Positions 1 to 64,000 of a stretch of DNA of 64,000 bases are shown here, piece after piece; positions within the stretch are counted from its first letter, which is position 1; every line of letters starts with the position of its first letter. Origin of the DNA: Streptomyces marianii (GTDB lineage Bacteria; Actinomycetota; Actinomycetes; Streptomycetales; Streptomycetaceae). The notes under the pieces were generated by a model. It did no database searches. It was not told the origin of the DNA and worked only from the letters and a program-made list of their open reading frames with translations. The position numbers were made by a program, and so were the translations under genes. The stretch spans positions 5,879,001 through 5,943,000 of the forward strand of contig NZ_VAWE01000001.1 in the NCBI RefSeq assembly GCF_005795905.1, written 5' to 3'.

Positions 1-197
1 CCGTCTCGATCTACGAGTACGAGACGCCGGCGGTCGCCGCGAACTGGGTCAAGGAAATGAAGAAGGTCGGCAGCGACTGGCGGCAGGTCGACCGGTTCGC
101 GCTCGCCTGGACGGCGCAGGAGCAGAAGAACACGTCCGACCAGCGGCGCACCGAGCTGGTCGCCGCGCTGGAGAAGCTGACAGCGAGCGAGGACTGA
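1..197 (+). CDS. C-terminal end of an unidentified protein (5' partial)
   Basis: The frame is open from the left edge of the window and ends at a TGA, giving about 64 visible residues that finish in a charged, probably helical tail (KKVGSDWRQVDRFALAW and ALEKLTASED). Codon use has the strong third-position GC bias of the neighbouring genes, so it is very likely coding. No family was recognised from this fragment, and its start and domains lie outside the window. It is convergent with the large secreted protein that follows, and two hairpins separate them. Confidence 0.6.
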   Translation, partial: VSIYEYETPAVAANWVKEMKKVGSDWRQVDRFALAWTAQEQKNTSDQRRTELVAALEKLTASED

Positions 198-214
198 CCG
201 ACTGCCGCTGTCTG

Positions 215-246
215 GCCCGGCCGCAACGCCACCACGACGGCCGGGC
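215..246 (+). terminator. Hairpin terminator after the first partial gene
   Basis: A 9-bp perfect stem (GCCCGGCCG / CGGCCGGGC) with a 14-nt loop begins 18 bp after the stop codon. There is no T-tract, which is usual for actinomycete terminators. Confidence 0.6.
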
Positions 247-278
247 TTCGTACTCGTGGCCGTATGTGAGATGGGGTG

Positions 279-308
279 AGCCCCCGGCGCCGAGTGGTGC
301 CGGGGGCT
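279..308. terminator. Hairpin terminator between convergent genes
   Basis: A 10-bp perfect stem (AGCCCCCGGC / GCCGGGGGCT) with a 10-nt loop lies 26 bp beyond the stop of the minus-strand DNRLRE/FG-GAP gene. It probably ends that transcript and backs up the terminator of the convergent gene. Confidence 0.6.
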
Positions 309-333
309 CGGTGTCGTCAGCGGGCGGCCGGGA

Positions 334-3300
334 TCAGCCGAACGCCTTGACAGTGCTCCAGTCGGTGGACAGGACCGTCTTGACCGGGGCGTTGGTGTCG
401 GTGGTGGACGGGTTGTACAGCTTCATGTTGCCGGTGGCGCCTTCGCGGGCCCACATGTCCGGGACGCCGTCCTTGTTGACGTCCGGGATACCGATCACGG
501 CCGTGATGTTGGTCGCGGTCCAGTTCGTGCCGAACCGGACGTCGCCGTTGACCGAGTTGGCCGCCAGCTTGATCGACTCGAGGTCGACGCTGCCGGCGAC
601 CGCGCCGGGCTTGCCGTGGCGGACGTACATGTTGCCGTTGGACACGTTCCGCCACAGCAGGTCGGGCGTGTTGTCCTTGTTCATGTCCGCGATGTTGACG
701 ATGTCGCGAGCGGTGGTGGCCCAGGCGGTGCCCTCCATGAGCGTGGCGGACTGGAAGCTGCCGCCGGTGTAGCCGGAGAGGATCCAGAACGCGGTGCCCG
801 CGCGCAGGGCGATGTCCGGGTGCTTGTCACCCGTGATGTCGCCGATCGCCTTCATCTGCGTCCACGTGGACGGCGCCGGGGCGTTGGACGGCAGCCGGAT
901 CTTCATGCGCTGGTCGACGTTGAAGGTGCCGTAGCCGTCGCCCGGGTAGAGCCAGAACTGCTTGTCCGGGGTGACGGCGAACAGGTCGGTTGACCCGTCG
1001 CCCGGGTAGATGTCGTCGTAGTGCGCGATCAGCGACGGCGTGCCCGCGGTGTTGATCCAGTGGTTCGCCGGGTCGACCTTCTTGCCGGCGGTGACGTACG
1101 AGCCGGACAGGCAGTTGTAGAGCTCACCGCCGGTGCCGGGGACGGTCGGGTCGGCGGGGGCGCCGACGCAGTTCCGCAGCCTGCCGTCCGCGTAGAGGAC
1201 GAGCAGGTCGGGGATGTTGTCGCCACCCGTGTCCATCGGTCCGTCGGCGGCGTCACGCGGGGGCAGGTAGAACTTGTAGTCGCCGCGAATGCTCTGGTTG
1301 CCGTTGACGTCGTAGGCGTAGACGGTGATCGTCACCGGTCCCGCGTGCGGCGGGGTGACGTTCGTGAGGGTGACCTTGCCGTTGACCGGGGTCGGCGCGT
1401 CGACGTAGCCGTTGCCCTCGAAGGCGTAACGGAACTTGGAGGCGCCGGCGGCGGTGAAGGTGAAGTCACCGGGCTTGCCGAAGTTCACCGCCGCCCACGT
1501 CTTGCCGTCGTCGGTGGCCTCGGTGAACACCGTGCTGGTGATGTCCGGCTGCGGCGGGGCGATCGGGTCGACGGTGATCTGGCACGGCTCGCTGCCGTTC
1601 GGGAAGAAGGACGAGGTGGAGCCCGCGTCCGGGTACGTCGAGTCCTCGGACCGTACGTCCCACTTGAACAGCGTGTTCGCCGTGAGGCCCGTCAGCAGCG
1701 GATCGGTGGCCTCGATGACCATCTGGCCGTAGCCCGTGGAGGTCGGGGTGGCGACGTACTCCTTCTTGGTGGCGCTGCCGTCCTTCCAGAAGCGGAAGCG
1801 CAGCTTCGGCGGAGCGCCGTCCGGGTCGGAGCCCTTGGCCTTCAGCGTGATGGTCGTACGGCCGATCAGCGTGCTGGCGGTCGGGCCCGGCACGCACGCA
1901 CCGCCCGGCGAGGACGTGCCGGAGGTCGGCTGGTTCGGCGGGCGGTTGAACTCGCCTTCGATCCGGGCACCGGTCGCGGCGAACTTGCGCCAGGTCTGGG
2001 TGTCGGTCTCGGACGTGGCCCGCATGCCGAGGGTGATGTTCGACCAGCCCTTGTCGGCGGCCTCCTGGGCCGCCGAGGTCACGGTGAACGACTCCCACGC
2101 GTCCGGGCAGGACGAGGACCAGCCGTGCGCGAAGGACTTCTTGTGCAGCACCCTCGACCAGCTCGGCTGCGCGTTCCACGTCGTACCCGAGGAGATGCCG
2201 CCCGTCAGCCAGAACTCCATCTGACGGGCGGTGCAGGACCAGGAGTGGTTGTTCACGATCTTGAACGTGGCCCAGTCGAACTTGGCGCCCTCGTAGCTGG
2301 TGGAGAACCTCATCCGCCAGAAGGAGCGGGCCAGACCGCCGGTGTCGCTCTCGTAGCCCACGCGGGCGTCGGAGGTGCCGGAGGAGAAGTTCGTACCGTT
2401 CCAGAAGCTGGAGTTCGGGTACTTCTTGTACGCCACGGTCCAGGCGAGCCAGTCGCTGTTGAGCGGCGGGTCGATGAAGAGCGGGAACTTCGTGTCCTTG
2501 TCGGTGAGCAGGCCCGTGGCCGCGACGTCCAGGTTCAGCGTCGCGGAGCCGGTGCCGTCACCCTCGAGGACGATGGGGAGCTGGGCGGACTTCGCGCCCG
2601 GCTCGATGCCCGTCAGGCCCGACAGCTTCAGCACGTCGGCCGTGGTGGCCACGGAGGTGCGCTGCGGCGTGCCCGGGGGCAGCTCGGGGTCGCGGCCGGC
2701 CGAGTCCCAGGCGAACGGGGTCGGGATGCTGCCGGCCTCCTTGCCGTCCTTGCCGAGGACCTGGATCCGGTTGGCCTTCGTGTCCTGCCGGAACACGGCC
2801 GTCTTCGAGCGCAGCCCGTACGAGACGGTCGCGAGGTCCTTGTTCTGCGCGGCCTGCTCGTCCTTGACGATGAGGAGCTGGCCGAAGCCGCCCTCGGCGC
2901 GCACGACCAGCAGCAGGTCGACACCCGGGAACACCTCGGGGTAGAGGGCGCGCGGGCCGTCGAGCACCGGCTCGGGCAGGGTGCCCGGCCAGGTGTACGC
3001 GACGGTGTGGCCGTTCAGGTCGACCTCGGCGAGGACGGTCTCGCCGGCCAGCGGGGCGCGGACGTACGAACGGTCGGCGCGGTCCGCGGACCGGGTACCG
3101 CCGGCGAAACGCACCGGCACGACCGCGTTCACCGGACGGATGCTCAGCGAACCGGCACCCTTCGTCCGGCGCAGCGTGGTGTCGATCGGCGCCCACTTGC
3201 CCTGGGCGTTCTTCGCACGCTGCGGCTGGGCGTCGATCTGGGTGCGCATCTTGCCGTTCGGCAGTGCCCAGATGAGCTGGTTCGCGGTGGTCGCCGTGTC

Positions 3301-3537
3301 GACGAGCACCTTCTTACCGGTACGCCGGGCTTCCGCTGCTGCGGCGGCCTCGTCGCGCGGGCCGACCTTCGCCGGTCTCGCGTCGGTCGTCCCGCCCCCT
3401 TGCGCGGTTGGCGGGGCATCGGGCTGCCACCAGGGCAGCAGGGCTGTGGTGAGTGCGGCCAGGACGAGGCCGAGAGTGAGACTCAGCCTGGTGCGTGTGC
3501 GCACGAATGGGCTGAGGAAACGAGGCGGCGCGGGCAC
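334..3537 (-). CDS. Exported DNRLRE-type / FG-GAP (VCBS) repeat surface protein
   Basis: A predicted exported protein of 1067 residues. The N-terminus has Arg residues followed by a hydrophobic stretch (about 18-36) that fits a signal peptide or anchor. A domain at about 350-530, rich in Trp and Ser, resembles the DNRLRE modules of actinomycete surface proteins. Residues 540-770 look like two Ig/fibronectin-like modules. The last 290 residues hold FG-GAP/VCBS-type repeats with calcium-loop signatures (DNIPD, DKHPD, MNKDNTPD, VNKDGVPD). No catalytic motif was seen, so adhesion or cell-surface scaffolding is the inference. The start is a GTG preceded by GGGAG at normal distance. It is divergent from the RHS toxin gene and shares a 490-bp AT-richer region with it, so the two may be co-regulated or act together at the surface. 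The domain names come from family resemblance only. Confidence 0.85.
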   Translation of the reverse strand: MPAPPRFLSPFVRTRTRLSLTLGLVLAALTTALLPWWQPDAPPTAQGGGTTDARPAKVGPRDEAAAAAEARRTGKKVLVDTATTANQLIWALPNGKMRTQIDAQPQRAKNAQGKWAPIDTTLRRTKGAGSLSIRPVNAVVPVRFAGGTRSADRADRSYVRAPLAGETVLAEVDLNGHTVAYTWPGTLPEPVLDGPRALYPEVFPGVDLLLVVRAEGGFGQLLIVKDEQAAQNKDLATVSYGLRSKTAVFRQDTKANRIQVLGKDGKEAGSIPTPFAWDSAGRDPELPPGTPQRTSVATTADVLKLSGLTGIEPGAKSAQLPIVLEGDGTGSATLNLDVAATGLLTDKDTKFPLFIDPPLNSDWLAWTVAYKKYPNSSFWNGTNFSSGTSDARVGYESDTGGLARSFWRMRFSTSYEGAKFDWATFKIVNNHSWSCTARQMEFWLTGGISSGTTWNAQPSWSRVLHKKSFAHGWSSSCPDAWESFTVTSAAQEAADKGWSNITLGMRATSETDTQTWRKFAATGARIEGEFNRPPNQPTSGTSSPGGACVPGPTASTLIGRTTITLKAKGSDPDGAPPKLRFRFWKDGSATKKEYVATPTSTGYGQMVIEATDPLLTGLTANTLFKWDVRSEDSTYPDAGSTSSFFPNGSEPCQITVDPIAPPQPDITSTVFTEATDDGKTWAAVNFGKPGDFTFTAAGASKFRYAFEGNGYVDAPTPVNGKVTLTNVTPPHAGPVTITVYAYDVNGNQSIRGDYKFYLPPRDAADGPMDTGGDNIPDLLVLYADGRLRNCVGAPADPTVPGTGGELYNCLSGSYVTAGKKVDPANHWINTAGTPSLIAHYDDIYPGDGSTDLFAVTPDKQFWLYPGDGYGTFNVDQRMKIRLPSNAPAPSTWTQMKAIGDITGDKHPDIALRAGTAFWILSGYTGGSFQSATLMEGTAWATTARDIVNIADMNKDNTPDLLWRNVSNGNMYVRHGKPGAVAGSVDLESIKLAANSVNGDVRFGTNWTATNITAVIGIPDVNKDGVPDMWAREGATGNMKLYNPSTTDTNAPVKTVLSTDWSTVKAFG

Positions 3538-4026
3538 GGCGGTCTACTCCCGTGTGGACCAGGCGGACAGGACAGCACAGGCAGCCCCCGACGGCAGGCC
3601 GCGGGACACAAGGCGCGCACACGATCACACGATCAACATGATCCGTCTACATGTAAGAGTGTTGTAAACATGTTATGTGGAGTTGGCGAGCGCCTGATGT
3701 TCGGTCACCAGCGTTGTATCTGCGGCTTTTGATCACCTGTTATGGCATGGATGAAGGGAATCCCGCCGCTTAACCTGAGAGATCATCTGATCCGCTGATC
3801 TGTGCGGTTATATCGCGTGAGGCAACTCACGAGAGCGGCGGTCCGCGCCCCTGCCCCGATCTTGAAGCATGTGGCGCTCATGACAGAGAGTGCGCACGCA
3901 CGCGCCTGATGCAGACGCGTGCTCTTTGGTGTTTCCGCACCTCCGTTGTCTTGTTCGTCTGGGTGGGAGTCGACGCGCATGCGTGCTTCAGGTCCACTGT
4001 CATGGCTGGGGCGGGGACGCCTGGCC
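3538..4026. promoter_or_regulatory. Divergent intergenic region between the FG-GAP protein and the RHS toxin
   Basis: This gap is the most AT-rich part of the left arm. Around 3610-3680 there are palindromic words (ACATGT, AACATGTT) and at 3775-3815 a cluster of GATC words. It must carry the promoters of both large genes. No -10/-35 pair was strong enough to assign. An upstream in-frame ATG at 3979 with GGGAG nine bases before it is an alternative start for the RHS gene. Confidence 0.5.
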
Positions 4027-7000
4027 ATGACAGAGTCACAACGACGGCGCCGTCGGCGAAGCCGCACGGCGACCGTCCTTTTGTTGTCATCGATATTGAC
4101 GGTGACGAGTCTGGGCTCGCAGGCCCTGGCGGTGCCCGGCGACGGGATGTCCCGTGAGGAGACGACCTCTGAGGTCGACCTCCCCGACATTCCGCCGAGC
4201 ACCACGCTCGCCGACAACGCGCAGGCTCCGAAGACGCTGAGCACGGCGCCGGAGAACCCGATCACGGCCTACGCACCGGTCGCCACGGACCCCTGGGCGG
4301 CGGATGCCGGCCAGGCGGACCCGTCGACGGCCACGCCGGGCACCACGGTCCAGGTCAAGAACACGACCACCCAGGCGCTCCTGCCGGTCGGTGTCGGTGT
4401 GCCAGTGGGTCAGGACCCGGCGACCATCGCCGGTGACTGGCAGGTCGCCGTCAAGGCGACGACCACGTCCGAGGACACCGGCGTGCCCGGCATGATCATG
4501 GAGATCGTGCCGCCGGTGACGGCGGACCCGACGGCGCGGGTGGTCGTCGACGTCGACACGACCGCCTTCGAGGACCGCTACGGTCAGCTTGCCGCCGAGC
4601 GCTTCGGTCTCGTCCTGCTGCCCAGCTGCGTCATCGACTCCCCGGAGACCGGCGACTGTGCGCCGGACACGGGCATCCAGACCATGTCGGTCGGGGACGA
4701 GCCGGACGTCGAGGTCGAGCGGCTGCGCAGCACCGTCAAGGAGGTGCCGGCGGCCAAGACCAAGCTGAAGGCGACGTCCGGCAAGACCAAGAACGCCGCG
4801 ACCCGCCAGATCCTCTCCGGCACGGTTCCGGTCGCGAACCTGCTGCCGGACGAGGACGCCCCGTCGACGGCCTCGGGCGCCTCCGCGCGCAAGGCCGCCT
4901 TCTCGTCGAACGTGGGCGCCTCGGGCCGCCAGGTCGTCGGCGCGATGGACACCGGCTCCTCGGCGTCCGGTGACTTCACCGCCTCGCCGCTGCTGTCCTC
5001 CGGCTCCTGGGCGGCGGGTTCGTCGAACGGTGCCTTCACCTACTCGTACCAGGTGCAGGTCCCGGAGACCGCCGGCGGTCTGATGCCGAAGGTCGCCCTG
5101 TCGTACAACTCGCAGACGGTCGACGGCCGCACCTCGGCGTCGAACAACCAGGCCTCCTGGATCGGCGACGGCTGGGACTACAACGCGGGCTCGATCACCC
5201 GGTCGTACAACAACTGCCGTCAGGACTCCAAGCGGGCCGGGGCGAACAACACCGACCACAAGACCGCCGACCTGTGCTGGGGCTCGGAGAACGCCACCCT
5301 CTCACTGGGCGGCATGACCACCGAGCTGGTCTGGGACAAGGACAAGGGCCCGCTCGGCACCGACGGGAAGCCCGTCGGTCAGTGGTTCACCGCCAACGGT
5401 GACGGCTCGAAGATCGAGCGGCTCAAGGACACGTCCAAGGACCCGCGTTCGGGCGTACTGAAGGACGCGGACGGCGAGTACTGGGTCGTCACGACCAGGG
5501 ACGGCACCCGCTACCACTTCGGTCTGAACAAGCTCCCGGGCTGGTCGGACAACGGCACCGCCGCCGACGACCCGTACACCGACTCCGTCCTCTCGGTGCC
5601 GGTGTACGGCAACCACTCGGGGGAGCCCTGCTACGCGGGCGCGGGGACCACCAACTGGAAGAGCTCCTCCTGCCTCCAGGCCTGGCGGTGGAACCTCGAC
5701 TACGTCGAGGACATCCACGGCAACGCCATGTCCCTCTTCTGGGAGCGCGAGGAGAACTACTACGCGAAGAACTTCTACTTCAAGGGCCCGGTCAAGTACC
5801 ACCGCGGCGGCTACCTGTCGCACATCTACTACGGCCAGCGCAAGGAATCGATCTTCTCCGCGACGGCCCCGGCCCGCGTCGGCTTCACCGTCGCCGAGCG
5901 CTGCTACCCCGAGGCCGGTCTGACCTGCTCGGAAGCGGAGTTCACGGACAAGGACCCGGGCAAGTACCGCATCTGGTACGACACCCCGGCCGACCTGAAC
6001 TGCAAGGCCGTCACCTCGACGTACACCCGCAAGTGCTGGAACGCCGGCCCGACGTTCTGGACCCGCAAGCGCCTGGACAAGATCACCACCTCGGCGCAGC
6101 GTCGTACCGACACCACCGCGCGCCAGGTCGTCGACGAGTACCAGCTCAAGCAGAGCTTCCCGGTCCTGAAGACCGGCGCCAACACCGCGCTCTGGCTGGA
6201 GTCGATCCAGCGCACCGGCTACGCCCGCAAGGGTTCCACCGACGCCTCGGTGAAGCTGAACGCGGTGCGGTTCGAGTCGAACTCCGACGACATGCCCAAC
6301 CGCGTTTACCGCGGCAGCGCCGCGACGGATCCGCGACCCGGCTTCTCGCGTCTGCGCATCGCGCGTGTCGTCAACGAGTACGGCGGCGAGACGATCGTCA
6401 CCTACAAGCCCCGCGAGACCGCGTGCCAGGACAGCACGAACCTGCCGGGCAAGACCGAGACCGCCGCGCTGAAGTCCAACACCCGTCTCTGCTACCCGGT
6501 GTTCTGGCACCCGGACGCCGAGATCGAGGACATCGACTGGTTCAACAAGTACGTCGTCGACACGATCGAGGAGCTGCCGAACGTCGACGGCTCGTACTCG
6601 ACGCTGACCGGGTACGACTACAAGAACGCCGGCTGGAAGCTGGCCGAGGCCGAGTTCACGAAGAAGTCCACCCGGACCTACTCGCAGTTCGCCGGCTTCG
6701 AGCAGACCACGGTCACCACGGGCGAGCGCAAGGCCACGGCCGACAGTGGTGAGGGCACCAGCCCCGCCGAGGAGATCCCCGGCGTCGACGGCCCGAAGAC
6801 CAAGGCCGTCACCCGCTTCTACCGCGGCATGGGCGACACCGTCCCCATGAAGGACGTCCACGGCAACACGATCACGTACAACGGCCAGCCCGTGTACGAC
6901 CGTGACGCCTTCGCCGGCCGCATCGCCGAGGAGCTCTCCTACTCCAACGCGACGGACGCGGACACCAACTGGCTGACCCGCAGCATCACCATCCCCGAGG

Positions 7001-10000
7001 CGACCGAGCTCGCCAGCCGCGACCTCGGCGACGGGCTCAAGCCGCTGAAGGCGTGGCGGGTCACGGAGCCTGAGGAGATCGCGTACACGAAGTCCTCGGG
7101 TGCGGGTGACGACACGCGCACGCTGCGGACGGTCGAGACCAACACGACCTACGAGTCGACGTACGGTCTGCCGACCCTGGTGGAGAGCCTCGGTGACACC
7201 GGTAAGACCGGTGACGAGTCCTGCACCAAGCTCGGGTACCTGCACCGCACGGACAAGAACCTGACCGGTCTGTCGAAGCAGGTCCTGGTCTCGCCGACGA
7301 CGTGCGCGAACGCCAACTGGACGAACCTGTCCACCCTCAGCGGGGCTCAGCGTACGGCCTACGACGGTCAGGCGTTCGACGCGAACCAGACGTCGCTCAT
7401 CGCCACCACCCGTGGCCTGGCCACCGAGTCGTGGTCGCTGAACGGCACCGGCACCGACTTCCAGACCAACGGCACCACCGGCTTCGACTCGATCGGCCGG
7501 GTGATCCGGACGACCGACCCGGAGCAGCTGACCATGCTGACGCCGAAGTCCTCCACGATCAGCTACGAGCCCATCGGGCCGGCCACGGGCCAGGTCTTCA
7601 AGGTCACCACGACCAACGAGCTCGGCCACAGCCAGATCCAGGAGCTGGAGCCGGGACGCGCCACCACGGTCAAGACCACGGACCCCAACGGGAACGTCAG
7701 CGAGGCGCTGTTCGACCCGCTGGGCCGTCTCGCCGAGGCCTGGGCCGCGGGCCGCACCCCGGCCGCGGGCGCCGTGCCGGACTTCAAGGCCGAGTACACG
7801 ATCCCGCAGGAGGAGCCCGACCCGAACGACCCCAACGGCGGCAAGGTCCGCAAGCCTCCGTACGTCACCACGTACGCGCGTGGTTACGAGGACCGGGTCG
7901 AGAAGTCCGTCACGATCTACGACGGTCTGGGCCGGGAGCGCCAGTCCCAAGAGCAGGCGGACGGCGGCGGCCGTCTGATCACCGACACGCTGTACAACCG
8001 CGCCGGTGAGATCTACCAGACCAACAACGCCTACCTGAACCAGGACGCCCCGAGCGGCGACCTGTTCACCCCGCAGGCGGACACCACCGTCCCGAACATC
8101 ACCCGTTTCAAGTACGACGGTCTCGGCCGCGTGCTCGAGGAGATGCCGGTCCTCAAGGTCAAGCTCACGGGCACGACCGAGGCCATCTCGCAGGAGGTCC
8201 CGGAGAAGGCCGTCCGCTACGAGTACGGCCCGGACTGGTCGAAGGTCATCCAGCCGCAGGGCGACTCGGCCTACCGCGTCTGGACCGACGCGACCGGCCG
8301 CACCGTCCGCACGGACACCTTCAACCCGGCGGCCCCCGGCGGCTTCACGTCGACGCGCTACGAGTACGACACGCAGGGCCAGCCCGTGAAGGCGACCGCC
8401 TCGGCGGACCCGACGCACCCGTGGACCTGGACGTACGACCAGCGCGGCCGCCTGGAGACCACCACCGACCCGGACAGGGGCACGACCCGGATCGAGTACG
8501 ACTCCCTCGACCGTCCGCTGACCACGACCAACGCCCGTGGCGTCAAGGTCTGGAACGGCTACGACGAGTTGTCGCGGCCGATCCAGACGCGTGAGAACAG
8601 CGCCACCGGCAAGGTCCTGACCGACCTCACCTACGACATCGCTCCGGGCGGCAAGGGCATGCCCGCCACCGCCACCCGCTACACGGACGCGCTGGCGTAC
8701 ACGCAGAAGGTCAACGGCTACACGAAGGACTACCAGCCGACCTCGACCACCCTGTCCCTGCCGCAGTCCATCGTCGACACGTGGGGCTTCGCCAAGGACT
8801 ACACGTACGACTACGTGTACTCCGACAACGGCATGCTGAACGAGACCACCCTTCCCGCGGTGGGCAAGTTCGCCAGTGAGAAGCTGATAGTCCGCTACAA
8901 CAAGGACGGCAAGCCGCTCTCGATCTCCGGCAAGGACTGGTACGGCTCCGAGACCGTCTACTCGCCTTACGGCCAGGTGCTCCGTTCCACCCTCGGCGCG
9001 ATGCCGTACCGGGTGTGGACGCAGAACACGTACGACGAGAGCAGCGGTGAGCTCCAGGAGCAGTCGGTCCACCGCGAGAAGGGCGGCCCCAACGACACGA
9101 CCGCCGACAGGACCCTCGTCGGGGGCAACCTGGTCTCGAACCGGGCCTACACCTACGACCCGGCCGGCAACGTCACCACGATCCAGGAGAAGTCCGTCGG
9201 GATCGAGGAGCGTCAGTGCTTCAGCTACGACCCGATGGGTCAGCTGAAGTCCGCCTGGACCAACAAGGAACCGGCGACGCAGGGCTGCACCACGCCGAAG
9301 AACACCGACGGCACGCTCAACGCCGTCTCCGGCACCGACGGCTCCGGCTACTGGCAGGAGTACGAGTACGACCTGCTCGGCAACCGCACCAAGCTCACCG
9401 AGAAGGACCTCTCCGGCGACACCGCCAAGGACGCCGTCAGCACCTACGCCTACGGCAAGGCCGACGGCAGCCAGCCGCACACGCTGACCAAGGTGTCGAA
9501 GACCTACACGACCCCCGCGGGTCAGCAGGTCAAGGCCGAGGCCACGCGTCTGTACGAGCTGACCGGTGAGACCAGGTCGATCACCTCGGTCGAGAACGGT
9601 GACAAGCAGGAACTGACCTGGACCTACGACGGTCAGGTGGACCGGATCACCGGCCAGGGCACCGGTGGCAAGACCCCGTACGTGGGTCTCGGCCAGAAGT
9701 GCCTCGACCTGAAGTCCGGGGTCGCGTCCGCCGGCCAGGCGATCCAGCTGTACGCCTGCAACGGCACGGTGGCGCAGAGCTGGCAGTTCGAGCCGGTTCC
9801 CGGCTCGACGCAGACCCCGCAGACGGACCCGAACCTGGGCACCCTGAAGGTCTACGGCAACTGGTGCCTCCAGCCGGCCGCCAACACGGCGGGCTCCACG
9901 CTCCAGCTGCAGAAGTGCAACGGGACCAGCGCCCAGCACCTGAAGCGCAACGCTTCCGGCCAGCTGATCCACCCCGCCTCCGGAAACCTGTGCCTCGCGG

Positions 10001-11673
10001 TGCAGGGCGCGGCGAACGCGAACTCGACGCCGATCGTGCTCGCCACCTGCGACGCCGCTTCCACGGCCCAGCAGTGGCTGCCGCAGAACGACACCCGTCA
10101 CATCTACGGCCCCGAGGGCAGCCGCCTGCTGACCATCCAGGGCAAGCAGGCGACGCTGAACCTGGGCGAGGCGCAGGTCACCGTCCAGCAGGGCGGCGTC
10201 CTGGTCCGCAGCGAGCGCACCTACTCGGCGCCCGACGGCGCGATCCTGCGTTACGCCAACGGCACGGGCTCCGAGACGCTCACCGCGCTCGCCACGGATC
10301 ACCAGGGCAGCGTGTACGCGGAGGTCGCCCTCTACACCGGCATGCCGGTGCGGGTGCGCAAGCAGGACCCCTTCGGCAACCAGCGTGGTGCCGACAAGGC
10401 AGGGCAGAACATCCAGACCGGCAAGGGGTTCCTGGGCCAGACGCGGAACGACTCCTCCGGCTTCCAGCCGCTGGGTGCCCGTCTCTACGACCCGGTGGTC
10501 GGACGCTTCCTGTCCGTCGACCCTGAGCTCGACCTGAACGACCCCCTGCAGGCCAACGGGTACGCGTACGCGCAGAACAACCCGGTCACGTACTCCGACC
10601 CGAGCGGTCTCGCGATCACCCTGACCGCCTCCGAGCGGTCCGCGGCCCTCAAGGGCGCGGGACTGTCCCCGGCGATGATCGCCCAGGCGCAGGCCACCAT
10701 GGGCAAGTCGCTTACGTCGGTGATCATCGGGGCGGCCTGGGGCATCCTGAGCGACTTCATCGGCCTCAGCGATGCCATGGCCTGCTTCGGCGGTGACATG
10801 TGGTCCTGCGGCAGCATGATCATCGGGGCCATCCCGTGGACCAAGCTGGGCAAGATCCCGTCCGTTCTGAAGGCCGTCGACCGCACGATCGACGCGATCC
10901 AGGCGTTCAAGAAGGCGAAGAAGCTCGCCGAGCAGGTCCTCGCGAAGGCCAAGGCCGCCGAGGCGGCAGCCTTGAAGGCCAAGAAGGCCGCCATCGAGAA
11001 GGCCAAGAAGGAGGCCGCGCAACGGGCCAAGAAGAAGGCCGCCGAAGCAGCCAAGAGAAAGGCCGACGCGGCAGCCGCGGCGAAGCGCAAGACGGGTAAC
11101 CACACCCAGAAGCAGGCACAGGCCAAGGCGGCGCCCAAGCCCTCCTCCATGCCGCAGCGCAAGCCCGTCGCCAGCGGTGGCAAGAGCTCCGGCGGCGGAG
11201 GCGGCGGCAAGTCCGGCGGCTCCTCCCGCAGCAACGGTGGCTCCAGCGGCGGCGGCGGCTCCGGCAAGGCCGACAATGATGGTGGCGACTCCGACGGGGA
11301 AACCTTCTACCGGACGATGAGCGAGGAGCACTACCAGATCCTGGAGGACGGTGGCGGTCTGTCGGCGACCGGGGAGACGTTCACCTCCCCGACGCAGGGG
11401 TTCTCGGACAGCTACACCGGTGTCACCGTCAAGTTCACGGTGAAGCCGGGCACCACGGCGGCCCTCGCGGCGATCGGGGTGCGGGACGCTTCCAATCTGG
11501 TTCGGATGAAGTACCCGAACATGCCCTGGATCAAGAACGTGGAGAATTGGCGCGAGAACCACGCCTTCTTCAAGAAGGAGGGCAAGCGCCACATCAACAT
11601 CGGCCTGGGCGGTGGTAAGGCGCTCAAGCTCTTCAACGAGAACATCACGGCATGGGAGGTGGTCAGGCGATGA
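4027..11673 (+). CDS. RHS/YD-repeat polymorphic toxin with embedded ricin-type lectin and C-terminal ART-like toxin domain
   Basis: A giant exported RHS protein of about 2548 residues from the chosen ATG. Arg-rich residues and a hydrophobic segment ending in an Ala-x-Ala cleavage motif form a signal peptide (about 1-35). Residues 300-650 contain the N-terminal shell typical of actinomycete RHS proteins (PKVALSYNSQTVDGR, WIGDGWDYN). YD repeats follow to about 1880. A ricin-B-like beta-trefoil with QxW-type motifs (AQSWQF, AQQWLP) sits at about 1884-2021. The hyper-conserved RHS core closes with LGARLYDPVVGRFLSVDP and DPSGLA near 2190. A hydrophobic segment, a Lys/Ala-rich coiled coil and a Gly/Ser linker lead to the toxin at about 2424-2548. 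That domain starts FYRTMSEEHY and has GETFTSP, a layout resembling ADP-ribosyltransferase toxins of the EF-Tu-targeting TreTu type; this is inference from memory of the family. ATG at 3979 is an alternative start. Confidence 0.88.
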   Translation: MTESQRRRRRRSRTATVLLLSSILTVTSLGSQALAVPGDGMSREETTSEVDLPDIPPSTTLADNAQAPKTLSTAPENPITAYAPVATDPWAADAGQADPSTATPGTTVQVKNTTTQALLPVGVGVPVGQDPATIAGDWQVAVKATTTSEDTGVPGMIMEIVPPVTADPTARVVVDVDTTAFEDRYGQLAAERFGLVLLPSCVIDSPETGDCAPDTGIQTMSVGDEPDVEVERLRSTVKEVPAAKTKLKATSGKTKNAATRQILSGTVPVANLLPDEDAPSTASGASARKAAFSSNVGASGRQVVGAMDTGSSASGDFTASPLLSSGSWAAGSSNGAFTYSYQVQVPETAGGLMPKVALSYNSQTVDGRTSASNNQASWIGDGWDYNAGSITRSYNNCRQDSKRAGANNTDHKTADLCWGSENATLSLGGMTTELVWDKDKGPLGTDGKPVGQWFTANGDGSKIERLKDTSKDPRSGVLKDADGEYWVVTTRDGTRYHFGLNKLPGWSDNGTAADDPYTDSVLSVPVYGNHSGEPCYAGAGTTNWKSSSCLQAWRWNLDYVEDIHGNAMSLFWEREENYYAKNFYFKGPVKYHRGGYLSHIYYGQRKESIFSATAPARVGFTVAERCYPEAGLTCSEAEFTDKDPGKYRIWYDTPADLNCKAVTSTYTRKCWNAGPTFWTRKRLDKITTSAQRRTDTTARQVVDEYQLKQSFPVLKTGANTALWLESIQRTGYARKGSTDASVKLNAVRFESNSDDMPNRVYRGSAATDPRPGFSRLRIARVVNEYGGETIVTYKPRETACQDSTNLPGKTETAALKSNTRLCYPVFWHPDAEIEDIDWFNKYVVDTIEELPNVDGSYSTLTGYDYKNAGWKLAEAEFTKKSTRTYSQFAGFEQTTVTTGERKATADSGEGTSPAEEIPGVDGPKTKAVTRFYRGMGDTVPMKDVHGNTITYNGQPVYDRDAFAGRIAEELSYSNATDADTNWLTRSITIPEATELASRDLGDGLKPLKAWRVTEPEEIAYTKSSGAGDDTRTLRTVETNTTYESTYGLPTLVESLGDTGKTGDESCTKLGYLHRTDKNLTGLSKQVLVSPTTCANANWTNLSTLSGAQRTAYDGQAFDANQTSLIATTRGLATESWSLNGTGTDFQTNGTTGFDSIGRVIRTTDPEQLTMLTPKSSTISYEPIGPATGQVFKVTTTNELGHSQIQELEPGRATTVKTTDPNGNVSEALFDPLGRLAEAWAAGRTPAAGAVPDFKAEYTIPQEEPDPNDPNGGKVRKPPYVTTYARGYEDRVEKSVTIYDGLGRERQSQEQADGGGRLITDTLYNRAGEIYQTNNAYLNQDAPSGDLFTPQADTTVPNITRFKYDGLGRVLEEMPVLKVKLTGTTEAISQEVPEKAVRYEYGPDWSKVIQPQGDSAYRVWTDATGRTVRTDTFNPAAPGGFTSTRYEYDTQGQPVKATASADPTHPWTWTYDQRGRLETTTDPDRGTTRIEYDSLDRPLTTTNARGVKVWNGYDELSRPIQTRENSATGKVLTDLTYDIAPGGKGMPATATRYTDALAYTQKVNGYTKDYQPTSTTLSLPQSIVDTWGFAKDYTYDYVYSDNGMLNETTLPAVGKFASEKLIVRYNKDGKPLSISGKDWYGSETVYSPYGQVLRSTLGAMPYRVWTQNTYDESSGELQEQSVHREKGGPNDTTADRTLVGGNLVSNRAYTYDPAGNVTTIQEKSVGIEERQCFSYDPMGQLKSAWTNKEPATQGCTTPKNTDGTLNAVSGTDGSGYWQEYEYDLLGNRTKLTEKDLSGDTAKDAVSTYAYGKADGSQPHTLTKVSKTYTTPAGQQVKAEATRLYELTGETRSITSVENGDKQELTWTYDGQVDRITGQGTGGKTPYVGLGQKCLDLKSGVASAGQAIQLYACNGTVAQSWQFEPVPGSTQTPQTDPNLGTLKVYGNWCLQPAANTAGSTLQLQKCNGTSAQHLKRNASGQLIHPASGNLCLAVQGAANANSTPIVLATCDAASTAQQWLPQNDTRHIYGPEGSRLLTIQGKQATLNLGEAQVTVQQGGVLVRSERTYSAPDGAILRYANGTGSETLTALATDHQGSVYAEVALYTGMPVRVRKQDPFGNQRGADKAGQNIQTGKGFLGQTRNDSSGFQPLGARLYDPVVGRFLSVDPELDLNDPLQANGYAYAQNNPVTYSDPSGLAITLTASERSAALKGAGLSPAMIAQAQATMGKSLTSVIIGAAWGILSDFIGLSDAMACFGGDMWSCGSMIIGAIPWTKLGKIPSVLKAVDRTIDAIQAFKKAKKLAEQVLAKAKAAEAAALKAKKAAIEKAKKEAAQRAKKKAAEAAKRKADAAAAAKRKTGNHTQKQAQAKAAPKPSSMPQRKPVASGGKSSGGGGGGKSGGSSRSNGGSSGGGGSGKADNDGGDSDGETFYRTMSEEHYQILEDGGGLSATGETFTSPTQGFSDSYTGVTVKFTVKPGTTAALAAIGVRDASNLVRMKYPNMPWIKNVENWRENHAFFKKEGKRHINIGLGGGKALKLFNENITAWEVVRR

Positions 11674-12188
11674 CCCCTGAGGAGCAGGAACTGGTCATGG
11701 GCCTGGCGGTCGGATTGGGTGACGGTCCGACGCGCACGCTCGACGAGGTGCTCGCCCACTTCGGCGAGTCCGACGGTGGGGCCCTGGCGCTCCGGCTGCT
11801 CCGGGACGCCATGGAGCGCCAGGACGCCGACGACGTCGAGATGGCGTTGATCGTCCATGGCGCCGCCGACGCCTCGGTCGAGGAGTTCCTGGAACCGTTG
11901 ATCGAGCTGTTCCCCGCCGAATGGCACAGGGAGCACGAGGACATCGTGTCCATGCTGGGCGAGCTCCACTCGCCCAAGACGGTGCCGACGCTGGTCTTGG
12001 CGACTCGCTGGGTTCCCGAGCACCTGGACTTCGACGAGAACCGGGCGCTCGCGGTGAAGGCGATCTGGGCTCTCGGCGCCATTCCCAGCGCGGAGGCCCG
12101 GGAGGCCCTCGAGGGCTTGCGCGACGACGAGAACGAGGTCATCCGCGAGAACGCGGTGAAGCAGCTCGAACGCCGCGGCGAGCTCTGA
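11670..12188 (+). CDS. Putative immunity protein of the RHS toxin (HEAT-like repeats)
   Basis: A 172-residue acidic, all-helical soluble protein. The start is the ATG of an ATGA overlap with the toxin stop codon, and a GGGAGG site lies about nine bases upstream, inside the toxin gene. Repeated helical pairs (DDVEMALIVHGAADASVEEFLEPLIELF, shown here only in part: EEFLEPLIELF, AVKAIWALGAIPSAEAREAL, NEVIRENAVKQLERRG) look like HEAT/PBS-lyase repeats, a fold often used by immunity proteins. Lack of a signal peptide, the acidic charge and translational coupling to the toxin all support a cytoplasmic immunity role. The function is inferred from position; no family name was recognised with certainty. 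Confidence 0.8.
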   Translation: MTPEEQELVMGLAVGLGDGPTRTLDEVLAHFGESDGGALALRLLRDAMERQDADDVEMALIVHGAADASVEEFLEPLIELFPAEWHREHEDIVSMLGELHSPKTVPTLVLATRWVPEHLDFDENRALAVKAIWALGAIPSAEAREALEGLRDDENEVIRENAVKQLERRGEL

Positions 12189-12213
12189 CCGCGGAGTTCG
12201 TAGCACCTCATCC

Positions 12214-12249
12214 GGGACGCCCGGCCGAGTTTCCTCGGCCGGGCGTTCC
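12214..12249 (+). terminator. Strong terminator after the toxin-immunity operon
   Basis: A 16-bp stem with one G-U pair (core ACGCCCGGCCGAG / CTCGGCCGGGCGT) and a TTTC loop lies 26 bp after the immunity stop codon. It closes the two-gene unit. Confidence 0.8.
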
Positions 12250-12293
12250 GCCGTTTCCGGAGGCTGTCGAGCGGCGGGCGTCACCCGCGCGCC

Positions 12294-12868
12294 TCACCGC
12301 CCCCGCCCCTCCGCCTCCAGCCGCAACCCCTCCTCCATCACCGCCCGCGCGATCGGCCGCGTCGCCGCCCCCGCTGATGTCCGTGCGGTTCGCGTCCGCG
12401 TCCTCCACGACCACCGCGACCGCGACCGCCGGCTGGGCCGAGTCCGGGGCCTGGGCCCAGGCGATGAACCAGGCGTCGGGGTGCCCGTGTTGCCCAGGCC
12501 GTGCTGGGCGGTGCCCGTCTTGCCGCCGACGCGGGAGCCGGGGATGGCCGCGTTGGTGCCGGTGCTGTCTTCGACCGCCGGGCCGCGGCCGCCGAGGCGT
12601 AGCCGGTCACCGGTGCGTACAACGGCCCCTTCGTGTACGTGCGTTCCCAGCGCAGCTACTGTCCGCTGTCCCGGGAGCCGGTGACCGGACGGCCGTCCAC
12701 CACGATCTCGCCGCGCGGCTGGCCCCAGCGCGTGATGGCGATCCGGCGGTTGGCCGGACTGTCGTCCAGCTCGTCCGCCTCCAGGACCATCACCCGCGCC
12801 GCGTCGACGAGCAGCGCGATGAGCAGGACGAGGCAGAGCGCGGCGGCCCGCCGGATGTACCGGATCAT
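12294..12868 (-). pseudogene. Degraded penicillin-binding protein (PbpA-like transpeptidase) remnant
   Basis: The reading begins with a cytoplasmic Arg-rich end and one membrane helix (MIRYIRRAAALCLVLLIALL), then NPANRR-like SPANRR and PRGEIVVDGRPVTGS, the N-terminal signature of actinomycete PbpA-type class B penicillin-binding proteins. An in-frame TAG follows at about residue 70. Translation past it gives LRWERTYTKGPLYAPVTGYAS and then jumps directly to the region just before the KTG box (VGGKTGTAQHGLGNTGTP). The central transpeptidase domain with the SxxK and SxN boxes, about 300 residues, is missing. Two single-base frameshifts follow before DAWFIAWAQAP and RPIARAVMEEGLRLE. An intact homologue is near 490 codons; this remnant spans about 190. 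It cannot make an active enzyme. Nonsense, deletion and frameshifts together indicate long decay, not a sequencing slip. Confidence 0.75.
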
Positions 12869-12929
12869 GTCGGGCCTCTCATCTCGCGTCCTCCACGATC
12901 GGGGCGATGACCCCGGTGTCGGCCATGTC

Positions 12930-13290
12930 CGGGCGCGGGGCGCGGGCGAGGAGAGCGTGCTGGGTGCCGGCCCGTGGCCGCGGATCCTCTTCATGGGGCC
13001 CTCGTCGCCGCTGCGACCGTTGCCGCCGGGGTCTGGGCCCGGGAGACGGGCCCGCCCCTGGCAGCCCATGATGTTCTTGATCTTCGGCGTGACGCAGCTC
13101 GGCGTGGCACTCGGTTCCCGGGCCCGCCCGGGAAGCCTGGCCAACCCGTTCCTACTCGTTGCCGTCGGCGCCGCGCTGAGCCTCCAAGTGGCCGGTGTCT
13201 ATCTGCCTGCCCTGCGGGCCCTTCTGGGTACGGAGCCGCTTCCGCTCACCGATCCGGCGATCGCCGCCGCGGCTTCCATCTGGATGAAGC
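12930..13290 (+). pseudogene. C-terminal remnant of a cation-transporting P-type ATPase
   Basis: Three successive reading frames read like the last membrane helices of a Ca2+/cation P-type ATPase: EESVLGAGPWPRILFMG, then (frame change) GALVAAATVAAGVWARETG, then (frame back) PWQPMMFLIFGVTQLGVALG, with NPFLLVAVGAALSLQVAGVY and LPALRALLGTEPL after it. The two shifts compensate each other. The ATP-binding, phosphorylation and actuator domains are absent. The homology stops near 13280, where the sequence joins a minus-strand ORF. This is a non-functional fragment; assignment rests on the helix-by-helix resemblance. Confidence 0.6.
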
Positions 13291-13513
13291 GTCCGTGCCA
13301 GGTGTGGCACCAGACCGCGCCGGTACGGGTGTTGACCAAAAGCATGCCGACGGTGTCGTCGCCCCGCAGGGCGTGCAGGGTGTAGTGGCCGGGGAACGAT
13401 TCGGGGTCAGCCGCGTGCAGGTCGGGACGGTGCTCCCGCAGCCACCGGTCGGCGATCCGCACCGCTTGGCGGGGCTCGACCGTCGTGGCTCCGGTCTGGT
13501 TGCGGGCGGGCAT
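13199..13513 (-). pseudogene. Headless small ORF whose 3' end runs into the ATPase remnant
   Basis: A 104-codon frame. Residues 10-80 look genuinely coding (EPRQAVRIADRWLREHRP, GDDTVGMLLVNTRTGAVWCHTWHG), resembling small exported actinomycete proteins with a PepSY-like strand-helix pattern. There is no signal peptide or clear ribosome site before the first ATG. The C-terminal 25 codons are the antisense of the P-type ATPase remnant, so the natural stop has been replaced. I infer a rearrangement junction at about 13275-13285. The original function is unknown. Confidence 0.45.
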
Positions 13514-13611
13514 CTTGACGATCTTGAGACTCGTGGATGGTCACAAGAGACCGCCGTCGTTCCTGCCTCCGCCGTCCGCCCTCCGCGGTTCGAGGAAGGA
13601 GAGCTCCTCGG

Positions 13612-14841
13612 CTACCTCTCCGCCGAGTACGTGGGGCGCGTGGAGGCTGTACGCGCCGTGCTCGACGTGTATCCGCTGCCGGCGGTGTCCTCGTCGAGCC
13701 TGTCGACGAGGATCATCGCGACGTCGTCCGTCAAGCGGCCTCCGGTATGGCGGATCAACGCCTGGTGCAGTTCCTCCAGGAACTCCCGCGGGGTGGTGCT
13801 CGCCCGTATCCCCTCCATGGTCTCCGGCAGGGGGAAGAAGTCGTTGCTGCGATTGCGGGCTTCGATCACACCGTCGGTGTACAGGAGCAGACGGTCGCCG
13901 CGTACGAACGGAAAGCTCTCGGCCTTGGCGGTAAGCCCGTCCACGAGGTCTTCCAGACCCAGCGGAGGCAGTGGCGTGTCGGGCATCAGGGCCTGAACGC
14001 TGCCCCGGTGCAGCACCAGCGGAGGCGGATGGCCACGGTTGACCACGAGCACTACCTGTTCGTCCGGCACCTGGGCCATGAGGACGGTGATGAATCCCTC
14101 CGTCAGGACTTCCTGGGAGTACGCACCGGGCACGGCCGCCTCCCGTCGCATCGAGGCCTCGCAGCAGTGCATGACCTCCGTCAGCTCGTCCTCGTAGTGC
14201 ACGGACACCCGGAACGCGCCCAGGGTCACCGCGACCGCGCGCATGGCAGTCAGCCCCTTGCCCCTCACGTCCCCCACGATCAGCCGGACGCCATACGGGG
14301 TCTGCACGGCCTCGTACAGATCACCGCCAACCAGCGCGCCTGTCCCCGCGGCGAGGCTCAGGCTGGCGGCCCGCACCGGGCCCAGTCGCTCGGGGACGGG
14401 CCGCAGGACGACCTCCTGGGCCGCCACAGCGATCCGGCGGACCTGGTCGAGCTCGCACTGTCTGCGGGTACGCATGGCGTTGCTCAGGATGACACTGGCC
14501 ACGGACACCACGAACAGCCCCAGGAAGTTCCCGATGATCAGCTGGGTCAGTGTCCCCCACGAGTGGTTGTAGGTCGCGGAGGCCGCGTTCACACCCGCAG
14601 CAAGGACTGCCGTGGACAGCGTGCCCATCGGCCCCATCGTCAGCGCGGCCAGCGCCGGCGTCGTGGTGAGCACGGGGCCGGTGGCCAGATAGTGCGCGGG
14701 CGAGAACTCGATGCCCAGCACGGCCAGCACGATCGCGAAGGGCACACACTGCCCCAGCCTGAACGGAACTCCGCCGTGACCGCCCGCTCCTGGTCGAGTG
14801 GACGCTCCAGGCCGCAGAGAGGGGCGGAGGCGGGAGCCCAT
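13612..14841 (-). CDS. Membrane-anchored SpoIIE-type PP2C serine phosphatase
   Basis: A 409-residue protein that most likely dephosphorylates an anti-sigma-factor antagonist (STAS protein) in a partner-switching pathway. Residues 30-120 hold three to four membrane helices (FAIVLAVLGIEF, PMGTLSTAVLAAGV, LIIGNFLGLFVVSVASVIL). The PP2C_SpoIIE domain fills about 160-395, with metal-site and core motifs GGDLYEAV, GDVRGKG, LLLYTDGVIEARN and LTDDVAMI. No PAS, GAF or kinase domain is present. The ATG chosen has GAGGCAGG upstream. A longer frame continues 123 codons to 15210 but crosses low-quality sequence and a dispersed repeat, so it was not used. A STAS protein encoded about 20 kb away is a possible substrate. 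Confidence 0.85.
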   Translation of the reverse strand: MGSRLRPSLRPGASTRPGAGGHGGVPFRLGQCVPFAIVLAVLGIEFSPAHYLATGPVLTTTPALAALTMGPMGTLSTAVLAAGVNAASATYNHSWGTLTQLIIGNFLGLFVVSVASVILSNAMRTRRQCELDQVRRIAVAAQEVVLRPVPERLGPVRAASLSLAAGTGALVGGDLYEAVQTPYGVRLIVGDVRGKGLTAMRAVAVTLGAFRVSVHYEDELTEVMHCCEASMRREAAVPGAYSQEVLTEGFITVLMAQVPDEQVVLVVNRGHPPPLVLHRGSVQALMPDTPLPPLGLEDLVDGLTAKAESFPFVRGDRLLLYTDGVIEARNRSNDFFPLPETMEGIRASTTPREFLEELHQALIRHTGGRLTDDVAMILVDRLDEDTAGSGYTSSTARTASTRPTYSAER

Positions 14842-15359
14842 AGGTACAGCCTGCCTCGCCGGAAGGGAGCATTCCACCCCTCGGCCCTTGCCGGGCTCCC
14901 GGCTCAGCGGACCGGGAGAACGGTGAACGTGTCCGCGCATGCAGTGGCCCCGACCGAGGGGCAGGAGAGCGGTCGGCGGCGCGCTTGCTCCGGTTTCAGG
15001 CTTGGCGGCACTGTTCCGAAGTCTCCGGGGTGATCCCAGGAGCCTGTTGACCCCTGTGCGCGCCAGACGGCCCTCGCCGACGGCAAGGGCGAACTGCACG
15101 GGCTTCGCCCCTGCCGCTGTTCCCGGGAACGGATCGGATACGAACAGCCCGGCCCCCATGTCGCCGCCGGACCGAGCCGAGGCATGCCAAACACGACGGC
15201 TCGTGGGCACTCACCAGGGCCGCGGACAAGTCGAAGGCGTACCGATATCGTCACTCCACGTGACCTGCTTCCGTGGCGGAACGCGGCCGTGCGAGGCCGC
15301 CAGTCTCCCGAGGGGGCAGGCCCGGAGGGGCGGGAGTTTGACGACAGGGCTCGCCAGCC
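14842..15359. other. Intergenic region upstream of the SpoIIE phosphatase
   Basis: No credible gene was seen. The region contains one copy of a dispersed repeat (15010-15070) and a small hairpin at 15347-15360 (GGGCT / AGCCC) beside the CBS-protein stop codon. Confidence 0.5.
15010..15070. repeat. Dispersed repeat, copy A
   Basis: About 60 bp matching 31786-31850 in the same orientation. Identical blocks are ACTGTTCCGAAG and CCTGTTGACCCCTG, with a few substitutions and 1-2 base indels between them. It lies upstream of a minus-strand membrane phosphatase gene. No transposase or TIR is attached, and the nature of the element is unknown. Confidence 0.7.
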
Positions 15360-15998
15360 CTATCGGGTGGCGGCGAGGTGGGCGTCCACGGAGACGACGC
15401 CGTCGACACCCTGGCAGAGACCCACGACCACTGGGACGAGACGCGGTTCCGGAACGTGGCCTCGCAGGGTGACGACCCCGTCGTGGACCTCGACCGCGAC
15501 GGTGCCTTCGTCCAGGCCGAGGATGCGTCCCAGGACGTCCTGCTCGACCTCGCTGCGGATCTCGACGTCAGAGCGGATGAAGGCGTCGAGCAGGTCGCTG
15601 CGGCTGACGATGCCGGTGAGGAGCCCGTCGTCGCCGACCACTGGCAGTTGCTTGACGTGCCGCCTGCGGAGTTCCCGCGCGGCCCGGGGGATCGTCCAGT
15701 CGGCGCGGGCGGTGAAGACGGGGCTGCTCATGAGCGCGCCCGCGGTCCGGGCCCGGGCCTTGCCCCAGGCGCGCTCGTCGTTCCCGTGCCGCCCCTGCGG
15801 ATCGGGCATGCCGGTCTCGTGCCGCAGCACGTCGGACGCGGACACGACGCCGATGGGGGCGCCGTCGTCGTCAACGACCGGGGCCGCGACGATGTCGTTC
15901 GCGTCCAGCAGGGTGGCGACCTCATGGATCGGTGTGTCGGGGCGGAGGGTGACGACCTCCTCGGTCATCACGTCGTCGACCGTGCGGCGGTGCAGCAT
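15360..15998 (-). CDS. CBS-CBS-BON domain protein
   Basis: A 212-residue soluble protein with two CBS motifs (about 7-62, VMTEEVVTLRPDTPI...PIGVVSASDVL in part; and 88-146, PVVGDDGLLTGIVSRSDLL) followed by a BON domain (about 150-210, DGVVTLRGHVPEP). CBS pairs bind adenosine nucleotides and act as energy sensors; BON domains bind lipid or partner proteins. This domain set is common among stress and dormancy proteins of actinomycetes. The ATG is preceded by a strong GGAGGAGG site. A 14-bp inverted repeat of the island motif lies about 170 bp upstream, inside the flank of a 38-bp palindrome. The exact role is not known; the domain assignment is firm. Confidence 0.88.
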   Translation of the reverse strand: MLHRRTVDDVMTEEVVTLRPDTPIHEVATLLDANDIVAAPVVDDDGAPIGVVSASDVLRHETGMPDPQGRHGNDERAWGKARARTAGALMSSPVFTARADWTIPRAARELRRRHVKQLPVVGDDGLLTGIVSRSDLLDAFIRSDVEIRSEVEQDVLGRILGLDEGTVAVEVHDGVVTLRGHVPEPRLVPVVVGLCQGVDGVVSVDAHLAATR

Positions 15999-16167
15999 GG
16001 CATCGGCCTCCTCCGCTTTGCGACGGGGGCAGCCGCCGTCGGACCGCCCGGGCGGACGATGCGGCGCGTCAGCCTCCGCGGCCCTGCCATGCTCGTCCAC
16101 GCCGTCTTCCCTCCCCATGACAGCACCGCGCCGCTCAGGCGGCCAGTGGTGTTCGGCCTGGCGGGGA

Positions 16168-16181
16168 GGGCCGGCGGTCCC
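16168..16181. promoter_or_regulatory. DosR-like inverted repeat upstream of the CBS-BON gene
   Basis: GGGCCGGCGGTCCC, matching the recurrent island pattern GGGCC-N4-GGYCC, located 170 bp upstream of the CBS-BON start. It overlaps the left part of a large palindrome, so independent function is uncertain. Confidence 0.35.
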
Positions 16182-16209
16182 ACGGCCGGTACCGGCCGTG
16201 GGACCGCCG
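16172..16209. repeat. Perfect 38-bp palindrome without spacer
   Basis: The two 19-bp arms (CGGCGGTCCCACGGCCGGT and its exact complement) meet with no loop. It lies between the CBS-BON promoter side and the 3' end of the PAS remnant. It could be a terminator, a protein-binding site or a cruciform; its perfection suggests recent origin or selection. Confidence 0.85.
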
Positions 16210-16268
16210 TGCACGAGCCGGTCGAGGACCGGCATATCGCTGACGAGCACCGCGCGGACCGTCCGCCT

Positions 16269-16450
16269 TCACTCCGTCGGGGTCGGCCAGGTCACCGGTC
16301 GGCCGAGCAGTTGCTCGACAGGAGCGCCGCGCATGCCTTCGGAGGCGGTGTTGACGCGCAGGACGCGCAGGTCCGAGTCCACCACCACAAGACCCACCGG
16401 TGACTGGGTGAACAGAGCGTCCAGGATCGCCGGCCCCCCTCGTCAGCTTC
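16269..16450 (-). pseudogene. PAS-domain fragment
   Basis: A minus-strand frame reads ILDALFTQSPVGLVVVDSDL then RVLRVNTASEGMRGAP and VEQLLGRPVTWPTPTE before a stop. This is the beginning of a PAS domain as found in PAS-SpoIIE phosphatases or histidine kinases. The stop comes within the PAS fold and upstream frames (to about 16580) do not connect without a shift. I read it as the remnant of a larger signalling protein. A short functional PAS peptide cannot be excluded. Confidence 0.45.
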
Positions 16451-16639
16451 TGTGCCGCGACGACGGGCTGCCCAGACGCCCCAGGCCACCGATCCGTCCG
16501 GGCGCAGCACCGGCCCCACGCACAGGCCCATGACTACCGCCCCGCCGGACACCCGAGGAGCGCCGCGCCGCCCGCACCTCACGGACTCTCCCGGCGTGAG
16601 GTGGTCCTTCGACCAAGATCGCGGCAGGCGGGAACAGCC

Positions 16640-17392
16640 TCAGTTCCCGTCCTGACCCCGAGCCCCGGACACGGGTCTGCCGTCCCGAAGATGTCGGGCT
16701 GCCGAGTTCGCCGCGGCTCGGGAGACCGGTTCGATGTGGGCGAAGGCGCTGCGGGCGTTCCAGGTGGGGAAAGCCCGCACGAGCCACGAGGGGCCGTGGA
16801 GTTGGATGTGGCGGTCGCGGGTGGCTTCGGCCCAGGTTTGCCGGCCGGCGTGCCATTTGACGAAGGCTTCGGCTTCCGCCGTGATGTAGAGGTCCTCGTC
16901 GATGCCGGGGTACGTCTTGCAGATCTCGGTGTCTCCGCGCTCGATCAGCAGCCAGTACCGCTCGGGGCGCCGGCGGCCGGTGAAGTCGAACCGGATGACG
17001 ATGCGCCGATCCGGGAGCCGGTCTCGGTGGAGCATGTTGCACATCGACCACAGTGCCACGAAGGGGTCGAGGTGCTCGGGGGCGATCTCGAGCCAGGTCG
17101 CACCCCACTCGCCGAGCGACACGCAGACCTTGAACAGGTCGTGACCAGCGGGCGTGAGCTCGTAGTGGCTTCCCCGTCCGTCGGGCTTGGGTGCCGACCT
17201 GACGATACCGAGCCGTTCGAGCTGCTTGAGCCGCTGCGAGAGCAGGGTGCGGGAGAGCCCGGGGGCGCCCTCCAGGATCTCACTGAAGCTTCCGCAGCCC
17301 AGGTGCAGGTTGCGGATGATCAGCGGCGTCCAGCGTTCGGCGAAGATCTCGGCGCCGCGGGCGATGGGGCAGTACTGGCCATACGTCCGCAC
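16640..17392 (-). CDS. HxlR-family winged-helix transcriptional regulator
   Basis: A 250-residue protein. The first 95 residues form the HxlR/MarR-like winged helix: YGQYCPIARGAEIFAERWTP, then LSRTLLSQRLKQLERLGIV (recognition helix) and YELTPAGHDL (wing). HxlR regulators are usually about 110-120 residues, so the 130-residue tail is an addition; its pattern (FVALWSMCNMLHRDRLPDR, RYWLLIERGDTEIC) resembles the SCP2-like or ligand-binding extensions found in some actinomycete members. The conserved N-terminal Cys (residue 8) is the usual HxlR redox-sensitive position. It is divergent from the adjacent FAD-dependent oxidoreductase (about 155 bp between starts), so it probably regulates that gene. 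Confidence 0.85.
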   Translation of the reverse strand: MRTYGQYCPIARGAEIFAERWTPLIIRNLHLGCGSFSEILEGAPGLSRTLLSQRLKQLERLGIVRSAPKPDGRGSHYELTPAGHDLFKVCVSLGEWGATWLEIAPEHLDPFVALWSMCNMLHRDRLPDRRIVIRFDFTGRRRPERYWLLIERGDTEICKTYPGIDEDLYITAEAEAFVKWHAGRQTWAEATRDRHIQLHGPSWLVRAFPTWNARSAFAHIEPVSRAAANSAARHLRDGRPVSGARGQDGN

Positions 17393-17547
17393 GACACCAG
17401 TGTCCCATCCCGCCCTCCGGCCCTGAGGTCCAGATTCCTGACTTCACGACGGTGGCCCCCGGTGGTGCGATGGACATCGAGACACGAGGAGGTGACGAAC
17501 ACGACCACCGAGCGCGTCGGCCGCACCCGAGCGAGGAGGCGATCGCC

Positions 17548-18918
17548 ATGGAGATCGACGGGTTCCGGGGTCAGCTGATCACCGCTGGCCACACCGAATA
17601 CGACACCGCCCGAGCGGTATGGAACGGCGCCGTCGACCGGCGCCCCCGGCTGATCGCGCGATGCAGCGGGACCGCCGACGTGGCCGCGGCCGTGCGCTTC
17701 GCCCGAGACCACGACCTGGAGATCGCCGTACGGGGCGGGGGCCACAACGTGGCCGGCACCGCGGTGTGCGACGAGGGCGTCGTCATCGACCTCTCGTCGA
17801 TGCGGGCTGTGTGGGTCGACCCCGCCGGCCGCACGGCGCGGGTCCAGGGTGGTGCTCTATGGGGCGACGTCGACCACGAGTCGCAGGTCCACGGTCTGGC
17901 CACCACCGGCGGCATCGTGAGCCACACCGGCGTCGCCGGGCTGACCCTCGGCGGCGGCATCGGCTTCCTCATGCGCACGTACGGGCTCACCGTCGACAAC
18001 CTGCTGGCCGCCGAGGTGGTCACCGCCGACGGCAGTGTTCTGCGAGCGTCCGCCGACGACCACCCCGATCTGTTCTGGGCGCTGCGCGGCGGTGGCGGCA
18101 ACTTCGGCGTCGTCACCTCGTTCCGGTTCGCGCTGCACCCCGTCGGCCCGGCCGTCATGGCCGGACCGGTCTTCTGGGCGGCCGACGACACCACCGACGT
18201 GCTGCGCTTCTACCGGGACTTCGCCGCCGAAGCACCCGACGAGCTCGGCACCGTCGTCAGGCTCGGCACCGTCCCTCCACTGCCGGTCGTCCCCGAGGAC
18301 CTGCACTGGCGGCCCGCCCTCGCCGTCGTCTGCTGCTATGCCGGTGCCGTCCAGGACGGCGAGCGTGCCGTGCGGGCCCTCCGGCGGTTCAGGACGCCAC
18401 TCCTGGACCTGGTCGCACCGAAGCCCTACGTCGCCCACCAGTGCAGCACCGACGACACCGTCCCCCACGGGTGGCACTACTACTGGAAGTCCACGGACCT
18501 CACCGGCCTCTGCGACGACGCCATCGCCGTCATCGCCGATCACGCCTACCGCGCCGGCTCACCCCGTTCGTACGCGGTGATGTTCCACATGGGTGGCACC
18601 GTCGCCCGGGTCCCCCACGACAGCACCGCCTACGCCGGTCGCGACGTGGCCCACAACATCAACATCGACGCCGTGTGGCGTCCTGACGAGTCCGGCGAGC
18701 AGGCCGCAGCCGAGACCGCGTGGGCCCGGCGGTTCCTGCACGCCCTCCGCCCGCACCGTGTCGGCAGCGTCTATGTCAACTTCCTCGATTCCGACGACGG
18801 CACCGACCGCGTTCGAGAGGCGTACGGCGATCGCACCTACCGGCGCCTGGCCGAGGTCAAGGCCAAGTACGACCCCGACAACGCCTTCCACCACAACAAG
18901 AACGTCCACCCCGGTTGA
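17548..18918 (+). CDS. FAD-linked oxidoreductase of the berberine-bridge / VAO family
   Basis: A 456-residue enzyme with the FAD-binding PCMH domain at about 30-205 and a C-terminal BBE segment. RGGGHNVAG carries His66, the expected site of covalent 8-alpha FAD attachment; GLTLGGGIGFLMRTYGLTVD and GGGGNFGVV are further FAD-contact motifs. The end has the BBE signature YDPDNAFHHNKN. The second covalent Cys of plant BBEs is not evident near residues 125-130, so mono-covalent FAD is likely. Substrates in this family include alcohols, sugars and natural-product intermediates; none can be assigned. The ATG is preceded by GAGGAGG with nine bases spacing. The divergent HxlR gene suggests redox- or substrate-dependent control. 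A truncated paralogue follows immediately. Confidence 0.88.
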   Translation: MEIDGFRGQLITAGHTEYDTARAVWNGAVDRRPRLIARCSGTADVAAAVRFARDHDLEIAVRGGGHNVAGTAVCDEGVVIDLSSMRAVWVDPAGRTARVQGGALWGDVDHESQVHGLATTGGIVSHTGVAGLTLGGGIGFLMRTYGLTVDNLLAAEVVTADGSVLRASADDHPDLFWALRGGGGNFGVVTSFRFALHPVGPAVMAGPVFWAADDTTDVLRFYRDFAAEAPDELGTVVRLGTVPPLPVVPEDLHWRPALAVVCCYAGAVQDGERAVRALRRFRTPLLDLVAPKPYVAHQCSTDDTVPHGWHYYWKSTDLTGLCDDAIAVIADHAYRAGSPRSYAVMFHMGGTVARVPHDSTAYAGRDVAHNINIDAVWRPDESGEQAAAETAWARRFLHALRPHRVGSVYVNFLDSDDGTDRVREAYGDRTYRRLAEVKAKYDPDNAFHHNKNVHPG

Positions 18919-19056
18919 GAGCTCGCAAACGATCACGGGCGGGCCCCTTCTCGTGGCTCTCCGGCAGATGAGGCCCGGGCCCGCGACGTCGCGCGGTCCC
19001 TTTCCGGCGCCCGCGCGGATGCCCCCACGACGCGGACGCCGCCCGCTCCTATCCTG

Positions 19057-19830
19057 GTGAGAGGTGTCCGGCTCGCCCTGGGCGAGAACATCCTCGGCGG
19101 ACCGACGTTCTATCCGCTCGACGGTGACGTGCTGCGTGCCTACCGCGAACTGATCGCCGACTCCCCGGAGGAGTTCAACCCCGTGCTGGTCATCGGCCTC
19201 GGCCCGCCGCTGCCCTTCCTGCCGGAACGCTGGCACGGCCGACCGCTGTGCGGGGTGATCACATGCTTCAGCGGCCCCGGGGACGAGGACGACCGGGTCC
19301 TGGCCCGGCTCCGTCGGCTCGGCCCCGTCCTCGGACAGCACGTCGGGCGCATGCCGTACCCGGTGATCAACACACTGTTCGACGAACTGCTGCCCGCGGG
19401 CCTGTTCCACTACTGGAAGGGCTGTTTCGCCACGGATCTGCCCGATGGGGCGATCGACACCTACGTCGAGTACGGTGCGGACACGCCCAGCCTCGAGAGC
19501 GCGACGGTCGTGTTCCCCATCGACGGCGCCTGCCACCGGGTGGGCCCCGAGGAGACCGCGTTCGCCTACCGCGACGCCCACTTCTCCACCGCCCTGAGCT
19601 CCACACTGCCGACGCGCACGGCGCTGGAGGCAGAGATCGGCTGGGTGCGTGCCTTCGCCGCGGCGCTCGAGCCCCACTCGCTGGGCGGCGGCTATGTGAA
19701 CTTCATGGACGCCGACGACCAACACCGGGTTCGGGCCAACCACCGGCAGAACCACGACCGTCTGGTGGCGCTCAAGCGCCGCGTCGATCCCGGCAACCTG
19801 TTCCGGCTGAACCACAACATCGCACCCTGA
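19057..19830 (+). pseudogene. Decapitated FAD-oxidoreductase paralogue (substrate/BBE half only)
   Basis: A 257-codon frame opening at a GTG without a clear ribosome site. It matches only the C-terminal half of the preceding oxidoreductase: VRLALGENILGGPTFYPLDG aligns with its FRFALHPVGPAVMAGPVFW, PPLPFLPERWHGRPL with PPLPVVPEDLHWRPA, and VDPGNLFRLNHNI with YDPDNAFHHNKN. The complete FAD-binding PCMH half is absent, so it cannot bind FAD like its relatives. The remaining frame is uninterrupted, so loss may be recent, or the fragment may be kept as a partner domain. A 138-bp spacer with no recognisable coding sequence separates it from the intact gene. Confidence 0.7.
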
Positions 19831-19851
19831 GCGGCCGACCGGAGTGCGGCA

Positions 19852-20055
19852 TCAGTCCCCGATGGAATACAGGTAGCCCGAGCGGCGGACCGTCTGGTGG
19901 GCCCCCTCGACGAGACGCCTCACCACAAGGGTCTTCTCCTCCTCTCGCAGTCCTTCGAGTTCGACGACAGGGCGCTCCGGCCGGGGCGTGTCGAACAACG
20001 TCGGGCCGTACGGCGGGACCCCCGCCGCAGGCTGCTCTCCGGCGCTCGCGCGCAC
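19852..20055 (-). CDS. Small hypothetical protein, possibly frameshifted
   Basis: The frame ending at 19852 is codon-biased and charged (VVELEGLREEEKTLVVRRLV, VRRSGYLYSIGD). Its only in-frame start is a GTG at 20055 without a good ribosome site. An excellent site (AAGGAGGAGG) lies before an ATG at 20141 in a different frame, which reads MGLGMRRLNRAQAVVEELGD and includes a TTA codon, rare in streptomycetes and usually bldA-dependent. The two halves look like one protein of about 97 residues split by a frameshift. No family was recognised. Confidence 0.4.
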   Translation of the reverse strand: MRASAGEQPAAGVPPYGPTLFDTPRPERPVVELEGLREEEKTLVVRRLVEGAHQTVRRSGYLYSIGD

Positions 20056-20284
20056 AACGCGGGGAACGGGTCCTCCGCATCGTCACCTAACTCCTCGACG
20101 ACAGCCTGCGCGCGGTTCAGCCTCCGCATTCCGAGACCCATGCCGGTCCTCCTCCTTCGTTTCAGGGTGCCGGAGGAATCGGGTGCATCGCACCGGGTCC
20201 CCGTGCACGCTCACCACGGCGGTGAGGCAGTGGGTTTCCCCGTGGCCGGGCGGGCCGCCGCCGGGCCGGCCAGGCGGTGACCGA

Positions 20285-20298
20285 AGGCCGGTCGGCCC
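20285..20298. promoter_or_regulatory. DosR-like inverted repeat upstream of the acetyltransferase gene
   Basis: AGGCCGGTCGGCCC, with five of six arm positions paired. It lies 86-99 bp upstream of the start and shares 13 of 14 bases with the box before the USP gene at 37 kb. Confidence 0.5.
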
Positions 20299-20383
20299 TC
20301 GTCGCTGCCCCCGGTAGCCTCTGGGAGCCGTGCCGCCCGGGCCTGAGGCTGTTCACCAGCATCGGTGACGAGGAGGCACAGCC

Positions 20384-23074
20384 ATGATCGAGTCGCAGCC
20401 GCCGCAGGTGCACGCGCTGCTCACCGACGGGTCGACCGTGCGGATACGGCGGGCAGGTCCGGACGACCGGGACGAGATCCTGCGCCTGTACGAGGCGATG
20501 TCGCCCGAGAACCTGCGGCTGCGCTTCTTCTCGACGAGCCGGCGTTCGGCCGGGGCGGCCGCCGACCGCGTGTCCGAGCAGGACCGGCCCGGCTATCGGG
20601 CGCTGGTTGCCGAAAGCGCCGACCGGATCGTGGGGCTCGCCGAGTACGAGGCGGTCCGGGGCACTGCGACTGCCGAGATCGCGCTGGCGGTCGCCGACGG
20701 ACACCACCACCAGGGGCTGGGGACTCTGCTGCTGGAACACCTCGTCGACGCCGCGCGTGGGGCGGGCATCACCACGTTCACCGCCGACGTGCTCTCCGAC
20801 AACAGCGCGGCGCTCAAGGTCTTCACCGACCTGGGGCTTCGTGCCAGCCGGCGGTGCGAGGGGCCCGAGTACCACTGCACCGTCGAACTCATCCGGAACG
20901 AGGAGTACTTGGCGGCCTGCGACGAGCGTGGCCGCACCGCCGACGCCGCGAGCCTGCGGCCGCTGCTGCGGCCCCGTTCCGTCGCCGTGGTCGGCGCGGG
21001 TACGAAGCCCGGTTCCGTGGGACGGGCGGTCCTGAGGAACCTCCGCCGAGCCGGTTTCGCCGGACCGCTGCACGCGGTCAACCCACACGCCCAGGCCGTC
21101 GAGCGGACACCCTCCTACCCGTCGGTGACGGCCCTGCCCCAGCCGCCCGAGCTCGCCGTGGTCGCGGTTCCCGCGGGTGCCGTGCCCGAGGTGGCCGAGG
21201 AGTGCGGGAAGACCGGGGTGCGGGCACTGGTGGTGCTGACCTCCGGTCTGGACGCCGGGCAGGCCGCGGCGCTGCTGGCCACCGTACGCCGGTACGGGAT
21301 GCGTCTGGTCGGCCCGAACTGCCTGGGCATCTCGAACACGGAGGAACGCGTGCGCCTGGACGCCGCCTTCGCCGCGCACCGCCCGCTCCCGGGCACCGCC
21401 GGAGTGGCCGTCCAGTCCGGCGGCGTCGGCATCGCTCTGCTCGGCGGACTCTCCAGGCTCGGCATCGGGGTGTCCAGTTTCGTGTCTCTGGGCGACAAGT
21501 ACGACGTCAGCGGCAACGACCTGCTCCAGTGGTGGGAGGGCGACGGCACGACCGACCTGGCCCTGCTGCACCTGGAGTCGTTCGGCAATCCGCGCGCCTT
21601 CTCCCGTACCGCCCGCCGTGTCGCCCGGCGGATGCCCGTCCTCACCGTGGATGCGGGCCGCTCCGACGCCGGGCGCCGGGCCGCCGCCTCCCACACCGCC
21701 GCGGCCGCCACGCCGACGATGACCCGCCAGGCGCTGTTCACCCAGGCCGGAGTCACTGCCACGCGCAGCATCGGTGAACTGCTCGACACCGCAGCCCTGC
21801 TGCACTCCCAGCCCCTGCCGGCCGGGACCAGGGTGGCAGTGGTGTCCAACGCGGGCGGCGCCGGCGTACTGGCCGCCGACGCCTGCACCGAGGCGGGGCT
21901 GAGCGTGCCCGAGCTGCCCGCCGAACTGGTCACCGACGTACTGGAGCTTCTGCCCGACGGTGCCAGCGCCGCCAACCCGATCGACACGACCGCCGCCGTC
22001 GGGGAGGCGCCACTGCGCGCCTGTGTGGCACGGCTCGCGGCCCATGGAGGTGTCGACGCCGTCCTGGTGGTGCTGGCCCCCACCGCGATCTCCGCGGCGA
22101 CCGGAGACGATCCCGTCCTGGCGCTCACCCACGCCGCCCCGGCCGGCCGATCGAGTACGGTCGCCGCGGTCCTCCTCGACCAGGCCGAGTCCGTCCGCCT
22201 GCTGCACACCAGGGGCGGCGGCGCCCTGCCCGCATACGCCGACCCGCAGGCCGCCGCCCGCGCCCTGGCCCACGCGGCGGCCCGAACCCGCTGGCTCGCC
22301 CGGTCTCCGGGCAGGGTCACCGAACTCCCCGACGTGCACACCCCCGAAGCCGAGGCCCTTGTCGCCAGGTGCCTGGAGACCGGCCCCGGAGGCGGTTGGC
22401 AGGATCCCCGTACCACCGCGGACCTGCTGGACCACTACGGCATCCCGCAACTGCCCTGGGCGTGGGCCGAGGACGAGGAAGCCGCCGTCATCGCAGCCCA
22501 ACGGCTCGCCGGTCCCGACGGACGCGTGGTGATGAAGGCGTATTGGCCGGGACTGCTGCACAAGACCGAACACGGCGCAGTCCACCTGGACTTGCAGAAC
22601 ACCTCGCAGGTCAGGGCTGCCCACCGCGATCTCGTCACCCGCTTCGGCGAGTTGATGACCGGCGTGGTCGTCCAGCCCCTCGCCGACCGTGGCGTCGAGC
22701 TGGTCGCCGGAGCCGTCCAGGACGAGGTCTTCGGCCCACTGGTGCTGTTCGGCCTCGGCGGAACGGCGACCGAGCTCCTCGCCGACCACGCCGCCCGCCT
22801 CGCCCCACTGAGCGACCAGGACGTACGGGAAATGATCACCTCGCCGCGTTGCGCGCCGCTGCTCTTCGGCTACCGAGGCTGCGGCCCCGTCGACATCAAG
22901 GGGCTGGAGCAGCTCCTGCTGAGGCTGTCCCGCATGGCCTGCGATCTGCCGCAGCTGGCGGAGATCGATCTGAATCCCGTCGTCGCCCGGCCTGGCGGCG
23001 TCACCGCCCTCGACGTCCGCGTCCGACTGCTGCCACGGCGGGCCCGCGACCCGTACCTGCGCCGGCTGCGCTGA
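20384..23074 (+). CDS. GNAT-acyl-CoA synthetase fusion (Pat-type protein lysine acetyltransferase)
   Basis: An 896-residue fusion. Residues 1-170 are a GNAT domain with the acetyl-CoA loop HHHQGLGTLLLEHLV. Residues 185-896 are an NDP-forming acyl-CoA synthetase module: CoA-binding Rossmann part (RPRSVAVVGAGTKPGSVGRA), ligase-CoA part (VGPNCLGISN, VQSGGVGIALL) with an SHT motif at His437 where the phosphohistidine of active ADP-forming synthetases lies, and an ATP-grasp part (DHYGIPQLPW, VMKAYWPGLLHKTE, EIDLNPVV). GNAT-first order is the form described for streptomycete Pat enzymes, whereas enterobacterial Pat has the GNAT last. Such enzymes acetylate and silence acetyl-CoA synthetase. The usual Gly after SHT is Ala, so ligase activity may be lost and the module regulatory. 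ATG with GACGAGGAGG-like site upstream. Confidence 0.88.
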   Translation: MIESQPPQVHALLTDGSTVRIRRAGPDDRDEILRLYEAMSPENLRLRFFSTSRRSAGAAADRVSEQDRPGYRALVAESADRIVGLAEYEAVRGTATAEIALAVADGHHHQGLGTLLLEHLVDAARGAGITTFTADVLSDNSAALKVFTDLGLRASRRCEGPEYHCTVELIRNEEYLAACDERGRTADAASLRPLLRPRSVAVVGAGTKPGSVGRAVLRNLRRAGFAGPLHAVNPHAQAVERTPSYPSVTALPQPPELAVVAVPAGAVPEVAEECGKTGVRALVVLTSGLDAGQAAALLATVRRYGMRLVGPNCLGISNTEERVRLDAAFAAHRPLPGTAGVAVQSGGVGIALLGGLSRLGIGVSSFVSLGDKYDVSGNDLLQWWEGDGTTDLALLHLESFGNPRAFSRTARRVARRMPVLTVDAGRSDAGRRAAASHTAAAATPTMTRQALFTQAGVTATRSIGELLDTAALLHSQPLPAGTRVAVVSNAGGAGVLAADACTEAGLSVPELPAELVTDVLELLPDGASAANPIDTTAAVGEAPLRACVARLAAHGGVDAVLVVLAPTAISAATGDDPVLALTHAAPAGRSSTVAAVLLDQAESVRLLHTRGGGALPAYADPQAAARALAHAAARTRWLARSPGRVTELPDVHTPEAEALVARCLETGPGGGWQDPRTTADLLDHYGIPQLPWAWAEDEEAAVIAAQRLAGPDGRVVMKAYWPGLLHKTEHGAVHLDLQNTSQVRAAHRDLVTRFGELMTGVVVQPLADRGVELVAGAVQDEVFGPLVLFGLGGTATELLADHAARLAPLSDQDVREMITSPRCAPLLFGYRGCGPVDIKGLEQLLLRLSRMACDLPQLAEIDLNPVVARPGGVTALDVRVRLLPRRARDPYLRRLR

Positions 23075-23379
23075 GTGCTCGGTCCGTCAGGCGGGGCAGA
23101 GTGTGGAAGGGCGGCGGTGGAAGGCGCCGGCGAGAAGCCCGTCGTGTTGACCTGACGAGCCGGATCGAGGGAGCGGTCGGGGTGGTCGACATGCTGACCC
23201 ACAGCCTCGACGACTCGCATCCGCAAGCCCGCCGAGCAGTCCCCGCACGGTGTCGCCGGAGGCCGGCTGCGCAAGCCGTAGGGAAGCGGGGGCGGTCCCG
23301 CGGGCCCGTACGAGCACGATCGGCCGGGCAGACGGGCCGAGTCGCCGGGCCCGCGGAACCGGCCCAGGACGGAGGGTTT

Positions 23380-23398
23380 CCCCACGCTTCGCGTGGGG
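23380..23398. terminator. Compact hairpin downstream of the acetyltransferase gene
   Basis: An 8-bp perfect stem CCCCACGC / GCGTGGGG with a TTC loop, about 305 bp after the stop codon. It is a possible distal terminator. Confidence 0.45.
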
Positions 23399-23645
23399 GC
23401 GCGCTCCGTCCATGGCTGCTCATGGCGCCGACGTCTGCGTGCTCGCTGCACGCGGGCCGGACAGGACGGCGTCCTCGGCGGGTGCACGCCGCGGGCTGTT
23501 GCCGTCGGCCACGGGCGGCCCGGGCGCAGCCGTGGTACCGCTCCGGGGAGCGCCCCGGCACGCGGGCAGGCACTCGCGGGCCAGGGCGCCGATGCGCCGT
23601 TACCGCCGTGCTTCCGGCACTCGCGGGCCCCTCGGGCCCTCTGCG

Positions 23646-23659
23646 GGGACCTGTGGCCC
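23646..23659. promoter_or_regulatory. DosR-like inverted repeat upstream of a USP gene
   Basis: GGGACCTGTGGCCC lies 69-82 bp upstream of the USP start. It matches 10 of 14 positions of the mycobacterial DosR core GGGACTWWAGTCCC. Confidence 0.45.
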
Positions 23660-23727
23660 CTCCTGCTCCGTGCCGGCGCCCGCCACTGTGGCGGCATCAC
23701 GTCGTTCTCGGACTCGGAGGTCCCCAG

Positions 23728-24606
23728 ATGCCCCGCACCGTAACCGTCGGACTCGACGGCTCGCGAGAGAGCATGGCGGCCGTGGGCTGGGCCGCGCGGG
23801 AGGCGCTCGCGCGCGGTCTGCCGCTGCGCATCGTCCATGTCTGGGACTTGGCGCCGGACGTGCACACGCCGCTCACCGGTCCGGACACACGGCGCCACTG
23901 GGCCGAGCGCACACCGCGCAAGGCCGCCGAGTGGGTGGGCAGGCGCCATCCGGGGCTCGAGGTGGAGACGGTGCAGAAGTGCGGGGAGCCTGCCAAGGCC
24001 CTCTGCGAGGCCGCCGAAGAGGCCGATCCGCTGGTCCTCGGATCCCGGGGGCTCGGCGCTGTCACCGGCTTCGTCGTCGGGTCGGTGTCCTTGGCCGTCG
24101 TCGCCCGTACTCCTCGCCCCGTCGTGCTGGTGCGGAGCCGGGATCAGCAGGCGCCGGGCACCGAGCCCCCGGCGGACAGCGGTGACGTCGTGCTCGGAGT
24201 GGACATCTCCCATCCGTGTGACGAGCTGTTGGAGTTCGCCTTCGCCCATGCCCATCGGCACGGGGCCGGGTTGCGCGTGGTGCACAGCTGGAACTTCCCC
24301 TTGGCCTGGGGTCCGGATGCGGCAGCGGCAGCCGCTCTGATCGAGGGCGAGGTGGAGGCGGCGAAGGCGGACGCCCTGGCCGCGGTGCTCCTCCCGTGGC
24401 GGCACAAGTTCCCCGAGGTGCAGGTCACCGAGGAGTGCCGCCTGGGCCGTCCCGCCTCCGACCTGCTGGCCGCAGCGCGCGATGCCCGCCTCGTCGTGGT
24501 CGGACGCCGCAACCGCACGTCCTCGATCGGTGCGCACACCGGGCCCGTGACGCATTCCGTCCTGCACCACTGCGCCGCTCCGGTCGCCGTGGTCCCGCAC
24601 GACTGA
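23728..24606 (+). CDS. Universal stress protein, two tandem USP domains
   Basis: A 292-residue cytoplasmic protein with two USP folds (about 1-145 and 150-290). The first starts TVTVGLDGSRESMAAVGWAA and carries the ATP-binding signature G-x2-G-x9-G-S (GSRGLGAVTGFVVGSVS). In the second, the equivalent stretch is GRRNRTSSIGAHTGPVTHS, which departs from the ATP motif, so only one nucleotide site may be intact. Tandem USPs of this type are typical members of the DosR-like dormancy regulons of actinomycetes. It sits directly upstream of the arginine deiminase operon, in the same orientation. The start has GGAGG seven bases upstream. Confidence 0.9.
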   Translation: MPRTVTVGLDGSRESMAAVGWAAREALARGLPLRIVHVWDLAPDVHTPLTGPDTRRHWAERTPRKAAEWVGRRHPGLEVETVQKCGEPAKALCEAAEEADPLVLGSRGLGAVTGFVVGSVSLAVVARTPRPVVLVRSRDQQAPGTEPPADSGDVVLGVDISHPCDELLEFAFAHAHRHGAGLRVVHSWNFPLAWGPDAAAAAALIEGEVEAAKADALAAVLLPWRHKFPEVQVTEECRLGRPASDLLAAARDARLVVVGRRNRTSSIGAHTGPVTHSVLHHCAAPVAVVPHD

Positions 24607-24985
24607 CGGCATGGCGGACCGGCGCCGCTGCCCGCCTCCCCGGGCAGCGGCGCCGCGCGTGACGTCGCGTCACCGGCGGACACGGACGGCAGGCCGATGC
24701 GGGGCGGCATCACACGGCGCCCTCAGGCCCCCGGCCACCGGGCCCACGGACTGAGGCGCCGGACCGCCGTCGGGCGGCGCAGGGCCGAAGGTCCCGTCCG
24801 GCCCGGCGAACGGGCCAGGGACGACGGGTCCCGTACGGCCTCTGCGTGGGGACCGTCGCCGTCCCGTTCCGCACCGCCCGGGTGACACGGTCGGGGCATG
24901 GCCGAGCCACGCGTCCCGCGGACGCGGCGAGACCTCACCCGTCGCCCTGAGCGCAGTCCCGACCTCCACCGTGCCGAGGAGCACC
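24607..24985. promoter_or_regulatory. Promoter region of the arginine deiminase operon
   Basis: A 379-bp gap with clustered inverted repeats: GGGCCGAAGGTCCC at 24782-24795, then GGGAC-N5-GTCCC at 24818-24832. They suggest multi-site activator binding. No clear -10/-35 pair was assigned. Confidence 0.5.
24782..24795. promoter_or_regulatory. DosR-like inverted repeat upstream of arcA
   Basis: GGGCCGAAGGTCCC matches 11 of 14 positions of the DosR core GGGACTWWAGTCCC, the best single match in the window. It is about 190 bp before the arcA start, and a second, wider GGGAC/GTCCC pair lies closer at 24818-24832. Confidence 0.5.
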
Positions 24986-26209
24986 ATGTCCTTCCATGTC
25001 GATTCCGAGACCGGTCGGCTCAAGCAGGTGATCCTGCACCGGCCCGACCTGGAGCTGAAGCGTCTGACCCCGACGAACAAGGACACGCTGCTCTTCGACG
25101 ACGTTCTCTGGGTCAAGCGGGCCCGGATGGAGCACGACGCCTTCGCCGACACCCTGCGGGAGCGCGGTGTCCGCGTGCATCTCCTCTCCGACCTGCTCAC
25201 CGAGACGCTGGCCCGGCCCGCCGCCCGCGCCCTCGTCGAGGACCGTGTCTTCGACGAGCGGGAGTTCGGGCCGCTCGCGACCGACCGTATGCGCGCGTTC
25301 TTCGACTCCCTGGAACCCGCCGAACTGGCCGTGTGCCTCATCGGCGGCGTCACGCAAGGGGAGTTGCTCGGGCGCATGGGCGCCGTGCCGAGCGTACGGC
25401 TGCACGCCATGGGCCCCGACGATTTCGTACTGGCCCCCTTGCCCAACCACCTGTTCACGCGCGACACCTCGTGCTGGGTGTACGACGGCGTGAGTGTCAA
25501 CCCGATGAAGAAGCGGGCGCGACGCCGCGAGACCGTTCACTTCGAAGCGATCTACCGGCACCACCCCCTCTTCGAGAAAGGGGAGTTCCAGCGGTGGACG
25601 GACGGGGAGGCGGCCTACCCGTCCACCGTCGAGGGCGGCGACGTCCTGGTCATCGGCAACGGGGCGGTGCTCATCGGAATGAGCGAGCGCACCACCCCGC
25701 AGGCCGTGGAGAGCCTGGCCCTGCGCATGTTCGCCGCGGGCTCCGCGCGGCGTGTGGTGGCGCTGGACCTGCCCAAGAGCCGCAGCTTCATGCACCTGGA
25801 CACGGTGATGACCATGCTCAGTGGCGACACCTTCACCCGTTACGCGGGGCTGGGCATGCTGCCGTCCTCGACGATCGAGCCCGGCCCCGGCGGCCAGGGC
25901 CTGAAGATCACCGATCATGTGCCCGAGGAGATGGACCGAGCCATCGCCGACGCCCTCGGCCTCGACTCCGTCCAGGTGCTCACGCCCAGCCAGGACGTCC
26001 GCTCCGCGGAACGGGAGCAGTGGGACGACGGCTGCAACGTACTGGCCGTGGAGCCCGGTGTCGTCGTGGCGTACGAGCGCAACGTGACGACCAACACCCA
26101 TCTCCGCAAGAGCGGTATCGAGGTGATCACCATCCGGGGCAGCGAACTCGGCCGGGGGCGTGGCGGCCCGCGCTGCATGAGCTGTCCGATCGAGCGCGAA
26201 CGGGTCTGA
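24986..26209 (+). CDS. arcA: Arginine deiminase
   Basis: A 407-residue enzyme that hydrolyses L-arginine to citrulline and ammonia, the first step of the arginine deiminase pathway. Family motifs are in order: [17 protein letters not shown] near the N-terminus, [37 protein letters not shown] with the catalytic His, and the C-terminal [13 protein letters not shown] with nucleophile Cys400. The length is normal for ArcA. The ATG is chosen over a GTG five codons earlier because GAGGAG sits five bases before it. First gene of a four-gene operon that yields ATP without respiration. Streptomycetes are obligate aerobes, so the operon suggests survival under oxygen or energy limitation. Confidence 0.95.
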
Positions 26210-26272
26210 CGCACAGTCGACCGACCTCCGTACGACCCCCTTACCCGTCGAGAACCAAGGAGCCGAGCCGGC

Positions 26273-27274
26273 ATGCCCGTCGATCTGCGTCACCGTCCTT
26301 TCCTCAAGGAACTCGATCTCACCCCGACCGAGTTCCGCCACCTCCTCGAACTGTCCGCGCAGCTGAAGGGCGCCCGGAACGCGGGCACCGAGGAACCCCG
26401 CCTGCGCGGCAAGAACATCGCGGTCGTCTTCGAGAAGACCTCCACCCGCACGCGCTGCGCCTTCGAGGTGGCCGCGCACCAGGAGGGCGCCCATGTGACC
26501 TATCTGGAGCCCTCCAGCTCGCAGCTCGGCCACAAGGAGTCCGTCAAGGACACCGCCCGGGTCCTGGGGCGCTACTACGACGGCATCGAGTACCGCGGCA
26601 GCGATCAGCGCCTGGTGGAGGAACTGGCCCGGTACGCCGGCGTCCCGGTGTGGAACGGGCTGACGGACCAGTGGCACCCCACACAGTCGCTCGCGGACGT
26701 GCTGACCATGTGGGAGCACACCGACAAACCCCTTTCCCAGGTGTCGTTCGCCTACCTCGGTGACGCCAGGAACAATGTCGCCAACTCCCTCCTGATCACC
26801 GCCGCGATGCTGGGCATGGACGTGCGCATGGTCGGCCCCCGGGCCCTGCACGGTGCCCCCGAGCTGGTGGCCCGGGCACGCAGGGTGGCAGCATCCACGG
26901 GCGCGCGGATCACCGTGACCGAGGAGGTCGCCGAGGGGGTGGCGGGCGTCGACTTCGTCTACACCGACGTATGGCTGTCCATGGGGGAGCCCCCGGAGAT
27001 GTGGGACGAGCGGATCGCCCTGCTCAAGCCGTACCAGGTGACCATGGACGTGCTCACGGCGAGTGGGAACCCGCGGGTGAAGTTCATGCACTGCCTGCCG
27101 GCCTTCCACGACAGCGACACCACCGTCGGCGCGAGGATCGCCGCGCGGACCGGGATGACCGCGATGGAAGTCACCGACGAGGTCTTCGAGTCCTCCCACT
27201 CCATCGTCTTCGACCAGGCGGAGAACCGGCTCCACACCATCAAGGCCGTCCTGGTCGCCACCCTCGCCGACTGA
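26273..27274 (+). CDS. arcB: Ornithine carbamoyltransferase (catabolic type by context)
   Basis: A 333-residue enzyme converting citrulline and phosphate to ornithine and carbamoyl phosphate when acting catabolically. The carbamoyl-phosphate loop STRTR is at 57-61, preceded by [15 protein letters not shown] binds carbamoyl phosphate, and HCLPAFHD at 273-280 carries the catalytic Cys and ornithine contacts. Sequence alone cannot separate ArcB from the anabolic ArgF; placement between arcA and arcC makes the catabolic role very likely. An AAGGAG site lies nine bases before the ATG, and 63 bp separate it from arcA. Confidence 0.93.
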
Positions 27275-27307
27275 GGCTCCACCTCCGCACCCCTTGAAAG
27301 GCATCCC

Positions 27308-28261
27308 ATGCGCGTCGTCGTCGCACTGGGCGGCAACGCCCTGCTCCGCCGGGAGGACCGGCCGGACGCCGCCGTACAACTGGCCAACATCCAGGCGGCG
27401 GTGGCAGCCCTGGCGCCACTCGCACACCGTCACGAGCTGGTGATCACCCATGGCAACGGCCCGCAGGTCGGTGTCCTCGCCCTGCAGAGCGCAGCCGACG
27501 CTTCCCTGACCCGTCCGTACCCTTTCGACGTCCTGGGGGCGGAGACCCAGGGCATGATCGGCTACTGGCTGCTGCAGTCCCTGCAGAACGCGCTGCCGGG
27601 CCGCCAGGTCTGTGCCCTGCTCAACCAGACCCTCGTCTCCGCCGCCGACCCCGCGTTCGCCGACCCCGAAAAGTTCGTCGGTCCCGGCTACGGACGGGCC
27701 GAGGCCGAGCGGCTGGCGGCCGAACGCGGCTGGACGGTCAAGCAGGACGGCACGCGATGGCGGCGCGTCGTGCCCTCGCCCCGCCCGCAACGCGTCGTCG
27801 AAACGCGCCTGATCCGCCTGCTTCTGAACTCCGGTGCCGTGGCCGTCTGCGCAGGAGGTGGCGGCGTACCCGTCATCCGGGACGAGCGGGGACGACTCAC
27901 CGGCGTCGAGGCCGTGGTCGACAAGGACCTCACCGCAGCACTGCTGGCCGAGGCCCTCGACGCCGACGCGCTGCTGCTGCTCACCGACGTACCCCACGTC
28001 GAGACCGGCCACGGCACCTCCCAAGCGCAACCCATCGGCCGTACGACTCCGGCCCGGCTGCGCACGCACCGCTTCCCCGCCGGGTCGATGGGCCCCAAAG
28101 TCGACGCCGCCTGCCGCTTCGTGGAACTGACCGGCGGCATGGCCGCCATCGGCGCCCTCGACGACGCGCAGGCCATCCTCGACGGCGCCATCGGCACTGT
28201 CGTCACACCCAGCGGCCGTCACGGTGACGGCGCCTCCTACGCTCCCCAGGAACCGAGATGA
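27308..28261 (+). CDS. arcC: Carbamate kinase
   Basis: A 317-residue amino-acid-kinase-fold enzyme that transfers phosphate from carbamoyl phosphate to ADP, giving ATP, ammonia and CO2. Motifs include VVVALGGNALLRR, ITHGNGPQVGVLALQ, GMIGYWLLQSLQN and AGGGGVPV, with the nucleotide segment DKDLTAALLAEALDADALLL. The length is normal for ArcC. Carbamate kinases are rarely kept outside catabolic arginine or purine pathways, which supports the fermentative role of this operon. It begins 33 bp after arcB, and its TGA overlaps the next ATG (ATGA), so the antiporter gene is translationally coupled. Confidence 0.95.
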   Translation: MRVVVALGGNALLRREDRPDAAVQLANIQAAVAALAPLAHRHELVITHGNGPQVGVLALQSAADASLTRPYPFDVLGAETQGMIGYWLLQSLQNALPGRQVCALLNQTLVSAADPAFADPEKFVGPGYGRAEAERLAAERGWTVKQDGTRWRRVVPSPRPQRVVETRLIRLLLNSGAVAVCAGGGGVPVIRDERGRLTGVEAVVDKDLTAALLAEALDADALLLLTDVPHVETGHGTSQAQPIGRTTPARLRTHRFPAGSMGPKVDAACRFVELTGGMAAIGALDDAQAILDGAIGTVVTPSGRHGDGASYAPQEPR

Positions 28262-29799
28262 CCACCAGCAGCGCCAGCAGCGTCTCCCCCGGGCCGGAGC
28301 CCGCGGAACAGGACGGCGACCCGCACGGTGCCCCGGCCGTCAAGCGCCGCTTCGCCTTCCCCTCGGCCTTCACCGTCCTGACGGCGGTGACGGTCGGGGT
28401 ATGGGCCCTGACCTTCGTCATCCCCGCCGGCCGCTACGACACCGAGGACGGCAGCCCGATCCCCGGCACCTACCACCCCGTGGAGCTGACGACCGGGTTC
28501 TGGGACCGGCTCAAGGACCTCTTCCTCGCACCCGTCAACGGCCTTTACGGAGTCACCGACCCCGAGAGCGCACTCACCGCGCCCGGCGGCAGCGGCGACT
28601 TCGCCGGAGCGGCCGGGGTGTTCCTCTTCATCCTGGCGGTCGGCGCCTTCATCACCGTCACCATGCGCACGGGCGCTCTCACCCGCGGCGTCGCTCGTCT
28701 CGCGCACCGTCTGCGGGGCCACAGGACGCTGCTCCTCGTGGTGCTCCTGACGGTCTTCTCCCTCGGCGGCACCACCTACGGCATGGCCGAGGAAACCCTC
28801 GGCTTCTACGGACTGATGATCCCGCTCATGCTCACCCTGGGATACGACCGCATGGTCGCCGCGACGGTCATCATGGTCGGCGCCGGCGTGGGCACGCTCG
28901 CGTCCACCGTCAACCCCTTCGCCACCGGGGTCGCCTCCGACAGCGCGGGCATCGGTACCGGCGACGGGATCGTCCTGCGGCTGGTGATGTGGGTCTGCCT
29001 GACGGCACTGGCGGCGGCCTACGTGGTGCGCTACGCGCGGCGGGTCCTCGCGGACCCCGCCCGGTCACTCGTTCCCGTCACGGAGGAGGACCGTCTGCTC
29101 GGGAGCGACGCTCAGGAGGCCGAGCAGCTCACCGGCCGTCAGCGCACCGTGCTCTGGACCTTCGCGGGCACCTTCCTCTTCATGATCCTCGCCGTGGTCC
29201 CCTGGGCCGACCTGCCCTTCACCTTCCTGCCCACGCTGGGCTGGTACTTCCCCGAGCTCGCCGCCCTGTTCATCGTCGCGGCGATCGCCGTCGGCCTGAT
29301 CGGCGGCCTGGGGGAGAAGGGCACCGCGACCGCGATCACCAGCGGGGCCGGGGACTTCATCGGGGCGGCGATGATCGTCATGCTGGCTCGCGGGGTCACC
29401 GTCGTCATGAACAACGCCGCCGTGACCGACACCGTCCTCGACGGCCTGCACAGCGCGGTGTCCGGTGCGTCCTCCGGCGTCTTCGGGATCCTGATGTTCC
29501 TCGTCAACATCCCGCTCGCCTTCTTCGTGCCCTCCTCGTCGGGGCACGCGGCCCTGGCCATGCCGATCCTCGCGCCGCTGGCGGACTTCGCGGGTGTCAG
29601 CCGGGCGCTCGTGGTGACCGCCTACCAGTCGGCCTCGGGCTGGGTGAACCTGGTCACCCCGACCTCGGCCGTTGTCATGGGCGGCCTGTCGCTGGCCGGG
29701 GTCCGCTACGACCGGTACCTGAGGTTCATGGCTCCGCTCATGGGAGCGCTGTTGGTGGTCATCGCCGGATTCCTCGCGATCGGGGCGACCCTGGACTGA
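28258..29799 (+). CDS. YfcC-family amino-acid transporter, probable arginine/ornithine antiporter
   Basis: A 513-residue integral membrane protein with about 12 helices after a 33-residue hydrophilic N-terminus. Features of the YfcC/ArcD-like (DUF401/C4-dicarboxylate anaerobic carrier-like) family are the N-terminal FAFPSAFTVLTAVTVGVWAL and FVIPAGRYD, the loop GTTYGMAEETLGFYGLMIPL, ASTVNPFATGVASDSAGI and the C-terminal FFVPSSSGHAALAMPILAPL with NLVTPTSAVVMGGL. Family members are often in arginine deiminase operons, where they exchange arginine for ornithine. Substrate identity is inferred from the operon, with a 4-bp overlap with arcC. Confidence 0.88.
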   Translation: MTTSSASSVSPGPEPAEQDGDPHGAPAVKRRFAFPSAFTVLTAVTVGVWALTFVIPAGRYDTEDGSPIPGTYHPVELTTGFWDRLKDLFLAPVNGLYGVTDPESALTAPGGSGDFAGAAGVFLFILAVGAFITVTMRTGALTRGVARLAHRLRGHRTLLLVVLLTVFSLGGTTYGMAEETLGFYGLMIPLMLTLGYDRMVAATVIMVGAGVGTLASTVNPFATGVASDSAGIGTGDGIVLRLVMWVCLTALAAAYVVRYARRVLADPARSLVPVTEEDRLLGSDAQEAEQLTGRQRTVLWTFAGTFLFMILAVVPWADLPFTFLPTLGWYFPELAALFIVAAIAVGLIGGLGEKGTATAITSGAGDFIGAAMIVMLARGVTVVMNNAAVTDTVLDGLHSAVSGASSGVFGILMFLVNIPLAFFVPSSSGHAALAMPILAPLADFAGVSRALVVTAYQSASGWVNLVTPTSAVVMGGLSLAGVRYDRYLRFMAPLMGALLVVIAGFLAIGATLD

Positions 29800-30389
29800 C
29801 GCGTGAGCGAGAGACGTCCGTGTCCGTGGCCGGCGACGGGACCCCCGGTTGCCGGCCGCTGGCGCGTACGCCGGCACGGGCCTCGCGTCCGGCTGCCGCC
29901 GGAGGACAGGCGGCGCCCGCCGAGTCGGAGGGACGGGCGCGGGCCCTCGGGTGCCTGCCCCGATCCCGCAGCCGGCGCTCCCTCACCCCCTCCGGGCCCC
30001 GGTACGCGTGCCGGTTGCCGACTCCCTCCACGGACGGCCCATCGCCGCTCCGCCCTCAGGGCGGCATCGGTGCCGTGCGGCGGCGGACGGGCACCCCGTC
30101 CGCATCGGCGGCGCAGAGCGTCGGCGTGCCGAAGGTACGCGGCAGGGGTCGAGTGTGGAACGCAGGAGGGCCCGGAAGCGCCGTGACGGCGCTTCCGGGC
30201 CGGGACCTCGCCCTCGCGCGGACCGACGGGAGGCGGGTGCCGCCGTGGGCGGCACAGTCGGAGAACGCGGTCGGGAAGGCCGGTTGTGCGGGACGACGGC
30301 CGCGGGGGCGGTCGCGCTGCGCGGCACCGCTCGTGTGGCGGTGCCGACGCGTGTGCCGGGCGGCGTACGCGGCATGTGCCGCGGCAGTT
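29800..30389. other. Convergent intergenic region after the arc operon
   Basis: About 590 bp without a supported gene, separating the arc operon from the minus-strand HPF gene. The only distinct structure is the strong terminator at 30169-30201. Confidence 0.5.
30169..30201. terminator. Strong bidirectional terminator, 15-bp perfect stem
   Basis: GGCCCGGAAGCGCCG and its exact complement flank a TGA loop. The hairpin sits between the convergent arc operon and the hibernation factor gene and can stop transcripts from both sides. Confidence 0.85.
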
Positions 30390-31187
30390 CTACCGGGCGG
30401 GAGTGATCAACCCGTAGTGGCCGTCGCACCTGTGGTACAGCACGCGTCCCCGGCCGGTGGCGGAGTCGGCGAAGAAGAGGAACGGAAGTCCGGTGAGACG
30501 CATCCGCCGGACGGCCTCGTCGAGGCTGCACTCGGGCACCGGAGCCGAACTCACACCCAGAAGGGGTCCGGCCTCGTGCGCCGGGCTGACCGTACCCGCC
30601 GAGGCCAGGCGATGCCGGCCGGAACGGCCGTCGCGGTAGACGACGCTGTCATGTCCCGACGTCATGTCGGTGAACAACCAGAAGTCGTAGCCCATGGACT
30701 CCATGTCGATGACGGCGTCCTCGGGTGTCTGCCGGCCCAGACTGAACGACTTGTGCCGCACGACGCGACGCTCCTCGGCCGGCTGCTGCTGCCGGTCGGG
30801 GCGGCGCCCCTGACCGCGGTGCTCCCGCGACGCCTCCTCGGCGGCCGGACCCCCGCGGTGCTCCGAGCCGATGTGCCGCCGGGTACGGGCCAGTCGTGCG
30901 GCCAGCCGGTCCTGCAGCAGGTCGACCGCCTCGAACATGGTGTCCGCGGCAACGTGAGCGCGCACCGGGCACCCGTTCACGTCCACCACCGCCTGAGCTG
31001 TGGCCGGACGGCTCGCCGACGGGTTGGCGGCCTGGGTGAGCTGTGCCCGAACGGCCAGGACCGGCGAGCTCACATGCGCGATCGCCGCGAGCATCTTCTC
31101 CCGGGCGTACTCGGACGCGCCCTCGGGTACCGGCCCACGGCTGTTCACCAGGACGTCGGCGGTCGGACTGGACTTGAGACGGTTCAT
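30390..31187 (-). CDS. hpf: Ribosome hibernation promoting factor with duplicated C-terminal domain
   Basis: A 265-residue HPF/RaiA-family protein. The N-terminal S30AE-like domain (about 10-110) would bind the decoding centre of idle ribosomes. The C-terminal dimerisation domain occurs twice: TPEDAVIDMESMGYDFWLF then DSVVYRDGRSGRHRL (about 160-200), and SLDEAVRRMRLTGLPFLFF then GRVLYHRCDGHYGLI (about 220-262). Ordinary long HPFs have one such domain, so this is a two-copy variant, a form seen in actinomycete stress regulons. A highly charged, Gln- and Arg-rich linker joins the domains. AAGGAG lies seven bases before the ATG. An island-type inverted repeat is about 131-144 bp upstream. I infer 70S dimerisation or storage during dormancy. 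Confidence 0.88.
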   Translation of the reverse strand: MNRLKSSPTADVLVNSRGPVPEGASEYAREKMLAAIAHVSSPVLAVRAQLTQAANPSASRPATAQAVVDVNGCPVRAHVAADTMFEAVDLLQDRLAARLARTRRHIGSEHRGGPAAEEASREHRGQGRRPDRQQQPAEERRVVRHKSFSLGRQTPEDAVIDMESMGYDFWLFTDMTSGHDSVVYRDGRSGRHRLASAGTVSPAHEAGPLLGVSSAPVPECSLDEAVRRMRLTGLPFLFFADSATGRGRVLYHRCDGHYGLITPAR

Positions 31188-31317
31188 GGAAGGCTCCTTC
31201 TCGGTCGCCCCCAGCCTTTCTCCTGCCCGCCGTTCGAGGTCAGTGCCGTTCGGGTCGTCCCCCGGGCCGACCTGTACCCGGCTGCCCGGCATTCGCGGGC
31301 TGTTCGGCCACTCGGGA

Positions 31318-31331
31318 GGGCCCTTCGGTCC
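31318..31331. promoter_or_regulatory. DosR-like inverted repeat upstream of hpf
   Basis: GGGCCCTTCGGTCC, 131-144 bp upstream of the hpf start, matches nine of 14 DosR-core positions. It is the weakest of the series. Confidence 0.35.
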
Positions 31332-31536
31332 ACAACGCGTGGTTCCCGCACGCTTCTTGGCGGCAGCCCCACCGCTCTCCGCGGGTGGTCCGCGACTCTG
31401 CTGCCCAATTCCGGGGCAACTCCGACACGCGGACCACGACCTGCGACAACGCGGTGACCGTTGCGGCCTTCCCGGCATGACTCTGCTGCTCAGCCGAATT
31501 GAGCAGCAGAGTCGTCCGCACCCACAGAGACCGTGC

Positions 31537-31731
31537 TCAGGGCGATTTCCCCGTCCCACCGCCCTGGCGTTCCGCGCCTGTGGCGGCAGCGAGTGCGATG
31601 GCCCCGACGGCCATCATGATCAGTCCGACGAGCGGCCGGTCGGCGCTGCGCCAGTGCCAGTCCACGGCGAAGGTGAGGATGGCGCCGAAACCGATCGAAG
31701 TGATGGCGCCGATGGCAAGCAACCCCGCCAT
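31537..31731 (-). CDS. Small two-helix membrane protein (DUF6458-like)
   Basis: A 64-residue protein made of two membrane helices (LLAIGAITSIGFGAILTFAV and PLVGLIMMAVGAIALAAAT) joined by a short DWHWRSADR loop. The pattern and size resemble small DUF6458-type membrane proteins of actinomycetes; the function is unknown. AAGGGGG stands seven bases before the ATG. A dispersed repeat also found upstream of the membrane phosphatase at 13.6-14.8 kb begins 55 bp upstream of this start, so both genes may share a control element. Confidence 0.75.
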   Translation of the reverse strand: MAGLLAIGAITSIGFGAILTFAVDWHWRSADRPLVGLIMMAVGAIALAAATGAERQGGGTGKSP

Positions 31732-32318
31732 GACACACCCCCTTGGTCTGTCGTCCACTGGACTCGGTACCCAGTTGCCGCCCTCACTGTTCCGAAGGCT
31801 CCGGGGGCGCTCCCAGGGGCCTGTTGACCCCTGAGTGCGCCATACGGCCCCGCCTGGCGGCGAGGGGCGCGGCCGTGCGCGGGCGGGTACGGCGGTGGCG
31901 GCGCGCGCCGCAGCGAGTCGTGGGCGCGCGAACGGCCCCGGGTCGGCCCGCAGCGGGGGCACTGGAACGCCTGATCGGAGCCGGAGGTCATCGGGCCCGG
32001 GATCGGGACCTTTGGGACCTCCGCCGCCGACCTGCTCGGCACAAGGCTGTAGGTGACCACCCGATGAACGGGCGGTCTCCCGGCCGGCCCCTGACGGCGG
32101 CTCGACCCGGGCCCGTGCACAGCGACCTGGGAGCCCTCCCTGACTCGCCCACCAGTGTGCACCGGCAACCCCCGCATGCCGATGCTCGATGACAGGGAGG
32201 AATCGCGCGCGGCATTCTACGCCGACCCATCCCCCACGCCTCCCGTCTAGGCGCCGTTTTCACCCGCATGGGCCTATAGGCTGTCTGCGTTCAGCGGGTG
32301 AAAGCGGAGGGGAAGCGT
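31732..32318. promoter_or_regulatory. Divergent intergenic region before the sensor kinase
   Basis: No gene was seen. It contains dispersed repeat copy B (31786-31850) and a direct repeat GGGACCT-TT-GGGACCT near 32006-32022 that resembles half-sites of the island motif. Confidence 0.45.
31786..31850. repeat. Dispersed repeat, copy B
   Basis: Counterpart of 15010-15070, same strand. Shared perfect blocks are ACTGTTCCGAAG and CCTGTTGACCCCTG. It is upstream of a minus-strand small membrane protein, as copy A is upstream of a minus-strand membrane phosphatase. Confidence 0.7.
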
Positions 32319-34043
32319 GTGAGCCTCGAGGAGTCGTTGTCACGTATGCCCCAGATGCGGCTCGACGAGCTGCTCGACGAGCTGCAGGCGCGCATCAACG
32401 CGGCCCGCGGCACGCGCGACCGGGTGCACAGTCTCCTGGAGGTCGTGGTCTCGGTGGGCCGCGAGCTCGATCTCTCCCAGGTGCTGCGGCGCATCGCGGA
32501 AGCCGCCGCTCAGCTGGTCGACGCGCAGTACGCGGCTCTGGGCGTGATCGGCCCGGACGGCCGGACGCTGTCGCAGTTCCTCACCGCCGGGCTGACGGAG
32601 GAGGAGACCGCCCGGATCGGTCCGCTGCCGGCCGGACACGGGCTGCTCGGTGAGCTGATCCGCAACCCCGAGTCCCTCCGCCTCTCCGATCTCGGCGCCC
32701 ACCCGGCGTCGTACGGCTTCCCCGCACATCACCCGCCGATGCGTACGTTCCTCGGTGTGCCGATCCGGGTGCGCGACGAGGTGTTCGGCAACCTCTACCT
32801 GACCGACAAGCGCGGCGGCCGGGACTTCGACGCGGAGGACGAGGCGGTGATCTCCACGCTCTCCGTGGCCGCCGGTGTGGCCATCGACAACGCCCGGCTG
32901 TACGAGGCGTCGCAGCGCCAGCAGCGGTGGCTGCAGGCGAATGCGGAGATCACCAAGAGCCTGCTCTCGGGCAAACCCCGGCTCGAGGTCCTGGAACTGA
33001 TCGCCCGTCGTGCACGGGAGATCACCGACGCCCGCGTCGCCGACGTGTCCGTGCCCGTCGCCGGTACCGACGACCTGCTCGTCGAGCTGGCCATCGGCGG
33101 CGACCACGACACGCGCCGGGGCTTGGTGGTGCCGGCCGAAGGCACCCTGTCGGGCGCCGCCTACCAGGCGGGTACGCCGGTGACCACGGCGGGACTGGCC
33201 GATGACGCCCGCTGCACCGCAGGATCCCGGCACTTCGAGGGACTGGGGCCGGCCGTGGCCGTACCCCTGGGCACGGCGGCCAAGGACACCCGAGGAGTCC
33301 TGCTCCTGGCGCGCGCCGTCGGCGATCCGGCCTTCACCGAGTGGGAGCTGCAGCCCCTGCTGGCCTTCGCCGGACAGGCCGCGCTGGCGCTGGAGCTGGC
33401 CGAGCGCCGACGTGACGCCGAGCACCTCGCGCTGCTGGAGGACCGTGACCGTATTGCCCGTGACCTGCACGACCTGGCCATCCAACGGCTGTTCGCCACC
33501 GGTATGACACTGCAGAGTGCCGCGCGTCTCGTCGAGCACGCCGGCGCTGCGGAGCGTGTGCAGCGCGCGGTCGGGGACCTGGACGAAACCATCAAGATCA
33601 TCCGGTCCACGATCTTCGGCCTGCGGGCGCGCGAGGACGAGACCGAGCCGAGTCTGCGCGCGCGCGTCGCCCGCGCCGTCGGCGAAGCCGGAGCGGCGCT
33701 GGGATTCCCGCCACGCCTGAGTATGGAGGGCCTGCTGGACACGGACGTCCCCCCTGCGGTGGCCGACCACGTCATGGCGGCTCTCGGCGAAGCACTGAGC
33801 AACGCCGCCCGGCACGCGCAAGCGGCGCGCGTGGAGGTTTCCCTGCAGGCCACGGCGGACGAGGTCGTCCTCACCGTGACCGACGACGGGAAGGGGATAC
33901 CGGCCGACGGCAGGCGCAGCGGACTGCGCAACCTCGCCGAACGCGCCAGCAGCATGGGCGGCACCCTGGACATCCGAACCCCGGCCGAGGGCGGCAGCCG
34001 GCTCGTATGGCGGGCCCCGTTCGCCGCCGGCAACGCGGGATGA
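32319..34043 (+). CDS. DevS/DosT-like sensor histidine kinase (GAF-GAF-HisKA_3-HATPase)
   Basis: A 574-residue soluble kinase with no membrane helices. GAF-A (about 45-195) contains AHPASYGFPAHHPPMRTFLG and GNLYLTDKRGGRDF, the segment that in mycobacterial DevS/DosT surrounds the haem-ligand His. GAF-B (about 220-360) follows. The phosphorylation site is His384 in ARDLHDLAIQRLFATG (HisKA_3), and the HATPase_c lobe shows EALSNAARHAQA, VTDDGKGIPADG and GLRNLAERASSMGG. This architecture is that of the hypoxia/NO sensor pair of DosR systems; haem binding here is inferred, not shown. GTG with GGAGGGG six bases upstream was chosen over a GTG seven codons earlier. The cognate regulator is encoded 1.4 kb away, beyond two opposite genes. 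Confidence 0.9.
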   Translation: MSLEESLSRMPQMRLDELLDELQARINAARGTRDRVHSLLEVVVSVGRELDLSQVLRRIAEAAAQLVDAQYAALGVIGPDGRTLSQFLTAGLTEEETARIGPLPAGHGLLGELIRNPESLRLSDLGAHPASYGFPAHHPPMRTFLGVPIRVRDEVFGNLYLTDKRGGRDFDAEDEAVISTLSVAAGVAIDNARLYEASQRQQRWLQANAEITKSLLSGKPRLEVLELIARRAREITDARVADVSVPVAGTDDLLVELAIGGDHDTRRGLVVPAEGTLSGAAYQAGTPVTTAGLADDARCTAGSRHFEGLGPAVAVPLGTAAKDTRGVLLLARAVGDPAFTEWELQPLLAFAGQAALALELAERRRDAEHLALLEDRDRIARDLHDLAIQRLFATGMTLQSAARLVEHAGAAERVQRAVGDLDETIKIIRSTIFGLRAREDETEPSLRARVARAVGEAGAALGFPPRLSMEGLLDTDVPPAVADHVMAALGEALSNAARHAQAARVEVSLQATADEVVLTVTDDGKGIPADGRRSGLRNLAERASSMGGTLDIRTPAEGGSRLVWRAPFAAGNAG

Positions 34044-34076
34044 AGGGACAGGCACCCCGCGGCGTCGGCGCACGGC

Positions 34077-34541
34077 TCAGGCCGTGAGCCTCGAACCCGT
34101 GACCAGGTCGGGCCGGATGCGCAGCGCCGCGTTCATCACGGGATGCACCACCCACGGGCGGAGCCTTGCCGCGTAGCGGGCGAGTTCCTCGTCGTCCGTG
34201 ACCCGGTGGGCGTAGCCGGTGACGACGACGCTCCAGCCGAGATGGGTGTCGGGGTCGATGACGTCGGCCTCGTAGGCCACGACCACGCCGGCCTCGTCGG
34301 TGGGCGCCACGATCGAGGCGAGCGTGCCGCCTTCGTGCAGCTGGACGATGATGTCCTCGCCGTCCATGAGGTGGTTGACCGGGCGGACAGCCGGCAGGGC
34401 CCGTTCGGTGAAGACGATGCGCCCGAGCGACACGGTGCCGAGCAGGCCCAGAGCCTCGACGCGGTCGAGTCGCGTCATGCGCCGGGGTGCCACCGTGAGG
34501 CGGCTCCCCCCTGTTCGCTGCGTGGCTTCGTCGTCCATCAT
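34077..34541 (-). CDS. Pyridoxamine-5'-phosphate-oxidase-fold (PPOX) flavin/F420-type protein
   Basis: A 154-residue split-barrel protein. Core features are ALGLLGTVSLGRIVFTERAL, AVRPVNHLMDGEDIIVQL and GWSVVVTGYAHRVTDDEEL, as in the PPOX-like proteins that accompany DosR-type regulons in mycobacteria and streptomycetes. Members bind FMN or F420 and reduce small molecules; which cofactor is used cannot be told. The two adjacent ATG codons follow GAGGGTGG. An inverted repeat GGGCCGAACGGACC is 83-96 bp upstream. It is convergent with the sensor kinase gene (33 bp between stops). Confidence 0.85.
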   Translation of the reverse strand: MMDDEATQRTGGSRLTVAPRRMTRLDRVEALGLLGTVSLGRIVFTERALPAVRPVNHLMDGEDIIVQLHEGGTLASIVAPTDEAGVVVAYEADVIDPDTHLGWSVVVTGYAHRVTDDEELARYAARLRPWVVHPVMNAALRIRPDLVTGSRLTA

Positions 34542-34623
34542 GCCCACCCTCTGCTCCTGCTCCGTGCTCGGAGCAGCTCGCTGCCGTGACAGTCAGCGTC
34601 CCCCGGAGGGTGCCGCGGTGACA

Positions 34624-34637
34624 GGGCCGAACGGACC
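34624..34637. promoter_or_regulatory. DosR-like inverted repeat upstream of the PPOX gene
   Basis: GGGCCGAACGGACC, five of six arm positions paired, 83-96 bp upstream of the PPOX start. Confidence 0.5.
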
Positions 34638-34697
34638 TTTCCGGCGGTCCCGGTCAGCCGGACGACCACTGCCGGTACGCCCCGGGGCGGGCGGTGG

Positions 34698-35018
34698 TCA
34701 GGCAAAGGAACAGGGGACGGTGTCGTCCACGCCGAGCACGCGGAACACCGTCGCACAAGGGTGCGGCACAGCGCACAGGTGAAGTCGCACGCCCGTCGCC
34801 GCACATTGTCGATGCACCCGTACGAACAGGTCGGCTCCGGAGCTGTCGCAGAACGTGACGGCCGACAGGTCCAGGCGCAGTTCGCGGACCATGCCGACGA
34901 CCAAGTGAGCCAGATCCAGCTCGACTTGTCCGGCGGTGGCTATGTCGAGCTCGCCGGAGAGGGCGGCGATCGTGGTGCCGTCGTTCACTGCCGTCGTGGT
35001 CAGGGTGGTCGAAGCCAT
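34698..35018 (-). CDS. STAS-domain anti-sigma-factor antagonist
   Basis: A 106-residue single STAS domain. LDLSAVTFCDSSGADLFVRV contains the phosphoacceptor Ser60 within DSSG, as in SpoIIAA/RsbV. ALSGELDIATAGQVELDL forms the N-terminal strand-helix. Such proteins release sigma factors by binding anti-sigma kinases when unphosphorylated and are reset by SpoIIE-type phosphatases, two of which are encoded in this window (13.6 and 42.3 kb). No anti-sigma kinase or sigma factor was seen nearby, so its partners are elsewhere. An inverted repeat 121-134 bp upstream ties it to the dormancy island. Confidence 0.9.
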   Translation of the reverse strand: MASTTLTTTAVNDGTTIAALSGELDIATAGQVELDLAHLVVGMVRELRLDLSAVTFCDSSGADLFVRVHRQCAATGVRLHLCAVPHPCATVFRVLGVDDTVPCSFA

Positions 35019-35138
35019 GAGTTCGGGGTCTCTCCGCCAGGGCGCCGTCAGGGGGCGCCGGTCTCGCCGGCTCGGCCGACGCCCGGAAGTCCACCAGATG
35101 ACCGGCCGTGGCCGGCAGGCCCTCAGGCCCCCGACACA

Positions 35139-35152
35139 GGGCCACTGGTCCC
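35139..35152. promoter_or_regulatory. DosR-like inverted repeat upstream of the STAS gene
   Basis: GGGCCACTGGTCCC, ten of 14 positions of the DosR core, 121-134 bp upstream of the STAS start. Confidence 0.5.
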
Positions 35153-35321
35153 TTCCTGTCCGCGACGGCGGTGTCAGGGGGCGGCCCTCCGGCGGTGTCC
35201 CCCGGCACGACGGGCGGCGGCGCCGAAGCCGGAGACGCTTCCGACGTACGGCCCACCGAACGGGGTGACGGAGCGACAGGGACGCGCAGCGCAGGGGAGC
35301 TTCTTCGGGCAGGGGGAATCA

Positions 35322-35349
35322 GGGCCGTTCGACCCTGGCCGTTCGGCCC
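35322..35349. promoter_or_regulatory. Tandem DosR-like inverted repeats upstream of the response regulator
   Basis: Two adjoining 14-mers, GGGCCGTTCGACCC and TGGCCGTTCGGCCC, each with five of six paired arm positions, end 63 bp before the response-regulator start. Tandem sites at its own promoter suggest cooperative autoregulation. Confidence 0.6.
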
Positions 35350-35412
35350 GTACGAGGACACCATGCAGAGGGTCCGCCCCGGCGGACGAACCCAGCCGAT
35401 ACGGAGTGAGTG

Positions 35413-36144
35413 ATGACGGACAGCAGTGGCGGACCCATCGAGAAGGACGCGGTCAAGGTGTTCCTCCTGGACGACCACGAGGTGGTGCGCCGCGGAGTGC
35501 ACGACCTGCTGGACGCCGAGCCCGGCCTGACCGTGGTCGGCGAAGCGGCCACCGCCGAACAGGCGCTGGTGCGGGTGCCGGCGCTGCGCCCGCAGGTCGC
35601 CGTACTGGACGTGCGCCTCCCGGACGGCGACGGAGTGAGCGTGTGCCGCGAACTGCGCTCCCGGATGCCCGACCTGGCCTGCTTGATGCTCACCTCGTTC
35701 GACGACGAGGAGGCACTGCTGGACGCCATCATGGCCGGGGCGTCCGGCTACGTCCTCAAGCAGATCACCGGCACCGACCTCGTCCACGCCGTGCGGACGG
35801 TGGCCTCCGGCCAGTCCATGCTGGATCCCGGCGCCACGGCCCGCGTGATGGCACGTCTGCGGGGCGAGACCGGACAGGACGAACAGCCTCAGGGGCTCCC
35901 CGCGCTGACCGACCGCGAGCGGGAGATCCTGGCGCTCGTGGGCGAGGGACTGACCAACCGGGAGATAGGCAAGCAGCTCTACCTGGCGGAGAAGACCGTG
36001 AAGAACAACATCTCCCGGTTGCTGGCAAAGCTGGGTGTGGAGCGGCGGGTCCAGGCCGCCGTCATCGCCACGCAGGCACTTGCGGCTCACGGAGGCCAGG
36101 CGGGCGCGGCCTCCCCGGCGCGTGAGCCCCGCTCACGGCACTGA
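35413..36144 (+). CDS. NarL/DevR-family response regulator
   Basis: A 243-residue regulator. The receiver domain (about 13-130) has the acidic pair in [14 protein letters not shown], the phosphoacceptor Asp66 in [14 protein letters not shown], Thr/Ser in [13 protein letters not shown] and Lys in [12 protein letters not shown]. The LuxR-type helix-turn-helix (about 165-225) reads [20 protein letters not shown] and [40 protein letters not shown] is typical of DevR/DosR-like members. Partner of the GAF-GAF kinase by family and proximity. ATG preferred over the adjacent GTG because GGAG lies six bases upstream. The two boxes immediately upstream suggest self-activation. It is the best candidate for the binder of the island-wide inverted repeat. 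Confidence 0.92.
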
Positions 36145-36155
36145 GTCCCGCGTCC

Positions 36156-36209
36156 GGAACCGGGGTACCGAACCGCCCCCGCACAGGGACGGTTCGGGGC
36201 TCCGGTTCC
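36156..36209. terminator. Long bidirectional terminator hairpin
   Basis: Arms of 20 nt (GGAACCGGGGTACCGAACCG and a 17/20 complementary partner) with a 14-nt loop lie between the convergent response-regulator and USP genes. Confidence 0.75.
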
Positions 36210-36339
36210 TCTCGGAGCCGGGGTACCGGCGTCCCGTGCGGGGCCGGAGCCGACGGGGACCAGGCCCGGGTCCCGTATCGCAGGAGCTGGTCCCGGGAGA
36301 CCCCGGCCCGGCGCGGACCGATCGGTACTCAGGCGTGCG

Positions 36340-37209
36340 TCAGGCGTGCGGCACCAGTGCGACGGGGCAGCGGGCATGATGCAGAGCGGCATGGGCCACC
36401 GACCCGATGCGGGTACCGACGGGGGAGCGGCGTTCCCGGCGGCCGAGCACGAGCAGCTGCGCCCGGGCGGCGGCCGACAGCAACACCTGCCCCGCGCTTC
36501 CGATCTCCACGTGCGCGATCACCGGCACGGTGGGGAACTTCTCCCGCCACGGAGCGAGCGCCTGCTCCAGCGTCTTCCTCTCGAACGGTTCCAGCCCTCC
36601 CGCCTCATCGGCGAGGCGCATCGAACCCGGGCTGTAGGCAAAGATGGGCGGCAGGCTCCAGGCCCTCACCGCTCGCACGGCCGCTCCTCGTGCCGCAGCA
36701 GCCTCGAAGGCGAACTCCAGTACGGCGTCACTGTCCTCGGCCCCACCCTGCTGGCCCACGACGACCTCCCCGCCTTCCGGCTCATGCTGCCCGTCGCGGG
36801 CCCGGACCGACACCACAGGGCGCGTCGCGCTCGCGAGCACCTGCTGACCGTACGAGCCGAGCAGGAACCCGGCGATCGCCCCGTGCCCGCGCGATCCGAT
36901 GACCAGCATGCCGGCCCGCTCAGCCTCAAAGAGCAGGGCGGAAACTGCCGTATCGGGCACCACTTCGGCTGTGACCGAGAGGTCCGGATACCGGTCGGAC
37001 ACGTGTGTCTCGGCCTCCAGCAGAACGGCGTTGGCGGCGTCGGCCTGCACTTTCCTGTCCTGGACGACGGGGACGTCCAAGGGCTGCCAGAGCCAGGCGT
37101 GCACGATGCGCAGGGGCACGCCGCGGAGCGAGGCCTCGCGGGCTGCCCAGTCAGCGGCGGCCAGGCCCTCCCGGGATCCGTCCACTCCTACAGTGACAGG
37201 GCGAGTCAT
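36340..37209 (-). CDS. Universal stress protein, two tandem USP domains
   Basis: A 289-residue protein with two USP domains. The first (about 1-145) begins RPVTVGVDGSREGLAAADWA and has an ATP signature GSRGHGAIAGFLLGSYG. The second keeps GRRERRSPVGTRIGSVAHAA, a looser G-x2-G-x9-G-S variant. It is paralogous to the USP gene upstream of arcA. GGAGG is eight bases before the ATG. A perfect-arm inverted repeat (GGGCCG/CGGCCC) lies 90-103 bp upstream. It is convergent with the response regulator. Probable cytoplasmic stress and dormancy protein. Confidence 0.9.
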   Translation of the reverse strand: MTRPVTVGVDGSREGLAAADWAAREASLRGVPLRIVHAWLWQPLDVPVVQDRKVQADAANAVLLEAETHVSDRYPDLSVTAEVVPDTAVSALLFEAERAGMLVIGSRGHGAIAGFLLGSYGQQVLASATRPVVSVRARDGQHEPEGGEVVVGQQGGAEDSDAVLEFAFEAAAARGAAVRAVRAWSLPPIFAYSPGSMRLADEAGGLEPFERKTLEQALAPWREKFPTVPVIAHVEIGSAGQVLLSAAARAQLLVLGRRERRSPVGTRIGSVAHAALHHARCPVALVPHA

Positions 37210-37929
37210 GCGATGGCCTCCGTAAGCATCATGGGGCACGGCCTCTTCGGCCGTCCCCGGGTGCCTCGATCCTCACGGGTCCGGGGACCGTCCGACGAGG
37301 GCCGGTCGGCCCGACATGCGGACCCGTTCGGCCGGGCGAGTCGCCGTCCGCGTACGGTCAGGCCCCCGTTCCGGGGGAACGACCTCCGCCCCGGTGCCCG
37401 GCGAGAACCCGGCCGTCCCGGCCACCGCGGCCGGCCCGGCAGCAGCCGTACCGGCGGACGGCCCGCCCCTACGCCCGGCTTGAGGTCCGCGGTGAGCACG
37501 TGGCCGCGACCAGCGCGCCGATGGGTGGAAGCCGAGGGTGCGACAGCCACGTCGGTGCGAGTGGACGGATCTGCGACCTGCCCGGCCCGCGCCGTGCCGG
37601 GCGGTGGCCGGGCGTGATCCTTCGTGCCGCACCGGGACGCTCCGGCGAACCGGGCGACAAGAGTCCCCGGCGGCGGCATCCGTCCGTGCCGAGGTGCACG
37701 GGAAGCGAACATCCCGGACAGTGGAGAGAGGGAAAAGAGGGAAATTGAGGGTTCCATGAGCGGTCGGCGCGGGTGTGGACCATCAGGGGACACCACGTAA
37801 CCGCCCCACCCTCGGCCACTGGACGTCGTTCCCGCCCGGGGCCGTCCCGCTGGACGGCCGAGCCCGATCGTCGCCCGCAGCCGCGACAGCCCACCCGCAG
37901 ACACATCCGGGAGAACAGAAGGCCCACCC
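37210..37929. other. Divergent intergenic region between USP and DUF1540 genes
   Basis: About 720 bp. Contains the USP-side box at 37299-37312, a second GGTCC/GGACC palindrome at 37279-37290, a purine-rich run at about 37724-37755, and a perfect 8-bp inverted repeat GGCCGTCC-CGCT-GGACGGCC at 37840-37859, 70 bp before the DUF1540 start. No gene was supported. Confidence 0.5.
37299..37312. promoter_or_regulatory. DosR-like inverted repeat upstream of a USP gene (perfect arms)
   Basis: GGGCCGGTCGGCCC, all six arm positions paired, 90-103 bp upstream of the USP start. It is the best palindrome of the series and defines the consensus GGGCCG-NN-CGGCCC. Confidence 0.55.
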
Positions 37930-38232
37930 ATGGGAACCGCGCCCGTCATGCAGTTGCCCGTCATCAACGAATGCACGGCCGAGAACTGCGCCTACAACAC
38001 CGACCACACCTGCCACGCCGTGGCCATCACCATCGGGGACATCCACGACCCCGTCTGCGACACGTACGTGAGCGCGGACGCGAAGGGCGGGGAACCGTCC
38101 GCCACCGGACGAGTCGGCGCCTGCAAGATGGCCGACTGCCGGCACAACATCGGTCTCGAATGCCACGCACCCGCCATCACCGTCGGCTACCAGCACGACG
38201 AGATCGACTGCCTCACCTACGCGCCGGCCTGA
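37930..38232 (+). CDS. Tandem DUF1540-like Cys-rich protein
   Basis: A 100-residue protein with two copies of a small Cys motif: CTAENCAYNTDHTCHAVAIT ending at PVCDTY, and CKMADCRHNIGLECHAPAIT ending at IDCLTY. The spacing C-x4-C-x7-C-x(14-16)-C suggests one metal ion or redox cluster per repeat, as in DUF1540 proteins. The acidic linker is poorly conserved within the protein. The function of the family is unknown; actinomycete copies often sit near stress genes. AGAAGG is about nine bases before the ATG. The upstream 8-bp inverted repeat could be an operator. Confidence 0.8.
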   Translation: MGTAPVMQLPVINECTAENCAYNTDHTCHAVAITIGDIHDPVCDTYVSADAKGGEPSATGRVGACKMADCRHNIGLECHAPAITVGYQHDEIDCLTYAPA

Positions 38233-38282
38233 CCCCTGTGTCCGGTCGGCCGCACGGCCCGGACACACCTCACCGGTCCGGT

Positions 38283-38312
38283 CGGGTCGTGGGTCGTCCG
38301 ACTCACGACCCG
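38283..38312 (+). terminator. Terminator after the DUF1540 gene
   Basis: CGGGTCGTG and CACGACCCG form a 9-bp perfect stem with a 12-nt loop, 50 bp after the stop codon. Confidence 0.65.
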
Positions 38313-38529
38313 CGACCGTACCCCGCTGTGCGCCGCCAGGGTGCCGATCGCCGCCGAAGCACCCGCGGAATCGCCGAAGCGGACCCTCGCCGGCGGTAGG
38401 CGCACGCGGAGGAGCCGAACGACCACGTGCGGCGGCCGGCGGAGGTGAACGCCGGGTGCGTCGTGATCCGGACGCGCTCCGCGGCTCCCGCAGCAGCGGA
38501 AGCCGACGACCTGCAACGCGGGAGAGGCC

Positions 38530-39369
38530 ATGACCGATCGTCCGATCGTGGCCGGAGTCGACGGCTCCGGCCGCAGCCTGCGCGCCTGCGTGTGGGCGGC
38601 CCACGAAGCGGCGCTGCGCCGCTGCCCCTTGCTCATCGTCCACGTCGTGCCCCGTGAGCACGAGTACGCGACCACCCCGGAAGGCCGCGCCTAGGAGGAA
38701 CGCCACCGAGACCAGGGCGTCCTGGCCGAGGCCGAGGCGATCGCCCGGGGCGCCCATCCCGGCCTCGAGGTGCGCGCCACCCGGCCCTCGGGCGCCCCGG
38801 CGGCGGTGCTGCTGGCCGAGTCCGAGCGTGCTCACACGGTCGTGCTGGGAGCGAAGGGCCTGGGAGGCTTCGGGAGCCTGTTGCTGGGCTCGGTCGCCTT
38901 GCAGGTCGTCGGCCACGCGGCGTGCCCTGTGGTCGTCGTCAACCACGTCACCACCGGACACCGCCGCATCGTCGTCGGCGCCGACGGGTCCGAGCACTCC
39001 CTGGCCGCCCTGACGTACGCGTTCGATCAGGCATCCCTGCGCGATGCCGAACTGCACGCCGTGCACGCCTGGGTTCACCCGGGACCTCATGCACTGGTCA
39101 GCGCCGCCCAGGACGCGGCGGCCAAGGAGCACCGGCAAGCCCTGGACGAGTGGCTGGCCCCCCTGCGGGAGGAACATCCCGACGTGGAGGTGGTGGAGCA
39201 CGTGCCCGACGAGGACCCGGTCCTCGCACTGGCCCGCGCCTCGGACAGGGCCGACCTCCTGGTCGTCGGCTCCCGTGGGCGCGGTGGCTTCCGCGGACTG
39301 GCCCTCGGCTCGGTCAGTCACCACATGCTCCAGTTCTCCCAGTGCCCCCTGGCGGTCGTTCGCCCGTGA
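38530..39369 (+). pseudogene. Universal stress protein interrupted by an in-frame TAG
   Basis: An otherwise normal two-domain USP of 279 codons. It starts MTDRPIVAGVDGSGRSLRAC after a GGGAGAGG site. Codon 55 is TAG (between PEGRA and EERHRDQGVLAEAEAI), and the same frame then continues intact to the end, with ATP signatures GAKGLGGFGSLLLGSVA and GSRGRGGFRGLALGSVS. Everything else is conserved, so the stop is recent, a sequencing error, or read through. The TAG overlaps an AGGAGG sequence that could support reinitiation downstream, for example at an in-frame GTG at 38770. Without readthrough only a 54-residue fragment is made. Confidence 0.8.
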
Positions 39370-39469
39370 ATCCGGCGCGGCGCCGCCTGACCGCGAGGAG
39401 CGACGTAGCCCGCCGGGGGCACCAGCGCTCCGGCCCGCTCTCCCTCCGCGGACCGGTCCCGCCAGCCGG

Positions 39470-40348
39470 TCATCTCCCGGTGAGCGCGGCACCGGCGGCG
39501 ACGTTCCGGCTCACGCTCGCCGGGAGCGGCGCCAGTTTGGGCAGGGCTTCGGTCACCGGCACCTCCGTGGTGCCGGGGGTGGGGCTGCCCGTGGGCGAGG
39601 CGCCCGTGCTGCCGCTGGGGCTCGGTGAGGTGGGGGCCGTCGGCGAGGGCGACGGGGCCGGGCCGCCGGTGGAGGGGCGGGCGCTCGGCCCGGCGGTCAC
39701 CGGCGGAGAAGCCGTGTCGGGGGCGGGTTCCGGGGTGGGGACGGCCGGGGGCTCCGGGGTGGCGGGTGTGGTCCGAGGACGACTGGGCGCAGCGCCGTTG
39801 CTTTCCCGGGCGGCTCCCCTGGCGGGGTGGGTGGCCGGGCGTTCCGGAGCGGCCGAGGCCGTCGGCCCTGCGGTGCCTGGTTCCCGGGAACCGTCGGGGG
39901 ACGGCAGTTCCGGGCTCGGCGCGGCCCGCGGAAGGTCTGTGGAGCCGTTGGCCAGCAGCGAGGACGTGCCCAGGCCGCCCAGTACCGCGAAGGCGGCAGC
40001 GGCGAGAGTCCGGCCGCCGTACGTCCTCCACCGCCGCGGCCGGGGACGGTGGGCGTCGGCCACATGTGTCTCGGCCCTACGGTCAGAGGCGGTGGCCAGG
40101 GGTGTCGTCGCCGTAAGGCCCGGCGGTGTGGCCGTATCTGCCGTGGCCGGGGGAGCCGCATGCGCCGGGGCCGGGGCAGCGGCGGGTGGCCCGCCGGGAG
40201 CCGTCTCCTCGCCGGGGCAGGTCTCCGCCATCGGCGTGGCGGACGGCGGAACCCCGTCCGCGTCGGCCATCGCGGGGTCGTACGCACCGCATTCGGGGCA
40301 CGTCACGGCGCCGTTGAGGGTGCGGTGGCAGGGCACGCAGTAGTCCAT
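39470..40348 (-). CDS. SCO2400-type membrane protein with N-terminal zinc ribbon
   Basis: A 292-residue protein. The N-terminus MDYCVPCHRTLNGAVTCPEC is a CxxC...CxxC zinc-ribbon followed by an Ala/Pro-rich segment, a single membrane helix (about 113-133, LAAAAFAVLGGLGTSSLLAN) and a long extracytoplasmic Pro/Thr/Ser-rich tail. It is paralogous to the protein encoded at 54.5 kb, which starts MDYCHQCRRHLNGALACAGC. The arrangement matches a streptomycete-specific family (SCO2400-like) of unknown function. The low-complexity tail is poorly informative. A role linking a cytoplasmic partner to the wall is speculation. Confidence 0.8.
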   Translation of the reverse strand: MDYCVPCHRTLNGAVTCPECGAYDPAMADADGVPPSATPMAETCPGEETAPGGPPAAAPAPAHAAPPATADTATPPGLTATTPLATASDRRAETHVADAHRPRPRRWRTYGGRTLAAAAFAVLGGLGTSSLLANGSTDLPRAAPSPELPSPDGSREPGTAGPTASAAPERPATHPARGAARESNGAAPSRPRTTPATPEPPAVPTPEPAPDTASPPVTAGPSARPSTGGPAPSPSPTAPTSPSPSGSTGASPTGSPTPGTTEVPVTEALPKLAPLPASVSRNVAAGAALTGR

Positions 40349-40777
40349 GGCCGCGACCGCTCAGTACGCGGGCCGCGGGCGGGAACCGCGGGCCGTCGGA
40401 CGCGCCGGGCGGCGGACCGGGGACACCGGGCGCAGCCGGGTGCGGTGCGGAAGGAACCTTGGCATGTGCGGACCTCGCTCACTCACCGGTCTGGACGAAT
40501 CACCGGTTACCGGGGTCAACGAGGGCCCGCGAGCGGGCGTTCAACCGTCGGCGGAAACGTGGCACGGGTAACTTCGCGTCCGGTGGCGGTCGTTGGTGTC
40601 CCGGCCCGGACGGGGGCACGGGCCGGACGGGGGCACGGGCCACCGCTCCGGGGCGGGGCGCGGGACCTTCCCGGGCGGGTGGTGCGTCGCCCGGACGGCC
40701 CCAAGTGCCGCACGGGCGGTTCACCCACCGAGCGCCGTTGCCTCCGGCGGGTGAGGCTGCCCCGTGGAGGTGCCCTC
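40349..40777. other. Intergenic region upstream of the amine oxidase
   Basis: No supported gene. Short direct repeats of CGGGGGCACGGGCC near 40610-40640 are the only feature. Confidence 0.4.
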
Positions 40778-42133
40778 ATGGAGCGGACGACGGTGGACGT
40801 GTGTGTGGTCGGCGCCGGATTCGCGGGTCTGGCGGCCGCGCGGAACCTGGCGCAAGCGGGCCGGGAGGTGATCGTGCTCGAGGCCCGGGACCGCGTGGGC
40901 GGTCGGGTGTGGAACCGGGAGCTGCCCGACGGCACCGTCGTCTCCGCGGGCGGGACCTGGCTCGGGGACGGCCAGGCGAGGATGTTCCGGCTCGCCCGGG
41001 AGTACGGGCTCCGGGCGTATCCGCAGTACGACGGCGGTGACCACGTCCTGCGCCTCGACGGCGTCGACCACCGCTACCGGGGGAGCATCCCCAAGGCCGG
41101 TCCGGTGACGCTCGCATCCCTGGGGCTGGCCTTCGCGCGGCTGAACGCGATGGCACGGCGGATCCCCGCCGACGCGCCCTGGCTGGCCCCGAACGCGCGG
41201 ACGCTCGACGCCCGCACACTCGGGCAGTGGCTCGCCGATCCGCTCAACGTGCCCTCCGGGACGGCGCACACCGTGCTGAAGGCGACGATGAGCCTGCTGT
41301 TCTGCACCGACCCCGCCGAGGTCTCCCTGCTGGGCGCGCTGGTCCTGGCCCGGGGCGGCGGCGGGTTCGAGTACTACACCGACAGCGGCAGGACCGAGAC
41401 GCATCTCCTCGACGGCGGGACGCCGGAGCTGGCCCGGCGGATGGCCGAAGGGCTGGGCGACGCCGTACGCCTGGACACTCCGGTCCGGCGGATCGTCCAG
41501 AACGGGAACGACGCCGAGGTGGGCACCGACGCGCTGACGGTACGGGCGCGCCGGGTCATCGTCGCCGTACCGCCGGTGCTCGCCGGGCGCATCCTGTTCG
41601 AGCCGGCACTGCCGCCCGCCGCGGTCCATCTGCGGCAGCGGATGACGCCCGGGTCGATCATCCGCGTCCACACCTCGTACCCCGAGGCGTTCTGGCGCGG
41701 TCAGCGCCTGTCCGGGCAGACGCTCGCCCCCCTGTCGGCCGTCCCCGTGACCATCGACCAGACCCCACCGGGGGGCAGGCCGGGCGTGCTGAGCAGCTAC
41801 GCCTTCGGACCCGGGGCCGTACGGCTCGGCCGGCTGGACCCCAAGGAGCGCCGGGACGTGTGGCTGCACGCGCTGGCGGAGCGGTTCGGCCCGGAGGCCC
41901 TGCATCCCCTGGGGTACCTGGAGACCGACTGGTCCGCGGAGGCATGGTCCGCGGGCGGGATGATCGGCCACTTCCCACCCGGGGCACTGACCGGCTACGG
42001 CCGTGCGCTGCGCGAGCCGGTCGGCCGGATCCACTGGGCGGGCACGGAGACCGCGACGCAGATGCACGGGCTGATGGAGGGCGCGGTGCGCTCCGGAGAG
42101 CGTGCCGCCCGGGAGGTCCTGGCACTGAACTGA
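40778..42133 (+). CDS. Flavin-containing amine oxidase (monoamine-oxidase family)
   Basis: A 451-residue flavoenzyme. The N-terminal dinucleotide fold reads VCVVGAGFAGLAAARNLAQA with the Glu of VIVLEARDRVGGRVWN. The C-terminal FAD motif is GRIHWAGTETATQMHGLMEG AVRSGERAA-like (the segment ends with GERAAREVL). The MAO-type covalent Cys is not present in the usual position, so FAD is probably non-covalent. The substrate is unknown; relatives oxidise putrescine, tyramine or other primary amines. GGAGG lies seven bases before the ATG. It appears monocistronic, followed by a SpoIIE phosphatase about 170 bp downstream. Confidence 0.9.
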   Translation: MERTTVDVCVVGAGFAGLAAARNLAQAGREVIVLEARDRVGGRVWNRELPDGTVVSAGGTWLGDGQARMFRLAREYGLRAYPQYDGGDHVLRLDGVDHRYRGSIPKAGPVTLASLGLAFARLNAMARRIPADAPWLAPNARTLDARTLGQWLADPLNVPSGTAHTVLKATMSLLFCTDPAEVSLLGALVLARGGGGFEYYTDSGRTETHLLDGGTPELARRMAEGLGDAVRLDTPVRRIVQNGNDAEVGTDALTVRARRVIVAVPPVLAGRILFEPALPPAAVHLRQRMTPGSIIRVHTSYPEAFWRGQRLSGQTLAPLSAVPVTIDQTPPGGRPGVLSSYAFGPGAVRLGRLDPKERRDVWLHALAERFGPEALHPLGYLETDWSAEAWSAGGMIGHFPPGALTGYGRALREPVGRIHWAGTETATQMHGLMEGAVRSGERAAREVLALN

Positions 42134-42299
42134 CTCTCCTCGCGGTCCCCGGGCCGGGCCCGGCGGTGCCGCGCCGCGGGTCCGGCCTCGTCCTGCCCCG
42201 CCTCTCCGGGACCTCCCGGCCGGACGGGTGGGGGAAGATGGGGGGTACGACCCCGGTGAGCGCCGACCTACCTGGAATCGAGGGAATCAGGGAGGCCTC

Positions 42300-44084
42300 A
42301 TGCCGCGCACCGACGACGCGCGTCCGGTCGGTGCCGAGGAACAGGTACCCGTCCCGCACGAGGACGTGTGGGCGCTCAAGCGCGTCATCGATCAGGAGAT
42401 CGCCGGCCTGCGCGCCGACGTGGGCGGCTCCACCCCCGCCCGGGCCACTCGGCCGTCCCCGGGCTCCGTGCCCGCCGAGGACGCCGCCGTGCCGCGGGAC
42501 GGGGGGCCCACCGGGCGGACCCGCGGGCAGGACCGGGATGCCGGCGCGGGGGCCGCGGACGGCGGCGATCCCTGGGCGTACCTCACCGCGGCGCTCCCGG
42601 CCGTCCCGCTGGCCACCGCCCTCCTCGCGCCGGTGTGGGACGACGGCAGGGGAGAGGAGGGGGCGGCCCTGGTCGACTTCGTCATCGCGGCGGGCAACCG
42701 CGTCCGGTCCGCCGAATGGCTCGAACCCCTGGGCCAGCTGGTGGGGCAGCGGCTGCTGACCGTACGGCCCGGGGCGGCGTCCGCCGGACTGGTCGAGGCC
42801 CTCGCCCGCGTCCTCAGGACCGGGCGGCCGCTGCACGGGTGGGCCCTGGACTACACGGAGCGGCGGGAGGGGCGCCTCAGGAGGGTCCAGCTGCTCTGCG
42901 ACGCGGCCGCGAGCGGGGACCGGATCCTGGCGACCTGGCGCCCCGCCCTCACCGAGGCCGACCTCCTCACCAGCGACGCCGAGAAGCTGGTCTCCATGGG
43001 GTGGGGCAACTGGGACCTGCTGTCCGGAGCGACCACCTGGTCGGACGGGCTGCACCGCATCTTCCGCACGGCTCCCGGCCGGACGTGGTCGCTGACGGAG
43101 CTGTGCGACGCGCTGCTCCCCGACGACGTCCCGCGGTTCGCGCAGTGCGTCAGGACCCTGCTCGCCGGGACCGACACGCCCTGGACCCGTATCCGGTTCG
43201 TCGTCGGGGACGAGGTCCGCACCCTGGACGTGCTCGGCCGGCCGCTCGCCGGCACCGACGGCCGGCCGTGGGCGATCCATCTCGTGGCGAGGGACCTGAC
43301 GCCCCAGATGCGCAGCCTCCGGCGCCTGGCGGAGACCCGCAGGGAGACGGAGGTGCTGCGCCAGCAGGCCGCCGCCGAACGCAAGGTGGCGTCCCGGCTG
43401 CGCGAGGCGCTGCTGCCGACCCACTCCGCCCGGCTCGCCGAGGCCGGCATCGCCGTCGCCGCGGCCTATCTCCCGTCCGAGCGCGAGGCCGCGGTCGGCG
43501 GCGACTGGTACAAGTGCCGGCTGCTGGCCGACGGCCGGGTGCTCCTGGCCATCGGGGACGCCAGCGGCCACGGCCTGGAGGCCGTCGCCCGGATGGCCCA
43601 GCAGCGTCACGCACTGGCCGGGCTGGCCCAGACCGGGGCGGATCCGGGGGCCATGGCGACGTGGCTGAACCAGATGATGTGCGGCGATCCCAGCGCCCTC
43701 ACCGCCACCGCCGTGGTCGGGTTCATCGAGCACCGCACTCTGCACTGGGCGTGCGCGGGCCATCCGCCGCCCGTACTGCGCCGGGGCGGTGGGGCCGCGC
43801 TCCTTCCGGGCGACCACGCCGGACCCCTGCTCGGGCTGATCCCCGGGTACGTGTACGAGATCGCCACCGTGCCGCTGGAGCCGGACGACCTCCTGCTCCT
43901 CTACACCGACGGCCTGATCGAGCGGCGCGGCGAGGACATCGAGGACTCGCTCGACGGACTCGTCCGCAGCCTCGCGCGCGAAGGGCCGCTGTCACCGGAG
44001 GAGACCGTCGACGCCCTGATCTCCGCCCACACCGCTCCCGGTCTGGAGGACGACGCGTGCCTGCTGGCGCTGCGGATCGACTGA
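42300..44084 (+). CDS. PAS-SpoIIE PP2C phosphatase
   Basis: A 594-residue soluble protein. A charged helix (ALKRVIDQEIAGLRADVGG) and a Pro/Gly-rich linker precede an uncharacterised region at about 85-215, a PAS-like domain (about 220-345, MGWGNWDLLSGATTWSDGL, HRIFRTAPGRTWSLTELC) and a PP2C_SpoIIE domain (about 375-592) with GGDWYKCRLLADGRVLLAIG, GDASGHGLEAVA, CAGHPPPVLRR, LLLLYTDGLIERRGED and LEDDACLLAL. It likely dephosphorylates STAS anti-anti-sigma factors in response to a ligand sensed by PAS. GGAGG sits five bases before the ATG; an in-frame GTG 24 codons earlier is less likely. No adjacent partner gene is present. Confidence 0.87.
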   Translation: MPRTDDARPVGAEEQVPVPHEDVWALKRVIDQEIAGLRADVGGSTPARATRPSPGSVPAEDAAVPRDGGPTGRTRGQDRDAGAGAADGGDPWAYLTAALPAVPLATALLAPVWDDGRGEEGAALVDFVIAAGNRVRSAEWLEPLGQLVGQRLLTVRPGAASAGLVEALARVLRTGRPLHGWALDYTERREGRLRRVQLLCDAAASGDRILATWRPALTEADLLTSDAEKLVSMGWGNWDLLSGATTWSDGLHRIFRTAPGRTWSLTELCDALLPDDVPRFAQCVRTLLAGTDTPWTRIRFVVGDEVRTLDVLGRPLAGTDGRPWAIHLVARDLTPQMRSLRRLAETRRETEVLRQQAAAERKVASRLREALLPTHSARLAEAGIAVAAAYLPSEREAAVGGDWYKCRLLADGRVLLAIGDASGHGLEAVARMAQQRHALAGLAQTGADPGAMATWLNQMMCGDPSALTATAVVGFIEHRTLHWACAGHPPPVLRRGGGAALLPGDHAGPLLGLIPGYVYEIATVPLEPDDLLLLYTDGLIERRGEDIEDSLDGLVRSLAREGPLSPEETVDALISAHTAPGLEDDACLLALRID

Positions 44085-44113
44085 CCGCGGGACCCGGAGG
44101 CCGGCCGGACGCC

Positions 44114-44293
44114 TCAGTGGTGCCTGGTGTGCCTGCGCACCTGGTCGGCCGCCTTCTCCGCCATCTCCTGCGCCTTGCCGCGCAGCATGTCGCTCCGGCC
44201 CGAGCGCTGCATGGACTTGTCGCCCATGGTCTTCCCGAGGGTCTCCTTCAGCTTTCCCTTGATCTGCCGCGCCTTGGCGTTGTGCTTGCTCAT
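44114..44293 (-). CDS. CsbD-family stress protein
   Basis: A 59-residue basic protein: KARQIKGKLKETLGKTMGDK and DMLRGKAQEMAEKAADQVRR carry the CsbD signature (KG..KE..GK..GD..L...GK...). CsbD proteins are induced by general stress sigma factors in many bacteria; their biochemical role is unknown. The ATG is preceded by AGAGGA about ten bases away. It is convergent with the SpoIIE phosphatase, 29 bp between stop codons. Confidence 0.85.
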   Translation of the reverse strand: MSKHNAKARQIKGKLKETLGKTMGDKSMQRSGRSDMLRGKAQEMAEKAADQVRRHTRHH

Positions 44294-44460
44294 CAGGATC
44301 GGTGTCCTCTCGGGTCCGTGGTGCGTCCACGCACCGGTTAACCCTGCGCCTGTTCACCCTGCGCCTACCCGGGTTGGCCCGCAACCTGCACGCCCACGCG
44401 CCCAGGCACCCAGGCACCCAGGCGCCCGCGCCGGCCCCCGATCATGAGCGTCGCCCCCAG

Positions 44461-44553
44461 CCGCTCCTCCTGACCGGAGCCGTCTCCTGGCTCCTCTCGG
44501 ACGACGCCTCCTTCACGACGGGGACGGTCCTGCGGGTCTCCGGCGGCCGCTGA
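44461..44553 (+). pseudogene. C-terminal fragment of a short-chain dehydrogenase
   Basis: The last 30 codons of a frame read LTGAVSWLLSDDASFTTGTV LRVSGGR (end of an SDR: the SD.ASF.TG....DGG motif, here with Ser in place of the last Asp). No Rossmann N-terminus or YxxxK site is present upstream. A relic of a lost gene. Confidence 0.55.
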
Positions 44554-44754
44554 GCGCTCCCCGGTGACGCCCCCCCCGTGGGACGTCCCCGGGGCGCCCG
44601 CGCCCCACCGCCCGCGCCCCACCGCCGGGGCCGTCGGCACTCGGGCAGCCGCCCCGGCCCCGTCGGGGCTCGGACGGTGGTGAACCCGTGGTGGTTCATG
44701 CGGCCCCGCCCCGCTTCCTGCCCGCCGTGTAAGGGGCTCACTCGGGTGCGTCAA

Positions 44755-44760
44755 TATACT
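44755..44760 (+). promoter_or_regulatory. -10 element TATACT before the leader peptide and MFS gene
   Basis: TATACT is a near-consensus housekeeping -10 box. Initiation seven bases downstream would coincide with the ATG at 44767, giving a leaderless message. No convincing -35 is present 17-18 bases upstream. Confidence 0.45.
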
Positions 44761-44766
44761 TCCGTC

Positions 44767-44811
44767 ATGCCGCTCATAGCCGCCCGCCGCCGTACGACCG
44801 TGCACCGGTGA
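44767..44811 (+). CDS. Candidate 14-residue leader peptide overlapping the MFS gene
   Basis: ATG followed by MPLIAARRRTTVHR and a TGA whose first bases overlap the GTG of the MFS exporter (GTGA). The predicted transcription start lies at its ATG. Three consecutive Arg codons (CGC CGC CGT) could slow ribosomes. It may couple or attenuate translation of the exporter. It is very short, so it could be chance. Confidence 0.35.
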   Translation: MPLIAARRRTTVHR

Positions 44812-46067
44812 CCGCCACCGGCACGCCCGCCCGGCGGCCCCGCATCCTCGCCGACCTCACACCGCTGCGCCTCTCCGCCCACTACCGTCGGTTGTGGTTC
44901 GGCAACACGGTCTCCTGGATCGGCCAGGGCATGACCACACTGGCGATCTCGCTCCAGGTGTACGACATCACGCACTCGACGTTCTCCGTCGGGCTCGTCG
45001 GCCTCTTCTCCCTCGTCCCGTTGATCGTCTTCGGCCTGTACGGCGGCGCCGTCGCCGACACCGTGGACCGGCGGGTGCTGGGGCTGTGGAGTGCGGCCGG
45101 TTCCGCCGGGCTGTCGGCCGCGCTCGCCGCGGCCGCGTTCGCGGCTTTCCACCACGTGTGGTTCCTGTACGGCGTCGTCGCGCTCCAGGCCGTGTGCGCC
45201 GCGCTCAACGCGCCGGCCCGCAGCGCGATGATCCCGAGGCTGCTGCCGGCCGAGCAACTGCCCGCCGCCAACGCCCTCTCCTCCATGACGATGACATCCG
45301 GCATGCTGATCGGTCCGATGCTGGGCGGACTGATCGTCGGCTACGGCGGCTACCAGGCCGCGTACGTCGTCGACTTCGTCGCCTTCGGAGCCGCGCTGTA
45401 CGCGATGTGGCGGTTGCCGTCGATGCTGCCCGACCGCGACGGCGCGAAGCGCGGCCGCGCGTCCGTGCTCGACGGGCTGCGTTTTCTCGCCACCCGGCCG
45501 AACATCCGCATGACGTTCTTCTCCGACTTCTGCGCGATGGTCCTCGCCCATCCGCGCGCGCTCTTCCCGGCCGTGGCCGGGCTCTGGTACGGCGGGGACG
45601 CTCGTACGACGGGACTGCTCGTCGCGGCGCCCGCCGTCGGCGCCCTGCTCGGCGGGGTGTTCTCCGGCTGGCAGGGGCGCATCCGGCGGCACGGTGTGGC
45701 GATCCTGCTCGCCGTGGCCGCCTGGGGTACCGCGATCGCCGTGTTCGGCCTGACCAGGAACCTCTGGCTCGGGTTGCTGTTCCTCGCGCTCGCCGGATGC
45801 GCCGACACGGTGTCCATGGTCTTCCGCAACACCATGCTGCAGGCGGCCGCGCCGGACGAGATGCGCGGTCGCCTGCAGGGGGTCTTCGTCGTCGTCGTGG
45901 CGGGCGGCCCCCGCCTCGGCGACTTCCTCGCCGGCTCGGTCGCCGACGTCACCTCGCCCACCGTCGCCGTCACCGGCGGCGGGCTCGCGTGCGTCCTCGC
46001 CGTCGCCCTCCTGGCGCTGCGCGGCCGCGGCTTCCTGCGCTACGACGCCCGCCGGCCGACGCCGTGA
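44808..46067 (+). CDS. MFS exporter (EntS-like MFS_3 family)
   Basis: A 419-residue transporter with about 12 membrane helices. LSAHYRRLWFGNTVSWIGQG is the start characteristic of MFS_3/EntS-type permeases; the helix 2-3 loop YGGAVADTVDRRVLG is a motif-A variant, and NTMLQAAAPDEMRGRLQGVF the C-half equivalent. This family exports siderophores or small drugs. The translation start is the GTG overlapping an upstream mini-ORF. The substrate is unknown. Confidence 0.85.
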   Translation: MTATGTPARRPRILADLTPLRLSAHYRRLWFGNTVSWIGQGMTTLAISLQVYDITHSTFSVGLVGLFSLVPLIVFGLYGGAVADTVDRRVLGLWSAAGSAGLSAALAAAAFAAFHHVWFLYGVVALQAVCAALNAPARSAMIPRLLPAEQLPAANALSSMTMTSGMLIGPMLGGLIVGYGGYQAAYVVDFVAFGAALYAMWRLPSMLPDRDGAKRGRASVLDGLRFLATRPNIRMTFFSDFCAMVLAHPRALFPAVAGLWYGGDARTTGLLVAAPAVGALLGGVFSGWQGRIRRHGVAILLAVAAWGTAIAVFGLTRNLWLGLLFLALAGCADTVSMVFRNTMLQAAAPDEMRGRLQGVFVVVVAGGPRLGDFLAGSVADVTSPTVAVTGGGLACVLAVALLALRGRGFLRYDARRPTP

Positions 46068-46357
46068 GCCCCGGCACCGGTCACGGCGGCGCCGCCCGGA
46101 GTTCCGTGCCGCAGGGAGTTCCGTGAACTCCACGGGGCCCCGGGTCCCATGAGTCCGTGACGCTCCGGGGCTCGTGCCGCCCGCGCCCCCGGGGCCGTGC
46201 CGAGGGCCGTCCCCGGCACGGACCTCCGGTCCCGCCCCGTCCGTCCCCGTCCCCGGTCCTGCCGTCCGTCCCCCGTCCGGGGCCGGGACCCGATCCCCGT
46301 CCCCGGACGGGGAGTCCCGGAGGCGGGTTCCCCGCCCGCCCGCCGGGACCGCGCGGG
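46068..46357. other. Convergent low-complexity intergenic region
   Basis: About 290 bp rich in CCGTCCCC and CCGGGG words, with a compact hairpin at 46294-46313. No gene was seen. Confidence 0.45.
46294..46313. terminator. Hairpin near the 3' end of the protease gene
   Basis: TCCCCGTCC / GGACGGGGA with a two-base centre, 45 bp from the protease stop codon. Confidence 0.5.
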
Positions 46358-47623
46358 TCAGAACGAGCGGAGCCGGAGGAGGGGCTCCTTGATGCCGTCA
46401 CCGTCCTCCGACGGCCAGGTCCAGTCCGTGCCGCCCGCCGTCACCAGGGCCGACTTGACCGCGGCGGGGGAGGCGCCGGGGTGGGTGGCCCGGTAGAGGG
46501 CCGCGCCGCCCGCGACGTGCGGGGCTGCCATGGAGGTGCCGGACAGGGTGGAGTACCCGCCGTACCTGAAGGTGGAGCGGATGCACACACCGGGGGCGAT
46601 CAGGTCCACGTCCCGCCCGTAGTTGGAGAAGTCGGCGAAGGTGTCGTCCCGGTCCGTGCGGCACGTGGGGCGGCCGAGGCCGCCCGGCTTGCCGTCGAAG
46701 TCGGCCAGCGCGCTGACCGTGATCACCTCGTCGTAGGCGGCCGGGACGAAGCCGGCCGCGTCGATGTGGTCGTTGCCGGCGGCGACGGCGTAGGTGACGC
46801 CCTTCGCCACCGAGTTGCAGATCGCCTGGTGCATGGCGTCGTTGTTGGTCTTGCCGCAGTTGCCGTCGTCCTTGCCCGAGCCGCCCAGGCTCATGTTGAC
46901 GACGTCGATCTCGTCGGCGTGCTCGGTGACGTAGTCGATGCCGCAGACGACGTTCGAGGTGCTTCCGGAACCCAACGGGCTGAGCACCTGGACCGGCCAG
47001 AGCCGTACGCCCGGTGCCGCGCCGACCACTCCCGTGCCGTTGTCGAGGGCGCCGATCGTGCCGGCCACATGCGTGCCGTGACCGTGCATGTCCATGGGCG
47101 GAAGGATCGGCAGCCAGCAGTTCTTGCCCCCGGCCTCGTACACGTTGAGATCCGGGTGGTCCGCGTCGATACCGGTGTCGATGACCGCCACGTCGGCGTC
47201 GACCCGGGTGTCCTTGCCGTCGATCGCGGCGGTCGCGCTGAGGTCGGCCTCCACCCGGTCCACACCGGTCGGCACCGACTGGGCGGCGATCCGCACCGGA
47301 CGGTCGGGCTCCACGGACCGGACCCCCGGCTCGTCCGCGAGCGCGGCCGCCGTTGCCGCGGTCATCGACGCCGCGTAGCCCTGCAGGGCGTGCCGGTAGA
47401 CGTGCACCACCACGGCGCCCATGGACGACGCCCGCCCGACGGCCGCGTTCACGGCGGCGTCGGCGCTTTCGGCCGCGGGGGTGTGCTCGAGCGTCACGAT
47501 GTACCGGCCGGTGGTCTGACCGGCGGTCTGGCCGGACTGGGCGGTCGGGCCGGCGACCGCGGTGGCCGACGGGGCGGCCGCGAGTGCGAGGACGAGCAGC
47601 GCAGCGCCGAAGATCTTGGGCAT
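46358..47623 (-). CDS. Secreted subtilisin-like serine protease (S8)
   Basis: A 421-residue preproenzyme. The signal peptide is about 1-24 (IFGAALLVLALAAAPSATA). An I9-type propeptide (about 38-112) has RYIVTLEHTP and LQGYAASMTAATAAALADEP. The catalytic triad is Asp149 (VAVIDTGIDADHPDL), His182 (MHGHGTHVAGTIGAL) and Ser364 (LSGTSMAAPHVAGGAAL), with the oxyanion Asn in AVAAGNDH. Several Cys pairs (168/227, 256/269, 321/347) could form disulphides. It is a single-domain enzyme without a C-terminal P-domain. GAAAGG lies upstream of the ATG. Probably extracellular protein turnover. Confidence 0.93.
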   Translation of the reverse strand: MPKIFGAALLVLALAAAPSATAVAGPTAQSGQTAGQTTGRYIVTLEHTPAAESADAAVNAAVGRASSMGAVVVHVYRHALQGYAASMTAATAAALADEPGVRSVEPDRPVRIAAQSVPTGVDRVEADLSATAAIDGKDTRVDADVAVIDTGIDADHPDLNVYEAGGKNCWLPILPPMDMHGHGTHVAGTIGALDNGTGVVGAAPGVRLWPVQVLSPLGSGSTSNVVCGIDYVTEHADEIDVVNMSLGGSGKDDGNCGKTNNDAMHQAICNSVAKGVTYAVAAGNDHIDAAGFVPAAYDEVITVSALADFDGKPGGLGRPTCRTDRDDTFADFSNYGRDVDLIAPGVCIRSTFRYGGYSTLSGTSMAAPHVAGGAALYRATHPGASPAAVKSALVTAGGTDWTWPSEDGDGIKEPLLRLRSF

Positions 47624-47989
47624 CCCAGACCTTTCTTGAGGAAGTCGTCGGAGGCCGACCGGGCTTCACCGGCCTTCTTCCGGAACGTCAACGTGTTCGG
47701 CGCTTACAGCTAGCAGCTTCGGGGGAGCACGACGGTCCGACATCCGGGCGGTCACCGGATTGCTGACTGCTCGTCATCCATATAGCTGTGTCATATTCCC
47801 TGCGGATTCGCGGATCCCGTCCTCCGCCGGCCCTGCCGGGCACCCGCGGCCGCGGCCGTCCGGCGACCCGTACGGTCCCGCACGTCACCAACGGCCCCGA
47901 GGCGATCGAGCAGCGCAGCGGCACCCTCGTCCCGCCGGGAGATCCGCGGCGAGAGGGGGGTTCTGGGCGGTGGGCCGCTTCCGCTGGGA
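47624..47989. promoter_or_regulatory. Upstream region of the protease gene
   Basis: No gene was supported. An AT-richer core around 47755-47800 (CATATAGCTGTGTCATATTC) probably carries the protease promoter. Not resolved further. Confidence 0.4.
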
Positions 47990-48235
47990 TCAGCAGGGCG
48001 GTGGGTCCCCGGCGGGACGCTTCGCGCGGCGGCGGGTGTCGACCGACCACATGTGGGTGCAGCCGGGGCACTGGAGATGGACCACCGGGCCCTTGTTGGA
48101 GATCAGATAGCGCCAGTGCTCCGCGCAGTTGCGCCGGGCGGCGCAGGGGGCGCAGTCCCGCGCGTCGTCGCAGGCGGGGCAGGGCAGCCAGGCGCGGCGG
48201 GCGATGTCGGCCTGCGGATCAATGGGAAGGCGCAC
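47990..48235 (-). CDS. Small multi-Cys zinc-ribbon-like protein
   Basis: An 81-residue protein with CPACDDARDCAPCAARRNC and LQCPGCTHMWSVDTR: eight Cys in CxxC-type pairs plus His, suggesting one or two zinc sites. The conserved core (DPQADIARRAWLPCPAC, EHWRYLISNKGPVVHLQCPG) looks like a streptomycete-specific family of unknown function. The start is a GTG; the gene overlaps the end of the upstream gene by 17 bp, so the two are probably co-translated. Confidence 0.7.
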   Translation of the reverse strand: MRLPIDPQADIARRAWLPCPACDDARDCAPCAARRNCAEHWRYLISNKGPVVHLQCPGCTHMWSVDTRRRAKRPAGDPPPC

Positions 48236-48470
48236 GGCCCGGGCCCCCTTCCGGCAGGACGCCGGCGGCGACGAGCATGTCGTACGTCCGCTGCTGTTCG
48301 GCGTCGAGACCGGAGTAGAGCAGCGCGTACGCCGCCTCCTCGCCCTCCAGCGCGGCCACGGGATCCCAGTCCGGTCCCAGTGCGGCCACCACCTCGGCCC
48401 GGCGCCGGGCCTCCTCGAAGGTCAGGTCGATCTCGAACGGCGTGAGGTCGGGTGAACGGTCCTGGTCCAT
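48219..48470 (-). CDS. DUF6400-like small protein
   Basis: An 83-residue acidic helical protein: FEIDLTFEEARRRAEVVAAL, GPDWDPVAALEGEEAAYALL and YSGLDAEQQRTYDMLVAAGV. The pattern resembles the small DUF6400 family of streptomycetes. The function is unknown. The ATG is favoured over a GTG three codons upstream, with GGAAG about nine bases before it. Transcribed together with the overlapping Cys-rich gene. Confidence 0.75.
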   Translation of the reverse strand: MDQDRSPDLTPFEIDLTFEEARRRAEVVAALGPDWDPVAALEGEEAAYALLYSGLDAEQQRTYDMLVAAGVLPEGGPGRAPSH

Positions 48471-48626
48471 GGGCGACACTTCCGGTGGTGCTGTGGTGCG
48501 GTGGCCCTTCCGGGCGGACTGCCACGTCTACCAGAGGGCCGCCGCGCGAGGGAAGGGTTGCCTAAGTTGCTGTGACGCACCTCATGGCAGCGGGTACCAC
48601 GGGTCACGCAGAGCACACGGGCCGGA

Positions 48627-49010
48627 CGTGCTCGCCCGGACCACCCGGACCGCCCGCACGGCGGGGTCGGAGGGACCGACGGGACGCGGGCCGCACGTGC
48701 TCGCCCGGACCACTCGGACCGCCCGCACGGCGGTGGCCGGACGGTCGCCGGTGAGCGCCCGCACGGCGGGGTCGGAGGGACCGACGGGACGCGGGCCGGA
48801 CGTGCTCGCCCGGACCACTCGGACCGCCCGCACGGCGGTGGCCGGACGGTCGCCGGTGAGCGCCCGCACGGCGGGGTCGGAGGGACCGACGGGACGCGGG
48901 CCGGACGTGCTCGCCCGGACCACTCGGACCGCCCGCACGGCGGTGGCCGGACGGTCGCCGGTGAGCGCCCGCACGGCGGGGTCGGAGGGACCGACGGGAC
49001 ACGGGCCGGA
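48627..49010. repeat. 105-bp tandem repeat array
   Basis: Units begin at 48627 (69 bp, 36 bp shorter), 48696, 48801 and 48906 (105 bp each), each with CGTGCTCGCCCGGACCAC and later GCGGGGTCGGAGGGACCGAC. Units are nearly identical. Lengths are multiples of three, which keeps several frames open, but none looks like a real protein. Lies between the DUF6400 start and the carboxyltransferase stop. Confidence 0.9.
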
Positions 49011-49096
49011 CGTGACACGGACCGCTGGGAGTCGCCCGGTCCGCCCGGTCCGCCCGGTCCGCCCGGGCGCCCGCACGGCCGTCCGACTCGCCCGGT

Positions 49097-50467
49097 TCAC
49101 TCGGCCCGGGCCACGATCCCCCGTACCAGCCCCAGCTCCACGAGATCCCGCGGCCGCAGCCGGAGCTGGTCCGCGGTCGCCGGCGTCGCGGACGGGTCGC
49201 GCTTGAGGATCGCCGCGGCGAGTTCGGGCGCGATGACCGAGAAGTAGCTGTCGGGGGTGACCCAGGTGTTCGCCGGGGCAGCAAGCGCCAGCGCCCCGCC
49301 GGAACCGCCCTCGCCGATCACCAGGGTCGTCACCGGGACACGCACCGACGCCACCGCCGCGAAGACGTCGGCGATGGCCGCGCCCGCGCCGGTCCGCTCG
49401 GCCTCGGCGTCGTTCGCGGCACCGGGTGTGTCCACGAGGGTGAGCACCGGGATCCCCAGCCGGTCGGCGAGCCGGATCAGCCGGGCGGCCGTGCGGTAGC
49501 CGGCGGGCCGGGTCGCCGTCCCGGCCTGGGCCGCGTACGCCACGACCCGTCCTTCCCGCAGCCCGAAGCCGCAGATCATCCCCGGGTCCGTACCGCCGCA
49601 CCGGTCGCCGTGGAGGTCCACCCGCTCGTCGAACCAGGCGTCGAGGTACGCCCCCGCGCGGGGCCGGTGCGGAGCCCGCGCCCGCCGCACGGCCTCCCAT
49701 CCGGTGGCCGCCGCGCCGTACGCGCCGTCCAGCGCGAGGGGCGGCGGGACGGGCACGCCGCCCGGTACCGGCCCCGTGGCGCCGCCCGTGAGCAGCCGCA
49801 ACCACAGCGACAGTGCCGGACGCAGCCGGTCCGGGGAGACGATCGCGTCGATGTGCCCGGCGGCCAGCTGGCCCTCGGCCGTGTACGCCGAGGGGTCCGC
49901 GTCCGGAGGCCTGACCCGGGACCCGGCGAACCCGACCTGCGCTCCCGGGAGCGCGAGGACCACGTCCGCGCCCGCCCCGAGCGTGGCCCAGCCGCCACCG
50001 GTGGCGGGGTCGCGCAGCACCGCGAGCTGCGGCAGTCCCGCCGCGCGGGTCAGCGCCGACGCCCGCGCGACCCGCTGGAGCTGGCTCAGGGCGACCATGC
50101 CCTCCTGCATCCTGCTGCCGCCCGTCGCGACCAGCGACACCAGCGGCAGCCGCTCGGCGCGCGCGTGCGCGTACGCCGTCTCCAGCAGCTCCCCGGTCCG
50201 CCGGCCCAGCGACCCGCCGAGGAACCGGAACTCGAACGACACCAGCACGGCGCGCCGGCCCCCGATGTCCGCCGTGCCCCAGACGACGGACTCCCGCTCA
50301 CCGGTGCGCGCCGCGGCCCGCGCCCGCGCCCGCGCGTATCCGTCCCACCCGAGCGGTCCGTCGCCGAGGGGGCCGTCCGCGGACGGGCCGTCCGCGCTCG
50401 CCGGGTGCTCCGCGAAGACGTCGGCGACCAGGGCCGCCGCCTCGCGCGCCGTGAGACCGTCAGCCAT
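49097..50467 (-). CDS. Acyl-CoA carboxyltransferase, fused alpha/beta halves
   Basis: A 456-residue protein with two carboxyltransferase crotonase-like halves. The N-half (about 50-230) carries RRAVLVSFEFRFLGGSLGRR and TGGSRMQEGMVALSQL; the C-half (about 260-450) carries DERVDLHGDRCGGTDPGM, LVDTPGAANDAEAERTGAG and GEGGSGGALALAAPANTWV. This equals AccD+AccA in one chain, as in acyl-CoA carboxylase beta subunits, but shorter. No zinc ribbon is present. Partnered with the MatB-like ligase, whose stop overlaps this start by 8 bp, so a role in making or recycling malonyl-type CoA esters is likely. The biotin-carboxylase and BCCP partners are not nearby. Confidence 0.85.
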   Translation of the reverse strand: MADGLTAREAAALVADVFAEHPASADGPSADGPLGDGPLGWDGYARARARAAARTGERESVVWGTADIGGRRAVLVSFEFRFLGGSLGRRTGELLETAYAHARAERLPLVSLVATGGSRMQEGMVALSQLQRVARASALTRAAGLPQLAVLRDPATGGGWATLGAGADVVLALPGAQVGFAGSRVRPPDADPSAYTAEGQLAAGHIDAIVSPDRLRPALSLWLRLLTGGATGPVPGGVPVPPPLALDGAYGAAATGWEAVRRARAPHRPRAGAYLDAWFDERVDLHGDRCGGTDPGMICGFGLREGRVVAYAAQAGTATRPAGYRTAARLIRLADRLGIPVLTLVDTPGAANDAEAERTGAGAAIADVFAAVASVRVPVTTLVIGEGGSGGALALAAPANTWVTPDSYFSVIAPELAAAILKRDPSATPATADQLRLRPRDLVELGLVRGIVARAE

Positions 50468-51944
50468 GGGCGAGGGCCCGCTTCATGATCTTGCCCATGT
50501 CGTTGCGGGGGAGCGTGTCGAGGAAGCGGACCGTGCGCGGCCGCTTGTGCGGGGCGAGCTGGGACGCGACATGGTCCGCCAACTCGTCCTCGGACGGCGG
50601 GTCGGCCGGATCGGCCGGCACCACCCACGCCACGACCCGCTCGCCCAGGTCGGCGTCCGGTTCGCCGGTAACGGCGGCCTCCCGCACCCGCGGGTGCTCC
50701 AGCAGCGCGTTCTCGATCTCACCGGCGCCGATCTTGTAGCCGCCGCTCTTGATCAGGTCCGTCGCCTTGCGGCCCACGATCCGCACCTGCCCGTCCGGGG
50801 CCCGGACCGCCATGTCGCCCGTGCGGAACCAGTCGCCGTCGAACGCCGCGGCCGTCGCGTCCGGCCGGTTCAGATAGCCGGTGAACAGGTTCGGCCCCCT
50901 CACCTGGATCTCGCCGACCGTCTCCCCGTCCAGGTCCGTGATCTCCGAGCCGTCCTCCTCCACCAGCCGCAGTTCCACACCCGGCAGCGGACGGCCGACC
51001 GACCCGGGGCACGGCTCGCCGTCCACCCGGACGCTCGTGTTCATCAGCGTCTCGGTCATCCCGTACCGCTCGACGACCCGCCGGCCCGTCGCCGCGAACA
51101 GCCGCTCGTGGTCGTGGACGGGCAGTGCCGCCGAACCCGACACCAGCAGGCGCGCGCCCGCGAGGGACTTCGCCAGCTCCGGGTCGCCGTCGACCGACTC
51201 CGCCAGCCGGTGGTACATCGTCGGCACCCCGAAGAGCATCGTCCCGCCCGCGGCGAGCTCCCGCCCCACGCCCCCGGCCGAGAACCTCCCGAGGTGCCGC
51301 ACCGAACCGCCCCGCCGCAGCGGCCCGAGGACGCCGAGGATCAGCCCGTGCACGTGGAACAGCGGCAGCGCCTGGACGAGGACGTCGTCACCGGTCCACG
51401 CCCACGCGTCCGCCAGCGCGTCCAGCGTGGCCGCGATCGCCCGGCGCGGCAGCACCGCGCCCTTCGGCGGGCCGGTGGTCCCGGAGGTGTAGACGATCAG
51501 CGCCGGGGCCTCCGGGGCCGGCTCGGTGGGCAGTGCACGGCAGCCGCCTGCCGGCTCGTCCCCGGACCCCGCCACCCGGAGGTCGATCCGCTCCGACCCG
51601 GCCAGTACGGGAGGCACCGCGTCGCCCGGGCGTGCGAGCACCAGCCGCGGCGCGCTGTCCCCGACGATGTGGGCCAGCTCCCGCTCTCCCGTACGCGGGT
51701 TGAGCGGTACGGCGGGCACCCCCGCGAGCAGCGCGGCCACCACGCCGACGGCCGTCTCGATCGTGGGCGTGGCCCAGACCGCGACCCGGCCCGCTCCGGA
51801 GATCCGCTCCGCAGTCCTCCCCGCGGCGGAGACCAGCCCGCCGTACGTCAGCGACCGGTCGCCGAAGCGCAGCGCGGGCCGGTGCCGTACGCCGTCGGAC
51901 GTGCCGTCCGCGGCGGCCGCCAGGGCCGGGAAGAGAGCACTCAC
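50460..51944 (-). CDS. matB: Malonyl-CoA synthetase-like acyl-CoA ligase
   Basis: A 494-residue ANL-superfamily ligase. The phosphate loop is LIVYTSGTTGPPKGAVLPRR; later motifs are PLFHVHGLILGVLGPLRRGG, VERYGMTETLMNTS, GDWFRTGDMAV and, near the C-terminus, LPRNDMGKIMKRAL with the catalytic Lys. The core FHVHGL, MTETLMN and NDMGK strings fit MatB-type malonyl/methylmalonyl-CoA synthetases. It activates free malonate-type acids with ATP and CoA to supply extender units. The assignment to malonate is by family resemblance. Translationally coupled to the carboxyltransferase. Confidence 0.85.
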   Translation of the reverse strand: MSALFPALAAAADGTSDGVRHRPALRFGDRSLTYGGLVSAAGRTAERISGAGRVAVWATPTIETAVGVVAALLAGVPAVPLNPRTGERELAHIVGDSAPRLVLARPGDAVPPVLAGSERIDLRVAGSGDEPAGGCRALPTEPAPEAPALIVYTSGTTGPPKGAVLPRRAIAATLDALADAWAWTGDDVLVQALPLFHVHGLILGVLGPLRRGGSVRHLGRFSAGGVGRELAAGGTMLFGVPTMYHRLAESVDGDPELAKSLAGARLLVSGSAALPVHDHERLFAATGRRVVERYGMTETLMNTSVRVDGEPCPGSVGRPLPGVELRLVEEDGSEITDLDGETVGEIQVRGPNLFTGYLNRPDATAAAFDGDWFRTGDMAVRAPDGQVRIVGRKATDLIKSGGYKIGAGEIENALLEHPRVREAAVTGEPDADLGERVVAWVVPADPADPPSEDELADHVASQLAPHKRPRTVRFLDTLPRNDMGKIMKRALAHG

Positions 51945-52552
51945 GGGTCGTCCTCCTCAAGTCGCTTCCGCACCGTCTCGCGGGGCAGGCCGTGGGTGCC
52001 CGCGGCCCCACCATTCTCCCCGCGATCACCTACTCGTGCGTAACAAACGCTCGGACCGACGGGCGATGTGCCGACGGCGGGTCGGAGGGGCGTCTGCCCC
52101 CACGGCCCTCGTGCCGCTCGCGGTGGAGCCCCGTCCCTGGCCGCACCGCGCGGAGCGGCGGCCTCCGGTGCGTCGGCGTCGGGGGCGTGGTCCGGCGCGG
52201 TGCCCTCTGCGGTGGTGCCGCCGCTGGCGGCGCCGGGCGCGGTGCCTGCGGGCGGGTGTGCCCGCTCGGGGACGGCGCGCCCACCGGCTCGGCGTCGTCC
52301 GGGGCCGGGTCGTCCGTGACGGTGAGGCGCAGGGTGCGCGGCGGCCGTCGGGGAGGGCCGCGGTGGCGTCGACATCGACCGCGGTGAGCCCCGGCCGCCG
52401 ATGCGCCGCCGCGAGTGCGGTGCGCGTGCCGCGAGGAGCGGTCGCGCTCCTCGTCCACGAGCACGTCCACCGGCCCGGCGAAGAGCACCGCCGGGCGGAC
52501 GCCGGGGAGGCCGCCGCGCCGCCGGTCTCCCGCAGCGGGCCCGGGCGCGGAC
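51945..52552. other. Gap with possible decayed ORF
   Basis: About 600 bp between matB and mbl. On the minus strand, coding-like patches occur in shifting frames (VLFAGPVDVLVDEERDRSS, then LTAVDVDATAALPDG, then TLRLTVTDDPAPDDAEPVG). They may be one small protein gene with frameshifts. No family was recognised, so none is called. Confidence 0.35.
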
Positions 52553-53590
52553 TCAGGCGGTGAGCGGGGAGAGGACCATCGAGCTGATGTTGCCCTCCAG
52601 CATCTCCCCGAGTCCCAGCACCGCGCAGACATCGGGCCGTTCGGCGATGAGCACCGGCATCCCGGTCGCGTCGCGCAGCATCTGGTCGAGCCCGGGCAGC
52701 AGCGCGTTGCCGCCGACCATCATGATGCCGCGGTCGGCGAGATCGGCGACGAGGTCGGGCGGGCACTCGCGCAGGATCTTTCCGATACCGTCCAGCACGG
52801 CGGTCAGCGGCGTGTGGATCGCGTCCCGTACCGCCGCGGTGTCGACCCTTACCGAACGCGCCATGCCGGTGGCCACGTCCCGGCCGTGGATCTCGGTGGT
52901 CGAGGGGCCCTGGAGAGTGAGGCCGTTCTCGCTGAGAGCGATCTGGAGGGGGCGCACGGACTGACTCGGCAGCATCAGTTCGTGCTGGTGGCGCAGGTGC
53001 TGGATGACGGCGTGGTCCACGGCCTCGCCGCCGACCGGGATACGGGCCGCGGTGACGATCGAACCGAGGGACAGCACGGCCACCTGCGTGGTGGCCGCGC
53101 CGCACATCATGATCATCGTGGCGGTCGGCTGCTCCACCGGCAGACCGCAGCCGACGGCCGCGGCGATCAGCGTGTCGACCAGCTCGACCCGCCGGGCGCC
53201 GAGTCCGACCAGCGTCTCCACGGCGGCGCGCTGGGCGAGCGGATCGGCCTCGTGCGGTGTGCACGCGGCGGCGCGCAGCCGCGGCTTGCGGCGCAGCTGC
53301 CTGCGCAGCTTCTCGCCGAGGAGATGGCGCAGCATGCGCTGGGCCATGTCGATGTCGACGACGGTGCCGCCGGAGACGGGGCGCATCACCCGGATGTAGT
53401 CGGGGGTACGGCCGGTCATCTGCTCGGCGAACTCGCCGACGGCGATGAGGGCGCCGTTGCGGATGTTGACGGCGGCGACGCTGGGCTGGTCGACGACCAG
53501 TCCGGCACCCTTCACATAGACCCGGGTCCGCGCGGCACCCAGGTCCACGGCGACGTGGCAGCGGCGCAACTGCTCAAGACTGACGGACAT
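52553..53590 (-). CDS. mbl: MreB/Mbl-like actin homologue
   Basis: A 345-residue actin-fold protein. Actin motifs are HVAVDLGAARTRVYVKG (phosphate 1), VLSLGSIVTAARIPVGGEAV (phosphate 2), and ADRGIMMVGGNALLPGLDQM (adenosine). TPDYIRVMRPVSGGTVVDID replaces the GR.P.....PL..GVI.D of MreB. It is diverged from canonical MreB: the N-terminal GTA/NT.V loop is altered. Streptomycetes carry an Mbl in addition to MreB that affects spore wall formation; this fits that second type. GGGAGG lies seven bases before the ATG. Confidence 0.85.
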   Translation of the reverse strand: MSVSLEQLRRCHVAVDLGAARTRVYVKGAGLVVDQPSVAAVNIRNGALIAVGEFAEQMTGRTPDYIRVMRPVSGGTVVDIDMAQRMLRHLLGEKLRRQLRRKPRLRAAACTPHEADPLAQRAAVETLVGLGARRVELVDTLIAAAVGCGLPVEQPTATMIMMCGAATTQVAVLSLGSIVTAARIPVGGEAVDHAVIQHLRHQHELMLPSQSVRPLQIALSENGLTLQGPSTTEIHGRDVATGMARSVRVDTAAVRDAIHTPLTAVLDGIGKILRECPPDLVADLADRGIMMVGGNALLPGLDQMLRDATGMPVLIAERPDVCAVLGLGEMLEGNISSMVLSPLTA

Positions 53591-53682
53591 GGCAGGTCCT
53601 CCCGAGACGGTTCCCTCCTCGCATCCTGCGATCACCCGGGGCCGGACGCGCGCTGGGCTGAGCCGGTCGGGGGTGGACTCCG

Positions 53683-53745
53683 CCGGGAGCACCGGGAGCA
53701 CCGGGAGCACCGGGAGCACCGGGAGCACCGGGGGCACCGGGAGCG
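53683..53745. repeat. 9-bp microsatellite (CGGGAGCAC)n
   Basis: Seven near-perfect copies of a 9-bp unit between mbl and the next gene. In one frame it would read as Gly-Ala-Pro repeats, but no gene is credible there. Confidence 0.9.
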
Positions 53746-53772
53746 GGCGTGCGCCCGGTGGGTGACGTCGGA

Positions 53773-54330
53773 TCAGGAGCCGTAAGCGACGCGCTGCAGC
53801 AGGCCCCAGGTGAACTCCGCCACGCACGACCGGCCGTCGGGCACGGCGAACGCGAGCCGCCAGCGGGTGGGGGCGGTGCCCTCCATCGGCCGTACCGGGG
53901 CGAAGGCCGTGGCGACCTCGTCGACCGTGCAGCACCAGGGGCGCAGGTCGTCCGCCGTACGCAGCTCGGGCCCGGCGGCCCCCGGCGCCCGTACCAGCCA
54001 TTCGTTCCAGACCGCCCCGCCGGGCCCGGCCAGCACCTCGAACCGCAGGTCCGGCCACAGGGGCACCCGCCACCGCAGCGCGTCGCAGTCCAGGTCGCCG
54101 ATCCTGCGGCTCGCCGTGGCCTCGGGCTCGCCGAGCACGGAGCGGTAACGCGAGAGGGCGCCGCGGGAACGCGGGGAGCGGACGATCGCCTGCCAGCGGC
54201 GGTTCGCCTCCCGCATCTCGGCGACCGACGCGCCCAGCTCACGGCGTGCGTCCTCGACCAGTTCGGGCTGATGGTCGGCCATCCGGCGGAGCAGGACGAG
54301 CTGGAACGCGCGGGGCCCGAAGGTGTTCAT
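53773..54330 (-). CDS. Conserved hypothetical protein
   Basis: A 185-residue soluble protein, helical at the N-terminus (FQLVLLRRMADHQPELVEDA, ASVAEMREANRRWQAIV) and strand-rich later (LRWRVPLWPDLRFEVLAGPG, WRLAFAVPDGRSCVAEFTWG). No known domain was recognised. Codon bias and length indicate a real gene. It lies divergent from the second SCO2400-type gene (138 bp between starts). Confidence 0.75.
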   Translation of the reverse strand: MNTFGPRAFQLVLLRRMADHQPELVEDARRELGASVAEMREANRRWQAIVRSPRSRGALSRYRSVLGEPEATASRRIGDLDCDALRWRVPLWPDLRFEVLAGPGGAVWNEWLVRAPGAAGPELRTADDLRPWCCTVDEVATAFAPVRPMEGTAPTRWRLAFAVPDGRSCVAEFTWGLLQRVAYGS

Positions 54331-54468
54331 GCCCTCATCGTGCCCGTATGGGCCGGTCCGCGATGCCGCTCCGGCCAGCCGACGTGCCGTGGAACTGCGG
54401 ATTCCACACAGGATCCTCACAGTCGCGCCTACCTCAGGTGTTACATCGCTGCATACGCTCCCGGAGCC

Positions 54469-55194
54469 ATGGATTACTGCCACCAGTGCCGCCGACACCT
54501 CAACGGGGCCTTGGCATGCGCGGGGTGCGGTACTCCCGCCGAGGAGCTGCGCCACTTCCACCCCGCCTCCGTCGCGACGGAGAGCGAGGTCGTCGTCGAA
54601 CTGGCCGGCCCCCACGGCGACGAGGGTCGGCCGCCCGCCGGGCGCCGCCGTGCCGGCGGCCAGGGCCGCCGTACCCGCAAGGCCGCCGGCACCCGCAGGG
54701 CGCGCCGCAAGCGCGGGCGGAAGGTGCTCATAGGGGCACTGGGCCTGGCACTCGCCGCGGGCGCGCTGAGCCTGGCGGAACTGGCCCGGGAGTCCTCGGG
54801 CGGCGGTGACGACACGGCCGTCGAGGTGCGTGAACAGGAGTCCCTGGAGGTTGACGACATACCCGAGCCGACCGGCAGCGCGGAGCCGCCGCCGGGGCCG
54901 AGCGCGGTGAGCGAGCCGCCCACGACGTCGTCCGCCACGGCCCGACCGACGGGGTCGGTCGGGCGTGGCAGCACCAGACCGACGGTGGAGGCGTCCGCGC
55001 CGCAGGAGGAGCCGAGCGAGTCGGACCCGGTCGCGCCCGACCCGAGTGACGACGACGGCACGCCGTCCCCGAGCGGCGATCCGTCGCAGCAGCCCTCGAA
55101 GTCGGCTCCGCCCCCGCCGCCCCCGCCCGCCGCCGAGCCGGCCCCCTCCCCGACGCCGACGAAGGACTGCTGGCTCATCTTCTGGTGCTCGTGA
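54469..55194 (+). CDS. SCO2400-type membrane protein with N-terminal zinc ribbon (second copy)
   Basis: A 241-residue paralogue of the protein at 39.5-40.3 kb. It has the same ribbon MDYCHQCRRHLNGALACAGC, a strongly basic Arg/Lys stretch (about 62-88), one membrane helix (about 84-104, VLIGALGLALAAGALSLAEL) and a Pro/Ser-rich exported tail ending KDCWLIFWCS. The terminal Cys-Trp-rich motif is odd and differs from the other copy. The positive-inside charge places the ribbon in the cytoplasm. Function unknown. Confidence 0.82.
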   Translation: MDYCHQCRRHLNGALACAGCGTPAEELRHFHPASVATESEVVVELAGPHGDEGRPPAGRRRAGGQGRRTRKAAGTRRARRKRGRKVLIGALGLALAAGALSLAELARESSGGGDDTAVEVREQESLEVDDIPEPTGSAEPPPGPSAVSEPPTTSSATARPTGSVGRGSTRPTVEASAPQEEPSESDPVAPDPSDDDGTPSPSGDPSQQPSKSAPPPPPPPAAEPAPSPTPTKDCWLIFWCS

Positions 55195-55259
55195 CCCGCG
55201 GAGCGTGCTGCGGCACCTGACCCGGCCCCTTCCCCTCCCGGATCCGCCGCGCCCCCGCC

Positions 55260-55307
55260 AGTGCCGCGTCAGGCGAGGTTTGCCCGTCAAGGAGCGGCGT
55301 CCGGTGC
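55260..55307. repeat. Solo arm of the foldback element
   Basis: 48 bp matching 47/48 the reverse complement of 58587-58634, starting AGTGCCGCGTCAGGC. Its partner arm is missing. Together with the full element it brackets the MarR-oxidoreductase-Ohr-EI24 block in inverted orientation. Confidence 0.85.
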
Positions 55308-55328
55308 ATGGGGTCTCCCATCGCGCGC

Positions 55329-55769
55329 CTACGCGCCGGCCCCGGCGTCGCCCAGCATTCGCTTCAGCAGGTCCCGCAGCGTCCCGCGTTCCTCCGCCGA
55401 CAGCTCCGCGAGCGGCTCGCGCGCGAAGTGCAGGGCGTCGCGGAGCTCGCGCGCCGTCCGGCGGCCCTCCTCCGTGGCCGCGGCTATCTTCACCCGGCGG
55501 TCGGCCGGGTCCGGCCGGCGTTCCACCAGGCCGCGCGCCTCCAGCCGGTCGATGATCCCCGTGACGTTCGACGGCTCGCACTTCAGCTTCCGGGCGATCC
55601 GGCGCATGGCGGTCGGCTCCATGGACAGCAGCCCGAGCACCCTGGCCTGTGCCCCGGTGAGCTGGTAGCGGGCGGCGGCCTCCTCGTACTCGTCGTGGTA
55701 GCGCGCCACGACGGTGCCGATGAGGTCGACGACCTCGAGGGTCAGCGGGTCTGTGCGCGTGGTGGCCAT
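55329..55769 (-). CDS. MarR-family transcriptional regulator
   Basis: A 146-residue winged-helix dimer: LTGAQARVLGLLSMEPTAMR, LKCEPSNVTGIIDRLEARGL (recognition helix) and VERRPDPADRRVK (wing, with the MarR D-x-R-D-like motif). A single Cys at about residue 62 lies in the DNA-binding domain; the N-terminal redox Cys of OhrR is absent, so peroxide sensing of the OhrR kind is unlikely. Divergent from the NADP-oxidoreductase gene, with an operator-like palindrome between. The ribosome site is weak. Confidence 0.88.
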   Translation of the reverse strand: MATTRTDPLTLEVVDLIGTVVARYHDEYEEAAARYQLTGAQARVLGLLSMEPTAMRRIARKLKCEPSNVTGIIDRLEARGLVERRPDPADRRVKIAAATEEGRRTARELRDALHFAREPLAELSAEERGTLRDLLKRMLGDAGAGA

Positions 55770-55786
55770 GCCGACAGCATACCCAG

Positions 55787-55820
55787 ATACTTGACAACAT
55801 GAAATATTCAGTCGCATGGT
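55787..55820 (+). promoter_or_regulatory. Operator/promoter between MarR and oxidoreductase genes
   Basis: GATACTTGACAA-CATGAAATATTC is an imperfect palindrome that includes a consensus -35 TTGACA (55791-55796); CATGGT at 55815-55820 is a possible -10 with an 18-bp spacer. MarR binding there would block the downstream genes. Confidence 0.5.
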
Positions 55821-55858
55821 TGTTTCAGGACATGAAGCATTTCTAGGAGGCCCGCACC

Positions 55859-56878
55859 ATGCCCGCACTTCCCACGACCAGCCGCGAATGGCACCTCGTC
55901 TCCCGCCCCCAGGGCTGGCCCGAGCCGGAGAACTTCGCCCTGCGTGAGGCCCCGGTGAGCGAACCGGGCGAGGGGCGCATCCTCGTCCGCAACCTGCACT
56001 TCTCCGTCGACCCGTACATGCGCGGCCGCATGAACGACGTGAAGTCGTACGTACCGCCGTTCCAGCTCGACCAGCCCATGGAGGGCGGCGCCGTGGGCGA
56101 GGTCGTCGCGTCGAACGCGGAGGGCTTCGCGGTCGGCGACCACGTCCTGCACGGTCTCGGCTGGCGCGAGTACGCGGACGTGGAGGCCGGGCAGGCCGCC
56201 AAGGTCGACGCCTCCGTCGCCCCGCTCTCCGCCTACCTCGGTGTGCTCGGCATGCCGGGGCTCACCGCCTACGCCGGCCTGTTCGAGGTCGCGTCCTTCA
56301 AGGAGGGCGACGCGGTCTTCGTCTCCGGCGCCGCCGGTGCGGTCGGCAGCCAGGTCGGCCAGATGGCGAAGCTGAGGGGCGCCTCGCGCGTCATCGGCTC
56401 GGCCGGTTCCGACGACAAGGTCAAGCTCCTGGTCGAGGAGTACGGCTTCGACGCCGCCTTCAACTACAAGAAGGGCCCCGTCGCCGAGCAGCTGAAGGAG
56501 GCCGCCCCCGACGGCATCGACGTCTACTTCGACAACGTCGGCGGCGAGCACCTGGAGGCCGCGATCTCCTCGTTCAACGTGCACGGCCGCGCCACCCTCT
56601 GCGGAATGATCGCCCAGTACAACGCGACCGAGCCCACCCCCGCACCACGCAACCTCGTCATGGTCATCGGCAAGCGCCTGCGTCTGCAGGGGATGCTCGT
56701 CAACGACCACCGCGCGCTCCAGGGCCAGTTCGTCCAGGACGTCGCCGGCTGGCTGAGCTCGGGCGAGCTGAAGTACGACGAGACGGTCGTCGAGGGCATC
56801 GAGAACGGCTTCGACGCGTTCCTCGGCCTGCTGCGCGGCGAGAACACCGGGAAGATGATCGTCTCGCTGACCCGCTAG
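55859..56878 (+). CDS. NADP-dependent MDR oxidoreductase (CurA/leukotriene-B4 dehydrogenase type)
   Basis: A 339-residue zinc-independent medium-chain reductase. Catalytic-domain features are LVRNLHFSVDPYMRGRMND and GGAVGEVVASNAEGFAVGD; the NADP Rossmann motif is VFVSGAAGAVGSQVGQMAKL, followed by DVYFDNVGGEHLEAAISSFN. These enzymes reduce activated double bonds of enones or aldehydes. AGGAGG lies eight bases before the ATG. Regulated probably by the divergent MarR protein. Ohr follows 64 bp later on the same strand. Confidence 0.92.
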   Translation: MPALPTTSREWHLVSRPQGWPEPENFALREAPVSEPGEGRILVRNLHFSVDPYMRGRMNDVKSYVPPFQLDQPMEGGAVGEVVASNAEGFAVGDHVLHGLGWREYADVEAGQAAKVDASVAPLSAYLGVLGMPGLTAYAGLFEVASFKEGDAVFVSGAAGAVGSQVGQMAKLRGASRVIGSAGSDDKVKLLVEEYGFDAAFNYKKGPVAEQLKEAAPDGIDVYFDNVGGEHLEAAISSFNVHGRATLCGMIAQYNATEPTPAPRNLVMVIGKRLRLQGMLVNDHRALQGQFVQDVAGWLSSGELKYDETVVEGIENGFDAFLGLLRGENTGKMIVSLTR

Positions 56879-56942
56879 GCTCGGCTCAGCCGTCGCGGTC
56901 GTGGGCGCGAGCCGCGGCGAACGACAGAAGGAAACCAGACCC

Positions 56943-57365
56943 ATGCCGATCCAGCAGTCCGACGTCCTCTACACCGCCGTCGCCACGGCGGAGAACGGCC
57001 GTGACGGCCGCGTCGCCACCGACGACGGCAAGCTCGACGTCGTCGTCAACCCGCCCAAGGAGATGGGCGGCTCCGGCGCCGGTACGAACCCGGAGCAGCT
57101 CTTCGCCGCCGGCTACAGCGCCTGCTTCCAGGGCGCGCTCGGCGTCGTCGCCCGCCAGGAGAACGCCGACGTCTCCGGCTCGACGGTCACCGCCGAGGTC
57201 GGCATCGGCAAGAACGACGAGGGCTTCGGCATCATCGTGAGGATCTCCGCGGTCATCCCGAACGTGGACGCCGCCACCGCCCGTGAGCTGGTCGAGAAGG
57301 CCCACCAGGTGTGCCCGTACTCCAAGGCCACCCGCGGCGGCATCACGGTCGAGCTCGCGGTCTGA
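56943..57365 (+). CDS. ohr: Organic hydroperoxide resistance protein
   Basis: A 140-residue OsmC/Ohr-family peroxidase. Catalytic cysteines are Cys61 (LFAAGYSACFQGAL) and Cys124 (AHQVCPYSKATRG), and the characteristic NPPKEMGGSGAGTNPEQLFA is present. It reduces organic and fatty-acid hydroperoxides with lipoylated proteins as donors. Together with the upstream reductase it may detoxify lipid peroxides and their enone products. A strong terminator follows. Confidence 0.95.
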   Translation: MPIQQSDVLYTAVATAENGRDGRVATDDGKLDVVVNPPKEMGGSGAGTNPEQLFAAGYSACFQGALGVVARQENADVSGSTVTAEVGIGKNDEGFGIIVRISAVIPNVDAATARELVEKAHQVCPYSKATRGGITVELAV

Positions 57366-57392
57366 GCCGCACGCGGCCGACGCACGGGACGA

Positions 57393-57419
57393 GGGCCGCA
57401 CCCCCCAGGGGTGCGGCCC
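57393..57419 (+). terminator. Terminator after ohr
   Basis: A 12-bp perfect stem GGGCCGCACCCC / GGGGTGCGGCCC with a CCA loop, 28 bp after the stop codon. Confidence 0.85.
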
Positions 57420-57569
57420 CCGTCGCATCCCGGCCGGTGACACCGGACACCGGACGTGCCCCTGCCACGGGTGGGCGCAATCGCCGCCATCCGTCCCGTC
57501 CACGGGGCCTCGGCCTTCGTCCACGGGCCCGTGGACGGTGGTTCCGCACTCCGTATTAGGGTGTGGCGC

Positions 57570-58472
57570 ATGCGTGATCTGGGTGCGGGTTTCGGCTACT
57601 TGGTGAAGGGGCAACGGTGGGTCGGCCGCCACGGCCGGTGGTTCGGCATCGGGCTGCTGCCCGGGCTGATCACTCTCGTGCTGTACACCGGAGCCCTCGT
57701 CGGGCTCGCCTACGGCGCCGACGACCTCGTGAGCTGGGCCACCCCGTTCGCGGCGGGCTGGTCGTCGCCGTGGCAGGGGCTGTTCCGCGGCTTCCTCACG
57801 GCACTGCTGTGGGTCTTCGGTCTCTTCCTCGCCGTGATCACGTTCACCGCCGTGACGCTGCTGGTGGGCCAGCCGTTCTACGAGTCGCTCTCCGAGGCCG
57901 TCGACCGCGCCGAGGGCGGTGAGGTCCCGCGGTCCGGGCTGCCGCTCTGGCGCGAGCTGTGGATCTCCGCGCGGGACAGCCTGCGGATCGTGATCCGTGT
58001 CGCCCTCTACGGCGTGCTGCTCTTCGCGCTCGGCTTCGTCCCCGTCGTCGGCCAGACCGTGGTCCCCGTGCTCGGCTTCTGCGTCACCGGCTTCTTCCTC
58101 GCCGAGGAGCTCACCGCCGTGGCCCTCCAGCGGCGGCGTGTCGAGCTCAGGGAGCGTCTCGCGCTGCTGCGCGGCCGGCGCATGCTCACTCTCGGCTTCG
58201 GCGTTCCGCTGGCGCTGGCCTTCCTCGTCCCGTTCGCCGCGGTGCTGCTGATGCCGGGCGCGGTCGCGGGCGCCACCCTGCTGGTGCGCGATCTGGCGCA
58301 GGACCGGGAAGAGGAAGAGGAGGAGCCCGGGCACCGGGCGCCCGACCAGCCCCCGTACGCGGCTCCGGACCCCCATGCGCACCCCGGGGCCGGGCAGGGC
58401 CCGTACACCAGCCGCCACCAGGTCCCGCCCGCCGCCCCGTACGGCACCGGCAAGGACGAGGCCCGTTCCTAG
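57570..58472 (+). CDS. EI24/CysZ-like membrane protein
   Basis: A 300-residue protein of the EI24 domain family: GFGYLVKGQRWVGRHGRWFG at the start, then about six helices (LLPGLITLVLYTGALVGLAY, FLTALLWVFGLFLAVITFTA, ALYGVLLFALGFVPVVGQTV). The loop GQPFYESLSEAVDRAEGG is diagnostic. The C-terminus is an acidic run (EEEEEE) and a Pro-rich cytoplasmic tail. Relatives include CysZ; transport of sulfate by actinomycete forms is not shown. TATTAG, 12 bases before the ATG, may be a -10 of a nearly leaderless transcript. The stop codon TAG uses the first two bases of the foldback element, so the natural C-terminus may have been altered by its insertion. Confidence 0.85.
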   Translation: MRDLGAGFGYLVKGQRWVGRHGRWFGIGLLPGLITLVLYTGALVGLAYGADDLVSWATPFAAGWSSPWQGLFRGFLTALLWVFGLFLAVITFTAVTLLVGQPFYESLSEAVDRAEGGEVPRSGLPLWRELWISARDSLRIVIRVALYGVLLFALGFVPVVGQTVVPVLGFCVTGFFLAEELTAVALQRRRVELRERLALLRGRRMLTLGFGVPLALAFLVPFAAVLLMPGAVAGATLLVRDLAQDREEEEEEPGHRAPDQPPYAAPDPHAHPGAGQGPYTSRHQVPPAAPYGTGKDEARS

Positions 58473-58634
58473 TGCCGCATCAGGCGACGTTCGCCCCGTC
58501 GCGGCGCCCGGCACGGCGACTCGCGGCGTTGCCGGATCAACCGAGTAGGCCCACCACGAGGTCGATCCGGCGCCTTGCGATCTACCGCACCGGACGCCGC
58601 TCCTTGACGGGCAAACCTTGCCTGACGCGGCACT
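58471..58634. mobile_element. 164-bp foldback / MITE-like element
   Basis: Two arms of about 72 bp, beginning AGTGCCGCATCAGGC and (reversed) AGTGCCGCGTCAGGC, are imperfect complements over nearly the whole element, including GCCGGATC near the centre. No coding capacity. It looks like a non-autonomous transposable element. No clear target duplication was identified (left flank CT, right flank GG). Confidence 0.75.
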
Positions 58635-58858
58635 GGAAGACCGCTGAGGATCTTGCTCTGGTCACCCGGCTCACCCCGGATTGCCGGTAAATGTCAATCG
58701 CTGCAAACCAGGGCAGACCGGGCACAGTTTCAAGATCTCCAGGACGCTTCCAGCGTCTGATGCGGCACCAGCTCGAGTCGGCCGGCCGCCGGCCGGTCCG
58801 GGAGCCGGCCCGCGGATCCCGAGCGCGCGCCGGACGCGGCCGTACCGAGGGAGCCGTG

Positions 58859-59653
58859 TCATCGAGTCCGCGCCCGACGTGCCGGATCGCTGGGCGACGG
58901 GCCGCCGGCCCCCGCCGGACGTGCCAGCGCCGAGGGCGTTCCCACATCGGCGACGGCCAGCCCCGGAGCATCGCCTCCCGCAGTGGCGAGCCGTACCCCG
59001 TCCGGGCCCCAGACCGCACTGCCACCGGCGCACACACCGGCCTCCGTGCTCGGTCCCACCAGATTGCCGAGCACCACGTGCAGCCCGTTGTCGCGCGCCC
59101 GTGCCGGGTACACCGTCGCGAAGGAGTCGTTGCCCTCGTCGAGCGCCGAACTGGCCAGGTACACGCGGCAGCCGTCCGCCCTCGCCCGCCCGGCGACCTC
59201 GGGGAAGCGGTTGTCATAGCAGACGGCCAGGGCGAAGCGGATCCCGTCCAGGGTGAACCGGCCGTCCGCCGGTCCGGCCGCGAACAGGTCGTTCTCGGCG
59301 CCGTGCAGATGCCGCTTGTCGTAACGGGCGAGCAGCTCGCCTTCCGGGCCGAACACGAGTGAGGCGACGGCCGGCCGGCCGCCGTCCGCGGGCGCCGCGC
59401 AGTTGACCACCGCGGCGGTGGCGGTGGCACGGCAGGCCCTCCGGACCGGCGCCAGCCGCGCGTCGCCGGGCGCGGTCCACAGCCGGGGACCGGCGGCGAG
59501 CAGGCCCAGTTCGTACCCGGTGACCGCCAGCTCCCCGAAGACGACCAGCCGTGCCCCGCGTGCGGCGGCCGCACGGACCAGCCCGGCCATGGTGCGGACG
59601 TTGGCCGGGACGTCACCCGGTACCGGGACGAACTGGGCCGCTGCGACGATCAT
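58859..59653 (-). CDS. Carbon-nitrogen hydrolase (nitrilase superfamily)
   Basis: A 264-residue amidase with the Glu-Lys-Cys triad: Glu41 (LVVFGELAVTGYELG), Lys113 (LLARYDKRHLHGAEN) and Cys145 (FALAVCYDNRFPEVA). The length is typical for single-domain nitrilase-type amidases. The C-terminal 25 residues (Arg/Pro/Ser-rich) look loose and may extend past the natural end. The substrate is unknown. GGGGCA precedes the ATG. No operon partner. Confidence 0.9.
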   Translation of the reverse strand: MIVAAAQFVPVPGDVPANVRTMAGLVRAAAARGARLVVFGELAVTGYELGLLAAGPRLWTAPGDARLAPVRRACRATATAAVVNCAAPADGGRPAVASLVFGPEGELLARYDKRHLHGAENDLFAAGPADGRFTLDGIRFALAVCYDNRFPEVAGRARADGCRVYLASSALDEGNDSFATVYPARARDNGLHVVLGNLVGPSTEAGVCAGGSAVWGPDGVRLATAGGDAPGLAVADVGTPSALARPAGAGGPSPSDPARRARTR

Positions 59654-59677
59654 GTGCCCCATCATCGCCGATGCGGC

Positions 59678-60955
59678 TCAGCGCCGCGCCGCCACCGCCA
59701 CGATGGCCCGGACCTGGGCGATGATGTCCAGCCGGTTCCGTACGAACCCGGGGTCGGTCACGGCGCCCGTCGCAGGGTCCGTGTTGCCGGCCCCGAACTC
59801 GAGCACCGGCGTGTGCACATGACCGCCGGGCAGCGTGTCGTGCAGGCCCAGACGGTCGCGCAGCAGCGTGGCCCGGTAGGCGATCTCGTTGGACAGGTAG
59901 TTCCCGCCGCCTCCCGCGCGAGCCGTGGAACCGGAGGTGGGTCCGTCGGGGCGGACCACCGGGTCGGTGCTGCCCGTGGGTATCTCGGTGACGGACGTGT
60001 TGTCGTACACCGGGAAACGGCCGGTCTCCGCGGCGACGACGGCCGCGTACGGCAGGGTCGTCGAGGTCCACTGCGGCTGCGCGACGGACCCGGCCACCGG
60101 TACGGTCCCGGTGCGTGAGACGTTCTCGTTGTCCGGGAAGCCGCCTCGCCAGGCACCGTTGGTCCGCTCGATGTCGAAGCGCCCGGCCCGCCCCTGGCTC
60201 ACGGTCGTGAACAGATCCGCCTCGGGCAGCCGTTGGCGCAGGGTCCGCTCGACGGTGCCGGCCGCGAAGTCCGTCCAGCGCACCGGGAAGACCGCGGTCT
60301 CGATCCGGGCCAGACCGCCGTCGGCGGTATGCAGCCAGGTGCCGTCGAGGGCGAGCGCCGCCGCCCCGCTCGGGTTGCTGATCCTGATGTCGCGGTCCAG
60401 CGTGAACGGGTCGAAGCCGGTGAGCACGACGCGCTTGAAGCCCTTGCCGCCGACGGCCTTCCCCGCGCCCGGGAAGTCCATGGAGTCCTGGCCCCGGGAG
60501 CTCCGTTCCAGTTCGCCGAGCAGCCGGTCGCGCGCCTCGGAGGACAGGGCGAAGCCCGGCTCCCAGACGCGCAGTTCACGGATCATCCCGAGCCGTGCCC
60601 AGTACAGCGGACGGTCGTCGTCGCGGCTGAGGTCCCCGTGTGCGGGGCCCCTGACCTGCGCCCGGTCGACGGCCCGCCGCCACAGCGCCGACCCCCGCCG
60701 GTCGACGACCCGGCGGGCCTCGGCGTACGAGTCCGCCGACCGCAGCGCCCTGGCGAACCCGCCCGCCACGGAGTCGAATCCGCTGCGCCGAAGGATCTCC
60801 TGGGGCGCGGCCCGGTCCAGCCGCTGCTCCTCCACCGTCGCCGCGACCGAGACCGTCTCCGCCCGCGCCGCCGGTCCGTCCGCGCTCGCCGGCGCCGTAC
60901 CGGCCATCGTGCCCACCGCCGCCGTCACGGCCAGCAACCCGAGTGTCCGCCGCAC
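59678..60955 (-). CDS. Exported pyroglutamyl-peptidase-like protein (C15-like)
   Basis: A 425-residue protein with a signal peptide (TLGLLAVTAAVGTMAGTAPA SA-type cleavage). A helical N-domain (about 30-170) precedes a C15-like domain starting KRVVLTGFDPFTLDRDIRIS NPSG. Later, TTVSQGRAGRFDIERTNGAW corresponds to the Glu-containing strand, and YLSNEIAYRATLLRDRLGLH with the preceding GGGGN replaces the usual GRYLCNYIYY; the nucleophile Cys position reads YLSN, with Ser in place of Cys. His is in LPGGHVHTPVLEF. Activity may thus differ from true pyrrolidone-carboxyl peptidases. GTG start with GGAGGG upstream. Confidence 0.78.
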   Translation of the reverse strand: MRRTLGLLAVTAAVGTMAGTAPASADGPAARAETVSVAATVEEQRLDRAAPQEILRRSGFDSVAGGFARALRSADSYAEARRVVDRRGSALWRRAVDRAQVRGPAHGDLSRDDDRPLYWARLGMIRELRVWEPGFALSSEARDRLLGELERSSRGQDSMDFPGAGKAVGGKGFKRVVLTGFDPFTLDRDIRISNPSGAAALALDGTWLHTADGGLARIETAVFPVRWTDFAAGTVERTLRQRLPEADLFTTVSQGRAGRFDIERTNGAWRGGFPDNENVSRTGTVPVAGSVAQPQWTSTTLPYAAVVAAETGRFPVYDNTSVTEIPTGSTDPVVRPDGPTSGSTARAGGGGNYLSNEIAYRATLLRDRLGLHDTLPGGHVHTPVLEFGAGNTDPATGAVTDPGFVRNRLDIIAQVRAIVAVAARR

Positions 60956-61314
60956 ACCGCATCCCTCCGCCGAAACCGTTCTGTCCGAAGTCGCCAGTAT
61001 GGGAAAGGAGTTGGTGGCGTGGCCAGGGGGGAGGCCGGTGCGGCCCGCAGGGTCGGCGGTCCGGCCGGGGCAGGACGCCCACGGAGCATCCAAACGCGAC
61101 ACACATCACGTGGATCCCGATCGGTTCGGCGCGCCTGCACGAATCGTGACGGGGAATCAGCATCCTGGAGGTTCCTCCCCGGTTCCCACGCGGTCCGGTG
61201 CACCTGCCGCCCGCAGGGGCGCACCGCGAACCGCGACTCCCCGGGGCCACTATCACCCCGGGGCGGTCCCTGACAGCCGCCCCGGGGTCTGCGCCGCAGC
61301 GGGGGCGCTCGTGA

Positions 61315-62238
61315 TCAGTTCGACTCGGCCGGGGGCCGCGGAGCGGTGATGTTCCGGTACGCGATCTCCGCCAGCCGGCTCTGGCCGTTCCGGCTCGGGT
61401 GGAACCAGTCCCAGGGGCTCAGCTGCTCGCCGGTGAACCGGTAGTCGAAGACCGCGTCGCCGTCGTACCGGCAGCGCAGGTCCTTCGCGCACACCTCCCG
61501 CAGCGCCCGGTTGTAGGCGACGACACGAGCGTGCACGAGGGCCCGGCGCTCCTGGGCGGCCCGGCCCAGGTCGTCCGCGTTCCCGAGCATCGAGGCGCAG
61601 ATGCCCAGCTTCCAGATCTGCCTGCCGAGCGCGTTGCCGCGCCCGGTCGACCACAGCCGCTTCAGGTCCGGCACGCTCGACACGTACACGTGCGCCTTGG
61701 GCGCGGTGCGCCGCAGCGAGCGCATCGCGGCCGTGAACGACTCGGTGAACTCCGCGACCGGCGTCATCTGCGCCGGCGTGTCACGGCACGCGTCGTTGGC
61801 CCCCACCATCACCGTCACCAACTCCGGCCTGCGGACGGCCGCCTCCGTCATCTGCGCGGGCAGATCGGCCATCCGCGCCCCGGACCGCGCGTGGTTCCAG
61901 GCGCGCCGTGTCGCGGCCGTCGTCCCCAGCAGGCGCTGCGCGAGGCTGCGCACGGTGGAGTCGGTGCCGGTCGCCCAGGACACCTCGGGACAGTCGGCGA
62001 ACAGCGAGCAGGCGTCGAAGCCGCGGGTGATGGAGTCGCCGACCGCGGCCAGCGAGCCGGGGGCGCGGTCCCAGACCCGCGTCGGGGAGGGCTTCGGGCG
62101 CTCCACCGGCTCGCGCTGCGTTCCGGGAGGTGCGTCACACCCGACCGGCCCGGCCGTGATCACCACGGTCGCCGCGACGGCACAGGCGACGACGGTACGC
62201 CATCGACGCGGCCGCCGGCTCCGCCGGATTTCACGCAT
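61315..62238 (-). CDS. SGNH/GDSL hydrolase, exported
   Basis: A 307-residue protein with an Arg-rich N-terminus and a hydrophobic export segment (about 15-32) ending near Cys34 (GPVGCDAPP), a poor lipobox. Block I is LAAVGDSITRGFDAC with Ser69, block III VTVMVGANDACRDTP, and the C-terminal DWFHPSRNGQSRLAE provides Asp and His. Six Cys may form disulphides as in secreted streptomycete lipases. Substrates (esters, acyl sugars) cannot be inferred. GGGAGGGCAG stands before the ATG. Confidence 0.9.
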   Translation of the reverse strand: MREIRRSRRPRRWRTVVACAVAATVVITAGPVGCDAPPGTQREPVERPKPSPTRVWDRAPGSLAAVGDSITRGFDACSLFADCPEVSWATGTDSTVRSLAQRLLGTTAATRRAWNHARSGARMADLPAQMTEAAVRRPELVTVMVGANDACRDTPAQMTPVAEFTESFTAAMRSLRRTAPKAHVYVSSVPDLKRLWSTGRGNALGRQIWKLGICASMLGNADDLGRAAQERRALVHARVVAYNRALREVCAKDLRCRYDGDAVFDYRFTGEQLSPWDWFHPSRNGQSRLAEIAYRNITAPRPPAESN

Positions 62239-62492
62239 CTGCCCTCCCCCGAGGCGTCCTGGCGGGTGAATGCTTGGTGCGTACGGGGCCCGGGAGGGGC
62301 GGTACGACACACCTGGGCCCCCGCCGCACGGTAGCTTTGCCCACGTCGAACCAGAGGCACTTGGCTCGCCGGCTCCAGTAAATTACATCACGTCATATGC
62401 TGTCCGCTTTTTGGCCTTTGCGTGGATTCGTACTTGATGTTGTTTACTGAGGCCGCTGGGAAGGTGATCCTCGTCCCACACTGGAGGTCCCG

Positions 62493-62987
62493 GTGACGAC
62501 ACGCGGCGTTCTCTATGTCCACTCCGCACCACGCGCCCTGTGCCCGCACGTCGAATGGGCGGTCGCGGGCGTGCTCGGCGTACGGGTCCAGCTCGACTGG
62601 ATCCGCCAGCCCGCGTCTCCCGGCACCTGGAGAGCCGAGTTCTCCTGGCAGGGCGAGAGCGGCACGGCTTCCAAGCTGGCGTCAGCGCTACGCGGCTGGC
62701 AGCTGCTCCGCTTCGAGGTGACCTCGGAGCCCAGCGCCACCGCGGAGGGCGAGCGCTACAGCGCCACTCCCGACCTCGGAATCTTCCACGCCGTCACCGG
62801 CCTCCACGGTGACATCCTCATCCCCGAGGACCGCCTCCGTGCGGCCCTCGCGCGCTCCGCCCAGGGCGAGACGGAGCTCGAGGCGGAGATCTCCAGGCTG
62901 CTCGGCAAGCCCTGGGACGACGAGCTCGAGCCGTTCCGGTACGCGGGCGAGGGTGCCCCGGTCCGCTGGCTCCACCAGGTGGTCTGA
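62493..62987 (+). CDS. DUF3145 family protein
   Basis: A 164-residue actinobacteria-specific protein: RGVLYVHSAPRALCPHVEWA at the start, WRAEFSWQGESGTASKLASA in the middle, WDDELEPFRYAGEGAPVRWL at the end. The family is highly conserved near fatty-acid synthesis genes in many genomes, but its function is unknown. GTG start with GGAGG six bases upstream. The preceding 120 bp are AT-rich for this genome (TAAATTACATCACGTCATAT) and should contain its promoter. Confidence 0.92.
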   Translation: MTTRGVLYVHSAPRALCPHVEWAVAGVLGVRVQLDWIRQPASPGTWRAEFSWQGESGTASKLASALRGWQLLRFEVTSEPSATAEGERYSATPDLGIFHAVTGLHGDILIPEDRLRAALARSAQGETELEAEISRLLGKPWDDELEPFRYAGEGAPVRWLHQVV

Positions 62988-63184
62988 CCCGCCGACCCGT
63001 CCGACCCGCCGCCACCGGCCGGTCCGACCACCGGATCCGGGTGTGAGTAGTTGGCGTACGGCGAGCGAACCCGGGTGTGGCGGGGGTCCGGCGGCCCGTG
63101 ATTGATCTTGCTCGCGCAAAGGACCGTATGTGAGAGGAGCTTTCAGCTGCGGCGACCGCCCGCGGGTCTCGGTGGCCCATGGGC

Positions 63185-63703
63185 TCAGGTGAGCTGCTTG
63201 TAGTAGAAGCTGCCGTCTTGGAGGGAGCCTGCCGGGTCGGCTGCGTAGTCGGGGACGATGCCGTATCGGGTCCAGCCGGTGTTCTGGTAGAGGCGGTCCG
63301 CAGCACTGCCGGTTTGGGTGTCCAGTAGCAGGAGGCTGGCACCGGCTTGGGCTGCGGCCTGCTCGGCCTGTGCGAGGAGGGCACGGGCAAGACCCTGTCC
63401 ACGGGAATCGCGGTGGACCATGAGCTTGACGATCTCGGCACGATGCCGGCCGTTGGGCTTGCGGTTCAAGGCCAGGCCGACGGTGCCTGCGATGCCGCAA
63501 GGGCTCCGGACGACCCAGACGATGAGGCTGCCTTCGTCTACCGCCGGCTGCTGGGTGTGCCACCAGGCGGCTGCCGTGTCCTGGTCGAAAGGGCTGAGGA
63601 AGCCGAGGGAGGCGCCGTCGGTGACGGCGTCGGCGAGTACGGCAGCCAGGTCCTTGACGCTGGTCCGGAAGTCATCGGGGAACAGACGGGTGATGGTGTG
63701 CAC
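63185..63703 (-). CDS. GNAT-family N-acetyltransferase
   Basis: A 172-residue GNAT enzyme. The acetyl-CoA motif A is VHRDSRGQGLARALLAQAEQ (R/Q-x-x-G-x-A), and the C-terminal YQNTGWTRYGIVPDYA is motif B. Acts on small amines or antibiotics in related proteins; the acceptor is unknown. It lies 37 bp downstream of the efflux gene on the same strand, so co-transcription and a resistance or detoxification role are possible. Confidence 0.88.
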   Translation of the reverse strand: MHTITRLFPDDFRTSVKDLAAVLADAVTDGASLGFLSPFDQDTAAAWWHTQQPAVDEGSLIVWVVRSPCGIAGTVGLALNRKPNGRHRAEIVKLMVHRDSRGQGLARALLAQAEQAAAQAGASLLLLDTQTGSAADRLYQNTGWTRYGIVPDYAADPAGSLQDGSFYYKQLT

Positions 63704-63739
63704 GGGCGGGTTCCTTTGGTGCGCCGGGGGCGGCGATGG

Positions 63740-64000
63740 TCAGGGGTGTGGGAAGTGGCGCTGGTTCGTTTGGGGTCTGAGGTGGTGGGTGGCCAGGCGG
63801 AGTGTCAGACCGAGGCTGGTGATGCACGCACAGGCCACGACGGCGTGCCCGTAGGCCAGGCGGAGTTCGGCCAGGGCTCTCGGGCGGTCGTTCAGGTCCA
63901 GGCCGGATATGGCTGCTACGGACACGGCGGCGGCCAGCCGCTGGCCCATCTGGAGGATTCCTCCTGCCACTCCGGCTGTTCGGGGCGGCGCATGGCGCAG
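63740..64000 (-). CDS. C-terminal part of an MFS drug-efflux transporter (partial)
   Basis: The frame is open to the right edge and shows 86 residues with AGVAGGILQMGQRLAAAVSV, the helix-13 motif of DHA2/EmrB-QacA-type exporters, then a final helix (AVVACACITSLGLTLRLATH). The C-terminus is short and polar. The rest of the gene lies beyond the window. Confidence 0.7.
   Translation of the reverse strand: MRHAPPRTAGVAGGILQMGQRLAAAVSVAAISGLDLNDRPRALAELRLAYGHAVVACACITSLGLTLRLATHHLRPQTNQRHFPHP

Follow-up and report, generated by a model that had tools for sequence, protein, structure and literature searches.

A candidate OsdK/OsdR-type dormancy regulon in Streptomyces marianii with an arginine deiminase operon and a RafH-type hibernation factor as likely members

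The closest described system is OsdK/OsdR of Streptomyces coelicolor (SCO0203/SCO0204), also named DevS/DevR, for which the box consensus AGGGCCGATCGGCCCT and a matrix derived from the osdR promoters of 12 Streptomyces were published (PMC5069765). According to that report, a box is found before the regulator gene, USP and PPOX genes are targets (with the PPOX gene SCO0214 as a predicted one in its Table 1), the kinase is DevS/DosT-like, the genes form a linked neighborhood, and osdR and osdK constitute one operon. USP are also among the mycobacterial DevR/DosR targets (PMC5069765), as is RafH (PMC10799931). Although streptomycetes possess numerous anaerobic-type genes, they fail to grow in the absence of oxygen, a situation described as the anaerobic paradox (PMC5069765).

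We analyzed a stretch of 64,000 nucleotides of S. marianii, here called the window, with the features summarized in Table 1. A preliminary description had taken a recurrent inverted repeat near GGGCCG-NN-CGGCCC as the mark of a DosR-like dormancy regulon. This reading was supported by kinship to DevR and DevS, by the clustering of the boxes and by their conserved positions; judged from its sequence, the locus very probably represents a Streptomyces OsdK/OsdR (DevS/DevR-type) dormancy regulon. The interpretation as such is not new, as the OsdK/OsdR system with this box has already been described in Streptomyces (PMC5069765). Boxes resembling AGGGCCGATCGGCCCT were found upstream of the regulator, USP and PPOX genes, and the DevS/DosT-like kinase and the linked gene neighborhood are likewise common to S. 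coelicolor and this locus. In contrast to the S. coelicolor operon, the kinase gene is located here upstream of the regulator gene, with the PPOX and STAS genes on the minus strand between them. This order recurs in many of 80 orthologous loci. Further differences are the presence of two OsdR-type copies in a single genome and of boxes before the arc operon, the RafH gene and the GNAT-acyl-CoA synthetase gene, which are absent from Table 1 of PMC5069765. The geometry of the repeat equals that of the Mycobacterium tuberculosis DevR/DosR box, whereas the core differs from the mycobacterial GGGACT-WW-AGTCCC as quoted in the preliminary description; the six copies quoted there match the mycobacterial core at 7 to 9 of the 12 outer positions.

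Table 1. Genes and candidate OsdR boxes of the locus (window positions; box distances refer to the start of the gene served; scores from the OsdR matrix).
Feature	Position	Strand	Basis and remarks
CBS-BON protein	15360..16250	-	Pfam; start about 15998
Weak box before CBS-BON	16167..16182		score 10.4, -184; 2/5 orthologues
OsdR box for GNAT-acyl-CoA synthetase gene	20284..20299		score 17.2, -100
Pat-like protein acetyltransferase, GNAT + NDP-forming acyl-CoA synthetase	20384..23074	+	Pfam
Very weak box before USP gene 23728	23625..23640		score 7.5
Universal stress protein, two Usp domains	23728..24606	+	Pfam
OsdR box for arc operon	24781..24796		score 13.5, -205 from ATG 24986
Second arc box	24817..24832		score 10.1, -169
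Arginine deiminase operon: arcA, argF, arcC, DcuC-family carrier	24971..29799	+	Pfam and NCBIfam
RafH-type ribosome hibernation factor	30390..31187	-	best PDB match RafH 8whx, E 3.2e-53, full length
OsdR box for hibernation factor gene	31317..31332		score 11.0, -145
OsdK/DevS/DosT-type sensor kinase: two GAF + HisKA_3 + HATPase_c	32298..34043	+	Pfam
PPOX-class protein (Pyridox_ox_2)	34077..34547	-	Pfam PF12900
OsdR box for PPOX gene	34623..34638		score 17.7, -97; upstream in 40/46 orthologues
STAS-domain protein	34698..35018	-	Pfam
Weak box before STAS gene	35138..35153		score 8.4, -135
OsdR box 1 before regulator	35321..35336		score 16.3, -89
Second, weaker tandem box	35335..35350		score 9.9, -75; 14 bp downstream of box 1
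OsdR/DevR-type response regulator, receiver + LuxR-type HTH	35410..36144	+	Pfam Response_reg + GerE
Universal stress protein, two Usp domains	36340..37239	-	Pfam; start probably 37209
OsdR box for universal stress protein gene	37298..37313		score 16.9, -104; 23/29 orthologues

The preliminary description had assigned a DevR-like regulator and a DevS-like kinase to the island, and both assignments were borne out. The best PDB sequence match of the regulator is DevR 3c3w (E 7.3e-77), with 62.9% identity over 205 residues. Its DNA-binding domain conserves the EKTVKN stretch, which we take to be the base-contacting one. For GAF-A of the kinase the best PDB matches are 2vzw (E 3e-50), presumably DosT, and DevS 2y8h (1.1e-46). 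In the alignment DevS His149 and Tyr171 correspond to kinase His145 and Tyr167; with His149 as the heme ligand of DevS, the kinase retained the equivalent heme histidine in a DevS-type GAF domain. No box was observed upstream of the kinase gene (best score 5.4), and only 5 of 60 orthologues carry one. The heme GAF kinase would sense the loss of oxygen (or NO) and phosphorylate the regulator, whose dimers would then occupy AGGGCCGNNCGGCCCT-like boxes located some 75 to 205 bp upstream of the targets. Bound regulator would presumably activate these targets, its own gene included via the tandem pair, and the boxed genes are probably switched on together at low oxygen.

The genome also encodes a second OsdR-type regulator (73-77% identical, C1:7.95 Mb) next to a 60% DevS-like kinase, with boxes at 7.965-7.969 Mb, 15-18 kb away, and a third DevR-like regulator (60-62%). 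Both could act on the same boxes. Moreover, OsdK of S. coelicolor is reported to phosphorylate SCO3818 as well (PMC5069765, PMC9739842). Real boxes mainly served by one of these two proteins, with the local regulator redundant or divergent, are therefore conceivable; however, we consider this rather unlikely, since a conserved box still precedes the gene of the local regulator, since this protein retains the EKTVKN stretch, and since its clade travels with the PPOX/USP/DevS neighborhood in many other species. In a midpoint-rooted tree from which SCO0204 is absent, the local regulator falls into a clade of 82 rows (99/97), nearly all Streptomycetaceae, separate from DevR and the third paralogue. 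The second copy falls into the other Streptomyces OsdR clade, a placement that is unsure because of its long branch.

All six quoted copies of the repeat were located at the positions given in the preliminary description. The copy at 37299 agrees with all 12 specified bases of GGGCCG-NN-CGGCCC, those at 35322, 35336, 34624 and 20285 with 11 and that at 24782 with 10. When the roughly 64,000 positions of the window were ranked by a matrix based exclusively on 25 published OsdR sites of S. coelicolor, the five highest scores fell on 34623 (17.7), 20284 (17.2), 37298 (16.9), 35321 (16.3) and 24781 (13.5), all of them boxes of the preliminary description. In a genome of 72% GC, these could in principle be GC-rich chance matches that were noticed near stress genes. 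Across the genome the plain 14-mer shows no enrichment (769 versus 971 for the reversed motif), and with up to one mismatch its enrichment in the window is modest (11 versus 4.6 expected, 11 being reached in 2 of 100 shuffles). Within the 9.01-Mb genome, AGGGCCGNNCGGCCCT with up to one mismatch was found 25 times, while the reversed control was commoner (37); an exact match is present at C1:5916299. Plain consensus counting as the sole definition of the regulon was rejected: genome-wide the reversed control outnumbers the motif, therefore the consensus alone cannot define the regulon, while local clustering and conservation do.

Four of the 25 near-consensus sites lie within 17 kb here (binomial P 1.6e-7, nominal, as the place had already been singled out). 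Using a matrix cutoff of 12, 6 sites were found between 16 and 40 kb of the window compared to 0.89 in order-3 Markov sequence (maximum 5 in 300), and none in the remaining 40 kb. Raising the cutoff to 13 leaves 6 sites, against an expectation of 0.20 derived from 30 stretches elsewhere in the genome, which together gave 595 kb of readable sequence (5 kb of one stretch are N). One of the six sites scoring at least 12 (29203, score 13.2) falls within the coding sequence of the dcuC-type gene and is probably a chance match. Nevertheless, the box cluster exceeds chance, with a matrix trained elsewhere and a local excess over three controls. Box positions in promoters are also alike across other Streptomyces, with nearly empty controls. 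The 80 orthologous loci, which are related by descent and thus do not give independent counts, contain 4.93 sites of at least 12 per 20 kb, compared to 0.50 in 14 other stretches of the S. marianii genome. The regulator gene is preceded by a site of at least 12 in 75 of 79 loci, the PPOX gene in 40 of 46 and the UspB gene in 23 of 29, compared to 0, 0 and 1 cases inside these genes; in this per-gene count across the loci, matches below 45% identity, shorter than 60 residues or with less than 100 bp upstream were excluded beforehand. Thus, across orthologous loci and background stretches, the equal motif frequency inside genes or in the background, named in the preliminary description as counter-evidence, was not found. 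Chance as a general explanation is very improbable. It is refuted for the strong boxes and may still account for those before CBS-BON, STAS and the USP gene at 23728.

Using the same cutoff, a box within -160 of the regulator was found in 71 of 80 orthologues and inside the gene in none; a locus with just 19 bp upstream (L114) was scored as a miss, and taken alone this result is partly circular because the published matrix derives from osdR promoters of 12 Streptomyces. The tandem pair claimed before the regulator proved real, as among 90 offsets compared in 71 orthologues the mean score peaked at +14 (-1.4, against a mean over all offsets of -17.4, sd 5.0). A second copy scoring at least 7 was present in only 7 of 80. 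This recurrent box before the regulator gene itself, together with the S. coelicolor gel shifts in which OsdR bound the same consensus and did so more weakly upon mutation (PMC5069765), renders binding by an unrelated stress-gene regulator instead of a DevR-type protein highly improbable.

Under the OsdR-type regulon, the regulator, the PPOX protein, a USP and the GNAT-acyl-CoA synthetase are the strong predicted targets. The preliminary list of boxed genes thus stood for these four, with a good box for arcA and a moderate one for hpf; the box before CBS-BON is weak, and those before STAS and the other USP gene are near background. For STAS orthologues a box of at least 12 was found in 10 of 14, in a region shared with the divergent regulator promoter. 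USP genes at least 45% like the 23728 protein carry one in 17 of 29 loci, their orthology not being assured. Counts for the acetyltransferase and for the hibernation factors refer to the best 30 loci per gene of all matches in 121 genomes. Of the 30 best GNAT-acyl-CoA synthetase orthologues, 21 have an upstream box of at least 12, in 20 cases between -97 and -117, and none has one downstream of the gene; a box was found upstream of 1 of 10 Pat relatives of about 40-43% identity.

The arginine deiminase operon and the RafH-type factor, both with conserved boxes, are likely new members. A box precedes island-type arcA in 11 of 12 copies and other arcA in 0 of 48, of which two rows (L154, L297) represent one genome, leaving 47 distinct. 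Eight of the 11 remaining island-type copies likewise have a second site of at least 9, in five of them 44-46 bp past the first. Among the 80 loci, boxes of at least 12 were observed before arcA in 1 of 4, non-island types included, and before ArcD in 0 of 5. For housekeeping arcA, upstream scans covering 5 kb in each of 10 genomes and about 3 kb in S. marianii itself yielded a single site of at least 12 (12.5) and no shared position. An arcA type of about 58% identity showed no box of at least 12 within about 550 bp (0 of 10, best 10.8). In one genome (G117) arcA of this type follows an APC permease gene within an OsdR island, and in another (G062) such a permease-first operon lies among boxed Pat and USP genes, with no regulator found in the 40 kb examined. 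That OsdR recruitment was made here a second time is only suggestive, because boxes upstream of the permease reach 12 in 3 of 10 and 10 in 5 of 10 cases. The YfcC antiporter model matches the carrier of the S. marianii operon below the model cut-off. The operon, a likely target here, would supply ATP from arginine without oxygen; unlike this, to our knowledge no ADI operon belongs to the DevR/DosR regulon of Mycobacterium tuberculosis.

The hibernation factor, likened from sequence alone to the hypoxia-induced mycobacterial RafH, has in common with it the full-length match, the double C-terminal domain (two S30AE_C stretches) and the DevR-type box, whereas its S30AE N-terminal domain scored just below the Pfam cut-off (21.4 versus 23.7 bits). 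The next match to an ordinary HPF was 5nd8 (1.6e-11). All seven RafH-type genes carry an upstream box with a score between 11.0 and 17.9; four of these boxes reach at least 12 and five are located at -148/-149. By comparison, no upstream site of at least 9 was found for 23 ordinary HPFs. The factor would protect ribosomes. A search of one open library revealed no report linking OsdR to arginine deiminase or RafH in Streptomyces; the words RafH and Streptomyces occur together in PMC9784227, a review on dormancy of M. tuberculosis. On balance, and with some reservation, we favor the view that one Streptomyces branch placed a hypoxia kit of duplicate arginine deiminase, RafH and a dedicated acetyltransferase under OsdR and left the housekeeping copies outside. 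An OsdR-controlled arginine deiminase operon with a ribosome-protecting factor would provide a concrete answer to the anaerobic paradox, namely energy for survival, not growth. If RafH stands under this box in Streptomyces as in mycobacteria, the core common to both dormancy regulons would gain a member that could be studied in a soil-bacterial genus.

Two minor observations concern individual sites. Helical spacing of secondary boxes was considered: offsets of +21 and +22 were each found for 12 of 265 strong sites, but for none upstream of the regulator gene in the orthologues scanned. At one RafH-type locus (L206) the match is split across two frames, the box is located at -313, and the sole site of at least 12 (14.8) in the downstream control of the 30 hibernation-factor loci is found there.

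The window was scanned for the inverted repeat with a strand-symmetric matrix based on 25 published OsdR sites of S. coelicolor (PMC5069765, Table 1). All six copies quoted in the preliminary description were found, and five of them took the top five ranks among approximately 64,000 positions. The site of rank six is probably a chance match. Lower ranks were interspersed with sites elsewhere in the window. The claim of a box before every named gene held only in part, as the boxes of CBS-BON (10.4), STAS (8.4) and the USP gene at 23728 (only 7.5) were weak in this genome; the kinase gene has no upstream box. Coordinates are summarized in the table.

Sites and features in the 9.01-Mb genome (7 contigs; window, C1:5879001-5943000) and in one other genome
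Feature	Stretch	Positions	Remark
Boxes of ranks one to five	window	34623, 20284, 37298, 35321, 24781	
Site of rank six	window	29203	inside dcuC-type gene
Lower-ranked boxes	window	31317; 16167; 24817; 35335	rafH; CBS-BON; arc; second tandem copy
Lower-ranked site elsewhere (example)	window	41813	
DUF1540 protein	window	37930-38232	between USP genes; no box
SpoIIE-type phosphatase	window	13612-15210	adjoins CBS-BON gene
Boxes scoring at least 12	L040 (G000:C1:790001-810000)	10624, 10758, 12021, 12907, 15456, 17497, 17546	among USP and CBS genes
Second OsdR-type regulator (77%)	L042 (G000:C1:7936001-7956000)	14425-13814	convergent with kinase
DevS-like kinase (60%)	L042	11937-13616	
Partly unreadable stretch	L053 (G000:C1:4500001-4520000)		5,000 of 20,000 bases are N
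Tandem repeat	G000:C1	961235-961464	GGGCCGACCGGACC every 27 bp, at least 9 copies; perhaps coding
arc operon of different build	L272 (genome G117)	10948-15610	in OsdR island; APC-family antiporter, then arcA, argF, arcC

The preliminary description had cautioned that such a GC-rich motif should yield chance hits. Indeed, a genome-wide excess was not observed, neither for the 14-mer with at most one mismatch (769 matches versus 971 for the reversed control) nor for the 16-mer (25 versus 37). The motif is not special genome-wide; the location of its matches is. Four of the 25 16-mer sites lay in 17 kb of the window, two at 800.6-800.8 kb, flanked by USP and CBS genes, and two at 7.965-7.969 Mb, 15-18 kb from the second OsdR-type gene, which answers the caution. 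With a matrix cutoff of 12, six sites were found at 16-40 kb of the window and none in the remaining 40 kb, compared to a mean of 0.89 and a maximum of 5 in 300 trials with order-3 Markov sequence. In 30 stretches from elsewhere in the genome, with 595 kb of readable sequence in total, 12 sites scored at least 12 and 5 at least 13; therefore 0.48 and 0.20 were expected at 16-40 kb, versus 6 and 6 observed. The second dense cluster of the genome, L040, comprised 7 sites of at least 12, and its box at 10758 is a perfect match to the 16-mer; within the 20-kb stretch, neither an OsdR-type regulator nor a DevS-type kinase was matched.

For conservation, 80 named loci around regulator orthologues from Streptomyces, Kitasatospora and a few others were analyzed. 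They contained 377 sites of at least 12 in 1.53 Mb, i.e., 4.93 per 20 kb versus 0.50 in 14 other stretches of the own genome. Such a box lay no more than 160 bp upstream of the regulator gene in 71 of 80 loci (median -94) and inside the regulator gene in none, a result that is partly circular because osdR promoters were the origin of the published matrix. Not circular are the upstream counts, at the same cutoff of 12, for PPOX (40/46), UspB (23/29), UspA (17/29), STAS (10/14), RafH-type (8/11), Pat (3/5), CBS-BON (2/5), arcA (1/4), arcD (0/5) and kinase (5/60), with the inside-gene controls totalling 2; as the loci share descent, the counts cannot be treated as independent. The tandem arrangement before the regulator was borne out as a conserved feature: 14 bp downstream had the highest mean score among 90 offsets in 71 orthologues (-1.4 versus an all-offset mean of -17.4, sd 5.0), with a second copy of at least 7 in only 7 of 80. 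It may be a degenerate partner site, which would suit cooperative binding.

The closest relatives of the regulator come from Streptomyces, the S. roseolus row being 94% identical, which places the organism in this genus or very close to it. In line with a DevR-like nature, the regulator shares 62.9% identity with DevR, its best solved match (3c3w). The first GAF domain of the kinase best matched 2vzw (DosT) and DevS entries. In agreement with a DevS-like kinase, the DevS heme histidine and distal tyrosine align to His145 and Tyr167. A second regulator of the genome (73-77% identity), beside a 60% kinase, falls into the other OsdR clade on a long branch; a third DevR-like regulator shows 60-62% identity. 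Boxes are present in L042, the stretch of the second regulator, and in the stretch L268.

Both the system and its box have been described before in S. coelicolor (PMC5069765; reviewed in PMC9739842). Table 1 of the OsdR paper (PMC5069765) does not name the arc operon and RafH, whereas both are boxed here, and the papers listed by searches of one open-access library included none that links OsdR with either. Judged by sequence, the arc operon, RafH and Pat are additional putative targets marked by the box. The operon encodes arginine deiminase, ornithine carbamoyltransferase, carbamate kinase and a DcuC-family carrier. Among island-type arcA genes (at least 80% identity), 11 of 12 carried a box of at least 12 at -187 to -206, the twelfth scoring 8.2 at -197, compared to 0 of 48 other arcA genes (47 distinct) within 300 bp. 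The window hibernation factor, with two C-terminal domains, matched mycobacterial RafH over its full length; the latter is described as induced through DosR (PMC10799931). Among the best matching loci in 121 genomes, all 7 RafH-type genes had a box of at least 11 and 4 one of at least 12, with five of the seven boxes at -148/-149 and a split copy among the other genes; 23 ordinary HPFs had no upstream site of at least 9. For Pat, a GNAT-acyl-CoA synthetase, 21 of the best 30 loci in 121 genomes carried a box of at least 12, 20 of these at -97 to -117, with 0 of 30 in the downstream control and 1 of 10 among distant relatives. Finally, the SpoIIE-type phosphatase and the STAS protein may recall an anti-sigma switch.
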